This document shows, in pieces, positions 1 through 64,000 of a DNA stretch of 64,000 nt. A program made the position numbers and the translations under genes. A model generated the notes under the pieces. The model was given only the letters and a program-made list of their open reading frames with translations, had not been told where the DNA came from and made no database searches. The stretch is from Medicago truncatula (Eukaryota; Streptophyta; Magnoliopsida; Fabales; Fabaceae). The first letter of the stretch is position 1. Each line of letters opens with the position of its first letter. Location of the stretch: the NCBI RefSeq assembly GCF_003473485.1, contig NC_053042.1, positions 44,107,762 to 44,171,761 of the forward strand. Reading direction: 5' to 3'.

Positions 1-1528
1 TGTGAAGTTGATTTTATTTAAGCATATCAAATGATCAAATCGACAAGAAGCTTTTCCTATCTAAAATTTACACCACGTGTATAAATCACAGCAATACATG
101 CATGTTTAATGAAATTATTGTTCCAGCAAGTAACCTATTATATCTTGCAATCTTGCACCATAAGGAATCTACTTTGCAACACTTCAAATGCCAATTATAA
201 TGAAATTATGTACTATATAGTATAAAACTAACTCAGTGCTTCAAACTAATTAGATTACCTGACCAACAACAGTTAAGGAAGTTCCAACCGGAAGTACCCG
301 TTCAATCCTCTTGAAGCCAAGAATCTGAAAATATTGTTTCATGATTACATAAACAACTCAATGATTCAATTTTTCTTTTATTATTTGCATTAGGGGATAG
401 AAGAGTTTGGATCCAACACTCCCACCTTTATAAGTTGGAAGTGCTCCGATTTTTCATGAAAAGGTATCCGATCTGATTTTTCATGAAAACGTGTCTCCGT
501 CGAATTTTCAAATGTTGAGCTTCCAACAGGTAATTCAAAACCAGTACCACCCCAAGCTCTAACCACAAGCGCACGACCGGTCCCATCATCCTAATTAACA
601 AATGGAATTGAATGACTTGTTATATTAAATATTTATTTGAAGTAAATTTGGTTTTAACTCGGAATATATATTCTGCTAAACAAGCATCCCATCATCCAGA
701 TATAACTAGTAACAACAAAAACTACATCATTAGAGAAACAAAAATAAAACACACACCAGATACCAAAGAGCCTCTTTATGATTGACTGATTTTAACTCAT
801 AACCCGGTGTCCAAGAATCAGCCTCACCGCATTTCTTTGTAACAGGCTCAACAGAACCCTTGCTTTCCTTTTTTCCCTTAATTTCAACATCTCGTTTAAG
901 ATGATGTTCCTCTACCTAATAAAAAAATTGCAAAACAGGTATAATATAGTTGCAAAGGACTAAAATGAGATAAGTAGCATCATTATCATTAAAAAAGAAT
1001 GTTAATCGAAAATTGAAGTTTACATACTCGTTCTTCGACTATTGCACCTCCTAAACCACTCAACTCGCCCGTAATTGGGGCTTCACAAACAACTCTGCCA
1101 GAAATTGTAACAACCCTGGGTAATATATTTGCATCCATCAGATGAGCTGAAAAGTGAAGAATCAATCAAAAACCATCATCAATAATCAAGTAGTACGCTA
1201 TTATATAATAAGAGTGTATCTAACCATAAAAACTTGGAACATGTAGATTCAAGAAGCATAGGGAAAAAAATAATCAATAAATAAAGAAGTTTGAGTTCGT
1301 AGTAATGGACACATGCCTAAGTCCTCGAGCTTGCAGCGGGGAACCGATTGAAGAATTTCGGCATTCCTGTAAAAAATATAGCAATGATTATTATAAAGAA
1401 GAAGAAGAAGAAAACATTATATGGAATGGAATTGCACTAACGAACTACCTGTTAGGGCTTTTGCCGATATAGTAAAGAACAGCAGCAACGGAACAGCAGA
1501 TACCACCATAAACAAGAAAATCCCCCAT
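1..1528 (-). CDS. SP1/SPL1-like protein, copy 1 (3' end outside window)
   Basis: Related to plant SP1/SPL1 and animal MAPL/MUL1, outer-membrane E3 ligases of chloroplasts, mitochondria and peroxisomes. Six exons are visible: 1449-1528, 1317-1366, 1028-1146, 757-915, 426-590 and 259-324. Together they give 213 codons in one open frame. The start is the ATG at 1528, giving MGDFLVYGG and a first membrane segment. Family hallmarks are ISGRVVCEAPI, GAIVEER, DDGTGRALVVRAWGGTGF and KRIERVLPVGT, the intermembrane-space domain of SP1. The exon for the second membrane helix and any RING lies beyond base 1. Intron 2 starts with GC, not GT (donor AG/GCATGT). Exon 5 has an in-frame 27-bp duplication at 448-489. 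Family assignment is firm; whether this copy keeps a RING cannot be seen. Confidence 0.85.
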
Positions 1529-1640
1529 CAAAATTACCTTTGGAGGAAGAAGAGCCTCGCGAAACGTGAAGGTTTTGGGAGGGTTTTGAATTGAATAAAC
1601 CTAAAGATGGGAAGTCGTTAGTGCCGTTTTTTCTTGGCTA
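1529..1640 (-). promoter_or_regulatory. 5' leader of SP1-like copy 1
   Basis: The sequence just upstream of the ATG (GGAAGAAGAGCCTCGCG, GGTTTTGGGAGGGTTTTGAA) closely matches 14940-15000 upstream of copy 2, so it is probably conserved 5' UTR or first leader exon. In copy 2 this leader lies about 1 kb from the ATG because repeats have been inserted. No clear TATA box was assigned. Confidence 0.45.
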
Positions 1641-1835
1641 ATCGTAAGTGCACTTTTCTTTTTGGAGTTATTAGTGCAATTTTCTATTTGGAGTGGATTT
1701 ATGGAGTGTGTTCTTTTTTTTTTTTTTTTTGCCAAAGAGTTTTTTTTTTATTGTAGCCTCGTTTTAATACGCCAATTCATATTTTTTTTCTATACATTTT
1801 CCCTTTCAAATAAATTAGTGTGTTAGTCCTATAAA

Positions 1836-1958
1836 TTATAGCTCAACTGACAAAAATACATAAATTATTAGACCGGACGTCTTGATCGGGGTTCGGACCC
1901 TTGCACCTTCACTTTGTGTGTGTGAGTTTATGATGACGTCATTTCTTCTATGTACCAA
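1836..1958 (+). mobile_element. SINE-like repeat with tRNA-type boxes
   Basis: It has an A-box-like TAGCTCAACTG, a B-box-like GGGTTCGGACCC, then a TGTGTGTGTGAG stretch. The same layout occurs in reverse at 55131-55262, so both look like degenerate members of one tRNA-derived SINE family. No clear target duplication was found here. Confidence 0.5.
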
Positions 1959-2123
1959 AAAAAAAATTAATGTGTTATCTTTTTTTCATAACAAAAAATT
2001 GTTAGTTACTTTTGTAAAAAAAAAATAAAAAATTGTTAGTTACTCTCCCTCCCTCTCTCTAATAAAACCTATTTTTTCACGCATTTTATTGCTCACATAA
2101 CAAACAATTGTCAATAATCTAAA

Positions 2124-2400
2124 GAGCAATGCTAGATATCAAGAAAGATTTTTTCAAGAAAAATTCAAGAATGACATGTCAAAATAATCACCCTTAGATT
2201 TTATTAAGAAATTGTACTGAAATTAATGTTAGCCAATAAAATCTCTGTCGGGCCGGAAATCATGGGGTGGTGGGTGTTATGTATTATTTTTTTTTTTTTT
2301 TATGAAAGGAATAAATGAGACTGAAATCTAAGGGTGATTATTGTGCCATGTCATTCTTGAATATTTCTTGATAAATCATTCTTGATATCTAGCATTTTTC
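2124..2400. mobile_element. Mutator-type MITE with 9-bp TSD
   Basis: A 277-bp non-coding element with inverted ends (GAGCAATGCTAGATATCAAG left; GAAAAATGCTAGATATCAAG on the other strand at right). It is flanked by a perfect 9-bp duplication TAATCTAAA (2115-2123 and 2401-2409). TSD length and TIRs fit a MULE-derived MITE. Confidence 0.85.
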
Positions 2401-2409
2401 TAATCTAAA

Positions 2410-2745
2410 TATCGTACGCATCTTTTTTAATAATTGTAAAACAAAATAAAATTTATTACAACTTTTTTAAAAGTTGTTCTTTTATTTTACACATGAAATA
2501 TTTAAAAGTTGTTCTTTTATTATACTCATCTTATTTATACAATTACAACTTTTCATGGAATATTTAGATTTGTAAATAACAAAAAACAAAGTCTGTTTAA
2601 AAAAAAAAACAAAAACTTGAGCTTTCCAAATATATAGCATTAAATAGCTTTATTGAAAAAGAATAAAAGGATACAATTGACAAATTGTACCTTTAAAAAA
2701 GAATGAAGTCATTAATTCAAATGCATATGATTAAATAACTAAACA
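2410..2745. other. AT-rich spacer, no gene seen
   Basis: Only short direct repeats around AAAAGTTGTTCTTTTAT (about 2470 and 2503) are visible. No coding frame or RNA gene was recognised. Confidence 0.6.
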
Positions 2746-2750
2746 CATTA

Positions 2751-3017
2751 TGTTATGCAATAAACTCAAAACAAAAGATCAAAGAAGAGGAAGGAGAAGA
2801 TGAAAGCACTTTGTATTATTCTCTTCACAAGTGTGTCTTTGCAATACAATATTAGCCCTATTTATAATACACAAGATGAGTAAGTGAGTGATCAAGGCAA
2901 TTAAAGTCCACTAACTATTTCACTTACTAATGGGAGTTATAAGAAGGTGAAAAATGGAAGTTATAATAAGGTGGAAGACTTAAGGATGGACATCCACTAA
3001 GTCATTATTTCATAACA
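2751..3017 (-). repeat. 3' LTR of the 2751-7803 element
   Basis: On the minus strand it starts TGTTATGAAATAATGAC and ends GCATAACA, keeping the TG...CA ends. It aligns over its whole length with 7539-7803. Confidence 0.85.
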
Positions 3018-3030
3018 CTCCCCCTTGGAT
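3018..3030 (-). other. Polypurine tract of the LTR element
   Basis: The minus strand reads CCAAGGGGGAG directly before the LTR's TG. This is the expected site for plus-strand DNA priming. Confidence 0.7.
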
Positions 3031-6000
3031 GTCCATCAGGATATGCTTCATTAAAACCTTATTAGAGAAAAACTCAATGGAAAAAAATTCTAGTGAAGGA
3101 AAAAGAGTACAACATCCTTTTGTGTCATAATCTGCTTCGTTAAAAACCTTATCAGGAAAACCCAATGGGATAAAACCATGGTTAAGGAAAAAAGAGTGCA
3201 GAACACGTATTTGTCTTCCCCTCATAAAGACAACGAAGAAGTCCAAATAATATTTTTATACTAGTTCATTGATGTGGTGTTAGCATTTTCAAACAATTGG
3301 GTGATATTTTTCTTACTCTAAGGTACAAATTGTATGCTTGACTTTAATTGCAGCAATATCTGTATTGACAAAACTAAAACACCACAATATATATAATAAG
3401 CAAAATACATTAGTGTCCTCACTTGACCAATTCAAGTTGTGCATAATTTTTTTGAGGACATGATCCTTACTCACATCAAGTGACATCACAATCATTCTAG
3501 TACATAATCAATTAAATTTGTCCATATATAACCATTTATATAATAACAAATTTTAGAATCTCTTCAGGATTTCTAATATCCTTAAAATGGACAAATGATG
3601 TCATCTTTTCAATAATTTTGATAGTTTGTGTTACGCAAATGAAATCCTTCAGGGAGTTTCATATATCACTATCAAGTGAGTCATATAAATAAATTGTAAC
3701 TCATCTTTCATATAATTTGAGCCTTTCATGTGCTACTGAACTTAATCAAGTATGAAAAAGTTCTTGAATTCACTTCAGGTGAATTTATCCTTAAAGAATA
3801 TATGTCTCTTAAAAATAAATGGTAGATATTTACCTATTCACTTCAGGTGAACATATCAAACTCTACGTATATGTATTTTACCTCTTTTCGCGTGAAAAAT
3901 CATACATAACTAATTAACTTCACATCTTCGAATGTGTGGACTACAGGTCCAAAAGATTCAGTTTTACAAAGCGAATTTGATTTTACTAGAATTGCCTCTT
4001 TTCATCTGCAGATATTTTCTTTTTCTATAATCTTTAATAGACTTTAACTCATGATCCTCAATATTACTTATCACATATAGCGCTATATTATATTCAAAAA
4101 CACATTGACGTTGATTTCATTTCGGTTCTATAGCATTCCATTGAGATCTTTCATTCATGACATAATTTATTAATATTTCATAAGTTTCAAGTACCTAATT
4201 AGTTCTTCTGGAACTGATAAATAAGTTATGTCAGAAAACTCTTTAGAGTTTCTATATCCTTGTTTGGGCTATGTTCCTTTAAGCTCCTTTTCTTAATCAA
4301 GGATTTTTATATTTGGAATCGATTGATCTATCATGCTTCATGCACGATTGAGACTCATTTGCATATTAGATTATACGACAAGGACATCTATTTCATTTGG
4401 AGCATTAGCAGCTGATATTTGATTTATTTACCTTTGCAAATGAGTTATATCTTGAGGATCAAGACGAGACAATAATATTTCCTTTTTAATAATTTATTTA
4501 AACTTCAGGTTCACATTTTCAGCTGCTTATCATCTCCCCCTAATATTGGAAAAAACTAATCCATCAATTGATAATCAGCCTACTGGGCTGTAAATAAGAT
4601 GGCTTAGCACAATTAATGATAGATGGAGATTCATTTCAAATATATTGTCCCAATATTCTTTCAAGATTTATCTTAGTGCATTATATTGGAGCAATTGTGA
4701 TATACACAACACATCCAAAATCCACTTAGATGAGAAATGCCAGGTTGTTAACCTAAAACCAATGATAGATTAAAGGGGGGACATATATATAGTAATGTGT
4801 TGGCTTGATGCAAATCAATATCTCAACATACAAGATTATTGATTCCCAAAATAGTGTTTATATGACAAGCTCTCTAACCAAACTAGAGTTTATAAGGTAT
4901 GGTCTGATAAGTATCAATCATACAATTAACTTTAGACGTCTAAAGAATGGATCTTCAAGTCCATTTTTATGAGCATATGCTATCAGCTGTTCAATTGTAA
5001 TTTGAATGATACTTATCAAATGCTTTCAGAAAATAAACTCTTAGTCAAATTGTTGACCTAATACTCTCACAAATTTGTTTTTTGCATCATAATAGATCCG
5101 GGATAACCCAACCGTCTTGCCAACGATTTGTAAACTTCTGGTTTATAATAATATGTGCTTCTATTGCACTAATTTTCTTCAAAAATGTAATAAATTTCTA
5201 TGTGACCTAGAGGAATATAATGCATTCTCATTGTGTGATTTTATTCCTCGATATATTTTCTCTTTTGGAGCCTTCAATAAATTTTATACTGCCAAATGTA
5301 ATAATATAATTAGTTTATTTGTATCGCCTATCTAAACATTTTTATAGTCTTTTGCATAATAAATCTTTCATTTACAAACAATTATTGTGCTCGTTAGAGA
5401 ATCCAAGTTCTAGGAGCAATGCTCGAAACCTCGAAATAGTTTATGCATACTTTTTAGAAGCAATCAATAATACAAATCTAATTTATACTTATTCTGTCAA
5501 CTAACAAGAATCCCAAGTCAAAACAATATTATTCCTAAACTTAATCTTTTCAAAAGAAGTAATAACATCACATTCACAACCACAATAATTAAAATTTCAT
5601 TAGTAAAGCAACTATATTAGCATTCTACCAAAAAAAAAAATGTGGAGCACAAATTATAAGTATCCAACATGTAAAAGAGATGACGTTACCTCTAATTTCT
5701 TTATGTCTTGCGAGAGCTCATACATAGTAAAGTTCATAGTCATAAATAATAATAATAGAATTTTACCATAAACACAACATCCATTATACGAAACAAATAG
5801 TATGGATCATTAAAAAATAAATAAGGTTTAATTTATCATGTGCGACTTCATCATTTCAATCAATGAATACTCTAATATTCAATCACAAATTTGTTTTATC
5901 TTTCAAAATTTTCTTAATGTTATTTTCTCAATTTTGCTACTCCATAGTACATTCAAGAGGTATAAATAATTTTTTTAATTCTTTTGATAAAATTTATACT

Positions 6001-6084
6001 AAGATCAAATAGATCTTATATATATAAATTGTGGTCAAGAACTCCACAAACCTCTATGCACAATAAGCAAGTAAAATCACAATC

Positions 6085-6755
6085 TTTGCAATCCTTCAAG
6101 GATGATTTAATATTAAATTTTAGTTCTTCACGAGCTATTTCTAAATTTTCATAAACAATTATCAAAAAACTTCTTTATTTGAGCGATCCTTAAAAAAAAT
6201 CTTCGAGAACTTTATTACATTCTTACCGTGTAACTTTCAATACCTTCATTTTAAAAGTTATACAAGGTAAAATAAATATTATTTTCAATCATAAATCTAT
6301 CAACATCAAGGAAGATCATGATTTATGCTATCCTTCGAGGATGCTAGATATTAAATATTTAGTTCTTCCAAGAACTATCTTAAACCTTCATAAACAATGA
6401 TAAAATTTTGATTGTTTGCAATCCTTCAGGGATGCTTTAATCTTAATTTATTTTAAACTCTTTCAGGAATTATATCACACATGATCTTAATAATTGGAGA
6501 ACAATTCTTTTGCACAATCCTTCAGGAATACTCGATATTAAATTATTAAAATTTTTATTGAGAATATCAAACATGCTAATGTGTTAACTAAATAATATTC
6601 AATAAAAAAAAAATTAAAAGTATAAAATTCAGTATATGTTAACAAAGATCTAGTTCTTTAAGAACTTACAACAAACCTCTATCGAGAACAACAAAGAAAA
6701 TTTACGAATGCTTGATATTAAATTATTCGTTCTTTTAGAACTATCTTCTCCTTCA

Positions 6756-6805
<50 letters not shown>

Positions 6806-7095
6806 TTCTTTGAATAATCCTTCCGGGATGCTTTGATATTAAGACAAAACATAGTTCTTCAAGAACTATATCATAAAATCTTCATTTTTTGTATAATCCT
6901 TCTGGAATGTTTCAACGTTAAAGTCAACGTTGATGATGGTTCACAAATAATGATCAAGTAAAATTCATTGTTTGAACAATCCTTCAAGAATTGATAATAT
7001 CAAATATAATTTTTCTGGAACTATATCTCAATTTTTTTAACAACGGTGATAATGAAATTAATTCTTTGTATAATCCATTCAAAATGCTTCAATGT
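6085..7095. repeat. Degenerate tandem array inside the LTR element's leader
   Basis: Roughly eight or nine units of about 90-120 bp alternate two short imperfect palindromes: AATCCTTCAGGAATGCTT-like and AGTTCTTCAAGAACTA-like, joined by ATATTAAA. Examples begin near 6089, 6328, 6420, 6520, 6820, 6895 and 6983. The array lies next to the 5' LTR in the element's own orientation, in the untranslated leader. Confidence 0.65.
6759..6802. repeat. (AT)n microsatellite
   Basis: An uninterrupted AT dinucleotide run of about 44 bases lies inside the degenerate array. Confidence 0.95.
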
Positions 7096-7538
7096 TGAAT
7101 TTTTAGGGTATTCATAAAGAATAGACAAGCATGATATGTTGTATTAGCTAACCAAAATTCTGAATAAGCTTTCTATAAAAAATTCTAAATAATAAGAAAA
7201 ATGATTCTTGCAATGAAATTAATAGATTATGCCATCACTCATTTGGCATAAATTGTCGGTGCTAGTACACTCTAATACTTTCATGTTACGAATATGAATA
7301 TGAATAAATAACTATAAAGAATATGAAAAGAAATACGAATATGTTAACTTTTTCCATAACTTCATACACCTATTCTAGCGCATATTATAATATTAGATAT
7401 CATACAAATAAATTTCAGCCGCACAACGGATCATCATCTAATTGCATTTTTAAAAGTATACCGAGAACATACAACACACTAAACAATAACATGAAAAATA
7501 AGAATCGGTATTACCTCATAGCTTCGTGCCGATAACGT

Positions 7539-7803
7539 ATTATGAAATAATATCAAAACAAAAGATTAAAGAAGAGAAAGGAGAAGATGAAAACACTTTA
7601 TATTATTCTCTTCACAAATGTGTCTTTGCAATACAATATGAACCCTATTTATAGTACACAAGATGAGTAAGTGAGTGATCAAGGCAATTAAGGTCCACTA
7701 ACTATTCACTTACTAATGGGAGTTATAGGAAGGTGGAAAATGGAAGTTATAGTAAGGTGGAAGACTTAAGGATGGACATCCACCGAATCATTATTTCATA
7801 ACA
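7539..7803 (-). repeat. 5' LTR of the 2751-7803 element
   Basis: It aligns end to end with 2751-3017. Its inner terminal CA has mutated to TA. The minus strand contains a TATA-like CTATAAATAGGGTTC. Confidence 0.85.
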
Positions 7804-7808
7804 CATTA

Positions 7809-8519
7809 TATATAGTGATATTTTGATATAATTATCTATATTTTTGTTGGTCAAATTCCGTTAAAATTGTATTGATTTATTTTTATAAAAGTTGCATTTT
7901 TCGATGTTTCATGTAATTTGGGAGTTTTTCAGATTCTATAATCCCAAAAAGTCAAATAATACTTCAAATTTTAGAATTCGAATAGCGGCAAAATTGAAAA
8001 TTTGGAAGATGCGTACGAAACTTGAGAGATAAGAAATTATATATAATTGCCATTGACCATACTGTTACTGATGGATTCTGAAGGTACAATTCCTCAATAA
8101 CATGATTATAAAAAGAATCCATAATTTGTGCAACACCTCAAAAAATTTAGTATCACCAAAAAAGATAGCAACTACACAAGTAACCACTCAAACTATTTGA
8201 TTTTATATAAAACTAAAGTCAAAGACAACTCTTATCACTAATTATGCATCACACAGAAGTCGCAAAAAAAATCCTACTCAAATTAAGGCCTAATAAAAAT
8301 ATGGAACTCATGATCAAATCTACAATCCCAAAGACAATCTACTCCACAAGTTGGGAAACCGGAGGGAAAAGAAAACATATTTGAAAAGTCAAAGAAACTT
8401 AGTATGAGCATAATAAACAAAGTGAATATGAAGTTGAAGTAGGAAATGTACAAGAGCCTTCACCAAAAACCAACCTTTAAACTTAATTTCTCTGTAAAAC
8501 TGAAGATATGAATCCATAA
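7809..8519. other. Spacer without recognised gene
   Basis: AT-rich sequence beyond the LTR element's target duplication. No coding exon, RNA gene or clear repeat boundary was seen. Confidence 0.5.
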
Positions 8520-8714
8520 TAAGCTATATACATAAATAACTGTAAACAGCTCCAAACATATCACATTTCCTCTATTTAATCACACTATAAACACATAGGT
8601 CATGTTATCTTTTCGTTACAACAAATAGATCCTCGCCTGTAATCAGACAATTCATAAGTTGTATTATCTCTTGTTATGGCAAACGATTTGAATAGTGGTC
8701 GTATTATCTCATTC
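8520..8714. repeat. Duplicated 3' flank of SP1-like copy 2
   Basis: It resembles 18560-18760 downstream of copy 3 (shared ATTCATAAGTKGTATKATCTC and GGTCGTAYTATCTYAT). The segmental duplication therefore extends well beyond the gene, and the Copia element at 8720 inserted into this flank. Confidence 0.55.
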
Positions 8715-8719
8715 TTACA

Positions 8720-9028
8720 TAGCAAAGAATGAACTATTGGTTCATTCTGTTAGAATTTGCAGAGAGATTTTGATTTAGATTTTGTATTGTCACCAAATGA
8801 ATAAATACAATGAAAGGAGTTAGTTTATATAAGATGCTATTTAGACTAAGCTATTCTAACTGAATGAAAAACTACTTTACTAATTACAGATCAGTTAGTT
8901 GGTTGCAAGGGAAACTATACAGTGCGACACTCCTTAGGCTAAGCTATTGTGTATAGTACGAGTGAGGATCCTCTAGGTGTAGTGCATGCTAAATAGAGTG
9001 AGAGAGTTATGATTGCTTTAATATTCCA
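8720..9028 (-). repeat. LTR A of the Copia remnant
   Basis: It matches LTR B on both sides of the nested solo LTR, for example TTCTGTTAGAATTTGCAGAG and GAGTGAGGATCCTC. Confidence 0.8.
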
Positions 9029-9551
9029 CCGCAATCTCAACTGGGTGATGTATCACACGGAATGAGCTTGGCGCACAAGTCATCAAAGTGTGAAGGAGAT
9101 AGTGGTTTAGGCATAGTGTCTGCATACTGCAGATGACTAGGAACATGAGACACTACAAGTTACCTTTGAATCACCTTTTCTTGAACAAAAAATAAGTCAA
9201 GCTCTCTATATGTTTAGTTTTGGCATGGAGAACTGGGTTGTGGGAGAGCGCAATAGTACTCATATTGCGACAAAGGATAGTAGGAGATGCAAAAGGAAAA
9301 CTGAGCTCAGTTGCAACAATTAGATCCAACACAGTTCAGAGGTCGCCGATGCCATACTTCGGTATTCACATTCTGTGCTGAAGTGAGACGCCACATACTA
9401 CTTTTTATGTCACCAAGAGACTAGATTGGGGCCAAGATAGATACATGCCAATCTGCATCATAATATGCTTTGAGGAACGCATGGTAAGTTGAGATAGGTT
9501 TGATGCAGCCCAATGTGCATCAGTAGGTTAAGACATGATTGTCAAATTTTA

Positions 9552-9962
9552 TTAACCGAAAAGCAAATATTTGGTCTTGTGATGGTTGCATACTGAAGAG
9601 CACCAACCACAAACAGATAATGAGTGGGATATGGATATGAGGATTCTTGCAAGAATATCTCCTATGTATTTACTTTGAGACAAGAGGAGAGATCCATCTG
9701 AGTGAGATTTCACTTCAATGCCTAGGAAGTAATACAATGTGCCAAGATCCTTAAGAGAGAAAACTGAGTTGAGCTGGGAAACAAGGGAAGGAATAAGTGA
9801 TGGATTATCGTCCGTGACAATAATATCATCCACAATTGGTATGAATTTGGGAATAAGTGTATATCTTATCCAAGATTTGCCACAATTGTTTGCATTGAAT
9901 GACATTTGTAACCATTTCCTTCGTCGTGTTTGATTGAAGCTATGAGAGGAGAGTTTGATCAC
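9552..9962 (-). pseudogene. Copia reverse-transcriptase fragment
   Basis: The minus-strand frame contains VDDIIVTDDNPSLI, SVFSLKDLGTLYYFLGIEV and GSLLLSQSKYIGDIL, which are diagnostic of the Copia RVT_2 domain after the YVDD box. The catalytic motif has decayed to IVDD. The frame degenerates after DILARI. It lies inside the 8720-11382 element and is not functional. Confidence 0.85.
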
Positions 9963-10377
9963 AAACTTTCCATAGTTTGAATTCAGGAAGAAACGAGATT
10001 CACGTTGCTATCTTCTAAAGACAAAAATTTGAAGGAATTTGTGGATTAACAAGGTGATTATAAAGCTTATGAGACTTTACCACCGGTTCAACTTGTTGAC
10101 ACTAAGGCAGATAGTTCTGCCGCTTTTGTGTGTCAAGATTCTAAGATAATGCAGAAAAATGGTTGTGACTCGAACAACATCCGAATGACAGAAATGGCAT
10201 CGCCGGAGAAGAAGATGGACTAGCATCCGATGCTGGCATAATCTCCATGGATCCAGAAGGGCTTTGAGATACCATATTAAGGAATGAACTCTTGGCTCAT
10301 TCTGTTAGAATTTGCAGAGAGCATCTGTTTTACATTTTGTATTTTCACTGAATGAATGATAACAATGAAATGAATTC

Positions 10378-11169
10378 TGTTGAGATTTGTCTTCAAATTT
10401 GTGGTCTGGAAGAATAGGGAAATCGTGACACGAATTTGGCATCGTGACACGATTTAGTGGTGCCGTGAGCTAGGTTGCAGGGTGCCAAATCGTGACACGA
10501 TTGTGGTAAATCGTGACACGATTGTGCAAACTTGCTCGTTAAGTTTCCATGATAAGGACTGGTCATACCTTGGGACGGATGCACCAATCGTGACACGATC
10601 AGGAAATCGTGACACGATTTTATCAGTGGAAGGCATGTATTTAAGTGTTCTTGTGCAGATTTGAAGAGAGAGTTGGAAGAGAGAGAAACTTGGGAAATCA
10701 AAGGGAGCAACTCTAGGGTTTAGGGTTCTTTGATTAGAGTATCTCTTGGGTTGAAAACATGGGAAACACCTTGTAGAGAGAAAATCATTGAGTGTCTTGG
10801 TGAGATTGGGAAAAGGGTAGAAATTAGGGTTAGTTCATTGTGAACTTGTCTAATCTAATTTCTTGTAACCTTTTGTATCCCTTTTGTAAGAACTCTTTGA
10901 TAGTGGATTGGAGAGTACAATCTCTCCTCCAGAGTAGGTCAAGTTTGGACCGAACTGGGTGAACAATCTCTTGGTGTCTTTGTTTTCTTCTTCCCTCTCC
11001 TTTTATCTTGTGATTGTGTATTGTGTTTCTCACTTGTTTCCTAGATTAGATCTAGGTGGTGTTTTGTTGATTATTGCTTGCACACACACTTTGTTTTGGT
11101 GGTTACCACTCTCCTTTGCTCCACACATCATAGTTTGCATTGGTGTGGTTTCGTCCGGGATTCACAACA
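10378..11169 (+). mobile_element. Solo LTR, 792 bp, TSD AATTC
   Basis: It starts TGTTGAGATTTG and ends GGATTCACAACA, with 5-bp duplications AATTC at 10373-10377 and 11170-11174. No internal retrotransposon sequence is present, so this is a solo LTR left by LTR-LTR recombination. A TATA-like GTATTTAAG lies near 10638, about 20 bp downstream of a cluster of dyad repeats. Confidence 0.9.
10421..10619. repeat. Six copies of the dyad AATCGTGACACGATT
   Basis: Near-identical 14-15-bp units lie at 10421, 10441, 10488, 10509, 10586 and 10605, with arms ATCGTG/CACGAT around a central A. They precede the TATA-like box of the solo LTR, the position of U3 enhancer elements. Function is inferred. Confidence 0.8.
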
Positions 11170-11387
11170 AATTCCTTTATATAGGATCATCTTTAAAGTA
11201 AGCTATTGTAACTGAATCTCAAACTAGTTTAACTAACTGAGACAGTTCAGTTAAGTCGTTTCACAGGGAAACTATACAATATGATACTCCTAATGCTAAA
11301 CTAGCGTGTACAGTATGAGTGAGGATCCTCCAAGTGTCGTGGATGCTAAATACAATAAAAGCTATGCTTGATTTATTTAACATTACA

Positions 11388-11926
11388 GCAAACATTCTCC
11401 ACAAAAACTATATAATCTCTGTCACGTCAAACGACACACCTCAAGAGTCTATGTCTTATCAACTTTTCATAATTCTAATCAATGTCATGAGAATTTGTTC
11501 TCATGCAACAGTTGCTCAAATAATCATACAATCCACATCACTGTTAAAAAATTATACAATTATTATTGATCATTGTCATAATTAAAACTATTCTCTCTAT
11601 TTATTATTTTTTATACAATTTTCTTACTTTCTTAGTTTTATTTATTTTAAGATATTCTCTCATGTATATATATTTATTTATACATATTCATTATGCAATG
11701 TTATTCATTCTAAACTATTCTACTAACTATCTGGAACAAGATTTGAAATCCTAGCTACTCGTCGTTAGTTCAGTTGCCCCAGTTTATTTTTCAATTTAGT
11801 TGTTGATTGTCCAAGGGGAAAGCCTTAATTTTCAAGTAACATGCTTGGATAAGTGAAAAGAATTTAATAAGATTTTGTTTGTCACCACCACTAATCAGAA
11901 GAATATCCCAGTATACAGTACCTTTT
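11388..11926. other. 3' flank of SP1-like copy 2
   Basis: It is collinear with 18870-19258 downstream of copy 3 (for example AATCATACAATCCACATCA and GAACAAGATTTGAAATCCTA). It contains no RING-encoding exon (no CVICLE-like motif) and no separate gene. Confidence 0.65.
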
Positions 11927-13970
11927 TCACAGTTCACTGCAACGTCTTCTACGATGTAACAAATAGTAGATGCGGGCAGCTATTTGAAAAGCACCAAGCA
12001 CTATCAGGCCCGTAGAAGTATACTCACACGACCTAAAAATAGATTTTAGTCAATAAAACAATGTTGTAGACCAAAACACAAAAAACGACTATAAAGTAAA
12101 GCAACCTAGCATAATTCACAAATTTTGCAGCGTGTTCATCAATCGCTTTGCTAGAGACATAAAATGGCCCTTTGGGAGGTCGCTGAATTCGAATGGTCCC
12201 GTCATCATCTTTAGAGGCCTGATCATACAGTTAAAAAATAATTCTTGTAAAAAGACAGGTTTTAAACAGCAAAAGATTAATATTAGAGGATAATTTGGAT
12301 ACACTAGGTGTAAAACCTTTTACATTGACAACCAATCACAACTCATATACGATGAAAGTCAAACTTTTTTAGTGATTGAACAGTTGTGATTGACTGTTAT
12401 GTAATAAATATTTTTACCCGAGTTCATAAAATGTAAAGAGGCACTAAGTACTCATATTCTATTATAATATTGTATTTAGCGAGTGTAATCCATTTCATTT
12501 TTTAGAAATAGAAATGGTTAAGATTAAAGTTTGAGTACTCATAATGAAGTTAATTTTACTTAAGTGTATCAAATGACAAAATCTACAAGAAGCTTTTACA
12601 CCCCGGGTATAAAATCACAGCAACGCATGTTTAATGAAATTATTGTTCCAATAAGTAACCTGTTATATCTTGTATTAGGAATCTACTTCTCAACGCTCCA
12701 AATACCAATTATAATGAGATTTTATAATCTATAGAGTATAGAACTATCTATATTCTTGAAACTAATATATTACATGACCTTCTTAAAAAAAAATAATATA
12801 TATTACCTGACCAACAACAGTTAAAGCAGTTCCAACCGGAAGTACTCGTTCAATCCTCTTCAATCCCTTGACCTGAAAGTATGATTTCATGACAAAATAA
12901 ACACCTTAGTGCTTTAATTTTTTATATTGTTTGCAGGAGAGGTGGGTAGTAGAGATTGGATCTAACACTCCCACCTTTATAAGTTGAATATGATCCGATG
13001 TTTCATTTATTTGTGTCTGCTCCAACTTTTCAAATGTTGAGGTTCCAGCAGGTAATACAAAATCAGTGCCACCACGAGCTCCAACCACAAGCACACGACC
13101 AGTCCCATCATCCTAATTAACACATGGAATTGAATGACTTGTTATATTACATATTTATTTGAGAAAGAAGTGTCACATCATCCTAATTACTAGTAAAACC
13201 ATAAATTTCATCATTAGAGGAACAAAGAAAACCAACACACCAGATACCAAGGAACCTCTTTACGATTGGATGATAATAACGAACTATGGTTTTTCCAGTA
13301 AATATCTATTTTTCCATTCTGTGTTTGTGTAGCAGCATCCTTGCATTGTCCAATAGAAATATCCCGTTGAAGATAATGTCGCTCTTCCTAAAAATAAAAT
13401 TGCAAAACAGGTATAGTATAGTTGCAAAGGGATAAAATGAGTAAGCGATATCATTATAAAAGAAGAGATAATTCATGCTAGTCAGAAATTGAAGTCTACA
13501 TACTCTTTCTTCAACTATTACACCTCTTAAACCAGTTATCTCGCACTTAATTGGGGTTTCAGAAACAACGTTGCCAGAAATTGCAACAAGCAATGGTAAC
13601 CTTTCAACATCCAGTAGTTGTTCTGAAAAGTGAAGAATCCCAACCATGATCAGAAACCACAGCAGCACAAATTGCTTCATCAAGAATCAAGTAGTACACT
13701 ATAATATAATGAAAGAGTATATCATTTTCTTATAAAAGATACTTGCCTAACTCCTTCAGCTCATTGAACCGGGGAATGGATTCAAGAGTTTCCACATGCC
13801 TGTACAATAATTAAAATAATGATTACAATAACAAAGAAGAAAACGTTATATGGAAAGTAACGGCACTAGCTAATGACATTGCAGTGATACCTGACATTGT
13901 CTCTGTTGAAAAAGTTAACAGCAGCAGCAGCCAAACAGTAAGAAACGCCTCCCGCAAAAAATAAATCCAT
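11927..13970 (-). CDS. SP1/SPL1-like protein, copy 2, RING-less
   Basis: Eight exons (13891-13970, 13747-13799, 13504-13622, 13241-13387, 12975-13112, 12807-12872, 12106-12218, 11927-12032) join to 822 bp, a 273-aa frame without stops. The ATG at 13970 is collinear with copies 1 and 3. Seen in order: N-terminal membrane segment (LFFAGGVSYCLAAAAV), LLVAISGNVVSETPIKCEI, LVVGARGGTDFVLPAG, KRIERVLPVGT, IRIQRPPKGPFYVSSKAID, second membrane segment (GLIVLGAFQIAARIYYLL), and a stop right after HRRRRCSEL. Arabidopsis SP1 continues past this basic stretch into a cytosolic RING finger; here it is absent. The protein could insert in the membrane and bind partners but probably lacks ligase activity. Intron 2 is GC-AG (donor AG/GCAAGT). 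Confidence 0.85.
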
Positions 13971-14057
13971 CAAAACCACCTTAACAACAAGAATACTAAC
14001 CAATTAGAGCTAATTCATAGTTGTTATACGATGTCTAATCTTTAACTCACTCACAAT

Positions 14058-14189
14058 CTATGAAGCACCGACACGACATCGACACATATGACTACACTGA
14101 ATTATGCGATTTTCTCAAATTATTAGCGGTGTTGGTGTGTCAGTGTCCATCTCGTGCCTGGTTTCCATGTTCGTATCCGTGCTTCATAG
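14058..14189. mobile_element. hAT-type MITE, 132 bp
   Basis: An 11-bp perfect inverted repeat (CTATGAAGCAC...GTGCTTCATAG) is flanked by a perfect 8-bp duplication CTCACAAT (14050-14057, 14190-14197), the hAT length. A degenerate relative lies in an intron near 46200-46310. Confidence 0.85.
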
Positions 14190-14252
14190 CTCACAATTAA
14201 CCAATCACTAAAATAACCTTATTAAATAAAAGTGTTAAAATATGCTGCATAT

Positions 14253-14270
14253 TTCTAGAATTTTCTAGAA
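14253..14270. promoter_or_regulatory. Perfect heat-shock element
   Basis: TTCTAGAATTTTCTAGAA is four alternating TTC/GAA units with exact 2-bp spacing, the ideal binding site for trimeric heat-shock factors. The element is palindromic, so it can act in either direction. Confidence 0.85.
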
Positions 14271-14402
14271 TGTATTAGTAGTTTATAAAATGATTTACAT
14301 GCCTAGATTTCTCTAGAATAGTTTAGTATGTTTTAGAATTAATTAATACTACACATGTAGTAGGAAATTTCATGAACAATCTAGAAAGAACTATCTCCAC
14401 AC

Positions 14403-14410
14403 TATAAATA
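14403..14410 (+). promoter_or_regulatory. TATA box of the solo LTR
   Basis: TATAAATA in the context CACTATAAATAGGC, about 130 bp downstream of the heat-shock element. Confidence 0.7.
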
Positions 14411-14576
14411 GGCAAGATGTACTCATTTGTAATCAATCCAATTTGGAGCAATACAATCTATTCTTGCTCCAAGTCCTCACACTACTTACTACTATATTTC
14501 AACTATCAACCAAAGCCTTCTTCACTATCCAACTACACTCTAAACTATCACTACTGCCCAAAATACTAACAAAAAG

Positions 14577-15010
14577 GAACATAACAACATCGAAAAGAAC
14601 TAATCATAATCAAAATGGCTTGCTTGCAGAATTAAAGAAAGATAATAGAAACAAAAAAAGCAACATAAAATGTAGAAGAAAAAAATCAACAGCATAAACA
14701 TGGAAATAATATCGCAAATACCTAGAGTTCCAAAATGCGACAGGGAAACAACAAATTTCAGATAAAGAGATGAGATGAGTCGCAAATCAATAATGAAAGC
14801 AAATTAAACATAACAGTAAAAAAGATAAAGATAAACAATAACAAAAAAAAAAAAAACGTGAAAGAGAATTACACAGCGTAGAGGAAAAGGAAATTGGCTA
14901 ATCGATCAAGAAATCAGGGAGGAGACAAGACAAAATGCGGAGAAGAAGAAGAAGAAGAGTCGCGCCTGAAGGCTTTGCTAGGGTTTTGGATTGAATAGTC
15001 TAATATAGTA
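14577..15010 (-). other. Region 5' of copy 2, with displaced leader
   Basis: Purine-rich, low-complexity sequence to about 14870. Then 14930-15000 matches the leader of copy 1 (GAAGAAGAAGAAGAGTCGCG, CTAGGGTTTTGGATTGAAT). Transcription of copy 2 probably starts here, with an unresolved leader intron spanning the MITE and solo LTR. Confidence 0.45.
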
Positions 15011-15160
15011 ATACTTCTTGTCACGCAAGAAAGAAGGAATCTATCAAATTAGTTCAGATTTTGTGCTATGGTTTGTTTGGATGAAGTGTTTAGGAGTGAA
15101 TGACTTGCTTTTATTTTGTAAAGGAAAATGTTAAGCAGGGCCTTTGGGGTGAGGCACTAG

Positions 15161-15674
15161 TTAGAGCATCCATAATGAAGAGATATTTATTTTTGGATTT
15201 TTCAATAGATCTCACGCGTACACATCTCTTGTTTATTTTTGAATGGGTTTTGTTATCGAATGTCACCCGGACACTCTTTAAGCATGCTAAATAAAGTCAT
15301 TATTCTTTCAAAATTAAAAAGTTTTCAATTTCCAATGCACTGAGTACACAAACTTTTATAAAAAGTTACTATTTAAAGTTCTTAACTAGTGTCCGGGGGC
15401 ACTAGTTAATATTTCCCAACCTAATAAGCACTAAATCCCTCCAACCCAGATCTCACACAAAGTTATTAAATGGGACCCGCTAATCAACTATCAATAATTT
15501 TATCATTACATTTTAATTTTTTAATATTAAAAAGGTGTGGGTCCCGCTTAAAGTTGTGGGTCTTAAGTAAGACTCCGGGTCTTATAAGACCCTGAAAAAT
15601 ATTCTCCCCGATGAGATACCTAATACGTACCGGGTCTTAAATGTTTAAGACTCTTCCGTTGAAGATGGTCTTAA
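15161..15674. mobile_element. MITE-like element with a smaller repeat inside
   Basis: The ends are imperfect inverted repeats (AGAGCATCCATAATGAAGAG and, on the other strand, AGACCATCTTCAACGGAAGAG). A relative lies at 55587-56001. A second inverted-repeat unit (CACCCGGACACTCTTTAAG / CTTAACTAGTGTCCGGG) sits at about 15260-15410. Boundaries are approximate. Confidence 0.55.
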
Positions 15675-16640
15675 GGAATAAAAAATGATTATATAATAAA
15701 TGATTTTAGAAAATGAGTTTTAGATGACCCTTTTTTAAATTAGGACATTGTGAAATGAGTTTTAGAAAATTGAATTAACAAAATCATAAATGATTATATA
15801 ATACTTCAAAAACACTTAATTTATTTAAAAAAATATATATTTTACATAGTTCGTAGTTTAAAAAATAAAAGTGAGCTCTCCCCTCCTAAATCCTCCATCC
15901 AAACACACCTTAAGTGATTAATTTTTTTTTAGGTCTTGCTAACAAGTGCCCCAATGGTATTGTCAACCAATGAAAAGAAACTTTGTCTTAAAATACAAAT
16001 CAAACACATGTAAAAATGATAACTACATAATTTTCAGTGTAAAAACTACTATTATTGCATATTTAAACAATATCCCAAAAACAATTGTTAGTATTTTTTC
16101 ATTTAATTATGATAAAACTCTTATCATGTGGTAAATCAGTTTTATCAATTGTAGTAAGTAAAATTGTTAAATGAAGTGAAAGTCAATAAACAATGGTATA
16201 TTAGAAGGGAAATGCTAACCGGTGTTTCAATGGCACTGGTTATAAATACAACAAAAGGAGATTATATTGTTATTAGCGTTCGTCTTTCTGCTCTTTTTAT
16301 TGCGCTAACACGTGTAAATTAAGAATGGTATTTTATATGAAATTTTGATTAAAATTATAAATAAAAATATTTATGACTTTCAAATTGTAACAAACCTAAC
16401 AAGTAACAAAAATGTTTATCTTTTTAAACGACAACAATAATTTGGCAAGTATAATATAAAGTTCCCCTAAAAAAGTATAATACAGTTCTTGTCTTTTTTA
16501 ATAATAAATATAGGAAAATTGTTTGAGGACATAATTGAAATAATATAAAAGTCAACCCAAAATTCCAATATCCCAATATAACATAAATACAGAAAAGTCA
16601 GTCCAAAAAATCACCAATCTTGGAGATAAAGACAAATTTT
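15675..16640. other. AT-rich spacer with MITE relics
   Basis: Contains short elements of the AAGTGCCCCAATGG / ACCGGTGTTTCAATGGCACT type near 15945 and 16215. No gene was seen. Confidence 0.45.
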
Positions 16641-16649
16641 AGTAGATTT

Positions 16650-16765
16650 CCATGAGTTTAGCTCACTTGGTAAGGGATAATATATATATATATATATATA
16701 GGGGTCGGAGTTCGAACCTCGGACATCACACTTATTCACTTTTAAGATGAATTTCTCTAACCGCT
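16650..16765 (+). mobile_element. SINE-like repeat with pol III boxes
   Basis: A-box-like TAGCTCACTTGGTAAGG (16660), a (TA)n stretch, B-box-like GAGTTCGAACCTC, and a tail reading CTAACCGCTAGACTACTT. This is the usual look of a tRNA-derived legume repeat. Ends are approximate. Confidence 0.55.
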
Positions 16766-16880
16766 AGACTACTTATTAAAAAAAAAAAAATAAATAATAT
16801 TTTCAAACATATATCTTTTCTAAATCTAAACAAGAAAAACATACATAGTTTGTGGGCGAACACTATAAAGCTAAATCTTT

Positions 16881-17059
16881 TTTTTTTTTTTTTGCTTTTG
16901 CACTGGTTTCCGACCCACCAAGGATGAGCGACTAATCCGGCTCGTGTGTAGAGGCATGCATACTGGCCAACCGTTGTTCCCCCTGGAAATCGAACCCGGT
17001 ATTCCCCGAATACGTCCTTGGAAAGAGCTCCTTGCCACTCGAGCCCAAGCAACTTGGTT
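16881..17059 (-). mobile_element. SINE with 19-bp target duplication
   Basis: It is flanked by perfect 19-bp repeats ACTATAAAGCTAAATCTTT (16862-16880, 17060-17078). On the minus strand it begins with a tRNA-like A box (GCTCGAGTGGCAAGG), has a B box (GGGTTCGATTTCC), and ends in a run of A. These are the hallmarks of LINE-mediated SINE insertion. Confidence 0.9.
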
Positions 17060-17296
17060 ACTATAAAGCTAAATCTTTAAGCAAGGCTACTCGAGGGCAA
17101 AAACACACCAACATAAATGTTAAGCATGGGATCTTTTATTTGAATACCCATGGAGCTTCTAAGGGGAGAGAAGATAAAACAAGTTGTGGAGTTTATCTGT
17201 GCAGATTTTTTTGGCTAAACTCGGCAATTCTTCAACTCACAACTCATGAGATTCTTATCCATTTATTTCCGCCTTCCAGAGCTATGGATAAGAAGC

Positions 17297-17390
17297 TTCA
17301 TGAGCCCAAGTGGAGCAGCTCTATGAGCCAGGGCGGGGAGAGATTCATGAGCCCAAGTGGAGCAGCTCCATGAGTCAGGGTGGGAAGAGA
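17297..17390. repeat. 47-bp tandem duplication
   Basis: Two adjacent 47-bp units starting TTCATGAGCCCAAGTGGAGC differ at a few positions. They make an open frame here that I do not regard as a gene. Confidence 0.9.
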
Positions 17391-18110
17391 TTGATGGATA
17401 ATAAGTTTATGAATTGAAGAAACATCGAGTTTGACCAAAATTTTTGCACAAATATTTCAAGGGTTATGATAACCGGTGCCTTTAGGCACTAGTTAAGAAA
17501 ATAAAAAATGGTAAGTTTGCATTGAATTCAATAATTATTTAACTTTTCAAAAGTCAAATCTATCACTTTTCACTATTTCCCAATACAACATTTTTAAATT
17601 TATCCTCTTAACCAATGCACATATTTATGAAATCTTGGTGTTGGTTTTTGGAAAAAATAAAAGGTTATTGAAATACTATTAAATTCTAAATTAATTGAAG
17701 GTATTTTTTTAAAAATGTAAATTAATCCACGGAAATTAGTATAGGGGAGAAGCAAATTTAAAAACTTGAAAGAAACACACTCCAAGGTTCTAAATCAACA
17801 CCATCAGACCAACACAAGTGGGCTTGAAAGTATTTTAAAAAATGATATCATTAAATAAAATAAACTTCATTAATTAAAAGTTGTAAATATTTTAAACCAT
17901 AAAGTTAGATTTTTGTTTATATGTACATATTACTAAAATAAAGTAGCTAAAGAAAATAGGACAGTTTTCTCTATCTTTCTGATGCCACGTGTCAGTGACG
18001 TATCAATATCCATAATCAGTACTACAACGTATAGTCCAAAAGATAGCACCTCCAACCTGGTGTCAAAAAAAATTCAAGTCCGATCCTCTATGAAAAAAAA
18101 ATTCCAAAAT
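17391..18110. other. Spacer with MITE relic
   Basis: From about 17470, ACCGGTGCCTTTAGGCACTAG begins a MITE-like stretch related to pieces near 15400, 16215 and 23410. No gene was seen. Confidence 0.45.
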
Positions 18111-18140
18111 GACCCACTTTTTTTTTGTCCCTTTCCTCCA

Positions 18141-18243
18141 TTCCCGCCATTTGAAACGGCGGGAATGAGCCGCCGTCTGACACATGTCCCATCAGGATTG
18201 GCCACCTTTTTTTTTTTTCATTACCGCCATTTCAAATGGCGGG
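18141..18243. repeat. Two CCGCCATTT palindromes
   Basis: TTCCCGCCATTTGAAACGG... at 18141-18165 and CCGCCATTTCAAATGGCGG at 18224-18242 are near-perfect palindromes about 60 bp apart, each able to form a GC-capped hairpin in very AT-rich surroundings. Probably part of a dispersed repeat. Confidence 0.7.
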
Positions 18244-18259
18244 ACTGATTTTTTTTTTT

Positions 18260-19258
18260 TTTTTTTTTTTGTTTTTTTTTGCAACATTTGTTTACATTAA
18301 AACACAACAAATAATAATGATAAATAAAAATATAGTAATGATAATTATATCAACATCAACTGTCATTCTTTGTCTATGAATTTGATGAATATTTTTTTTG
18401 AAGTTTTTGATTATTTTTTTTTATAAAAAGGATAACTATGTTGTTATTTTATAACATAAAAGACTAAATCGTTACAAAAAAAAAAGATTAAGGACGAAAA
18501 TGTTACCTAAAATTAAGTTAAGGGACTAATTATGTAATTTTGCCTTAAATTAAATATATCATTAAACAACACACATATAGAAACATTGTGAGCACTTACC
18601 ACATGAGATACATTATCTCTTAATTGTAGCTTATGATGTTCAATATGTACAGAACATAATTCATAAGTGGTATGATCTCTTCGTAATGGTAAACAGTTTA
18701 GACATGGGTCGTACTATCTTATCCTTACGGCAGACAGTTTCTACATGAATTGTAATATCTCTTTGTTGCATCAAACAAAACACCTATAGAAATTCTATAT
18801 TCGCTTTCCGCATAAGATACATTATCTCTTCGTTGCAGTGTAAGATGTTTGTTCATAGAATACATTTTCTTCTCAACTTTTCATAATTCCGATCAATGTC
18901 GTGTGAATTTGATCTCGTGCAACACTTTCTCAAAATAATCATACAATCCACATCATTGTAGAAAGATTATACAACAAAATTATTATTGATTGTAGTCATA
19001 ATTAAAACTATTCTCTCTATATATTATTTTCTATTGTTGATACCGTTTCCTTAGCATCTTATTTTTCTTTATTTTGAGATATTCTCTCTTGTATCTATAT
19101 TTGCTTTGGAATGTACATCTCTTGTGTAATGCAAGTTAATCGTTCTAAACTATTCAACTTGGAATTTACAGCAAGATTTGAAATCCTAGCTCCTAGTCTT
19201 TTTGGTTCAGCTGCAATAGACCATTGTCAACAAGGCTAGCACTAGTTTATTTTTCAAT
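18260..19258. other. 3' flank of SP1-like copy 3
   Basis: From about 18560 it is collinear with 8520-8714 plus 11388-11926 downstream of copy 2, including short imperfect repeats of TATCTCTTCGTT. No RING exon was found. Confidence 0.6.
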
Positions 19259-21591
19259 TTAATTATTTGGAAGTGTCCAAGAGAAAAGCCCTGTTTTCCA
19301 AGAGACATGCTTGGCTGGTTGAAAATCATTCAATAAGATTATGTTTGTAACCACTATTGACATGAGAAGAATAACCCAATAGATTGTACCTTTTTCACAT
19401 TTCAGTGCAACGCCGCCTTCCAAGATAATAACAGTGGATGCGGCTAGTAAACAAGCACCAATCATTGTCAGGGCCACAGAATTATCCTTACAATACCTAA
19501 TAAGAAATTTTAGTCAATAAAAAATTCTTGTAGACCAAAAGACACAAAACCAACTATAAAGTAAAGCAACCTTGCATAATCCACGAAATTTGCAATGTTT
19601 TCATCAATCGTTTTGCCAGAGACATAAAATGGCCCTTTAAGAGGTCGTTGAATTCGAACGGTCCCATCATCATCTTTAGAGGCCTGATCATACAATTTTA
19701 AAATTATTATTGTAAAAGAAGGGGGTTTGAAACAGCAAATGATTAGTATTATTAACCACAGTTGATAAAATGTAAATAGAATGCAGTCTTTCTTTTGAAC
19801 CAAAACGTCTATAATAATAATATAATTTTCATATGTTGTAACTCTAATGCATTTCAGTTTTTAGAAATAGCAATGGTACCATCCGAGTTTGAATACTCAT
19901 AATGGGGAGTTTTAAGGAAATGATTGGTCCACACGTAACTTGTTATATTGCACCTTTAGCAATCTACTTTGCAACACTCTAAATACCAATTGTCATAAAA
20001 TTATGTAATATGTAGAGAATAAATCTAACTATATTCTTGAAAGTAATTAAATTACCTCACCAACAACATTCAAGGAAGTTCCAACCAGAAGTACCCGTTC
20101 AATTCTCTTGAGTCCAAGGATCTGAAAGTATGATTTCATGTCAAAATAAGCATGATCAGTGCTTTTATTGTTTGTTGTTTGCAGGGAACAGAAGAGATTG
20201 GACCTAACAATCTCACCTTTTCATCTTCGAGATAGCTCGATATTTCAGACGGCTCAAATTTTGATCCTTCAGCAGGTAATACAAAATCAGTGGCACCACA
20301 TGCACACGATCAGTCCCGTCATCCTTAAAAAAATTAAATGAAGGATTTGTTATCATAATTTTTTTTATCATTATTTATTTGAAGTGAATTTTGTTATTAC
20401 TAATTTACTATCATTTCCTATTTTTGGCTCAAGGAGGGACAGAAATTGAATTTAAGAAAATAACAACAAAAATTGCATTAGAGAAACAGAAACAAACTAC
20501 ACACCAGGTACCATGGAACCTCTTTTGGAATTGATGATATGAGCCTAGAATGCTGTGTCCATGAAAAAACATCATTCTTGTCAAAAAAGGAATCAGCATA
20601 ACTGCATGTCTTTTTGTGCTCAATAGCACACTCGCATTTCTCTTTTCGCTCAACCTTTTTAAGATAATGTTCCTCTACCTAAAAAGAAAATTAGAAAACA
20701 GGTGCAGTATTAGTTGCAAAGGGCTAAAATGAAAGTGATTATTCATGCTCGTCAGAAATTGAAGTCTACATACACTTTCGTCAACTATTACACCACTTAA
20801 ACCGCTAATCTTGCACTTGATTGGGGTTTCAAAAGCAACTTCGCCAGAAATTGAAACAACCATAGGTAATTTTTCTGCATCCAACAGTTGTGCTGAAAAG
20901 TGAAGAATCCCAAGCGTGATCAGAAACCACAGCAGCCCAAATTGCAACATCAATAATCAATATATGTCTTTAGCCTGGTTGAAAGCCAATAAGGTTGTTT
21001 TTAGGTTTGGTTCTGAGATGTGGTGCTCAAGTTCCTTACAATGTTTGGGCATCACGTAATGGTTTGTTTGGTTGTTTGTTTGACTCTTTATTTGTAGAGT
21101 AGTTCTTTTGGCACACCTTGTGCTAGAAGAGTTGCTTTTGGTGATTAATATAATTCCATTTTTGATTGTTCAAAAAAAAAAAGTAGTAAGAAAGACGATG
21201 AAAGTTCATCTGAACTCTCCTTCATCACAATAGAAACTTACATCAGTTATGTTACTGCTAATTGGAATATATATCAAAGGGGTCATTGTCTTATCTTAGG
21301 GGCACTGTTTTTGCAATAAATTAATAGTAGTATAGAAAGTTTGAATCCCTTAAAAAAGAAACATACATACCTAGGTCCTTCAGCTGATTGACCCGGGTAA
21401 CAGATTTAAGAATTTCTGCATCCCTGTACAAAAATAACAACAATAATTATTATAAAACATTAGAGATGGAATGGCAGAAAGTAACAGCAGATTGTGGAGA
21501 TAAGTACATACTTGTCACTGGTTCTGGCGGAAACGTAAGCAGCAGCAGCAGCGAAGCAAGTAATGCCGCCAAAAACAAGGAAAGGCTCCAT
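19259..21591 (-). pseudogene. SP1/SPL1-like copy 3, frameshifted and RING-less
   Basis: Eight exons match copy 2: 21512-21591, 21371-21423, 20774-20892, 20505-20678, 20217-20323, 20056-20121, 19571-19683 and 19259-19496. The N-terminal half is the closest of the three to SP1 (DAEILKSVTRVNQLKDLAQ). In exon 5, 13 bp present in copies 1 and 2 are missing between two CCAC repeats (around 20293). The frame then shifts and meets a TGA in exon 6. The exon total of 950 bp is not a multiple of three. The last exon has 72 codons from its first ATG, adds new hydrophobic sequence (IYWVILLMSIVVTNIILL), and has no RING. Intron 2 has a normal GT donor. Probably a recent pseudogene, unless alternative splicing skips the lesion. 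Confidence 0.8.
20961..21182 (+). mobile_element. LINE 3'-end insertion in intron 2 of copy 3
   Basis: Compared with copies 1 and 2, about 222 bp interrupt CATCAATAATCAA/GTAGTA. The insert ends TTTTTGATTGTTC plus poly-A and resembles a plant L1 3' UTR, truncated at its 5' end as is usual. Confidence 0.7.
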
Positions 21592-21770
21592 CAAAGCCAC
21601 CTTCACAACAGTAAGATTAAACCTAATTCATTCACACTTAACTTAGATTTCGTGTCACGCAAGAGAGTCTAATCGTCAAGGTTAAGCTATTTTCACAAAA
21701 TAAAATAAAAAAGGGTTTTGCTTCACAAACTTACCCTAATAATATTTGTGTTTAGGATAACTAGACCATC

Positions 21771-21791
21771 GACCCGTGCTCCGCACGGGTC
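21771..21791 (-). other. Helitron terminal hairpin
   Basis: GACCCGTGCTCCGCACGGGT plus C: 9-bp perfect stem, 3-nt loop, 6 bp from the CTAG terminus. Confidence 0.8.
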
Positions 21792-21916
21792 ATACCAGCA
21801 AAGAGCTTCGAAGATAAGTAACTTATTCTATAATAAGTGTATGGCAATAGTTCATATTGATGCGCGTCAAACAAACAAAAACGGTACATACCAGCAAAGA
21901 GCTTCGAAGATAAGTA
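21791..21916. repeat. 30-bp direct repeat in the Helitron
   Basis: A perfect 30-bp sequence beginning CATACCAGCAAAGAGCTTCG occurs at 21791-21820 and 21887-21916. On the minus strand each copy ends TTTGCTG/GTATG, a plausible exon end plus splice donor. Confidence 0.85.
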
Positions 21917-22485
21917 TACGCATAATATTCGAATTGATTGCAGGCTGGATCAACCAAAGTAACATAACGGTACAACTCACGGCCAATTTCTTTTGTAAGG
22001 TTTGTTCTCAAAAGCATATAATTATGCGTCACATATTGCATATTTTGCGATCATTAAATCCATTCATGTATATTACCTTGCTCACTTCTCCATACTCAAA
22101 ATGAACATGGACTAAAACAATAGTTGCTATCTAGCATGTAACATACTATAATTTACTTTAGCTTTTACAAAAACTGACAACACAAATCATGGTGAATTGT
22201 TTTCTTCTACACCTCCTCAATCGATTAGTTTAGATCAAATTTGATTGTAATGGTGTTTAAGTTATATCTATCCGCTTGATATTATATAGTGCATTCATAA
22301 CTTCTGAGTATTCAATTCATGAAAAAAAGAAAACATAATAATTAAAAAAGATCATGGTCCGAACAGCATAGAATGTTAAACAACGAAATACACGACAACA
22401 ATAACGCTAAGGGTCAAAATATAGCCATGTGTAAAAACACTTAGTTCAGCTTAAAAACTAAAAGTAGTCTGCAACAATACTTCAA

Positions 22486-22713
22486 CTAATTACGGGTGCA
22501 ATTACGATCCACATTATGCATCAATCTCATTTCTTTAGGCTCAATCTTCACACGGACCATTTTGGCTGGCTTTGTAATAGATGCATCGCCAATCTCATCT
22601 CGAAGAGCATCAAGGGACTCAATACGGTCAGTCAGCCGCTTAGCTCCTACTTTGCTAACCGGTGTTTCTTCCAAATTAACCGTGCTGCAAGAATCACCGC
22701 CTTGTACGTTCAC
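22486..22713 (-). pseudogene. Captured terminal-exon fragment, possibly RPA-like
   Basis: The minus-strand frame (GGDSCSTVNLEETPVSKVG ... MVRVKIEPKE, then stop) follows a good acceptor near 22715 (TTGTTAG/GTGAAC). The Ser/Thr-rich segment and basic end resemble C-termini of plant replication-protein-A-like OB-fold proteins often carried by Helitrons. The match is weak and by eye only. No upstream OB-fold exons were identified. Confidence 0.35.
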
Positions 22714-22949
22714 CTAACAAAAGCATATATGGTGATTTGAGTCAATAATTTCACTTAATATTTTTCTTACGTGTAATATAGTAAGCATAATGCAAAACAT
22801 AAACATGGATTAATAAAACCACTGACCTTTCAAGCAATGTAGTGCAAGCAACGTTTCAAATTAACGGTAAGACATGTTAACTTAGGTTTTTGACACCGCC
22901 CAACAAATTATATGGAAGGAGTGAGGCAAGTTTGATGGGTGCAATTGCC

Positions 22950-23330
22950 ATGCATATATATAGAGTAAGATAGCATGTGTTATTGGGCAAAGGGTGTATG
23001 GGAAGGTGTAACACTTAATGTTGCATTAAATGAAGTAGTTGGGAACCAAAACAAAAGGTCACATTATGGCTGGTGCATATATGAGGGAAATTTAAATTTC
23101 AAAAACCTGAAGGAAGCATTTAATGGGATGTTGGTAGCTTGCAAGACACGACTTGGATTAGTTTTAAAATGTTTCATGGACACCCTTTTCTCCATACATA
23201 AATTGTAGTGAGAGACAATAAATATAAGTTTTTTTTTTGTGTGTGTGAGGACCACATAGATACATGTCACAATTGTGTATAGGTGGACAAGTGGTACGTG
23301 CCACCTAAAGTGGTCTATGTATCACTACTC
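22950..23330. repeat. Dispersed repeat, related to 42515-42760
   Basis: Shares, in opposite orientation, ACACAATTGTGACATG, the ATGTGGTCC(T/C)CACACACAC stretch and GTTTCATGGACACC-like sequence with 42515-42680. Superfamily unknown. Confidence 0.5.
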
Positions 23331-23339
23331 TTGTGTTTA

Positions 23340-24180
23340 TTGGACAATCTTAACTTCATAACTAAAAGCTTATTTTTTATTAAAAAAAAAAAAACTAAAA
23401 GCAGCAATTACTAGTTAAACATTAGAAATAATAAATAATTTTTAAACTTTTAAAAAGTTGAACTTATTACTTTTCACCGCATTTTCTAACACAATATTTG
23501 TGTATTTATTTGGTAAAAAAAATTATTTACGTGTTTACGTCACTAGGACGATCCTAATAATTCGTACGCATTAGATAGTAAATCCTAATAAGTTATTTCA
23601 TCTAACTCATATCATGTCTCTATTTGCAATATTTAATTCTCTCTTTATATTACCAAAAAGTTCTAATTAATTTCCCCTAAAAAAGTTCTAATTAATTTTT
23701 TCCACTAATTTACCGTTATTTGTTGTATATAATCTAACTACTACTAATGAGAGCATTTTAGCAAATGCAATTCTTTTTATCATTTAAATCAAAATACTAA
23801 TCATTTTCTTAAAATTATACACAACTCAAATGACATTTATAATTTGACGGAGGGCCTTCAAAAAAAAAAAAATATGACGGAAGGAGTATAAATAAGTAAA
23901 TCCTATTTCAATCTCATTAGTTAGGGTTATAGTAGTTGTAGATTATCAATGAGGGTTTATCACATATGATTGTTGCTTAAGATGTGGGAGTGTTGTAAAC
24001 TTCAAGATATCAAGCTCGATTCCTACCGATATAAAAAGTAGTTATAGATTGGAAATCACAAGGTTTGACTTAAGTAAGTTCGACGGATTCTAAAAATATT
24101 TTTTTACGTACAAAGAAAAAGTTTACTTGATTTAGTGTTTATTTTCCATTATTAAAGTGTCGGGACTAGCTAAACTTATA
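23340..24180. other. Spacer with MITE and SINE relics
   Basis: A piece near 23400-23500 resembles 17470-17600. TGACGGAAGGAGTATAAATA near 23874 resembles a Stowaway end. AGCTCGATTCCTACC near 24010 resembles a decayed B box. No gene was seen. Confidence 0.4.
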
Positions 24181-25010
24181 GTCCCTCTAAATTAGATGCA
24201 ATATTTGTTTGCCTCTGAATGGACAGAACTTGATAGTTTGTCATCAAAGAGGTTCGCTTCATATTTGGCTATAAGAAATTTGAACTGAGTCATCATTTGT
24301 ATGCTGCTGAATACTATTAGCTACATTTTTGCAGTCTAGCTTAAAAATCATGTTCATCAAGCCAAGGTTGTAAACCCATTGAAGAGCTAGATGCAACCGC
24401 TAGGCCTCTCGCTTGCGAAATAGTAACATGGGTGGGATCCAATCGGTTTGAGCTATAGGAAATCTGTCATTTCAAACCTTATGCACCAACCAAAACCAGT
24501 AAATGATCTTCCAAAAATGCTGCATCAAGGTTACATTTAAAACTTCCTGATAGCAGCTTGTGCAAGACTATATTGAGATTTGAGGTGCATAGATATAAAC
24601 ATTACAGCCTACTCTTTCATGCTAATAGTTTCCCAATCTGCTAAGACAGTCTTCACACACTGAAAAACCGCTAATTTAGATCCCAAAACCGAGTATTGTG
24701 CCTTTTCCACAAACTCCAAAGCATCATTCGAAATATTTCTTGTTATTGCTAAGAGACACACAAACTTTGAAGAAAAATCTTTGAAGCTGATTGCTCTCTC
24801 CAAGCAAGTAAGAAGTCCAACATGTGTACTTCTTCCCAACGTTCTCTGCTGTACCAACATAGCACAAAGGCATGAAAGTTATTTTCAATCGATCTATCAC
24901 AAACTATACACTCCTGTTGACAGTTAACATCCCGCGAAGGCATAGACCAACGCATATGAAGACTGTCTAGACACACCTGCCAAAGGCAGACTTTAATTTT
25001 TGTTTTGCTG
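24180..25010 (-). pseudogene. LINE-type ORF relic: zf-RVT then RNase H
   Basis: On the minus strand, CLDSLHMRWSMPSRDVNCQQ and ECIVCDRSIENNFHAFVLCW match the zinc-binding region of plant non-LTR reverse transcriptases (C..C...H..C). It continues into RWEEVHMLDFLLAWR. Further down, LALQWVYNLGL and FKLDCKNVANSI match the RVT_3 RNase H domain, with an in-frame stop (KREA*RL). Frameshifts split the two, so this is a dead relic. Confidence 0.75.
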
Positions 25011-25019
25011 GCACAAAGT

Positions 25020-25697
25020 TGATCCCTGGAGTACTAAAACAGCAATTACAAGGTTGATTTTCCACTCCCTTATTTTTGTGGTGGAGTGATGATCTCATAG
25101 ATTACTGCTAGTTCTTATAAAAATTAGAGACAATGGCATACAGCATACCTCAGTGTGCACTTCCTAGTGTTTACATGATGCCTTCTTTCAGAGGGTAAAT
25201 CGCGATTATTCGGTTTATTATTAGTATGAGCCATATCAAAACTTATGTTTCTGCACGTATCTCATCATTTATCTATGCACATTTAATGAATATGACTTTT
25301 GCCAAATATGATTGCATGAGATGAAATCTGTTGCAGTGATAATCTATGCTAAGATATGTAACCTTTATTTACGAAGAAAAGGAAAACCTGGTAACATTTT
25401 CACTAACCCAGTCGGTTCATTCATTGCAACACTCTACCTTAGACTTTACAATTTATCTTACCACTAAAGCCAAGCAAATGCTTACGTTACTTGCTTGGAC
25501 AATTAAAACTACCTAAGAAGTAATAATCATACCATAGTGATGATCAAGCCAAACGTCAAAGCTTAAGTGAAGGTACAGTTATTTTGAAACCTCGCTATCA
25601 CTTCAGCAGACATCAGGCTGAACATCCAACAAATCAGATACGACGGTTATCGCATGAATATACAAACTGAATGTAATCGTCTCTTCAGAGATAATAC
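25020..25697. other. Spacer and probable 3' UTR
   Basis: No coding exon was recognised. The last few hundred bases below 25698 are probably the 3' UTR of the minus-strand gene that ends there. Confidence 0.5.
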
Positions 25698-28481
25698 TCA
25701 AGCAAGCCTTAGCACTGCCACTACTAGCAACGCTGCAGCTCTAAAGTAAACTTCTTTTAGACTCTTATCCACCTTTTGAATCATTTCCTCATCTTTCAAT
25801 CCCATCTTTCCAGTATTCTTGCTTATGTTAACAATTGTATCCCTCAGCTTATTTACTCCCCAAGAAAGCCAAACAAGCCCAAAACCCAACCCTGTGTTGA
25901 AGACCTTAGACGCACAAAAGGGGACCCTTCCGCAAGCTAGTTTGCAGATCACAGATAGCACAACAGCAAGGCCAGTACCAGCAATGCCAGCAGAGAATTG
26001 TGTAAGGAGCTCGGGAAGCTCCGGACCTGATTTCTTCAGTGAAAGAATTGCTGTTTCCCGATGATGCCTCTTATCAGCCATCAAGAACAGAAGGCTCTCA
26101 CATGCATGAATGTAGTTCTTCTTGAACAGATCCCTCTCCCTGGCTACTTTCTTTTTCTTTTTTCGTGATGGCTTGGCTTTGACTTTCTCCGGACTGTCAA
26201 GCAAGAGAAATACATTAAATATTAATATATTTCTTGAGCAAATACTGTGATCACTGCATGGCAGCACATGAGACTATCAACAATAGCAACAGAAACAGTT
26301 AACATAAATGAAATCGATAATACAGCCCAAAAATCAAACATGATTCCCTCATCTGATGATTATTTCTCTTAAAATTTGCTAGGCCTAACTCAATCCACAT
26401 CATATGAAGGAAACAAAATGCATAAAATTTAAGTCGGGCATAAAATTATACCTTTTTTAGATTAAAAGCTCTCAGACCAATGATTCATTTGGTTTACAGA
26501 GGATAGGATGATCATGAACAGTTTTTTGAATAAAAATGACTTCCTATAATAGGCATATTTTGTGTATGTCAAATTCAGGAGGAAGCCAATTGTCATGCAA
26601 AACGTATTCTGCCTACCTTTTTAAAGGAACGGTCAGTGTAGAGTGAATATCCAATGTGGGGGAAATACTTCTGGCCTCCACTTCATTTATATTCAGCCTG
26701 TCCATGTAGATTTTCAGCAAAAGTCAGTTGATTGATAAAAATAGAATATTGAATATGGAGAATCAGAAAGTATGTGTATTATCTATAACTGAAGCATGTA
26801 TGCAGTATGCGTAACTTCAAAGGTTTGTCGGAAAATTAGTTCAGGTAGGGACTCACTATGCAAGAACAAGGCAAGTCATTGAATTTTACTGCTTTAACTT
26901 ATAGTAGTTAAACTTATCATATATGCATCCTAATTTTTGTATTTGTTGCCGGGTTAGATAAAATTATTCGATAAATTAATATAAAAATTCAAATAAGAAA
27001 AACAGAGTCACATGCATATGGAGGGATCAGGAGAAAAAAGAAGTCTGTTGTCCCAATGATCAAATTTACAGCTATCTTAAATGAGAGTATCCCAATGACC
27101 CAAACTAACACAGCACTCCTGGCAAAACAGGAGTAACACAAGCTAGTAATTTTTCAAAGTGACCAAAATATGTACGACAAATTTATTAGATCGTGCACCG
27201 TAGCCCACTGTTCGCACACTTATGGATATAATTCTTCAACTACTTGTCATGAATGCAACACGGTAGAGTCAACAATGTTAAAGCTTTATCATGCAGGTTG
27301 TAAAGCCTCCGGTATCAAACAATACAATAGAAAACAAACACATTTAAAATGCAACTTTGGCCAAGTTAAAAATATTAAATCTGGTGTTTATCAATAGATT
27401 AACAGTCATAACTTAACCAAGTAGTACCTGATTATTCTTTTCTATTATGACAAAGTAACTCAAAGTAACCCAAACAGAAGGATTTCAATTTTCATGTGAT
27501 CAATTGAATTTAAACGGTTCCACATATGTACATACCTACTGAAGTGTGGAACAAGCATAGACTGTTTTTCACCATTATGTGTACGTTTTGATACGTATGA
27601 CTCGGCAACTATAGCAAGAAAATCTTTCATCTCAATTTCTGTACCCATAAACGTAACTTGACCATTTAGATGAACAGTAAATTTTGAACTAAGGGCTGAA
27701 TCTTGAAAAATATCAAGCAAAGGCTTCGAGATGTAGAAAGTCCTATTTGGGTAGATGAGAGGATGCAATGACATTTGAGGTATATTAATCCCTGAAAGTT
27801 GCAAACCCATCAAGTCAGACAACAAAGCTTTACGAACACCATCTACAACTGCTTCAGCAGTCTCGGATGTGATACACAGCGAAGTTTTATCATGCTCGGT
27901 GCATTGACCAACAACGCCAAAGCTGAAAAGTACAGTGCTTGGACAAGTTGCTGCAACCAAAAGACAAGAATAATTTCAGTTACTGCTATATTGCTGGTAA
28001 AAAAATATACAACATGGAAAAAAAGTATCTTTCAATTCAAGCATCCTACTAATACATGGAAAGAAAACAAATAAACTAAAAATATCAACATTGTATAATC
28101 AAAATATTGCATCAATTCAATAAATTGGCTACACACCTTGTACATCAATAACCATTGGCTTTAAAGCTGACAAATCAAAATCAACAAACTGATTTGAATT
28201 GAACCACTCTTTCGATGTCGTCATTCTTGATTCCTCAAATGAATTTAACCTCAGATTAGGACTCTGATATCTAACAATATCTGGTTTTGGTGCGTAACAA
28301 GGCACCAATTGTTGACAACCCTATCATCATAAACAAAAATTTCAGTTAAAACAAATAAACTAAAAAGTATTTCAGTGATAAAATAAAATCAAAAACAAAA
28401 CTAATAAAATTTCACCTTCATGGCATATTCTTGAGATGGGAATCCATGAGAAGCCATTACACAAAGTTTCTGACTCATCAT
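25698..28481 (-). CDS. Uncharacterised 413-aa plant protein with C-terminal membrane segments
   Basis: Five exons (28416-28481, 28137-28320, 27536-27950, 26617-26697, 25698-26193) join to 1242 bp without a stop. The start MMSQKLCVMASHGFPSQ is the first ATG of the frame. I do not recognise a named family. The middle exon (from CPSTVLFSFGVVGQCTEHDK to LVPHFSR) is a globular, mixed sequence. Residues 259-276 are strongly basic (RKKKKKVARERD). Hydrophobic stretches follow at about 316-335 (AGIAGTGLAVVLSVICKLA), 348-362 (NTGLGFGLVWLSWGV) and 399-412 (FRAAALLVVAVLRL), so it may be membrane-anchored at its C-terminus. All splice sites are GT-AG and the frame is clean, so the gene is likely functional. 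Confidence 0.8.
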
Positions 28482-28489
28482 CGTTTTTT

Positions 28490-29320
28490 TTTTTTTTTTG
28501 TTGAGAGAGAATTTTGGTTTTATAAACCAAAATTCCCCTCCTTTAGTGGCTCTATCAAAAACACGAGTTATCTTTATTGTTTGAACTTTTTAAACGCAAT
28601 TTTTTTTTTGGTTGGTGTAATTGATTTTTGGGTGGTGACGAAAATATTGAAAATAAAATTGTTTTTGTGGGATGCGGAAAAATCTGAAAACGTAGGAATC
28701 AACGAGTTGTGGATTCTAGTAAACGACAAGAATGAGGGTCTTCAATTTATTAGGTCTTAATTTATTTCAACCGTTGGATTGTGATGTGATATTTGGTATA
28801 TGTATGCATATGGAGCGTTGGTATGATCAGAGTTAATTGAGTTTGTGGGTGTCCTTGGCCTACATGTCACAGTTAAATACCGTCCTACCCTACTAACCCT
28901 TGCGGCGCCCTTATACCACTTGTTATTACGGGGAGTATCTTAACTAAATAATGACTTGTTTCTAAATAATGAGGTTTTTATTCGGTATACAAAAAATAAT
29001 GACTTGTTTCAGACAAGTTATTTTCACAAATAGGTCAATTATTATGGCCTGGAGGAAGTTATATGATTGTTTATGATTTATTATTGACAGTTTATCAAAA
29101 TAAAACTTATTCTACCAAAAAATGAATAAACTTAAATAATAATGTAAAATAAATAATTATAAAGTAATGTCCCCTTCTGATTTTCATTTCTCTTTTTACT
29201 ATCTACAAATGTATTAACTATAGTATTCCACTAAATTTATCATTTAATTGACAGAGTAAGAAACATGATTATCTCCATCTTTTTAAATCAAGCCGCCAAG
29301 CATAGCACCACATTGTTACA
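28490..29320. other. Upstream spacer, no gene seen
   Basis: A T-rich tract (28484-28500) directly abuts the start of the minus-strand gene as an A-rich/purine leader. The rest is AT-rich with ACTTGTTTC/AAACAAGT-like repeats near 28950-29010 that may be a decayed MITE. Confidence 0.4.
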
Positions 29321-30000
29321 ATGTATGGCAAATATGCATTTCTACAAATCGGTCAAGACAAGGATCTCAAATGGGATGCAGGGTGGGCAACATGTTATTG
29401 GTTATGGCACTGGATGAATTTGAGAGTGCGTGAGCATGATCCTAGCTTCATTAGCCCCTTTAAACCTTGGAGGCACGTGGTTGAGCTGCTGCAAATTTAC
29501 AATCATGCTGCAATGTTTGATGAGCTTCGGAAGGAAGTGCAGAAAGGTTGTGTGAAAATTTGTTGGTCACCACCTCCTTTTGGTTGGACTAGACTCAACA
29601 CGGATGGTGCTTTAAAGAAGAGTATAGATGCAGCTGGTTGTGGAGGTTTGTTGAAAGATGGGAGTGAGAGATGGATTTAAAGCTTTGTTAAACATATTGG
29701 ATATACATCAGCTTCAATGGCATAGCAATGGGGGGTTTTATGAAGGTCGGTGAGTGGCAAGGTGTTTAGCAATTTGAGGTGCAAGTAGACTCAGATTATT
29801 GTTAGGAGTATGAAGAATGGACAAGATTTGGAGTCTTCTAAGGAAAATTAGAGGATTGTTGAACTCAACATGGGAGGTCAAGATCAATCACATCTATTGG
29901 AAAATCGATCGTTGTACATATATCATCACTCATGTGGGGTGTAGCATTACTACAGATACCTTAGTCAATCGTGGTGCAGGTTTTAGTTGATGATTTTTGA
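29321..30000 (+). pseudogene. RNase H (RVT_3) relic
   Basis: The plus frame has WRHVVELLQIYNHAA, ICWSPPPFGWTRLNTDGALK and AAGCGGLLKDGSERWI, the start of the plant retroelement RNase H domain, including the first catalytic Asp (NTDGA). A stop follows, and the rest continues out of frame to about 30000. It is a retroelement-derived pseudogene. Confidence 0.75.
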
Positions 30001-30393
30001 GGTGTTTCCTTCCCAAAAAAAATGTATGTCTACTACATTTTAAATAGATAGTTTTCTGACCTATCACAAGAAATTTATAGAATCCTCCTAACCGTTTTAG
30101 GATTCAATTTGGATCAAGAACTGCAATTACATGGCATCATCAATAATCCATGTTAAATTACTTTTTTTTTTAAAAATCATTTGAGATAATCAAACTATCT
30201 AAGCTAAGGCAAGTAACATTTTCAAGAGATGATTTGAAGCGAATAAAATAGATCAAAGTGAATTAAGAATGTTTACACTTTGAGGAACTCTCGTCTACAC
30301 GGAACAAATGAGTTTATGAATGTATTGATTTCAAAGCTTAAGCTAAGCCACATTACAAACGTTTGTCAGATACGAACATATACAATATCAACA

Positions 30394-33300
30394 TCAATGC
30401 CAATCTACTATACCTCCGAGTGTGGTGGATCCCACCCCTTCCCACGCTTCACTGGCCCCCAATTCCTCATTATCAACACCTTCCATGTCGTAGTCCCACC
30501 AGCCGCGACCATTTGCATCTGCTTGTAAAAAATATTAAGAGTGACGATGAAAAATTTCAAATGCACCCTCTATAACAAAATATATGTATAGATGTAAATC
30601 ATACAGTGATTATAAGGTTTTTGCTTTATGCCATTGGAGTCATTTTCCGTCCGCTTTTTTGGCTTCAACCTTGATTCACCTCCAAGAACTACCACATGCT
30701 TTCGAACAGTTTGGTTCTCATGTCTACCTATTATAGAACAAAAAGGATCCAGAGAATAAACAAAAAATTATGATCCAGAGTTCAAGAAGTATTTGATTGT
30801 TCAATTTAAAATATTTTACTCATCTTTATGTTGGCAGTCTTTTAAAGAGCTGCAAGCAGAGAAAGGTAATGTATCTGTTATCACGTTCTTACTTTTTCTG
30901 TCATTCAATCTCAAACCTCAGTATAAGATGACTTCATGGATATCTTTTAATGCATTCGATCACATTCACATCAACTATCCGATATGTTTGAAAACTAGTA
31001 TAATTTAATACTTAAGCTCAAAATCATGCCAAGAAACAAGTTTGAAATCCGATACTGTAAGTTCTTGGTGCCTTAACCTCAAAAGCTAAAATCTATAAAC
31101 TTATGATTTGCCTATCATATTGGTTTGACCACAAATAATCCATCCTGATAGGTTGTTGAGTCACAACACTTGCTAGCTACAGAAAAATAGGTGTTTGAGC
31201 ATTAGACAACTCCATATCAACTTCTCAACCACAATCACTATACAGTTGTCTTGTTCCAGTACAAGACTAACACTTGTCACCAAACACAAAAATCAGGTTG
31301 AACAAACTCAAAATCTAAAATGATGTATGTAGTGAAGCTCGGATAGGAAATGTGAAGGAAGGGTTGGGTCAACTGAATCCAAAGGGAGGTGATGGGCCTA
31401 ATGTGTGGAGAAATTACTATAGGAAGAGGTTCAAATTGAATAAGTATGATGAGCTGCCGGGTGAAGGAGGGAAATGAAGCGTAAGTTAGTTATAAAGAGT
31501 GAGAAATTGGAGGTTATGATGAAGTCTGTTATAGTGGGACAAAGAAAAGGGCTAGTAGACTCGTTACTATCAGAACTTTTTTTTCTTCTACCAATGTAAT
31601 TTGTTTGGTTCATCAATAGTACACATTACTGTTTGTCCAATGTTCACATTCTACAACCTATTAAGTTTCCTAAAGAAGCATATGAAAAATAGGGGCAAAG
31701 GACAAAATCAGAGATGTGATGCTACTTGAACTTCCAAAAGGGACTTAAAAGCTGTTGTCAGTATAAGTTGTTTTTCACAAGAATTTCTAGCAAGACAGAC
31801 TGAAACACAGATCTTTCTAACACATCAATAAATAGGGCAAAGAACCTCACATGCAGTCATTGGTCAAGAAAGTAAAAAGCAATGATACTTTAATTGGATT
31901 ATTTGGCTTAATCACGGTTTCAACTTTCCAGTAAAAATAATAAATTATAAGAACCCCAGGATCAAATTCATTGGGATAGGAAAGCCAACCTTCAAATGGA
32001 TTTTTCCTTTTCTTTGATTCTTGAACATCATCTGCCACTGAATTCTCTAACTCATCAACATCCACTGGAATAACAAAATCGTTTTTTCCATCTTCTTCAG
32101 TATGCTTAAACATTTCCAAAATCACCTTATCATCTGTGGTTGCACCCTTTCTCTCTTCTTCAATTTGTTTGACATTTCCAACCTCATCCCTTGTCGGTAC
32201 CCTCAAACCCAGAGGAGATGCAAAAGGTGTGGATTTACCCTATTAAAAATACATGAGAAAACTTCACCAGAAGAAGAAAAAAAACATGTGCTTTTGAATT
32301 GAAACAAGGAATAAATCCACACACTTCCTTTAACAAAATATTAGATAACACAATTTCAGAAACAACGCTAATTAAGCACTTGTTTTTCATTCAACATGTC
32401 CACATATAAGGCCTGTTTGGATTAACTTATTTCAGATTATCTACTGGCATAAGCATGTCTGAGATTGTTTGGGATAACTTACGAATATAGCTTATGACAT
32501 GCCCATAAACTATCTAGGATAGTTATGAAAACAGCTTATAACTTATATGAAAACAATGTGATTTTATTTTATCTTTTGTTATATAAATAGCTTATACCTA
32601 AGCAATAATATGATAAACACTTACACTATAAGTGCTTAATTAAGTTTTTTATACAGACATGACCTAATCAGCCCAAAACCTTAAATACCTAAATCCACAT
32701 TCTTAAGAGTCTTTTGTACAAGTAAACCATCAAATTACTCTCTTAGTTGGTATGAAGCTCTCGAATAGGTCCTTGCGATTATGAGTATTTCAAAAAGGTC
32801 CCTAACTCTATTAAACTATCGAGTCCCATTATTTAACCACTAACTATCAATTAGATCCCTATATTTTAATAACTTATTATCAATTCAGTCCTTATAATTA
32901 ACCACTTACTATTAATTTAGTCACTAACATACTCTCAGAATGACTAATATCGGTAAAATAAATTTGACAGGATCAGATACCTAATTGATAGCGTCCTACT
33001 AAGTTGGTAGTTTACTTAATCTGTATCTATAAGAAAAATAACTAATAAACAATGGTTCAGCCATATCTACAAATTTGAAAATAAAATAAAATTAATTCAT
33101 ACATTTTAAGAAAATGATATAAAATTACCGGAACTTTATGAGTAATTGGGGAAGATTTATGCAGTTTGCGGTCGAGGAAGTGTGAAAGCAATAAACGAGG
33201 AGACTCGGTCTTGGTCGAAGGTTGATTTCTGGTTCCAGCGAAAGAGAAAATATGATAAAGAAATTGATGCGGTTATTGAATTGAATGAAATGGAATATAG

Positions 33301-33406
33301 AGATTACTTACGAATTAGGTGGAAGAGTGCGAAAGGTTGAAGTAATTGATCGCTGTCCAAAAGCCCTGACCGGTGCGTCTTTTTTAGGTTTTGGTTTTGA
33401 GTTCAT
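30394..33406 (-). CDS. Unrecognised plant protein, multi-exon (one junction unresolved)
   Basis: Exons: 33312-33406 (start MNSKPKPKKDAPVRAFGQR), 33129-33228 (LLLSHFLDRKLHK, ITHKVP), 31847-32239 or shorter (GKSTPFASPLGLRVP, then acidic sequence ending KKRKNPFEGWLSYPNEFDPG), 30605-30727 (RHENQTVRKHVVVLGGESR, KPKKRTEN) and 30394-30521 (GRGWWDYDMEGVDNEELG, then WEGVGSTTLGGIVDWH and stop). Exons 1-3 join in frame, as do the last two. The likely donor after DPG is phase 0 whereas the next acceptor needs phase 1, so a small exon is missed or the gene is damaged there. Without the last two exons the frame would end at 31847 as a 195-aa protein. Composition (basic N-terminus, acidic middle, Trp-rich conserved end) suggests a nuclear regulator. 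I cannot name the family; a sororin-like protein is only a guess. Confidence 0.6.
30730..31846. other. Intron or spacer of the preceding gene
   Basis: No further exon could be proven. A plus-strand stretch at 31335-31470 reads GNVKEGLGQLNPKGGDGPN then NVWRNYYRKRFKLNKYDEL and may be an old retroelement or gene fragment. Confidence 0.35.
32409..32670. mobile_element. Common legume MITE in an intron
   Basis: Begins AGGCCTGTTTGGATTAACTT, contains repeated AGCTTATA(A/C)-like motifs, and ends GTTTTTTATACAGACATGACC. This pattern is typical of a high-copy legume MITE. It lies in intron 2 of the minus-strand gene. Ends are approximate. Confidence 0.6.
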
Positions 33407-33541
33407 TGCGTTGAATTGAGTTTGAGGGGAAGAAAATTCTAATTTTTGTTCTTATGTGTGAGTCACACTCATCGCGGGAACGTGAAATTCAAAACTCAAT
33501 TCCTATACGCGCCAAAATGATGGCTTTCTTTTATTTCAAAG

Positions 33542-33824
33542 GGTTAATTAAGTAAATAATCTTTATAAATATTTAGAATTTTGTTTTTAGTATCTACAAA
33601 ATCAAATCAAATTTTTTTAATCCAAGTGTCATTTTCCTTTAGCATTTTAGGGATAAAAATGTTTGGCGGAAAATTTTTATGGAGACTAAGAATGTTGATG
33701 AAAATTTTACAAGGATTAAAAATGCCGACGGAAAATTTTACAGCACTAAAATGTGTAATTTTATTTTGTAGGAACTAAAAATAAAATTATGAATATTTAT
33801 AAGAGTCATTTACTTAATTAACAC
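33542..33824. mobile_element. MITE with about 40-bp inverted ends
   Basis: The left end GTTAATTAAGTAAATAATCT and the right end (other strand GTTAATTAAGTAAATGACTC) continue into TTATAAATATT on both sides. Non-coding, about 280 bp. Confidence 0.7.
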
Positions 33825-34423
33825 TATTTTGAATAGTAGATAAATCACACAATTTATTTTCTTTCATTCATACTCATGAACTAAACACGGCGTTGAAGTA
33901 ATGTATTTCAATTACAGACAACACCACAAACTATATGAACGAACCACCAATATATATTGCAAAAAATATATAATTGTCTCATTTTTCATGTATTAAATAT
34001 GATTTAAGCTTGAGAACGTTAAGGGCAATTTCGGTATAATAACAATAAATAGAAAGAAAAAAGTTACCTTTACTTGTAATTTTTTAACAACTAGATGAGC
34101 CAAAAGTGTTAACTATTATGGTATATTGTGGTAGTCTTATCTCATGGTTAGTTTAAACCATGGATGAATCAACTCTGTTTTTAAAGTTTGAAAGCGTGTC
34201 TTTAATGTCACAAGATAACATACCATCGGTTGTGTCAAGTTTCTGCAGAATGTCAGAAACTTAGTTCTATATTAGATTTGATTCTACAAAGCAGCGAAGC
34301 TTCTACTCATTTTTAGAATATGCCCTATGCTATGCTATGCTTTTATACAAACAATACTACCAAACTGAAAAAACTCATACAATATTTCTTTCATATTTGC
34401 ATTCATATACATGAAATACGCTT
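33825..34423. other. Spacer and probable 3' UTR of the kinase gene
   Basis: No gene or clear repeat. The part nearest 34423 is probably kinase 3' UTR. Confidence 0.5.
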
Positions 34424-37400
34424 TCACCGGTTTCCAATATTCGGCCTCTTTTTCTGCAGTGCAGCTGACATGTTACGAAGTCTATTTTTGACTTCTGTGA
34501 AGCATGGTCTGATTTCAGGATCAGGACTCCAACACTCTTCCATCAACCTTTTCCACTCAGAATCACAACGTTTTGGAATAGATGGCCTAAGCGTATTACT
34601 GACAATACCTCCTTCAATAAATAATTAGTAGGAAACAAACTTATAATTAGAACTCAAACAAAATTTATGTTTGTGAAAACTATAAATGTTTAGAGATAAA
34701 AATGAAGCAGTATGATTATTAATTGTTTGCAACAAATTGCCAATAAGATATACACAATTAGACACATTGTTACTGTTTCAGTTTTAGTTTCGAGTTCACT
34801 TGAGAGGTTTTCCGCATTCATGACAAAAAAGACTAATCTCTAAAGGATCACAGAAGGAAAAAAAAAACTTAAATGAGGGCTATATTTTGAGTTAATATGG
34901 AAAAACTTACCTATGATGGCACCACAATGCATATTTGCATAAGGTTCTTCTCCGGTCAAGATTTCCCACATTGTGATGCCGAATGAGAAAATATCAACCT
35001 AAAGATGACAAAAAGTAGTTAGCTCAATAATCTCCACGAAAGCACTTGTTCTATCCACTGTAACGTGAATAATCTCCACGAAAGCACTTGCTCCATCCAC
35101 TATATAAGTGAATGGTCAAAATTGAAGAAAAGATCAGATAGACAAATGAATTCCTAACCTTCTCAGATACTCTGGAACTATTACCATCCAATAATTCTGG
35201 TGCCATCCATGGAAGGGTCCCTCTGACACCACCCGAAACAAGTGTGTTGCGTTTAATTCTTGATAGGCCAAAATCTCCAACCTATTGAACAAATTTAGCG
35301 AGAGAGATTAGACCAACAACTTTCTTTAAACAAGATTGCTTTCTAAACGAAAAGGAAAAAAAATTACTACAATAGAAGTATGGGAGCAGGATAACAACGG
35401 GGTTAATTTTGTATCAATAGTTGTGAAATATTTTGAATAATTAAATAAAAAAGATGACTACGATAAACGTGATATGATATCAAATGTTTACAACACTTTC
35501 TTAAATGCTCATGAGTTAGAAGGGAAAAAAAAATTGTTTCTGCTGCAAAGTACCTTACATACAGGTCGTTCTGGATCGCCCAAGTTGACAAGTAAATTAT
35601 CACACTTCAAATCAAAATGAACAATATTTTTCAAATGCAAATATTCCATGCCAAAGGCTGCATCCATTGCAATCATGATCCTTTTACGACGGTCAAGTAC
35701 TCTGCGAGTATACTTTAGTAAGAGTGATGAATTCAAAATTAATTAACAATTCACAACCTATATATGTGAGAGCTTGCTTACCTTTCCTTCTTCAAGAGAA
35801 CATTCCTCAGTGATCCATGTACCATATATTCTGCTACAGTTGCCAATGTTCCACCTGGGCCATCTGGAACTACTCCGTAAAATGCCACCACATTTGGATG
35901 GTGAAGAGTTGATAGAATCTTTGCCTCTCTCCAAAAATCTTTAGTCTAGAGAAACAAACTCAATAAGCATATAACTAAGAAACCTCATACAGAAAAATAA
36001 TTATATGTGAATTAATGTTAATGGCCTGTAAATATGAGATTTTCCCTTCCCCATTCATTCATCATGGAAGCACTTTACCATGAATAACTTTTTATAAGAA
36101 ATTTTATAATATAAGTTTGAAAGAAAAACTAAATAAACAACACTAATAAAGTCAATTTGTTTATACTTTATACTCAATGGATACTTACCAACCGCTCTTG
36201 CTCGGAAAATCTACCAGCAAAACAACTATTTTTTATTCTCTTAATTGCAACATCTGTTCCCCTCCATTTGCCATGATACACGGTTCCAAAGGTTCCAGAT
36301 CCTAACTCATGTAGTTCTTCGATATCACCATTCTCAATAATCTATATTTTTACACATGAAGTATTTGGGTTAAACATGGATACTTGTGGATTTTGATTTG
36401 CCTTCTTTCAATCTTTCTACTAAAAAAATTAAAAAGCCAAAAATTGGAGGAAAGATTAGATCTCAGGTGGAACTAGTCCTAGCACGATTTGATCAAATAA
36501 TGAAGACTGCTATTAGTCTTCGTATAATTAACAACAATATATTATAATAATGCAAGTGTTATTTCCAGAACAATAACTTTGAAGTATCTCTTTGCATGTA
36601 AACCTCATATTACTGAAATTCAATACAACAGTCATCATCACTCTCATGTTTCATATTAGTCGACAAAACCAATTAGTAAAAAATGAAGATAAGTAAATAA
36701 GTGGTTTTAATCAACCAAATAATACCTAATGAAATTTGAGAGTTTATTATTATAACAACGATGGAAATGCAGATATACATCAATACACCAAAATCTAGTG
36801 GTTTGATACCTGTAAACCATGAAGTTCAGACTCTATTTCAGATGTTTTTGAATCACCCATAGGCTTAGTGAAGTTTCCACTATCAGCTTTTGGAGGCTAT
36901 CATTGTAGATAATAACCACAAGTCAATTATATAACATAGTTATCACATATAAAGCACCAACATGACAGTTTCAAATTATTCTCACCTTACTTTCAAATTC
37001 TGGAATAACACACAATACCCCTGCTTTTTCAAGAGATGTGTGTTTGTCCTCTTCCGCTGTATTTGACACGGCTTGTAAGCATGATTGGATACCTAAAGAT
37101 ATATACTCAACCGTCTCTTTGACAACTGCTGCTGATTTTGGCTTATTGATGCAAAATTCATCAATGTATTCATAATATCGTTTGTCAGTGACTATGTTTT
37201 CGTCCTTTTGGTTCTGGTAGTATGCAGGATTGTCGTCATGGACAACAACCTCTCTTAGTGAAGAAGAAACCATATCTGGATACTAAATTAAAAAAAAAAA
37301 ATGAAAATACTTATATTATTACCTGCAATCACATAGTTTATTTGAAAAAACAAAGGTTACATCATATACTTACTGAGATAGCTAGTGTAGACTCTGTGTC

Positions 37401-39668
37401 AATTTGGGACTCAGTAGATCGTAATTCAAAAGAGCCAGGGGGAGGTGGTTGGCCATCTTTTGTCTCCGACACATCATATTGGTGTGTTGATGAATTTTGG
37501 CTCGTCACAGAAAACTCATAAGCAATTGTGTCTAATGGTATACCATGGGGTTGCTCTGTCATACTTCCAATGGACTGTGAAGAGATAAAAGGTGCAGCAG
37601 ATGCATTGTATCCACTGCTTTGTAAATCTGGTGAAGATGAGGAGGCACCATGCTGGTAGTATATGTGTTGTAAGTGTTTTGGCATAACTCCAACTTTTTC
37701 ATTGAGCCAACCAATGTTTTTATCTTTGCAGTGTAAGTTCTCTGTACCAATTTCTGACAATCTCTTGAAACTAGTGCTTGTTCCAAAAGTCGGCAAGTTT
37801 TGATGTAAAATCATACGTTCTTTCCCATCATTTATCTCTCCTAGATGTACCGAACATTCTCCCAAAGAACTCGAAGTTTCTAGTGATGACAATTTGTCTC
37901 TCTCAACATTAAGCGGAAATTGCAATTGGCCTTTGTAGTTCTCACTATTCTCTAGAAGTGTTGAGTCGGAAAGTGCATGCAACATTCTATACTGAGATAC
38001 ATCTCTGTCATTAGACACCGAAAATACACTCGATGACTCGTGAGGATGATAAGAGACAATCTTGTTAAAATGGTATGAACCTAATTCGTTGTTAACTAAA
38101 GGTCTCTCGAATATCATATCTCTTTGATTACAAATTGCAGAAGAGACAAATTCATTACTATTGCTTCGTTTGTGAAAATGAAACTCATCATTAGACTTCT
38201 TGACATGGTCAGACTCCAATGTATATTGATTACTAGGATGACAGTTCACACATGGAGACCCTTGAGGAAGTTTGTTATAATAAGCAATCGGATTAACAAA
38301 ATTGGTATTGTCTACATACAAAGAGTTGTCACCTGGAACTTTTTCTGCGACAAAGGGAATAATGTTTTCATTAGCAACATTATATGGTTGATCCTTAAAT
38401 AACTGAACTTTAGATATTTTTAGATCTTTAGGCAGTACGCGGATGGGAGATGGAGGCTTTTGATTAAATGACCTTCCTGGTACATTTAATGCTGTTAAAT
38501 ATGGACCTCGTTTTGACATTATGCTTGTCAACTTTGAAGAGGTTGGGTTGCAATCCTTTGCTTCTGAATCAAATGAAGATGTGGATGATTCCCTATGGAA
38601 ATGTGGACTGTTGTAATCAGAGGTATTTGCAAACTGGTTTGTGTGACTTGCCAAACTCATCCCACTAGAATTCTTTCGCGGACTTGGATCCAGCATACCA
38701 TTAACAGCAACAACATAGTGATAATCGACGTCACTTTGTTGATTGACTCTTAATTCATTAGAACTTGGACTCTCAGATTCATTTGAAGTTACGAGAAAAA
38801 TCCTAAGTCGTTGAGATCCTCCAGCTCTTTCAAGCTCTTCATACTCCTCAATCATATGATGAAGATCCTCATCGGAACAAACAGAAATAAGAGCGTCAAG
38901 ATCCTCTCCAGGGAGTTGGTATTTGATAATGTGGGTTTGATTGCAAATACCATAAGTCTTCCCCGTAAGTTCCTCGTGTGTCATGTTTTTCCCAATCGAT
39001 ATAATCCGTGTCTCCCCACCGACATATCTCAGCTTCCCGTCATTTGGCCTTGGCAGTATTCGACCTCCAAAACTACATAGAAACTTTATCTTTTTGTAAA
39101 AGGAACCTTCTGAGAATACTGTTCCATAAGGATGGCACGAACGAGGAGACTCAACAGCATAAATGGTTGGAGTATTTGGTATCGAGGAACCTTGATCACT
39201 TCCATCAGAAAACCTACCAGATAATTGTCTTGAAAACGCACTTGATGCTTGTCTTATAGGACCGTGTTCACACTGGTATCTGCTCAAATTATTATGATAA
39301 CCTCTGTTATCAACTTCAGCAACATAGCCTCTAGCTAAAGCAATCTCTGACAAATCCAAATTACTATCAGAACCCATTCTCCCTAGTCCAAGAACATGAT
39401 TTTGATTCTCATGAACCAGTTGGTAATTGTTACTATTATTAATTGTATTGAAGTCCAATCTGTTTGGCAGGTGCTGCTCTGAGTCAGTTATAACAGGAAG
39501 TCTCCTTAAAGCAACCCGATCACGTAAGAACTCCGCAGAAAATTCTTCACCGGTCTGTAGACATATATTATCTTCATCGTCTTTATCAGAAGAGGTTATG
39601 TCACTAAACACAACACTTGTTGTACCTTTATATTGATAGCCTGAAATTCCAGGGTCCTCATTACTCAT
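34424..39668 (-). CDS. PB1-domain Raf-like MAPKKK
   Basis: Nine exons (37374-39668, 36986-37282, 36810-36896, 36189-36341, 35782-35945, 35554-35701, 35159-35281, 34911-34998, 34424-34611) join to 3543 bp, an intact 1180-aa protein. The PB1 domain lies at about residues 192-294 ([19 protein letters not shown] ... [19 protein letters not shown]) and serves oligomerisation. A long Ser/Asn-rich linker follows. The kinase domain starts near 894: P-loop [13 protein letters not shown], lysine in VAIKRIK, catalytic loop [19 protein letters not shown], and [11 protein letters not shown]. The HFDLK variant of HRDLK is usual in this plant Raf-like B-group. Such kinases act in auxin, ABA/osmotic or hypoxia signalling in Arabidopsis; the role here is not known. 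I chose the ATG at 39668 (MSNEDPGIS). An in-frame ATG 15 codons upstream is possible. Confidence 0.9.
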
Positions 39669-40290
39669 GATTGAAAAATATACAGTTAGCTTAACCCAAC
39701 CCACCTTTTGCAATAAACTCTTAAAAAATTCTCAATGCCCATCCCGCATTTAATCATTCGAGCTTGAGAATTTAAACCCTATAGAAATACAGACATGATC
39801 AACAAAAATAAATTGAGATAAATGCAGAACCTATTTCTTTCTCTATTATTTTTTTAAAATTAAATTGTGAAGAAGCAAGGGTGCAATAAAATAAAACTAT
39901 GAACAACTTATGAAGAACAAAGGAGGAATGATGTGAAACCTAAAATAAAAGGGAGTAATTAGAAAAATTAAATTACCTGTCTGTGTGTCCATAAAGTGAA
40001 GGTGAACGTGAAATTGAGGCTGAGAGATTGTTGTGTTGGGGATGCAAGGTTTTGGGGCCGGTAGGGTTGGAAGAACCCAAAAGAGAAAAATGGGGGCTGA
40101 AATTTGTTTTTGTTGGGAATTTGGAAAGAGAAAGAGATGGTTTGTTTGTTTGAGAGAGAGATCGTTGTTGAGAGAGAGATGAAAGAATTCCATGAGGATC
40201 GGAGGTTACTACCAATGGAGATGTTGGAGAAGAATATTTGCTTAAAATGGCGCGGAAAGGATTTGGTCTGTTAGAGAAAAACAAGGAGTT
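39669..40290 (-). promoter_or_regulatory. 5' UTR with leader intron of the kinase gene
   Basis: A CT-rich leader (minus CTCTCTCTCAACAACGATCTC) at about 39980-40280 ends in a donor (AGACAG/GTAATT at 39974). An acceptor (TTTTTTAAG/AG near 39720) precedes the ATG, so a leader intron of about 250 bp is likely. Confidence 0.55.
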
Positions 40291-40950
40291 ACTCTTCTCT
40301 TCTATCTATGTCCACATCATATATAAGTACGATGTTTTAAATGGGGAAAATTAATTGTCATTTAATAACATTTTCTTTTAATAAAACATAAAACAAAACA
40401 AATCTTTGTTAAGGAATATCCCGACTACTTTTTAAGGATTTTAAATTATGAAATTATTTTTAAAAAAGTTATTATTTAAGGTATTTAAATATTATTTTTA
40501 GGTTTTTTTTTAAAGACTTGTTTGAAACATTTGTTAGTATTTTCTAAAAAAAAAAAGTGCATGAAAGACATTTATTTGTGGTTAGTGAGCATGGGCTCTC
40601 TTCGCTTAATAAGTGGGAAACTAATTTGATATTATTTTTTGTCGGTGACTAAACAGTCTTGCAAGAAAATTGTGAAAGATCATAGTAGATTGTTAGTGTA
40701 TGGATTATTTTATCATGTATAAATTTACACATGTTATGACAAATGTATTATATTGAAAATTGTACATTTTATAACCAAGTTAAAATTTATACAAATGTAT
40801 CATGTTGTTTGTACAAGTTAAAATTTAATACAATATCTGTCTTAAAAATTTATACAGATGTATTAAGAATCTAAATAATTGTTGTTTTTAATAAAAAGTT
40901 GATATTGTTAGTTACTTTGACATTTGTATTACTGTTGATGTTAGACAAAT
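40291..40950. other. AT-rich spacer, no gene seen
   Basis: Contains imperfect repeats of ACAAATGTAT and AAATTTATACA (40725-40865). No coding frame. Confidence 0.55.
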
Positions 40951-40955
40951 GTATT

Positions 40956-41953
40956 TGTTGGATATTTGTAGATTGGCTTCACTTTTGCCTAAAATTAATA
41001 TTCATGTGAGATGTTGTACAAGATGTGCCAACATCCTGGCATGGTTCAGTTGACCTGCACCTTGCCTTGTTTTACACACACGTTATTTTAATTAAGGAAT
41101 CCACGTCTTTATTCTTGTTGGTCAAGCTGTGTGTTTTTAGCACAGGATCAGATTGGTTTGTGATTTCCTAAAATTGTGTTATCTACTTAGGAAAGTTTGG
41201 AGGTGATCAGGATGTTCCTAATTATGTGCCTACATATTAGGAGTTTTCTTTTCTGGTTCTGTTGTACGTGAAATGGATCACAGGATTGTTCTAAAGCCCA
41301 ACAAGATTTATGACCCGTATTGCTTCAGTATTTAAACAAGACTGGAAGACCTAGAGAAGTATTCAAGCCGTCATTTGAAGAATAGATCATCTATGATTTT
41401 GAGTCTGTTTATGTGAGCCTTTCGTGTATCATCTTGATGCATGTTTAGGACTGTGTTTTGAGTTGTATTTTGTGCACTACTCTGAAACTTTTAAGCAAAG
41501 AGTTAGGTAGTTTGTAAACTGCACCAAAGCTGTGAAGTACAGTTTTTAGTTATTTTGTTTGAAGGTAACTTTATTTCATTGTGTTTGTAGTTTGAGAATC
41601 ACAGGGGTTGTGATCAGTTGTAAGGGAGTGAGATGAGATCTCAGATATATGAGTTCCTAGGTTGAAGTCAGTACGGCTAGGTCCTAGGTCATTAGTGCAA
41701 ACGAGGAGTTTGCTGAGAGCTATTGAATACGGACTACACTAGTGGATTTCCTTCCTGGCTTGGTAGCCCCCTGAGTAGGTAACGTTGCACTGAACTGGGT
41801 TAACAAACTCACTGTGCATTTTACTTTATGCTTTGCATTTTCCTTGTCTTGTGTTAGCTTCATGTTCGAAATATTTTATTTAATATCTATTTCTGTATAA
41901 CTTATGTTGAAACATCGCATAGAACATCGTAAGTCTAACGTGCCAGAATTTCA
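40956..41953 (+). mobile_element. Solo LTR, 998 bp, TSD GTATT
   Basis: It starts TGTTGGATATTTG and ends CCAGAATTTCA with perfect 5-bp duplications GTATT (40951-40955, 41954-41958). A TATA-like CAGTATTTAAACAAG lies near 41327, followed by a T-rich putative U5. Length and ends suggest a SIRE/Maximus-type Copia family. No internal region is left. Confidence 0.85.
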
Positions 41954-41958
41954 GTATT

Positions 41959-42510
41959 ATATGATACTAAGATTTTTTTAATGAATAAAATATGAGGCAA
42001 GCAAACACCCCTTACATCACCCCTAAAATAAGACTTAAAAAGAAAAGGGTTCATTCACTAGCATCAAATTGAAAGTCTAGTTTGAAATGAACGACCCAAA
42101 TTAACTGGAAAATCACTACATCTATTAACTTATTTGAAGATATGAATAACATAAGTTCTTCAATAGGCAAGTTGGAGAAGAAAAAGATCCTCTTGAAGAA
42201 GAGGTTGAAGATGCAAACATGAGGAGTATCATGAATGTGCAGTAATATATTGACCACCACACGTGTGTCTAAATCCAACTCTATTTGGAAATCCTTTGAC
42301 TAAATTACCTTCAAAATCATGAGCAATACCGCCATAAGAAGAATCAGGAGATGAGGTTATAAAAGAACCATTGGCATTCAATTTGAACTAGCCTTGAGAA
42401 GGTTTGGATCAAGAGTCCACAACTTCGTACTTCGGGATATAGATTAACCTTGTTTATTGATTGAGCTTGACTTGAAACATACCATAACTAACAGATAACT
42501 AATAGAGTAC
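41959..42510. other. Spacer, no gene seen
   Basis: Possible retroelement scraps only (TTTGAACTAGCCTTGAGAAGG near 42383). Nothing annotatable. Confidence 0.45.
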
Positions 42511-42514
42511 TAGT

Positions 42515-42760
42515 GATACATAAACCACCTTAGGTAGTATGTACCATTTATACATCCATACACAATTGTGACATGTGTCCATGTGGTCCCCACACACACA
42601 AAAAACTCACATTCACACACTCTCATATGGGAGTGGTATATAGTATGTATGGAAAAAATGGTGTTCATGAAACATTATCCTAACAAAAGGATATCTAAAG
42701 AAGTGGGTTGTGAAAAGACAAGGTTGTTACGACCTTTTAAAAAAATCTCATAAATGCCAC
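42515..42760. repeat. Dispersed repeat, related to 22950-23330
   Basis: Carries CACAATTGTGACATGTGTCC and CATGTGGTCCCCACACACAC, shared in reverse with 23160-23320. Confidence 0.5.
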
Positions 42761-42886
42761 TTCAAAGAAAGTGGACCAACAAGCTTGAGTTTGACCAATA
42801 TCATCATTAGAAATGAACTAATTCAACCACTCATACTCTCTAGAGTGACGCGCATCATTTGTATATCAATTTCAAGTCTAAATATT

Positions 42887-44100
42887 GAGTAAATAGACAA
42901 TTACCCCTTGAAATTGTAGGTTTCGTCAATTACCCCCTTAAAATTAATAAAACTTTAATTACCTCTGAAATTGCACAACGTTAATCAATTTATCCCCTCC
43001 GTCAAACTTTTTAAATGGATAATAAAAACATGAGAGAATTAACTCTTGAGGGTATACAACATGTGAGTACTCGGTGTGTTTGAGCAGAGATTAACTCTTG
43101 AGGCTTGGGACATGCTCAAGCTATAGGAGCCCATTCCTTCTTGAAGCTTGGCATATTTGGACTCAGCATTCATAATTGTTACTTGCTGCAATTCTATCAT
43201 TATAGCAAACTCTACACCTTATCCACCATGCATTTCCATTTGTTCATAAAGAGTACCTAAATCAACCCCTCTGTGAGCTTGCAACACTAGCATAGTGTTG
43301 GCTATCACAAACATTGACCAAAAGGGATTGCTTGATACCGAATCAAAGAATAGAGTGGAATACAAAGTGGGTTCATTCAACAAATCAGCATGTATACCCA
43401 CATAAGCAAGGAAAAATTATAGAAATATTATGTGAGTGAAAGCAATAGGTATTTCTCTTACAAAGATATGAATCCAAACAGAAAGCATTGGTTTTGAACC
43501 CTTAACAAACATAACATAACCACTTTTGATTCTTGTAAAGTGTTGGAAGCTCCCAATGTGGTCTAAATCAAAGCATCTTCCAGTGTTAAATGCCACATAA
43601 TCAAGCTCTTCCCAGACATATTGAAGGCATGTTAAACACCTAAAGCATGATGAGATATTTGGAGGTCTGTAATTGAAACATGAGTTGAGCAGTGCATAAC
43701 ACTCATAACAGTTTTCAAAAAAGGCAATTATAGGAAGGACTATGAGGCTGGTGTGGCCATTCACCATTCCCATCAAATTATGTGTTGTCCTCCAAAAGAA
43801 TGACTCTTATAATACCGTCAAAACTTAGCTAATATGCTCCACAATTAAGTGATAATGCAGTCACTTTTAAGGATAAGAAAAAAAAAATATAAATTTTCAA
43901 GTTCAGGGGGCATTTTGCACATAAGTACAAAACTTCACGGGGTATTTGCAAAACGTCATGTTGACTAACAAAAGAATTTGACGGAGGGGGTAAATTAATT
44001 AACGTTGTGCAATTCCAAGGGGGTAATTGAAGTTTTGTTAATTTAAGAGGGGTAATTGACAAAACTTACAATTTCAGGAGGGTAATTGCCTATTTACTCT
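42887..44100. mobile_element. Long-TIR Mutator-like element with captured sequence (Pack-MULE-like)
   Basis: The termini are inverted repeats of about 120 bp (42887-43013 against 43977-44100; ends GAGTAAATAGACAATTACC and, on the other strand, GAGTAAATAGGCAATTACC). Flanks are 9-bp near-identical CTAAATATT (42878-42886) and CCAAATATT (44101-44109). Long TIRs plus a 9-bp TSD define a MULE. The interior has no transposase but has gene-like sequence, as in Pack-MULEs. Confidence 0.8.
43080..43790 (-). pseudogene. Gene fragment inside the MULE, parent unknown
   Basis: The minus strand shows a mostly open, Cys/aromatic-rich sequence: IIAFFENCYECYALLNSCF, YVWEELDYVAFNTGRCFD, KSGYVMFVKGSKPMLSVWIH, then after a stop VGIHADLLNEPTLYSTLFF and FWSMFVIANTMLVLQAHRG. 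The continuity of plausible protein across about 0.6 kb with one stop suggests a captured or exapted gene piece. I do not recognise the parent family. Confidence 0.5.
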
Positions 44101-44249
44101 CCAAATATTATCAAAAATAGGATCATGAGTAGTTGTTGTATGCGCATAAAAGGAGAGAGATAGGTTAGGGGTAGACAACAAAATCAAAACAAAGTAGACC
44201 ATTTTAATCCTTGAAATATAGGGATGAAAAGTTCAAAGGAGGAGAGATA

Positions 44250-44584
44250 TGTTGAAGGTTATTGAAATTTGGGGTCTTACACATCTTTACAAAATCAATT
44301 TGTAAGGTGATGAGGGATGTCTTCTCTTTATAAACTTTCATCAAGAGTCCTTTCTATCTTATATGAGACTTGAGTTTTCTCAATATGCCCCTCGCGCCCA
44401 ACACTTTTGAACTTGGTGCGTGTATATAAATGGTGGGTTGCCCGATCGATAAGCTCTAATACCATGTTAGAAATCGTGGTTGGATCTAACACAACCTCAC
44501 AAAACCGGCTTATGAGGTGAGGATTGACCCCACTTATAAACACATGTTTAGAACATCTTTTGTCCGATGTATGACTCTTTAACA
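44250..44584 (-). mobile_element. TRIM (miniature LTR retrotransposon)
   Basis: Two direct repeats of about 120-130 bp (44250-44378 degenerate, 44465-44584) flank only about 85 bp. On the minus strand LTR end TAACA is followed directly by TGGTATTAGAGCTTATCG, a Met-tRNA-type primer-binding site. A purine tract (GCGAGGGGC) precedes the other LTR. There is no coding capacity, as expected for a TRIM. Confidence 0.7.
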
Positions 44585-44599
44585 AAGGTAGACATTTGA

Positions 44600-45249
44600 A
44601 ACGCGAGGCAAGAAATACGAGAAGATATTTTGTCTCGACTTTATGAAACATTTTTCTCTAGTATTCTCTCTCTTACCTAGTGGTGATTCATATCATGTTG
44701 CAACAAATGTCTTATGGCTATATAGGGTGATTCAAGTCATAATGATTTTTGATAAGCTTATTTGAGTCAACCTTGTTTTCTTAAAAAAAGAAAGTTTGAG
44801 TAACATTGAAAAAATAGGTTGACTCTCAATTTGTTGGAGTTGTTTAATTTTCATCGTTGTTATTTGATCCACTTCTTTTGTTGATTTCACAACATATGAA
44901 ATTTCTACTTTAATGTATATGTAAATTTAGTCAATATATCATTTTTAAGTTATGAATTTTCAAAATTTATTCAAGTACACGTAAACTTAATTTATGTATG
45001 TGTATGATCATCAAATTTTCAGTACATTTGTGAGCCAGTTTCACGAAAGTGAGTTCATCCAAATATCAACATAAATATGAAATGATTTCGCATACGTGTG
45101 TTACACACATATCTTCGACAAAGGAAACAATTTAAATGTTGAGAAACACTAAAATTTAAAGGAGACCAAAGTAACTAAGTCATAAATGGAACAATCAAAT
45201 TAAAATGAGAAGAGGAGGAGAAGGAATAAGATTTTTTTTTTTAAAAAGA
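44600..45249. other. AT-rich spacer, no gene seen
   Basis: No repeat boundary or coding exon was recognised. Confidence 0.5.
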
Positions 45250-45412
45250 GGAGTGTTATTTGAACAACCATTTGGTTGACAACTTTTAGGACAACCATAA
45301 TTTATAAAGAAAAAGTTGGTATTTGCACGAAAACCAAAGCAATAGAGAGATAAAGTAAAAAGTAATGTGAGTATGAGAGAGAAAATTGTCGATATTCAAA
45401 TATCATTTATCT
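45250..45412. mobile_element. Small MITE related to 57067-57224
   Basis: Ends GTGTTATTTGAACAACC and TATTCAAATATCATTT are inverted. Internal GTGAGTATGAGAGAGAAAAT is shared with the copy at 57067. Confidence 0.6.
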
Positions 45413-45717
45413 TTTAAAAATTAATATGAGATTAGGGATTATTTTTTAAGGGGAGATAGGTGTATTTTTCTCAAAGCTGACAGGAGGTGTAATTCGATAT
45501 TAGGGGGTGAATGAGTATCAATCGAACATGAATCAACTAAATTTGTTCAGAGTTCACATTGAATTGACTCGGGTCGACCTGATCGGACCAATTTTGCGTT
45601 GAGAAAAGAGCGGGAAAAGCACGGAACCAAACGAGAAAACAACAAAGCAATTCAAAAATCGAAATATAAATATCAAAAAAGAAAAAAGAGAAAACGAAGA
45701 TAACAAACAGTGAAAAA

Positions 45718-48700
45718 ATGGCGGAAGGAAACTCCGGCGCCGATATCCACCGTATACTCGCCGCCGTTAAATCCTCCGAGGCAAGTTACTTCCATTTCTC
45801 GCTTCAATTTTTCTACTCGTCAACTACCTTTTCATTCTCTTCACGAATTTTAGGGTTTCGCGCTAAAATTTCCACTTCGTTTTTCTTTCATTTTCGTTGC
45901 AGGTTGTTGAAGATCGTGTTCAATTGTTTACTGATCTAGGAAATTTAAGCTTGAAAGAAGCTTCAGAATCCGATCATGCTTCCGTCATGAATTGCCTTGT
46001 AGTATCCTTTCTTCATCTTCTTCAATGTTTGTTATGTTCTATGTCACTGATTATTGATGATTGTTAGATTAATTTTTTCAATTAATCAATTATTGGGATT
46101 CTGATTAATTTATCATTAAGCTTAGTTATTATTAAATTCTTTAGTTAATAATATTTTCAGTTCACACATTTTTTGCTGCTTAGTCAACTTGTGGCACTGA
46201 CACTTATGAGTGAAAGCATGTCCCGGTGTCCGACACCCAGCACATGCGATTATATTGAATTATGCCATTTTCTCAAAATTTTACCGATGTCCACATGTCA
46301 AGGCTTCATACTTATTTTACACAATATGTCAAACAAAATTTTTGTATATACTTTTTATTTTTTTGTTATTTTGCACGTCAAAGTAATTTTGCTCAGCACT
46401 GCCAAATAAAACTGATTTTATTGTTATTACCATTAAACTAATTTTGTACTTTGGCGTTTAGTTTACGCATAAGAAACTCTAAATGTATGCTTGGTAATAA
46501 AATGCTCAGAGTCAAATGTAAGTTTTCGACGGAATTCCGAACATATTTAGTAAGTAATTAATTACTGTAGAATTAACTCATTCAAAATAATTTACTCTGA
46601 AAGTAACCTACGCGACTACAGAGTCATCAAACCAAGAGTGTTTAGTTTATACATAATTGTAAATTTGTATGCAATCTTATTGTTTATGCATAATTGTAAA
46701 TTTCTAAATCAAGGTCTTAATCAAGGACAATTGTGTTGGCCTTTCTGAATTCGCGCATGCACGTGTGCACATGTAGGTGTGTGATGCACACTCATCCAAG
46801 ATAGTCGAGCAGTGAGATGACCATGTTTAGTAATTGGTGTGTACACATAAGAACAACATATACCGTTCATATGATATCTATTTGCAAGATTTGGCACAAC
46901 TTGACTTGAATTATGATACACTGAGTCAATCTTTTGATCTTCAAGATTAGTCTGAAACGAATTAGCACAAATTTGTTAGCTGTCAGTTTTAATTTCCTTC
47001 CTACTAATCCTAAGTAAGTAAGGCTGACATTATTGATGGTTGTCATCGGGGCTCAGGCTTGGAATGGTAATATTGCATGGAAACCAATCAATATATAAAT
47101 CTTAGATTGATGTTTGTTTAAGTGTTGTTAAAAAACGGCGCTGTAGCACTATTGGAGAGCAGAATTTGATCAAATTGCTACTGTTCCGTGATATGCAATT
47201 AAGTATAAAATATTGTGAAATAGCAGCTATAGCGGTGCCATGACACTGTTGCCGTCTTGCGTATTGGAATTTGGACAAATCTGAAATCTCTATTTTCCAC
47301 TTCGGCAATTGACAAAACTGGTTTAAGTTTAATGATAAGTAAGTGCCGAATTATTAAACAATGGTACTTGTATCCTATTTCAGTACTCTACTACCTGTTT
47401 GCATTGTTGCTTCCACCTTAACTGCAAGCTCGACCTATTGGGAAACTTTCACATGTTTGGATGTTACCCAATGCATGCTAAACAGAAGTATTCTACAGGT
47501 CGCCTTAAAAAACATAGATTTTAACCTACCTAGCTGTTTACTGCAAACTCTCATTCTTGGAGTCAAGGTATTTCTTTACTTGTGTGTTGTTTTTACTTTC
47601 TATTTATTCATATACATACTTCAACAAACTTTTATATCTCCTAACCTTTTCAGGAATATATATTCTTTCTGATTTCTGATTACACAATATTGTTAATTAG
47701 GCTAGTATATGGTCTGGCAAACATCTACAAATGACTCTTTTGTCGACAGAAGAATCTCAGGAAGATGAACACAGCTCTGTATTTTACCAGGTAGGAGTTT
47801 TTTCTTTGTATGGACTGAGATCTCAAATTGTCCTTGAACGGTTCTTATTCACACACAAAAGCTTTTACTTGGTCATATATGTATTTATTTGTATTTCCAC
47901 ATTTACTCTCAATCATTATTGTATATTTTCCTCTTGATTAGTGATTTGACATAAATATTCTCTCGTCTTAGACGTTAAAAAACACTTGTTGATTATGATA
48001 TATTCTAAGTAAATGAAAATGAACTTAAGATATCATATACCTTTGCTGGACAAATGTAAATGAAGTTATATTCTATATGCCTTATGTATATAGGAAACGA
48101 GATGATAATGTTTGTATCATGCTTCCCTATTATTTTTATTTTTTGTATGATTTCTTTTAATCATTCAGTACTGCAATATGCTCAAAAGTTAATATTTGTA
48201 TTATGACTCGGTTATTTCATTTAAGTGATGAGTTAGCTGTGATTCCTGTTGCCTCCCATTTTAAATTATACCAATGCTGTTTTCTTCTATCTAACTTATG
48301 AAGCAATAACTCATAAGTATTAGCTTGCAAACTCAGAGAAAAGGGAAATTATATTTTTGAATATTCTCTATTCTGAATTCCGAATTCTGAATATGTAGAT
48401 TCATATCACAAGAAATTATACAACTACCAACCTTCACTCACTTAAACGCTAACATACACCCTCTGTATCTGACTTTAAAAATAGGTACTACAAACAGTGC
48501 TTATTTGGCACTTCAAGAACTAATTCTTTAGTGTTTACGAGGCACTTTCATGCTCTTTAGAGCAGCTAACCCAAGCTAAAACTAAAGCTAGTATACATTA
48601 CTCATACAACGAGTCATGTCATGATTATTTATCCATGGTCGTAATGCGCGTCAGCTTCAGCTTCAAATTTTTCCGGACATCCTAAATTTTCTTGCTGTGT

Positions 48701-51700
48701 ATGATTTCTTGCTAGGAAATTTCCATTGATGATCATCTCAGTCTGTTGGTGAGTCTCCTTCCTTGGTTATGCTGTGCAACATTCCAGCCAGCTCACTGGG
48801 TTGATGATCATTCCTATTGATTTGCTGAGTTGTCTTCCGAGCATTACTCATGTTTCGAACATCTCCAACATTCTTGAGTTGTCTTTCTAGCCATGTTTTG
48901 TGGAGCCTATATTAATTTTTCTTTAAAGATCTATTTGTAACAAGCTTAAAGCTTCAGCTTGAGCAGAAGTTTTAGAATATATGAAAAATGTCTCATAATA
49001 TTTGGGTTCTATCTCAGTAATTTAGAATATATTGGATTATCTCTTATGGTTAATTCCCATATTTCTTCACACTTAATATTTTTTCCGTATTTAATAAGGA
49101 TCTGGGGTGTAGTTTTACTACAAATAATAATGGATAGTGCTTGGTCTCTTATATCAAACCACAATCAGTCAATCACAATTTAAAATCATTATTCTTTCTC
49201 ATCACTTCTAACTTATCTAAAATCCCTCTAATCTCAGCAAATATGAATAGAATGGTCCAAAGTGTCGACAAATTTTCTAATGTGGGATGGTTTGTTAAAT
49301 GGTGGCCATTGATTTGAGAGTTTTGCAAAGGTCATTCAGGAACCTGCGTGTTTGTTGGGCTAAACATTGATTTTAGTGACATCATATTTTACCTGAATCA
49401 TTTATATTTATGTCCTGCAGCTTCTTTTGGAGATCCTAAGATTTTCAGCATCAACTTTTTCAGCCTTGTTGAAATTCACCGATATTAGTAACAAGGAATT
49501 GATGAACAATGTTGAAATTTTCACTATAGAAGTGTTAAATCTAACTAAAGATTCTATATCTGAAGCCAAGGTAATATTTTTCTTCCTGTGTATGAAACTT
49601 GACAATTGGAGGACATAATTTTTATTATTGTCATTATATGATCTAGGATTTAATTTTTATCTACTGTAAGATATTTTTCCTTTTTGGTTACATCATCTCT
49701 AAATCATGTATTTCTATTTTCCACATTATTTGAAGTGTCCGACTTTGATAACCGCTTAAATATCAAACCTGTTTGTGGATACATGACTGAGTAGAGATGT
49801 ACCAAAACATCAATTGAGAATCAAAATTGAACCCCAGTGATTTATCAGTCCTTTGAGGTACCACTGATATTTTGAGACCTGTGGTCTTCCGGATTCCAAT
49901 TAAGTCCTTGAATGTTTAAATTTATCATTTCATTATTTTTAGTCGTGTGATAGTTAATGCTAGGTAGCAAGAGTAAAACAAATGTGCCAATGATGAAATT
50001 TCTCCCATTCATTTCATATTTACACTGCAAGATTTTGTATGTGTTGCTAAGCATGGTTCTTTTTTTATCCTAAGCAGAAAATTCAATCATTTGGATCAGA
50101 GATATTAAAGGCCACACACACGGTCATTGATGTTGTTGTAAAGCTATGCAAGGTGCGTTCTGAATTAATAAACTGGGAGGCTTGTGATGAAAAACAGTCA
50201 AGGTTTGACAAACCTATTCATGTTGTCCATGCTATCAACATAACAAAATACACAATAGAAAAGCTGTCTCAAATTGGTGTTCTTGCTGCGAATGATGGTG
50301 GCAGTTTAGTCAATATTCTTAGTATCTCCTGGAAAGGTGTTGTTTCTTTGCTTCAAATTGGTGGGGGGCATCTTACAGAAGTGGATATAGCAAATATAGT
50401 GGTATCTTTGCTTGTATTAATAGCCGAGCCTTTGAAATGTGCTGCTGAGGTTTGGTCATCATCACTGAATGAAACTATTTCTGTAACTGAAGCTAAAAGG
50501 ATATTTGTGCCAGTGAAATTTTACCTGATCAATGCAGTTAAAATATGCTCACTGTATCCTCATCAGACCTACACGGTGTACAGGGAGATCGCACATTGCA
50601 TTCTCACTATCACTTCATTTTGGATTTTAGCAAATAATGAAAATCTTCTGAAAAATGCATCAGCAGTGATAGCGGAGCTATTGGAGGAAACAACCTTGGA
50701 TTTGGTGTTGTCTTTGCTAATATCTGATAAACTAAAACTGGAACAGAAGCTTGAGGTAATGGAATGGCTATTTGTTAATGAAGATTCTCATTCTGGCCTT
50801 GATTGTCCAACATTAGCTGCTTGTAACTTTACATTGGTTAACAAAATATTTTTAAGTAGCTGTGAAGACATAAGCCGATCAAGAGTACTAATGCTTGGCC
50901 GAGTTGTTTTGTTTATTAACTTCCTTAAATATTCTCTCAAGCTTGATGAGGATGTGAAAGTAGCGATCACTCAGAAGCTTAATTGGTTTTTGGATGTTTT
51001 AGTTGAGGAAGATGTATATTCTTGTATGCTTGTTTTGCAACTTCCATCATTATCTGGCTCTGGAAAAACAGCTGAACTGGTGTGGCAGCCTATGTTTACT
51101 CTCCTCTTGCAAGCATTCAAAACCTTCATGATAGTGATCTCTTCAAGTACAGCTTGGAGTGAGTTGCAGTCCTTCTTACTTGAGAACTTCTTTCATCCTC
51201 ACTTCCTTTGTTGGGAGATTGTGATGCAATGCTGGTGCTTTGTACTGCAATATGCTGAAACACAAATGGCAAACAACATAATTAGCAAACTATGTTCATT
51301 ACTTAAGCTGTTGGGATCCTCCGACTCAGTTTTCCTTCCTCATTCTTCCTTCAGGAAATTGACAAGATCATTTTGCTTGCTTCTAACCTGTTGTGAAAAA
51401 TCAGTGGTTGAAGAGGTGTTTATGTCAATTGTTGGTGATCGGAGATCACACTTGTCACAAATATTGTGTTTGGCTCTGTTCATTGAAGGGTTTTCGCTTG
51501 ATTTGCTGTCTGATGAGTTCAGAAAAACTTCCATTCAAACAATTATATCTGATTATTTTGACTTCATCGACAACTTTAATGAAGCTTCATTGACGGCATG
51601 CTCCTCCAGTTTGTTTGGCATTCCAGTTTTTATTCTCTCTGCTTCTTTGCAATCTTCTTTGCAATCAATGTAAGTAATTTGGTTGTTATATCCATTATTA

Positions 51701-52984
51701 TATGCCTATTTATATATATAATTTTATTTCCTATTAATTACTGTTGATCACTTTGTCATTGTTAATCGTAGTCTTCTTACAGCATCCTCACACAATTCTT
51801 ATGATCAGTTTGTCATAAATTTATTCTGCTTCTTTATATCAAAGACTCCTAAATCTTGGAAGCAAAAATCAGCATCGAGTTTGATCTCCCTCCCACATGC
51901 ATATGTTTTAATTTTGGACTTGGATTTCATTCATTTTAACCTGATTTTTTATATCCCTTCACTGAACCAGAATTATCATTCTGATTCCAACCTTAAGAAT
52001 AGTGTTCCCATTTTATGCAGCAAGGAAAGACTACCTGAGATTGATGCAAGGGCCATAAAGTTTTTGGTTTCAATTAGTTCTAACTACAAAAGTACTGTTG
52101 ACAAAGAAATAAAGGACCATTCTCTTCGGCTTTTTGGTGAAATTCTAGTGATCATTTCATATCTGGAACATCTATACAAATCGAATGATATTGAACAGGC
52201 CATAATACAGATTGAAAATATCTTTATCACTGAGCCTCCAGTCCTTTTGTACAAATGCAAACCACATTTGGCTCAGTTCCTCACTGGACTTGTTCACATG
52301 GAATTTTCAGAAAGTGACGATGGTGATGCAAAAAGTCGTGCTGCATGGGAATTATTTCACTTGATCTTGACAGAGCGACACTGGGCATTCACACATTTAG
52401 CATTAACTGCATTTGGATATTTTGCTGCTCACACAACTTGCTGTCAGCTATGGAGATTTCTTCCACCAGATGCAGCACTTTCATATGATATAATTTCAGG
52501 AACAGAGACAACTAAGGAGAGATTTTATGCTGAGCTTAGAGAATTTCTTAATAAGCAAAATGCTCTTCTAACAGTTGCACCAAGTCCTGAACAGCTTGAG
52601 CTGCTACGACGAGAAGGTCTTATGCTTAAGCAGATGATCCATAACATTTCAGTCAATGCTGAAAGGAGAGATGGATGTGAGAACATGGAAATTGATGACA
52701 AGAACCAATTAAATAGCATGGAAGTTGATGACATGAACCAAACAAATAAAAAAAGGAAACTTCCAGCAGGAATTAGCAAAGGAGTGGAATTGCTGAAAAA
52801 CGGTTTGAAGATTATTGGTGACGGTCTTTCAGAGTGGCAGCTTAATCAGTTTGAAACCAATGAACTGCATGTCAAGTATTCTGCTCAGTTTTCTCGACTT
52901 GAAGATGCAATTACTCACTTCGAGGAATTGGCTGGGAGTGGCGAGGTATGTTTATCTCCTATTCAGAGCAATTTGCGAGGTTGA
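45718..52984 (+). CDS. Probable FLIP/FIRRM-type (DUF4487) protein
   Basis: Exons: 45718-45780 (start MAEGNSGADIHRILAAVKSS), 45903-45998 (end uncertain), about 47390-47567, 47701-47790, 49421-49570, 50078-51669 and 52021-52984. From exon 4 on, the frame is continuous. Total is about 980 aa. The protein is helical throughout, without catalytic motifs. Segments such as CLDVTQCMLN, FVPVKFYLINAVKICSLYP, WELFHLILTERHWAFTHLAL and QLWRFLPPDAALSYD look like the plant orthologue of FIDGETIN-LIKE-1-interacting protein, a nuclear partner of FIGL1 that limits crossovers by acting on RAD51/DMC1. That identity is from memory and moderate. A basic KKRKL motif sits near the C-terminus (52748-52762). Intron 1 is GC-AG (donor GAG/GCAAGT). 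The exon 2-3 junction could not be fixed. Confidence 0.65.
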
Positions 52985-53728
52985 TTACCCTTTGATGTAT
53001 GTTTTAAAGTAAAGAAATCTAATATATCAACTAGTATACTGTATGATACTGAAGTGCCAGATGTTCAGTAAAATTTAATTCCCTCTTGTATTGATTCTGA
53101 TACATCAAAAAATATATTGTAGAGATTTATTTAGCATTTATGTAGCAACTACTCCCGCCATTCCTAAACTTTTGATGTTTTTAAGTTCATTGCACATATT
53201 AAAAAATAATAAATAAATATATATTTGGACTATAACATTCTTATTTAACCTCTTCCTAGTTTTTGTCATTAATTTTATTGCAGATTTCTTATTTCTCTCT
53301 TCAATTAAGGTTATAAATGGAAAAGTACATCAATTAGACATTGAAATTTTAAATCATCAGTGGTTTTGAAACTAAAACAAATGCTAAAACATCATGATTC
53401 GTACATCATAGAAAAAAGGTAATATTTAAACTTTCAACATCTCTGATGAAATTACAAGGTAGCAATCATCAGTGGTTTTCTTATTTCCGCTTATAAGGTA
53501 GCAATCAAGTACTAAAAATAAGATAGTAATCAACTAAACTTTTACTTTATTAGACGTTTGGTCCTTACTTTCAACATTGAAAGAAGTGAAATCATTTTAA
53601 ACTCTGATTATTGACGTACAAAGACAACATTAAGCAAGCTATTAGTAACATCAAGAAATGCACATGACAAGATGACCCATGAAGATACAAATGCTTTGTA
53701 TACCAAATTCATAAAAGCCATAATTTTC
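52985..53728. other. Intergenic, convergent 3' ends
   Basis: 3' UTR of the plus-strand gene and of the minus-strand GST. ACTCCCGCCATTCCTAAAC near 53151 resembles a decayed Stowaway end. No gene. Confidence 0.5.
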
Positions 53729-55130
<1,402 letters not shown>

Positions 55131-55262
55131 TTTTTATAGATAGACGAAATTACAAAACCATTATAAATTCACACACACAAATGAAGGTATCGGGGTTCGA
55201 ACTCCGATCATAACATCCGCCTAACAATTTCGGCATTTTTCTAGTTGAACTAAGGCTTCTGG
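55131..55262 (-). mobile_element. SINE-like repeat, same family as 1836-1958
   Basis: The minus strand has TTAGTTCAACTAGAAAAATG (A-box region), GAGTTCGAACCCCGATACC (B box) and TGTGTGTGTGAATTTATAAT, matching the copy near 1840. Confidence 0.6.
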
Positions 55263-55586
55263 ATGCAACACTATATTATTATTTATTGAGTAAAAAGAAA
55301 ACAAGCATTATTTTTTGTATATTCAGAATCGGTGTTGTAAGTGCTTGCATCACTAACAGATAAATACGCATGTGTACGCACTATTCGGTGTACGTGAGTT
55401 TGTCCTTTATGATAGTAGTAATATGGGACATGCTAACGAATGTCATAATGACATTTGTTAAGAATTTCAAAATGAAAATAATTTTAAATTCTATAAAGAC
55501 AAAATTATTTTTTGATTTTAAATATAGTATTGAATGCACTATTCTCTAAACAAAATTTATTTTTAGACTTTTTAACTAGTATTTAA

Positions 55587-56001
55587 GAGCATCTTGCATT
55601 GGTAGTAAAGTACAGGATCTTTAAATGAGTTCTACGTGTAGATGTCATTTATTTATAATTTTTAAATAAAAATAACTATTAAGAATTCAATAACTTCAAT
55701 GGTATTAAACTAAAAATAGTCCTTAAATAGGTGCACTAATATGTATTTTAACATGTGCAGTTAGAAAATAAATAAAAAGAAATTGAAAAGATAAATAATC
55801 ACATGAATTTGAGATGGTGAAGCCAACTTTTATATATTTTATTTCCTATTTTAATCGTGAGATCCGTCACTTGCTAAAGAGAGAGTTCTTATATAGTTGT
55901 CGGTAATTAATAAGTACTCACTTTTTTCTTCATGAAACGGGAGTTCTTAATTAGCTGAAGTCCTTATTAAATAAATGATTCTATATTGAAGATGATCTAA
56001 G
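55587..56001. mobile_element. MITE-like element related to 15161-15674
   Basis: Inverted ends AGAGCATCTTGCATTGGTAG and (other strand) TTAGATCATCTTCAATATAG. Internal TGAGATCCGTCACTTGC resembles the GGGTCCCGC-type centre of its relative. Boundaries are approximate. Confidence 0.5.
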
Positions 56002-56590
56002 AACATTTGTTAGCATTTTCTATAAAAAAAAAAAAAAATCTTTTATGGTAGTATTGGTTTTAAGGGAGGGATATTAGGCCCTCCACGGTATTGTTTAAAA
56101 AAAAAAGGTCTTATCAAAAAATAAAAATTAAAGAAATAAAAAAATGTATATGTTGTATAGAAAATCATATATTTATTATTTTGACCAATTTAAACTTATA
56201 TTTTTAAGATAAAATATTCCTTTATGGATTTTTTAAGCAATATCTTTAGAGTATTTGTTAACTTGATATTGTTTGATTTATCGTTTTCAATTAAAGTGTA
56301 AATATGTATCTGAGTGTAGTCCGTATAGAAACTTAAGCGTGCGTATCATTAATTTTACTTTTAGATGAGTCAAATTAATGTTGACTTGTTAAGATGTTTT
56401 CCAGTAGAATTGTGCAATAGTATCTACCAACAACAAAAAAAAAAAAGAATTGTGCAATAGAAATAAGATTAAAAAGAGAATTAAATTACTCTGTAATTGG
56501 AGCCAACTTTGTTACTCTAGGTTTACTCAAATGATTTCTTGCCTTTATCCATGTCTTTTGTTCATTGCATGTAGTGAGAATAATGCTACA
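56002..56590. other. AT-rich spacer, no gene seen
   Basis: A short duplication of GAATTGTGCAATAG (56407-56461) is the only structure noted. Confidence 0.5.
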
Positions 56591-56596
56591 ACTTAG

Positions 56597-56815
56597 GTAA
56601 ATTTTGGGTTAAGATCCTCTTCATTTATGTGTTTCTTCATTTCTTTAATTTGGAGAGATAAAAGACACATAAAATCTTGAAAAAAAGTAAAATATAACTA
56701 ATGATGGTGGAACCCACTTAGTGGTGGGACCCACCATCTATTTTTGTGTCTATCTCTCCAATTTGCAAAACTCCATTTATTTTGCCAAATGGAGAGGATC
56801 TTCGCCCGTAAATTC
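56597..56815. mobile_element. MITE with imperfect inverted ends and central hairpin
   Basis: Ends AAGATCCTCTTCATTTATG and AATGGAGAGGATCTTCG are inverted. The centre holds GATGGTGGAACCCAC / GTGGGACCCACCATC. Confidence 0.6.
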
Positions 56816-57066
56816 TACGGATAAGGTCTAGCATTAACGGTAAGGTACTGCCGGTTGGAAGGGTTAAATGCACGTTTATTGTGAAGTTGGAATTTCTAGT
56901 TTCTCATTCCACCACTAAACACTGTATTAGGATGTGGTTTTTCCAGCTGCCGTGGATTTAAAACTCTAAACCAAACACACATAGGTGAGTTACAAAAGGA
57001 TGGCTCTAGATTTATTCCATGGTGACTAGGTAAGGTTGTAAAAATTCTTCTTTTTGATCTATTCAA

Positions 57067-57224
57067 AAAGAGTTATGTTATTTGAACATCTATTTAGATG
57101 ATAACTTTTGATATAACCAAAATTTTACAAAACAATAGAGAGAATAAGTAAAATCATAATGTGAGTATGAGAGAGAAAATTATCACAAAAATTATGAAAA
57201 AAAGTGTTGTTCAAATATCATTTC
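57067..57224. mobile_element. Small MITE related to 45250-45412
   Basis: Starts TATGTTATTTGAACATC and ends GTTGTTCAAATATCATTTC. Shares GTGAGTATGAGAGAGAAAAT. Confidence 0.6.
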
Positions 57225-57277
57225 TCATTCAGAAAATGTCATTCAGCCACTTGGACTTGACTAGTATTAAGGATGCA

Positions 57278-57427
57278 CTTCCTCCGTTTTTAAATATAAG
57301 CAAATTTTACTTTATAGGTTCATTCAATTAATGATGTACAATATGTGGTTTATAACATGAACTACATACATCATTAATTGAATGAATCTAAAAAGTAAAA
57401 TTTGTTTATATTTAAAAACGGAGGGAG
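57278..57427. mobile_element. Stowaway (Tc1/mariner-type) MITE
   Basis: An almost perfect foldback of about 150 bp: CTTCCTCCGTTTTTAAATAT against the reverse complement of AAACGGAGGGAG, with TA after the right end. It truncates the Gypsy relic beside it. Confidence 0.85.
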
Positions 57428-57430
57428 TAT

Positions 57431-57840
57431 AATGAATCCAGACCCACTCCAACACATTTAAACCGGTATCCATTTGTGTGCCACGGTTGGACCTCAACAT
57501 CATTTTTAATGTTATCTTTTGAGTTATTAGAGGAAGTCCCATTGGGGCATAGTAATGCAAGGCATTGTGGCTGTTCATGAACACGAGACAAAGTATCGGC
57601 CACTCGATTTTTTGAACCCCAGATTTATAGATGATCTTATGAGAGTACCCCAATAACTTGGTCAATTAGATTTATTGCTCCGGAGTTTGGATTACTTGGG
57701 TCATGAGTTCGCAAACTGTGTTGATCTGTATGGATCACGAGTTTGCAGCCTAATAGGTAAGACCTCCATTTCTTAACACTACCAATGTGATGAGTGATGA
57801 CACATAATTCCTTAATATAAGTGGATGCATTTAGCATCTT
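57431..57840 (-). pseudogene. Ty3/Gypsy RNase H fragment
   Basis: The minus strand reads STYIKELCVITHHIGSVKKW, RSYLLGCKLVIHTDQHSLR, then (other frames) LLGYSHKIIYKSG and VADTLSRVHEQP, the classic Gypsy RNase H run ending in ADxLSR. Frameshifts and stops make it a relic. Confidence 0.85.
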
Positions 57841-58216
57841 TTGGTAAAATTTTATGTTGTAATCTAAGATTCAAAATTTGAACCGAAAAACGAATCGACA
57901 AGACTTCTAAGTCGTGACCTAAACTGTTGTTCAACCAGATAATTGATAAATGAATAAATAATTTTTTTTAATTTGATAATTAAATGTAGAAGGACAAGTT
58001 AAAGCTACTATTAAACTTGTTTAAAGTTAAAGCAGCTATTATTAACATAAAAAATACACATTACAAGATGACCCACGAAGATACAAATACTTTATCATGA
58101 GACGACATACGTCGTCGTTGGTGTTTTAAAATTTTATTAAGTATTAATTTATGGTGGACGCTTCATATTAGAATTTTTCATGTTTCACATATAAATTCAT
58201 AAAAGTCATAGTTTTC
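57841..58216. other. Spacer and probable 3' UTR of GST 2
   Basis: 58040-58100 (ATTACAAGATGACCCACGAAG) matches the 3' flank of GST 1 near 53665, showing that the duplication includes downstream sequence. Confidence 0.6.
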
Positions 58217-59816
58217 TTAAGAAGATGCCATTATTTTTTCAATTAGAGGCCTTACATAAGCCACAAACTTCTCTTGCTCAGGGGTGTTTTCTTTGATGAT
58301 TGGAACATCCTTGAAATTATTAAACCATAAATGCAAACGGGGGAATCTCTCACTTTTTAAGATCTTCACTTCAAACATATCTTCTTGAACCTCAATAAAT
58401 TTGACAAAGGATCCAAGAGCTATGTCTACAATGTTAATGGTTTCTCCCCCATAGAACTTATTATGATCATCCAAGCACTGGTCCTCAACAACTTTGAGTC
58501 GCTCCGATAAATTCTCCCTGGACTTTTCTCGTTCTTCACCTTTAATTATGCTTCGATGGAACGCCCGAATTGCCGAAAACTTCAAGTATTGATCCCAATA
58601 TTATTGTTAGTTTGAATCAAGATAGAAGGTAAAATATAAAGTTTTTTTTTTTGAAGCAGGTAAAATATATTTGTTATAGTCCAATGATTTTCTATAGTAA
58701 GGGAGAGGTAAAACAAATTTTAATATATGAGATTTTTTTTGTGCATATGAGACCTTTTTGTTTATTAAATCTAATGAAAAATAACTTTTTGTTTGTGCTT
58801 AAAATGAAGGTTTTAGAAGTCTTACTCTTGATTGGTCTTGAATATAGTTATAAATAGGCAAAACTACAACATGAATCCTTTAACTCAATTTAAAGTTTTT
58901 TTTTTAGCAACTCAGTCTAAAGGTTTAAAAAGGTCGTTTATATGTTTTTTTCCATGTCAAGCTGGTCATTTATGTTCAAAAACTTCATTGGTATTTAACC
59001 AAACTTCATTTTTGATATATGTATGTTATCAAAACTTTTACGAAACCATTCAAAGAGATTAATTACATCTTCATTTTATCAATACAACATCTAAAATACA
59101 TCATAACGGCTACTACAATATCAAAATTAGCATGATATATTTTAATTTTTTATCCAAGATTGTGATCTTGTTATCAACTAGAGTCCAATTTTAGTGTTGA
59201 GTGTGGAACATTCTTAATAGTATATATTCAAAGACCATGTAGACAATGGTAAATAAGTGGAATAAGAATGAAAGTTAAGTCACTAGTGTAAGTATTTTTA
59301 AAGATAAATGACTAATTTGATATGGAAAAAGAAAAATGATTTGTTTGGAACTTTAAATTAAGTTAAATGACTTATGGGTAGATTTGCCTAGAAAACGAGT
59401 GGAACATGTATTGTGCAAGTGCAGTTTCATGATCACGATGAAAAGGCTAGAAATAAAAAATAAAAAAAAGTATACAAATATGATGATTAGGTTTTGAAAT
59501 TTGTTACCATATCATCAATATATTTAACCCAAAATCGGGCTTGAGCTCTAGCATAAGGATCAGCAGGAAGCAATGAATTTTGTGGCCATATCTCATCAAT
59601 GTATTCAACAATAATCATGGACTCACATATGGGTTTTCCATCATGAACCAGCACTGGAGTTTTTTTGTGTATTGGGTTATATTGAAGAAGTTGAGGAGTC
59701 CTATTGAAGTGATCTTCTTCTATACTATCATACGGTATACCCTTCAGATTTAGGGTCCATACCACCCTTAAAGTGAAAGGACTATACCAAGATCCATGTA
59801 GTTTTATCTCTGCCAT
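58217..59816 (-). CDS. Tau-class glutathione S-transferase 2
   Basis: Exons 59508-59816 and 58217-58579 give a 223-aa protein closely similar to GST 1. The start [18 protein letters not shown] keeps the catalytic Ser of YSPFT, KKTPVL and [17 protein letters not shown]. The C-terminal domain has [20 protein letters not shown] and ends EKIMASS. Five codons further upstream are open to another ATG ([11 protein letters not shown]), but family alignment favours MAEIK. The intron is 928 bp against 195 bp in GST 1 because a MITE lies inside it. The acceptor is AAG/TTTTCGG rather than CAG in GST 1, which may weaken splicing. Substrate unknown. Confidence 0.9.
58855..59390. mobile_element. MITE with about 50-bp TIRs inside the GST 2 intron
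   Basis: The left end TAGGCAAAACTACAACATGA and, on the other strand at the right end, TAGGCAAATCTACCCATAAG both continue into TTTAACT(C/T)AATTTAAAGTT. Absent from the GST 1 intron. About 536 bp, non-coding. Confidence 0.7.
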
Positions 59817-60880
59817 CTTAATTAGCCTGTGCATGTTTTCCTAAATGAAACACTAACCCTTTTTAATAGGGTCATCCATGGAGCCATTTGGCTTGGTCAA
59901 CTATTCAAATTAAAAAGTAAAATAGAATACGTGTTACTATCGCTTTGATTTTTTACTCCAATCCATCGCTATCATTAACAAATATAACAATTTGAATATG
60001 AAGTTGTGGATTTAATTAAGATGAGAAAAGACAAAATTGTGAAAAGAAAACAAAATATGACGAATTTTTTCTATAAAATGCATGTTGTTGGCATTTTTTT
60101 AATATATATATCATGTTGGTCTTAAGTCAATATTCATGACCACCAAACCAACCCTTGGTTTTATATATTAAACCTTATTAACTTTTTGGTAATAATAATG
60201 TTGTGTGTGTCGTATCCCCTAAAAAATAAATTGGTGTCGTAAGTGCTTGCATCACTAACGGGAAAAATATTGTATTAGAAAGAAAAAAACGGATGAAAAA
60301 GATTGTGTACATGATAGAATTGTTTATTTTTTCTTTCATTTTTTTTTGGATAATATGATAGAATTGTTTTATTCGCCGTTTTCAACATAATTGCGAAAAA
60401 CATTTAATTTATAGACATTTTGACAAAAAATTTGACATCGGTGATGGTGTAAACTTTTTGTGTTAGCTATTTGGCTCTTATGAGAAATAGATATGATAAT
60501 TTAAAGTTGATCAAAAAATAAATAAAGTTTGATTAAAAATTGTTTTATTCGAGTTCATCTTGTGCTTTTAAAGGACAACGTTAATGAATTAAGAGCTATC
60601 ATGTGCCCTATAAATTAAATGTAGAAATACTTTGTTGGAATTGGTACATTAAATTTAATTTTTAAATTTTCAATTAATTGAATGCATAAAATTTAAAAGA
60701 ATGTTTTCTTTTGAGATTCACACTTGTAGAATCAACAATTTTTTTTCTTGTTTCGGATTTCATCCCTAAGATTCAAGGTCGTTAATTGAACAATGACTAT
60801 CCTTGCTCATAATAGAAACAACAACAAAGTTGTTATTCTCCAGAAGTGCTTCAAGAAATGTTTTGATGAGATACAATGTA
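59817..60880. other. Upstream region of GST 2
   Basis: No gene. AAGTGCTTGCATCACTAAC at 60241 is identical to a site at 55339 upstream of GST 1, a duplicated upstream landmark. Confidence 0.5.
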
Positions 60881-61125
60881 CTCTCTCCATCCTAAATTAA
60901 GTCGTTTTATAAAACAATGAAACATTAATGTTTTTTTTTTTTATTATAACATTAATTATTTATTACTCTATCTTTTTTCAATTCTTTTATTTATTTTTTT
61001 CATACCATTTAATAAGGACAATTTTGTAAAATAATTTATAATATGTTTTTATCTTACTAAATTAATACAGTTTTTAATATGTGTGAAAAAGCACCAAAAC
61101 GTCGTATAATTTAGGAAGGATGGAG
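60881..61125. mobile_element. Stowaway-like MITE, TSD TA
   Basis: Ends CTCTCTCCATCCTAAATTAA and (other strand) CTCCATCCTTCCTAAATTAT, with TA on both sides (60879-60880, 61126-61127). 245 bp. Confidence 0.8.
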
Positions 61126-61582
61126 TAGATTGCAATCACCAATGGAAATTAAGTCGATTCGTTGTTTGCACAAACACTAATAATGAACTTTTCGATGTTG
61201 CTTCAACTTCACTGAGATTTCACTTATCAAATTGTAGCTATCTTGCCTTAGTAATGAGTAAGGTATGGAAATAACCACTCGAAAACTTTGGCAAGAAGTT
61301 TCTATGCGATTGTGGATATAACCACTAAGTTCCTAGATAGTTAGAATGTCAATTGTCAAAGACAACTATTACACACTAAGCACCGAGATGAGAAAAATAA
61401 CACTTAGAGATTGATAACTTGCAATGCAAGCAATCTCACCTATACTATTAGATTGCACTTTCAGCTATTGTGTAGTACAACTAGATTAGTGTAGTACATT
61501 TAGTTTGCCTATATATACTGATTGTAACTCTCTCATTTGTTGATAATGAAGAATCATTTCAGTTTTCTATTGTTTCATAATA

Positions 61583-61594
61583 TGGTATCAGAGC
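61583..61594 (+). other. Primer-binding site (initiator-Met tRNA type)
   Basis: TGGTATCAGAGC, the standard plant Copia primer-binding site. Confidence 0.9.
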
Positions 61595-61673
61595 ACTCTC
61601 TTTGAGAGTAGTTCTGATCCTAACCGTTTTTCTCTTCTCTTTTCCGCTGCAATTCATCGTCTTCTTCTCTTTT

Positions 61674-61799
61674 CTGGTTGAATTTCTTGCATTTTCTGCA
61701 AATTCACCATTGATTACTCTATTTTCTTCTTGTTTTCTGGTTGAATTTCTTGCATTTTCTGCAAATTCACCATTGATTACTCTGTTTTCTTCTTGTTTT
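61674..61799 (+). repeat. 63-bp tandem duplication in the Copia leader
   Basis: Two adjacent units beginning CTGGTTGAATTTCTTGCATT (61674, 61737) differ by about one base. Confidence 0.9.
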
Positions 61800-61830
61800 C
61801 TTCATTATCTTGAGCTTTTCATCTTCAACA

Positions 61831-64000
61831 ATGGTGCGTAATCAAAATACTCAGCAGAACACCGATTCAGTGTTCTACGTTCATCCTAGCGAAGGTCCAA
61901 ACTCCGTTGTTGTTACTCCACTTCTCACTGGATCAAATTACTTAGCTTGGAGTAGATCGATGCAACGTGCACTTGGCGCGAAAAATAAGCTTGTTTTTAT
62001 CAATGGTTATGTGCCTATACCTGATCTTGAAGATTTGAATCGTGATGCACGAAACGCTGCATCTTATTCACTCGTGGTTGATTAACTCCGTTTCTCCTCA
62101 AATTGCTCAAACTTTAGTTTTTCATGAGCACGCCATTGACGTTTGGGAAGAACTCAAAGAACACTTTGCAAAGGTTGATAGAATTCGCATAGCTTCTTTA
62201 TGTTCTTCCATCAACAATTTGAAGCAAGGATCTAAAACTGTTTTGGAATATTTCACTGAGATGAAAATTTTATGGGAAGAGCTTAACTCTCATCGCCCAA
62301 TGCCTAATTGCACTTGTCCTTTTCCATGCCGGTGTGAAGCTGTGAGATCTGCAAGAGCACATCATATGGAGGATCAAGTGATTCAATTTCTGACTGGATT
62401 GAATGATAATTTCAATGTGATTAAATCTCAAGTTCTCCTTCTAGATCCTTTACCTTCTATCAACAAGGTATATTCATTGGTTGTACAAGAAGAGAGTAAC
62501 AATTGCACACTTTCTCTTCCTTCTGTATCAGAAGATTCTAGCATTCTTCTTAATGCTACTGATTCTAAGAAGCAATATGGACATGGTAAATCTTTTGCTG
62601 GCTCAAAGAATAATTCTAGATTTTGTACATTCTGCAAACGTACAAACCACACTGTGGAATTTTGCTATCAACAGCATGGATGTCCTAATTCATACAAATC
62701 CACTTCTTCAGCAAATGCCACAAATGCTTCTTCTTCTGGTACTGCAGATATTCAGCCTGTGAATTCTGCAATTGACAATCCTCCTATTACTGGTTTGACT
62801 CAAGAACATTACAATCATCTTGTATCTCTTCTTCAACAATCACAATTGCTTGCTTCAGGCCCTACCTCTTCTCCACCTACTTCCAACCATATTACTTCTG
62901 CTACAAGTTTCCCTTCTTCATTTGTACCTCATACTTCTACTCCTCCCTCAGGTATATCCACTATATTTTCGTGTGCTTTATCTTATTCATCCCATGATTG
63001 GTTACTTGACTCTGGTGCTAATGAGCACATTTGTTCATCATTACACTATTTTACCTCTTATCATCCTATCAAACATGTTCTTGTTCATTTACCTAATAAA
63101 ACCACTGTTACTATACACCATGATGGCACTGTTGTATTTTCTCCACATTTTCATATCACAAATGTCTTATATTCTCCACATTTTAAAGTTAATCTGATTT
63201 CAATTGCCAAAATTATCAGTAGTTTGAATTGTTATGTCAAGTTTTTATCTGACAAATGCATTATACAGGATCTGTTTACTAACAAGATGATTGGTTTGGC
63301 TGATCCTTATGGTGGTTTATACAAATTGAGGATTTCTCCTTCAGCTTTTGCTTTTAATTCTTCTGTTTCTCATGTTCCTCATTGTAATATTTCCATAAAT
63401 AAAGATTCTCAGTCTTTTGTTCCCAGTTCTTTTGTTCCTCATTGTCATATGCTAATATTTCTTATTCTCATTCCTGTTTTGCTATGTCCCTTCATACATA
63501 TACTGAGCCCAAAACCTTCACTGAGGCAAACAAGCATGATTGTTTGAAGAAAGCTATGCAAGACGAGATTAATGCCTTGACTAAAACTAGTACTTGGAAG
63601 ATTTTTGATCTTCCACCCATAGGCTGCAGGTGGATTTACAAAGTGAAACATCATGCTAATGGCTCCATAGAAAAATATAAGGCTAGATTGGTTGCCAAGG
63701 GATATAACCAAATTGAAGGTTTGGACTATTTTGAAACATATTCTCCTGTTGCCAAGCTCACCACAGTCAAAATTGTTCTTGCTTTGGCATCTATGCATAA
63801 CTGGCATCTTCATCAACTTGATGTCAATAATGCATTTCTGCATGGAGACTTACAAGAAGATGTTTACATGATTATCCCTCCTGGTGTTTCACATTCTAAT
63901 CCCAATCAAGTGTGTAAATTGAACAAGTCACTTTATGGATTGAAACAATCAAGCAGGAAATGGTATGAGAAATTAACCTCATTACTACTTCTCCATGATT
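61831..64000 (+). pseudogene. Copia gag-pro-RT, frameshifted and lacking integrase
   Basis: Gag starts MVRNQNTQQNTDSVFYVHPS and has LLTGSNYLAWSRSMQRALG. A frameshift near 62045-62070 moves it to the second frame (SWLINSVSPQIAQTL; VWEELKEHFAKVDRIRIASL). A CCHC-type knuckle is visible (CTFCKRTNHTVEFC). The aspartic protease has LLDSGANEHIC. Where the integrase (HxxLGH zinc finger and DDE core) should follow, the sequence instead shifts frame near 63450 and runs into reverse transcriptase (GCRWIYKVKHHANGSIEKYK, ARLVAKGYNQIEGLDYFETY, LHQLDVNNAFLHGDL, KSLYGLKQSSRKWYEKL). The element cannot be autonomous. Confidence 0.9.

Follow-up and report, generated by a model that had tools for sequence, protein, structure and literature searches.

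RING-less SP1-like genes in Medicago truncatula and related legumes: a candidate family of SP1 regulators

SP1, SPL1 and the Medicago cluster

Human MUL1/MAPL/GIDE is a RING-bearing protein of the mitochondrial outer membrane, and its PF12483 (GIDE) domain family is presumably the one found in the genes described here. In plants, the intermembrane-space (IMS) domain of SP1 (SUPPRESSOR OF PPI1 LOCUS 1, At1g63900; P0008 in Medicago) binds TOC targets and its RING faces the cytosol (PMC7054747 and PMC11410653). As described in PMC11913770, Arabidopsis SPL1 (SP1-LIKE1) has no E3 activity in vitro, binds both SP1 and TOC proteins, and opposes SP1, with a RING that looks normal. The same study states that an SP1 RING mutant (C330A) does not inhibit SP1 in vitro, unlike SPL1. 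It further reports SPL1 in Brassicaceae only. The published SP1 family tree omitted RING-truncated sequences, and its authors propose that plants without SPL1 may regulate the pathway through other proteins (PMC11913770).

The window analyzed here is a 64-kb stretch of Medicago truncatula DNA that contains three SP1-like genes, designated copies 1-3 (Table 1). Similar to SP1, copy 2 is predicted to have two helices around a GIDE-type IMS domain, and it shares 51-55% identity with the listed legume SP1 proteins that carry a RING. In contrast to SP1, copy 2 lacks a RING (so that no E3 activity is expected), has a longer exon-4 loop, and sits on a longer branch. The legume genes resemble SPL1 in being fast-evolving SP1 duplicates confined to one plant family; they differ in having no RING at all, whereas that of SPL1 looks intact, a comparison drawn from the published description of SPL1. 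A literature search, mainly of freely readable papers, showed no report on RING-less SP1 in legumes among the entries listed.

Gene structure and the missing RING

The three copies share one exon structure on the minus strand. The original prediction of three adjacent SP1-type genes on that strand is borne out by agreeing exon phases and splice sites, with the qualification that a copia-type remnant lies between copies. Spliced copy 2 is identical to the annotated M. truncatula protein P0001 (100% over 273 aa), and because this protein matches letter for letter, chance is excluded for the copy 2 gene. The P0001 gene model uses a GC-AG intron 2, and its cluster lists one contig, without an 'lgn' source, in which it differs from Medicago SP1 (P0008). 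For copy 1, no identical protein was present among the 120 matches listed out of 128, the best being 48% identical. In its present state, copy 3 is a pseudogene, beyond mere truncation. The predicted stop near the second membrane helix holds for copy 2, where the TGA lies five bases ahead of the exon 8 donor, but copy 3 is already broken in exon 5 and continues into exon 8 in another frame (107 nt, compared with 111 nt in copy 2).

Table 1. Features of the SP1-like cluster in the window
Feature	Position	Strand	Remarks
Copy 1, exons 1-6 open	259..1528	minus	213 aa visible; 3' end (hence RING status) left of window
Copy 1 exons 1-3	1449-1528, 1317-1366, 1028-1146	minus	
Copy 1 exons 4-6	757-915, 426-590, 259-324	minus	
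copia-type remnant	about 8824-11375		downstream of copy 2, between copies
3' flank of copy 2	11454..11921	minus	homologous to copy 3 3' flank; without RING exons
Copy 2, intact RING-less SP1-like gene	11922..13970	minus	8 exons, 273 aa; identical to P0001
Copy 2 exons 1-4	13891-13970, 13747-13799, 13504-13622, 13241-13387	minus	
Exon 4 of copy 2	13241..13387	minus	holds subfamily-specific insertion
Copy 2 exons 5-8	12975-13112, 12807-12872, 12106-12218, 11922-12032	minus	
Copy 2 stop TGA	11927..11929	minus	inside exon 8, past second membrane helix (..LLHRRRRCSEL, stop)
3' flank of copy 3	18868..19389	minus	homologous to copy 2 3' flank; without RING exons
Copy 3, pseudogene	19390..21591	minus	exons 1-8 recognisable, frame broken
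Copy 3 exons 1-4	21512-21591, 21371-21423, 20774-20892, 20505-20678	minus	
Copy 3 exons 5-8	20217-20323, 20056-20121, 19571-19683, 19390-19496	minus	
Copy 3 exon 5, frame break	20217..20323	minus	107 nt, compared with 138 (copy 2) and 165 (copy 1)

Domain searches locate the GIDE domain (PF12483, curated cut-off 23.6 bits) in spliced copy 2 (E 6.9e-32, 110.6 bits) as well as in copy 1 as far as it is visible (E 2.1e-12, 47.2 bits), and the same two sequences gave no match to RING families at E values up to 1. The original prediction that no RING exon lies downstream is sustained by tblastn, in which post-helix/RING segments of 89 aa, taken from three canonical SP1 proteins, gave a best E of 0.15 in the 64 kb, among matches listed by E-value. 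Canonical Medicago SP1, used as a control, finds, for example, copy 3 exon 7 (E 1.6e-12). Exons 1, 2, and 8, which evolve fast, are found weakly or not at all with this query, so a strongly decayed RING remnant could escape the same search.

The roughly 0.5-kb 3' flanks of copies 2 and 3 align at 73.0% identity over 522 columns (E 2e-88). As these two copies have a RING-free flank in common, the loss of the RING is older than their duplication. Several local explanations for this loss were considered and rejected. A hidden RING exon downstream was not found in the 64 kb, and the copia-type element that inserted downstream of this copy 2 region is not the cause, since copy 3 also lacks the RING. 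The DNA around the TGA is common to copies 2 and 3; a common exon-8 stop was rejected as the cause because the proteins of other species end elsewhere.

Copy 2 is predicted to retain both membrane helices and the IMS domain. Its hydropathy profile has peaks of 1.70 and 1.53, corresponding to two predicted membrane helices that flank the domain, and the AlphaFold model (pLDDT 87) places a domain rich in strands between helices at residues 2-34 and 227-272. A structural comparison of the IMS domain with PDB entries gave no match below E 0.001; the best were OB-fold proteins (E 0.003, TM-scores near 0.23), which were set aside. Searching solved structures by sequence returned, at E 0.008 or worse, one chain of ETR1 and otherwise only designed 'Pizza' proteins.

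RING-less SP1 relatives across three legume genera

New here are RING-less SP1 relatives, of which Medicago has a second gene and which also occur in Trifolium and in Vicia villosa; in this analysis they were seen in these three genera only. The second Medicago gene, P0114, lies outside the window, and its best tblastn piece falls in copy 2 (80% identical). The others are P0002 (T. pratense), P0003 (T. repens), P0057 and P0122 (V. villosa), and P0148 (T. subterraneum), a short model with its 3' end unseen. A Pfam scan of P0001 and five relatives (P0148 left out) identified GIDE in 6/6 and RING in 0/6, compared with both domains in all four RING-bearing controls. The C-terminal C3HC4 RING is thus absent from copy 2 and the five annotated relatives, and copy 3 lacks it as well, while the 3' ends of copy 1 and P0148 are unseen.

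The RING-less form is an inherited, conserved subfamily, rather than one broken gene, and this subfamily very probably has a common origin. The separation of nine RING-less sequences from 26 SP1 proteins that have a RING receives support of 99.9/100, and the same split is recovered with eight and 23 sequences, respectively (100/100). AU tests reject separate truncation of the local SP1 in each genus (p 7e-6), the setting apart of the Vicia sequences (p 1e-4), and a tree that joins P0114 to Medicago SP1 (p 4e-4); the best tree already satisfied a fourth constraint, which hence had no discriminating power. The exon-4 loop is also diagnostic in length. It comprises 36-62 residues in 9/9 RING-less sequences (43 in copy 2), compared with at most 28 in 167 of 168 other proteins and exactly 26 in 160 of them.

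When placed singly, the nine RING-less sequences scatter over the legume SP1 tree, and six fall outside the group formed by Medicago, Cicer, and Lathyrus (support 20-90, computed from splits). These scattered placements, which count against the favored account below, indicate no single point of origin. The RING-less proteins are on longer branches than SP1, and long branches may attract each other.

Among the 168 proteins outside the subfamily, 29 lack at least one of the four RING positions checked, and 14 of these 29 end after starting a RING with its first two Cys. Unlike the subfamily, the RING-lacking SP1 isoforms and shortened models of other plants have exon-4 loops no longer than 28 residues. 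A number of them carry an isoform name or run on into other sequence, and the genes behind them probably keep a RING.

Selection, possible roles, and significance

The original prediction proposed that an intact copy could act as a RING-less partner or dominant-negative of organelle ubiquitin ligases. The SPL1 precedent makes the dominant-negative idea reasonable, but a dN/dS near 1, one half of the refuting condition set with that prediction, was indeed found. Between window copies, dN/dS is 0.68-1.22 over whole alignments. Core values are 1.39 (95% 0.96-2.21), 0.81 (0.47-1.26), and 0.77 (0.49-1.21), with an overall range of 0.67-1.39 and bootstrap intervals that all include 1. In each of the three copies, lineage-specific changes are spread evenly over the three codon positions (p 0.62-0.75). 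Exons and introns diverge alike between copies 2 and 3 (95% of the exon/intron ratio 0.92-1.29), and exons are at most slightly slower between copies 1 and 3 (0.69-1.00). The near-neutral dN/dS, the exon divergence close to that of introns and in one pair above it, and the broken copy 3 were counted against simple function, and so were the missing identical protein for copy 1 among the matches listed and the single-contig listing of the P0001 cluster.

The dN/dS values, the even codon positions, the similarity of exons to introns, and the broken frame of copy 3 favor the view that one truncation event produced an SP1 duplicate that was useful for a short time at most, if at all, and that persists as copies at different stages of loss, the annotated proteins being gene-finder models of still-unbroken pseudogenes. 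Such decay is compatible with common origin, would also account for the differing C-termini of the relatives and the short P0148 model, and is a serious contender that falls short of even. The open frames and in-frame indels, on the other hand, argue that copies 1 and 2 are not simply free of selection. The neutral chance of a stop-free frame, computed at 0.10-0.12 changes per site, is some 0.03-0.05 when copy 2 is taken alone and about 0.002-0.005 when copies 1 and 2 are taken together. All four coding indels between copies 1 and 2 are in frame, compared with 3/14 in introns (p 0.011); pairs with the broken copy 3 give 5/6 and 4/6. Also against decay, open relatives from four further species group with the window copies. 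Among eight RING-less sequences, sites invariant in canonical SP1 show fewer differences in 28/28 pairs (p below 0.05 in 17), a count of non-independent pairs in which 0/7 involving copy 1 are significant. Broken copy 3 likewise has fewer differences at these sites.

Decidedly less probable is that these are working proteins with a new role apart from SP1 inhibition, such as scaffolding at the envelope, broadening the target range as a partner of SP1, or acting in another organelle, with diversifying selection on the first helix and exon-4 loop. Between copies 1 and 2, where the frame is kept, exon divergence (0.275) does exceed intron divergence (0.195; ratio 95% 1.14-1.77), with the highest values in exon 1 (0.42) and exon 4 (0.37) and the lowest in exon 6 (0.15). 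This excess is confined to one of three pairs, however, for which a dN/dS of 1 falls within the interval. An assembly or annotation artefact in which RING exons were missed or located elsewhere is scarcely credible: the 3' end of copy 1 does lie outside the window, but the lack of RING-like matches found in the 64 kb, the common RING-free flank of copies 2 and 3, and the relatives annotated in other species all speak against it.

The favored explanation, to which we assign about an even chance, is that these are RING-less paralogues of SP1 that evolve rapidly and function in the manner of SPL1, as E3-inactive inhibitors of SP1. A legume SP1 gene would have been duplicated and then gained the exon-4 insertion. 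The RING exons would most likely have been lost once, before Medicago, Trifolium, and Vicia split, and the RING-less copies would have then multiplied in tandem. The protein may reside in the outer envelope of plastids (or of another organelle), as SP1 does, where its IMS domain could bind the targets of SP1 or SP1 itself. Without a RING no E2 would be recruited, so that SP1 may ubiquitinate TOC proteins less, an effect like that of SPL1 in Arabidopsis.

Whether copy 2 makes a working protein is evenly balanced, and that such a protein inhibits SP1-type ligases, by analogy with SPL1, is a tentative suggestion with somewhat less in its favor. The C330A result and the normal-looking RING of SPL1 weigh directly against the notion that a missing RING is enough to inhibit. 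More speculative, and on balance unlikely, is a clover-clade brake on chloroplast-associated protein degradation that evolved independently of Brassicaceae SPL1, in which RING-less, tandemly amplified, rapidly diversifying SP1 decoys would compete for TOC targets or SP1, with possible positive selection in the first helix and exon-4 loop.

The RING-less SP1 subfamily is a gene class that is invisible to a family tree omitting RING-truncated sequences, and under either reading the name 'RING-type E3 ubiquitin transferase' on the cluster of P0001 is misleading. If the proteins do not work, the subfamily is a clean example of slow decay in a truncated ligase duplicate. If they do work, E3-dead SP1 paralogues would have arisen twice as brakes on plastid protein import, a twofold origin that would be testable in a model legume.

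RING-less SP1-like genes of the window

The exons of the three tandem SP1/MAPL-like genes, copies 1, 2 and 3, were rebuilt on the minus strand from splice sites and reading phase. Copies 1 and 2 have exons of equal length except for exons 2, 4, and 5, where they differ by a multiple of 3 nt, while in copy 3 the frame is broken by a 107-nt exon 5 and exon 8 lies in a different frame (107 nt vs. 111 nt). Intron 2 begins with a GC donor at matching positions in copy 1 (1316) and copy 2 (13746), both on the minus strand, and with a GT donor in copy 3. In a protein search (best 120 of 355 matches), the annotated M. truncatula protein P0001 is the same as spliced copy 2 over all 273 residues; the next two matches are short RING-less Trifolium proteins, followed by RING-bearing SP1 from legumes at 51–55% identity. 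The P0001 model follows the GC donor, a hint that it is backed by transcript or protein evidence.

A Pfam scan of copy 2 and of what is visible of copy 1 detects the GIDE domain in both and a RING in neither. When the C-terminal 89 aa from each of three canonical SP1 proteins were searched against all six frames, no RING was found in the 64-kb window, the best of the matches listed (E 0.15) being distant from the genes. This search detects the better conserved GIDE exons clearly and the fast exons 1, 2, and 8 poorly, and therefore a strongly decayed RING remnant could escape it. The 3' flanks of copies 2 and 3 are homologous (11921–11454 with 19389–18868, 73.0% identity, E 2e-88), and no RING was found in this first half-kilobase, indicating that the RING was gone, or far off, by the time these copies diverged. 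The DNA around the exon 8 TGA is likewise common to both. Copy 1, which may or may not carry a RING, has its 3' end outside the window.

Features of the window (window positions)
Feature	Position	Strand	Remarks
Copy 1	1528..259	minus	six exons inside window; gene continues left of base 1
Copy 2	13970..11922	minus	eight exons; 273 aa product
Copy 3	21591..19390	minus	same eight exons as copy 2
Copia-type retrotransposon remnant	8824-11375		3' of copy 2; 9552-10007 (-) is a piece of reverse transcriptase; two same-strand stretches of ~200 bp (11375-11176, 9020-8824), 77% alike, perhaps its LTRs
PB1-domain open stretch	37362-39731	minus	789 aa; may be the N-terminal part of a Raf-like kinase
DUF4487 (PF14868) gene	50051-52984	plus	two open stretches
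Two adjacent glutathione S-transferase genes	53729-54622, 58217-59840	minus	further tandem pair; each with N- and C-terminal domains spread over two open stretches
Copia-type gag/pol start	62039-63547	plus	open; Retrotran_gag_2, Pol_BBD

The subfamily and its origin

Searches with spliced copy 2, a profile built from five proteins that lack the RING, and copy 1 (best 120 of 355, 463, and 128 matches) identified at least seven annotated members: P0001 and P0114 (M. truncatula), P0002 (T. pratense), P0003 (T. repens), P0148 (T. subterraneum; its 222-aa model lacks the last exons), and P0057 and P0122 (V. villosa). Copies 1 and 3 bring the subfamily to nine sequences. All nine carry an exon-4 loop of 36–62 residues. 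Among 168 other proteins, the loop does not exceed 28 residues in 167; the remaining one has 33 residues, which appears to reflect a separate addition, upstream. The loop is evidence for the grouping that does not depend on branch lengths, and among the fetched sequences the insertion was not seen outside Medicago, Trifolium, and Vicia. Of the 177 sequences compared, 139 have four RING positions; the other 38 comprise 29 with loops no longer than 28 residues and the nine subfamily sequences, two of which, copy 1 and P0148, are counted because their ends are out of view. The RING-less form is a subfamily and not a single broken gene.

Trees of the shared domain separate the subfamily from RING-bearing proteins with support of 100/100 (8 vs. 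23 sequences) and, in a larger set, 99.9/100 (9 vs. 26). The AU test rejects separate origins genus by genus (p 7e-6), Vicia members apart (p 1e-4), and the grouping of P0114 with Medicago SP1 (p 4e-4). The remaining constraint, the fourth, matched the best tree and was hence uninformative. When each of the nine was placed alone among 24 RING-bearing proteins, three fell next to the Medicago-Trifolium-Cicer-Lathyrus SP1 proteins as a whole (support 76, 98, and 56), the remaining six fell elsewhere within legumes (support 20–90), and none paired solely with SP1 from its own genus. The duplication thus dates to some point in legume history earlier than the split of Medicago, Trifolium, and Vicia. 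The observation behind the original prediction is correct, and the case is stronger than was then known because the RING-less form is common to several genera.

A further pair from T. repens, P0170 and P0171, is SP1-like and strongly diverged (branch 0.58) with the RING kept. The pair falls outside the RING-less clade, indicating that SP1 duplicated more than once in clover.

Selection on the copies

The original prediction named dN/dS as a check on its proposed role for copy 2, a RING-less partner or dominant-negative of organelle ubiquitin ligases, and the values do not favor this role. Over the whole codon alignment, three methods gave 1.07–1.22 (copies 1/2), 0.89–0.94 (1/3), and 0.68–0.86 (2/3); the better aligned core gave 1.39 (95% 0.96–2.21), 0.81 (0.47–1.26), and 0.77 (0.49–1.21), respectively. 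Copy-private changes are spread evenly across codon positions. Exons are more divergent than introns between copies 1 and 2 (0.275 vs. 0.195, ratio 95% 1.14–1.77), where variation is highest in exons 1 and 4 and lowest in exon 6, similar to introns between copies 2 and 3 (0.250 vs. 0.230, 0.92–1.29), and at most slightly below them between copies 1 and 3 (0.255 vs. 0.306, 0.69–1.00).

By contrast, copies 1 and 2 have both stayed in frame, and the lengths of indels separating them are divisible by three in 4/4 cases in coding sequence vs. 3/14 in introns (p 0.011); pairs with the broken copy 3 give 5/6 and 4/6. At 0.10–0.12 neutral changes per site (half of the intron distance), the simulated chance of no stop is ~0.03–0.05 for copy 2 and ~0.002–0.005 for both copies (0.013 for both at 0.08), in a test somewhat favored by the picking of exons with the frame in view. 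Eight subfamily sequences show fewer differences at sites invariant in canonical SP1 in 28/28 pairs (17 with p < 0.05), although the pairs are not independent and 0/7 with copy 1 are significant. The family is read as fast-evolving coding sequences under modest constraint at most, some copies of which appear to be decaying now.

Possible function relative to SP1

The P0001 structural model (68 sequences, 62 RING-bearing) has a mean pLDDT of 87, compared with 55–79 for the other four models, and predicts helices at 2–34 and 227–272 flanking a strand-rich domain. In the copy 2 model, the fold of the GIDE intermembrane-space domain weakly resembles that of OB-fold proteins, including RPA and LysRS (best E 0.003).

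Passages of two papers describe SP1 as binding its TOC targets through the intermembrane-space domain, with the RING on the cytosol side (PMC7054747, PMC11410653). A protein with the former and without the latter could occupy the targets or SP1 and leave them without ubiquitination. Arabidopsis SPL1, an SP1 relative that opposes SP1, offers a worked parallel. As described in PMC11913770, SPL1 showed no in vitro E3 activity; it binds both SP1 and TOC and abolishes the effect of overexpressed SP1, and a dominant-negative mode is one possibility offered by the authors. The same paper adds the caution that RING-mutated SP1 gave no inhibition of SP1 in vitro, and states that RING-truncated sequences were excluded from the published SP1 tree (PMC11913770). 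The role proposed for copy 2 is hypothetical, with good precedent and with dN/dS values that do not speak for it. SPL1 itself is described there as found in Brassicaceae alone, and other plants may use other proteins (PMC11913770); the RING-less legume proteins may fill this place.
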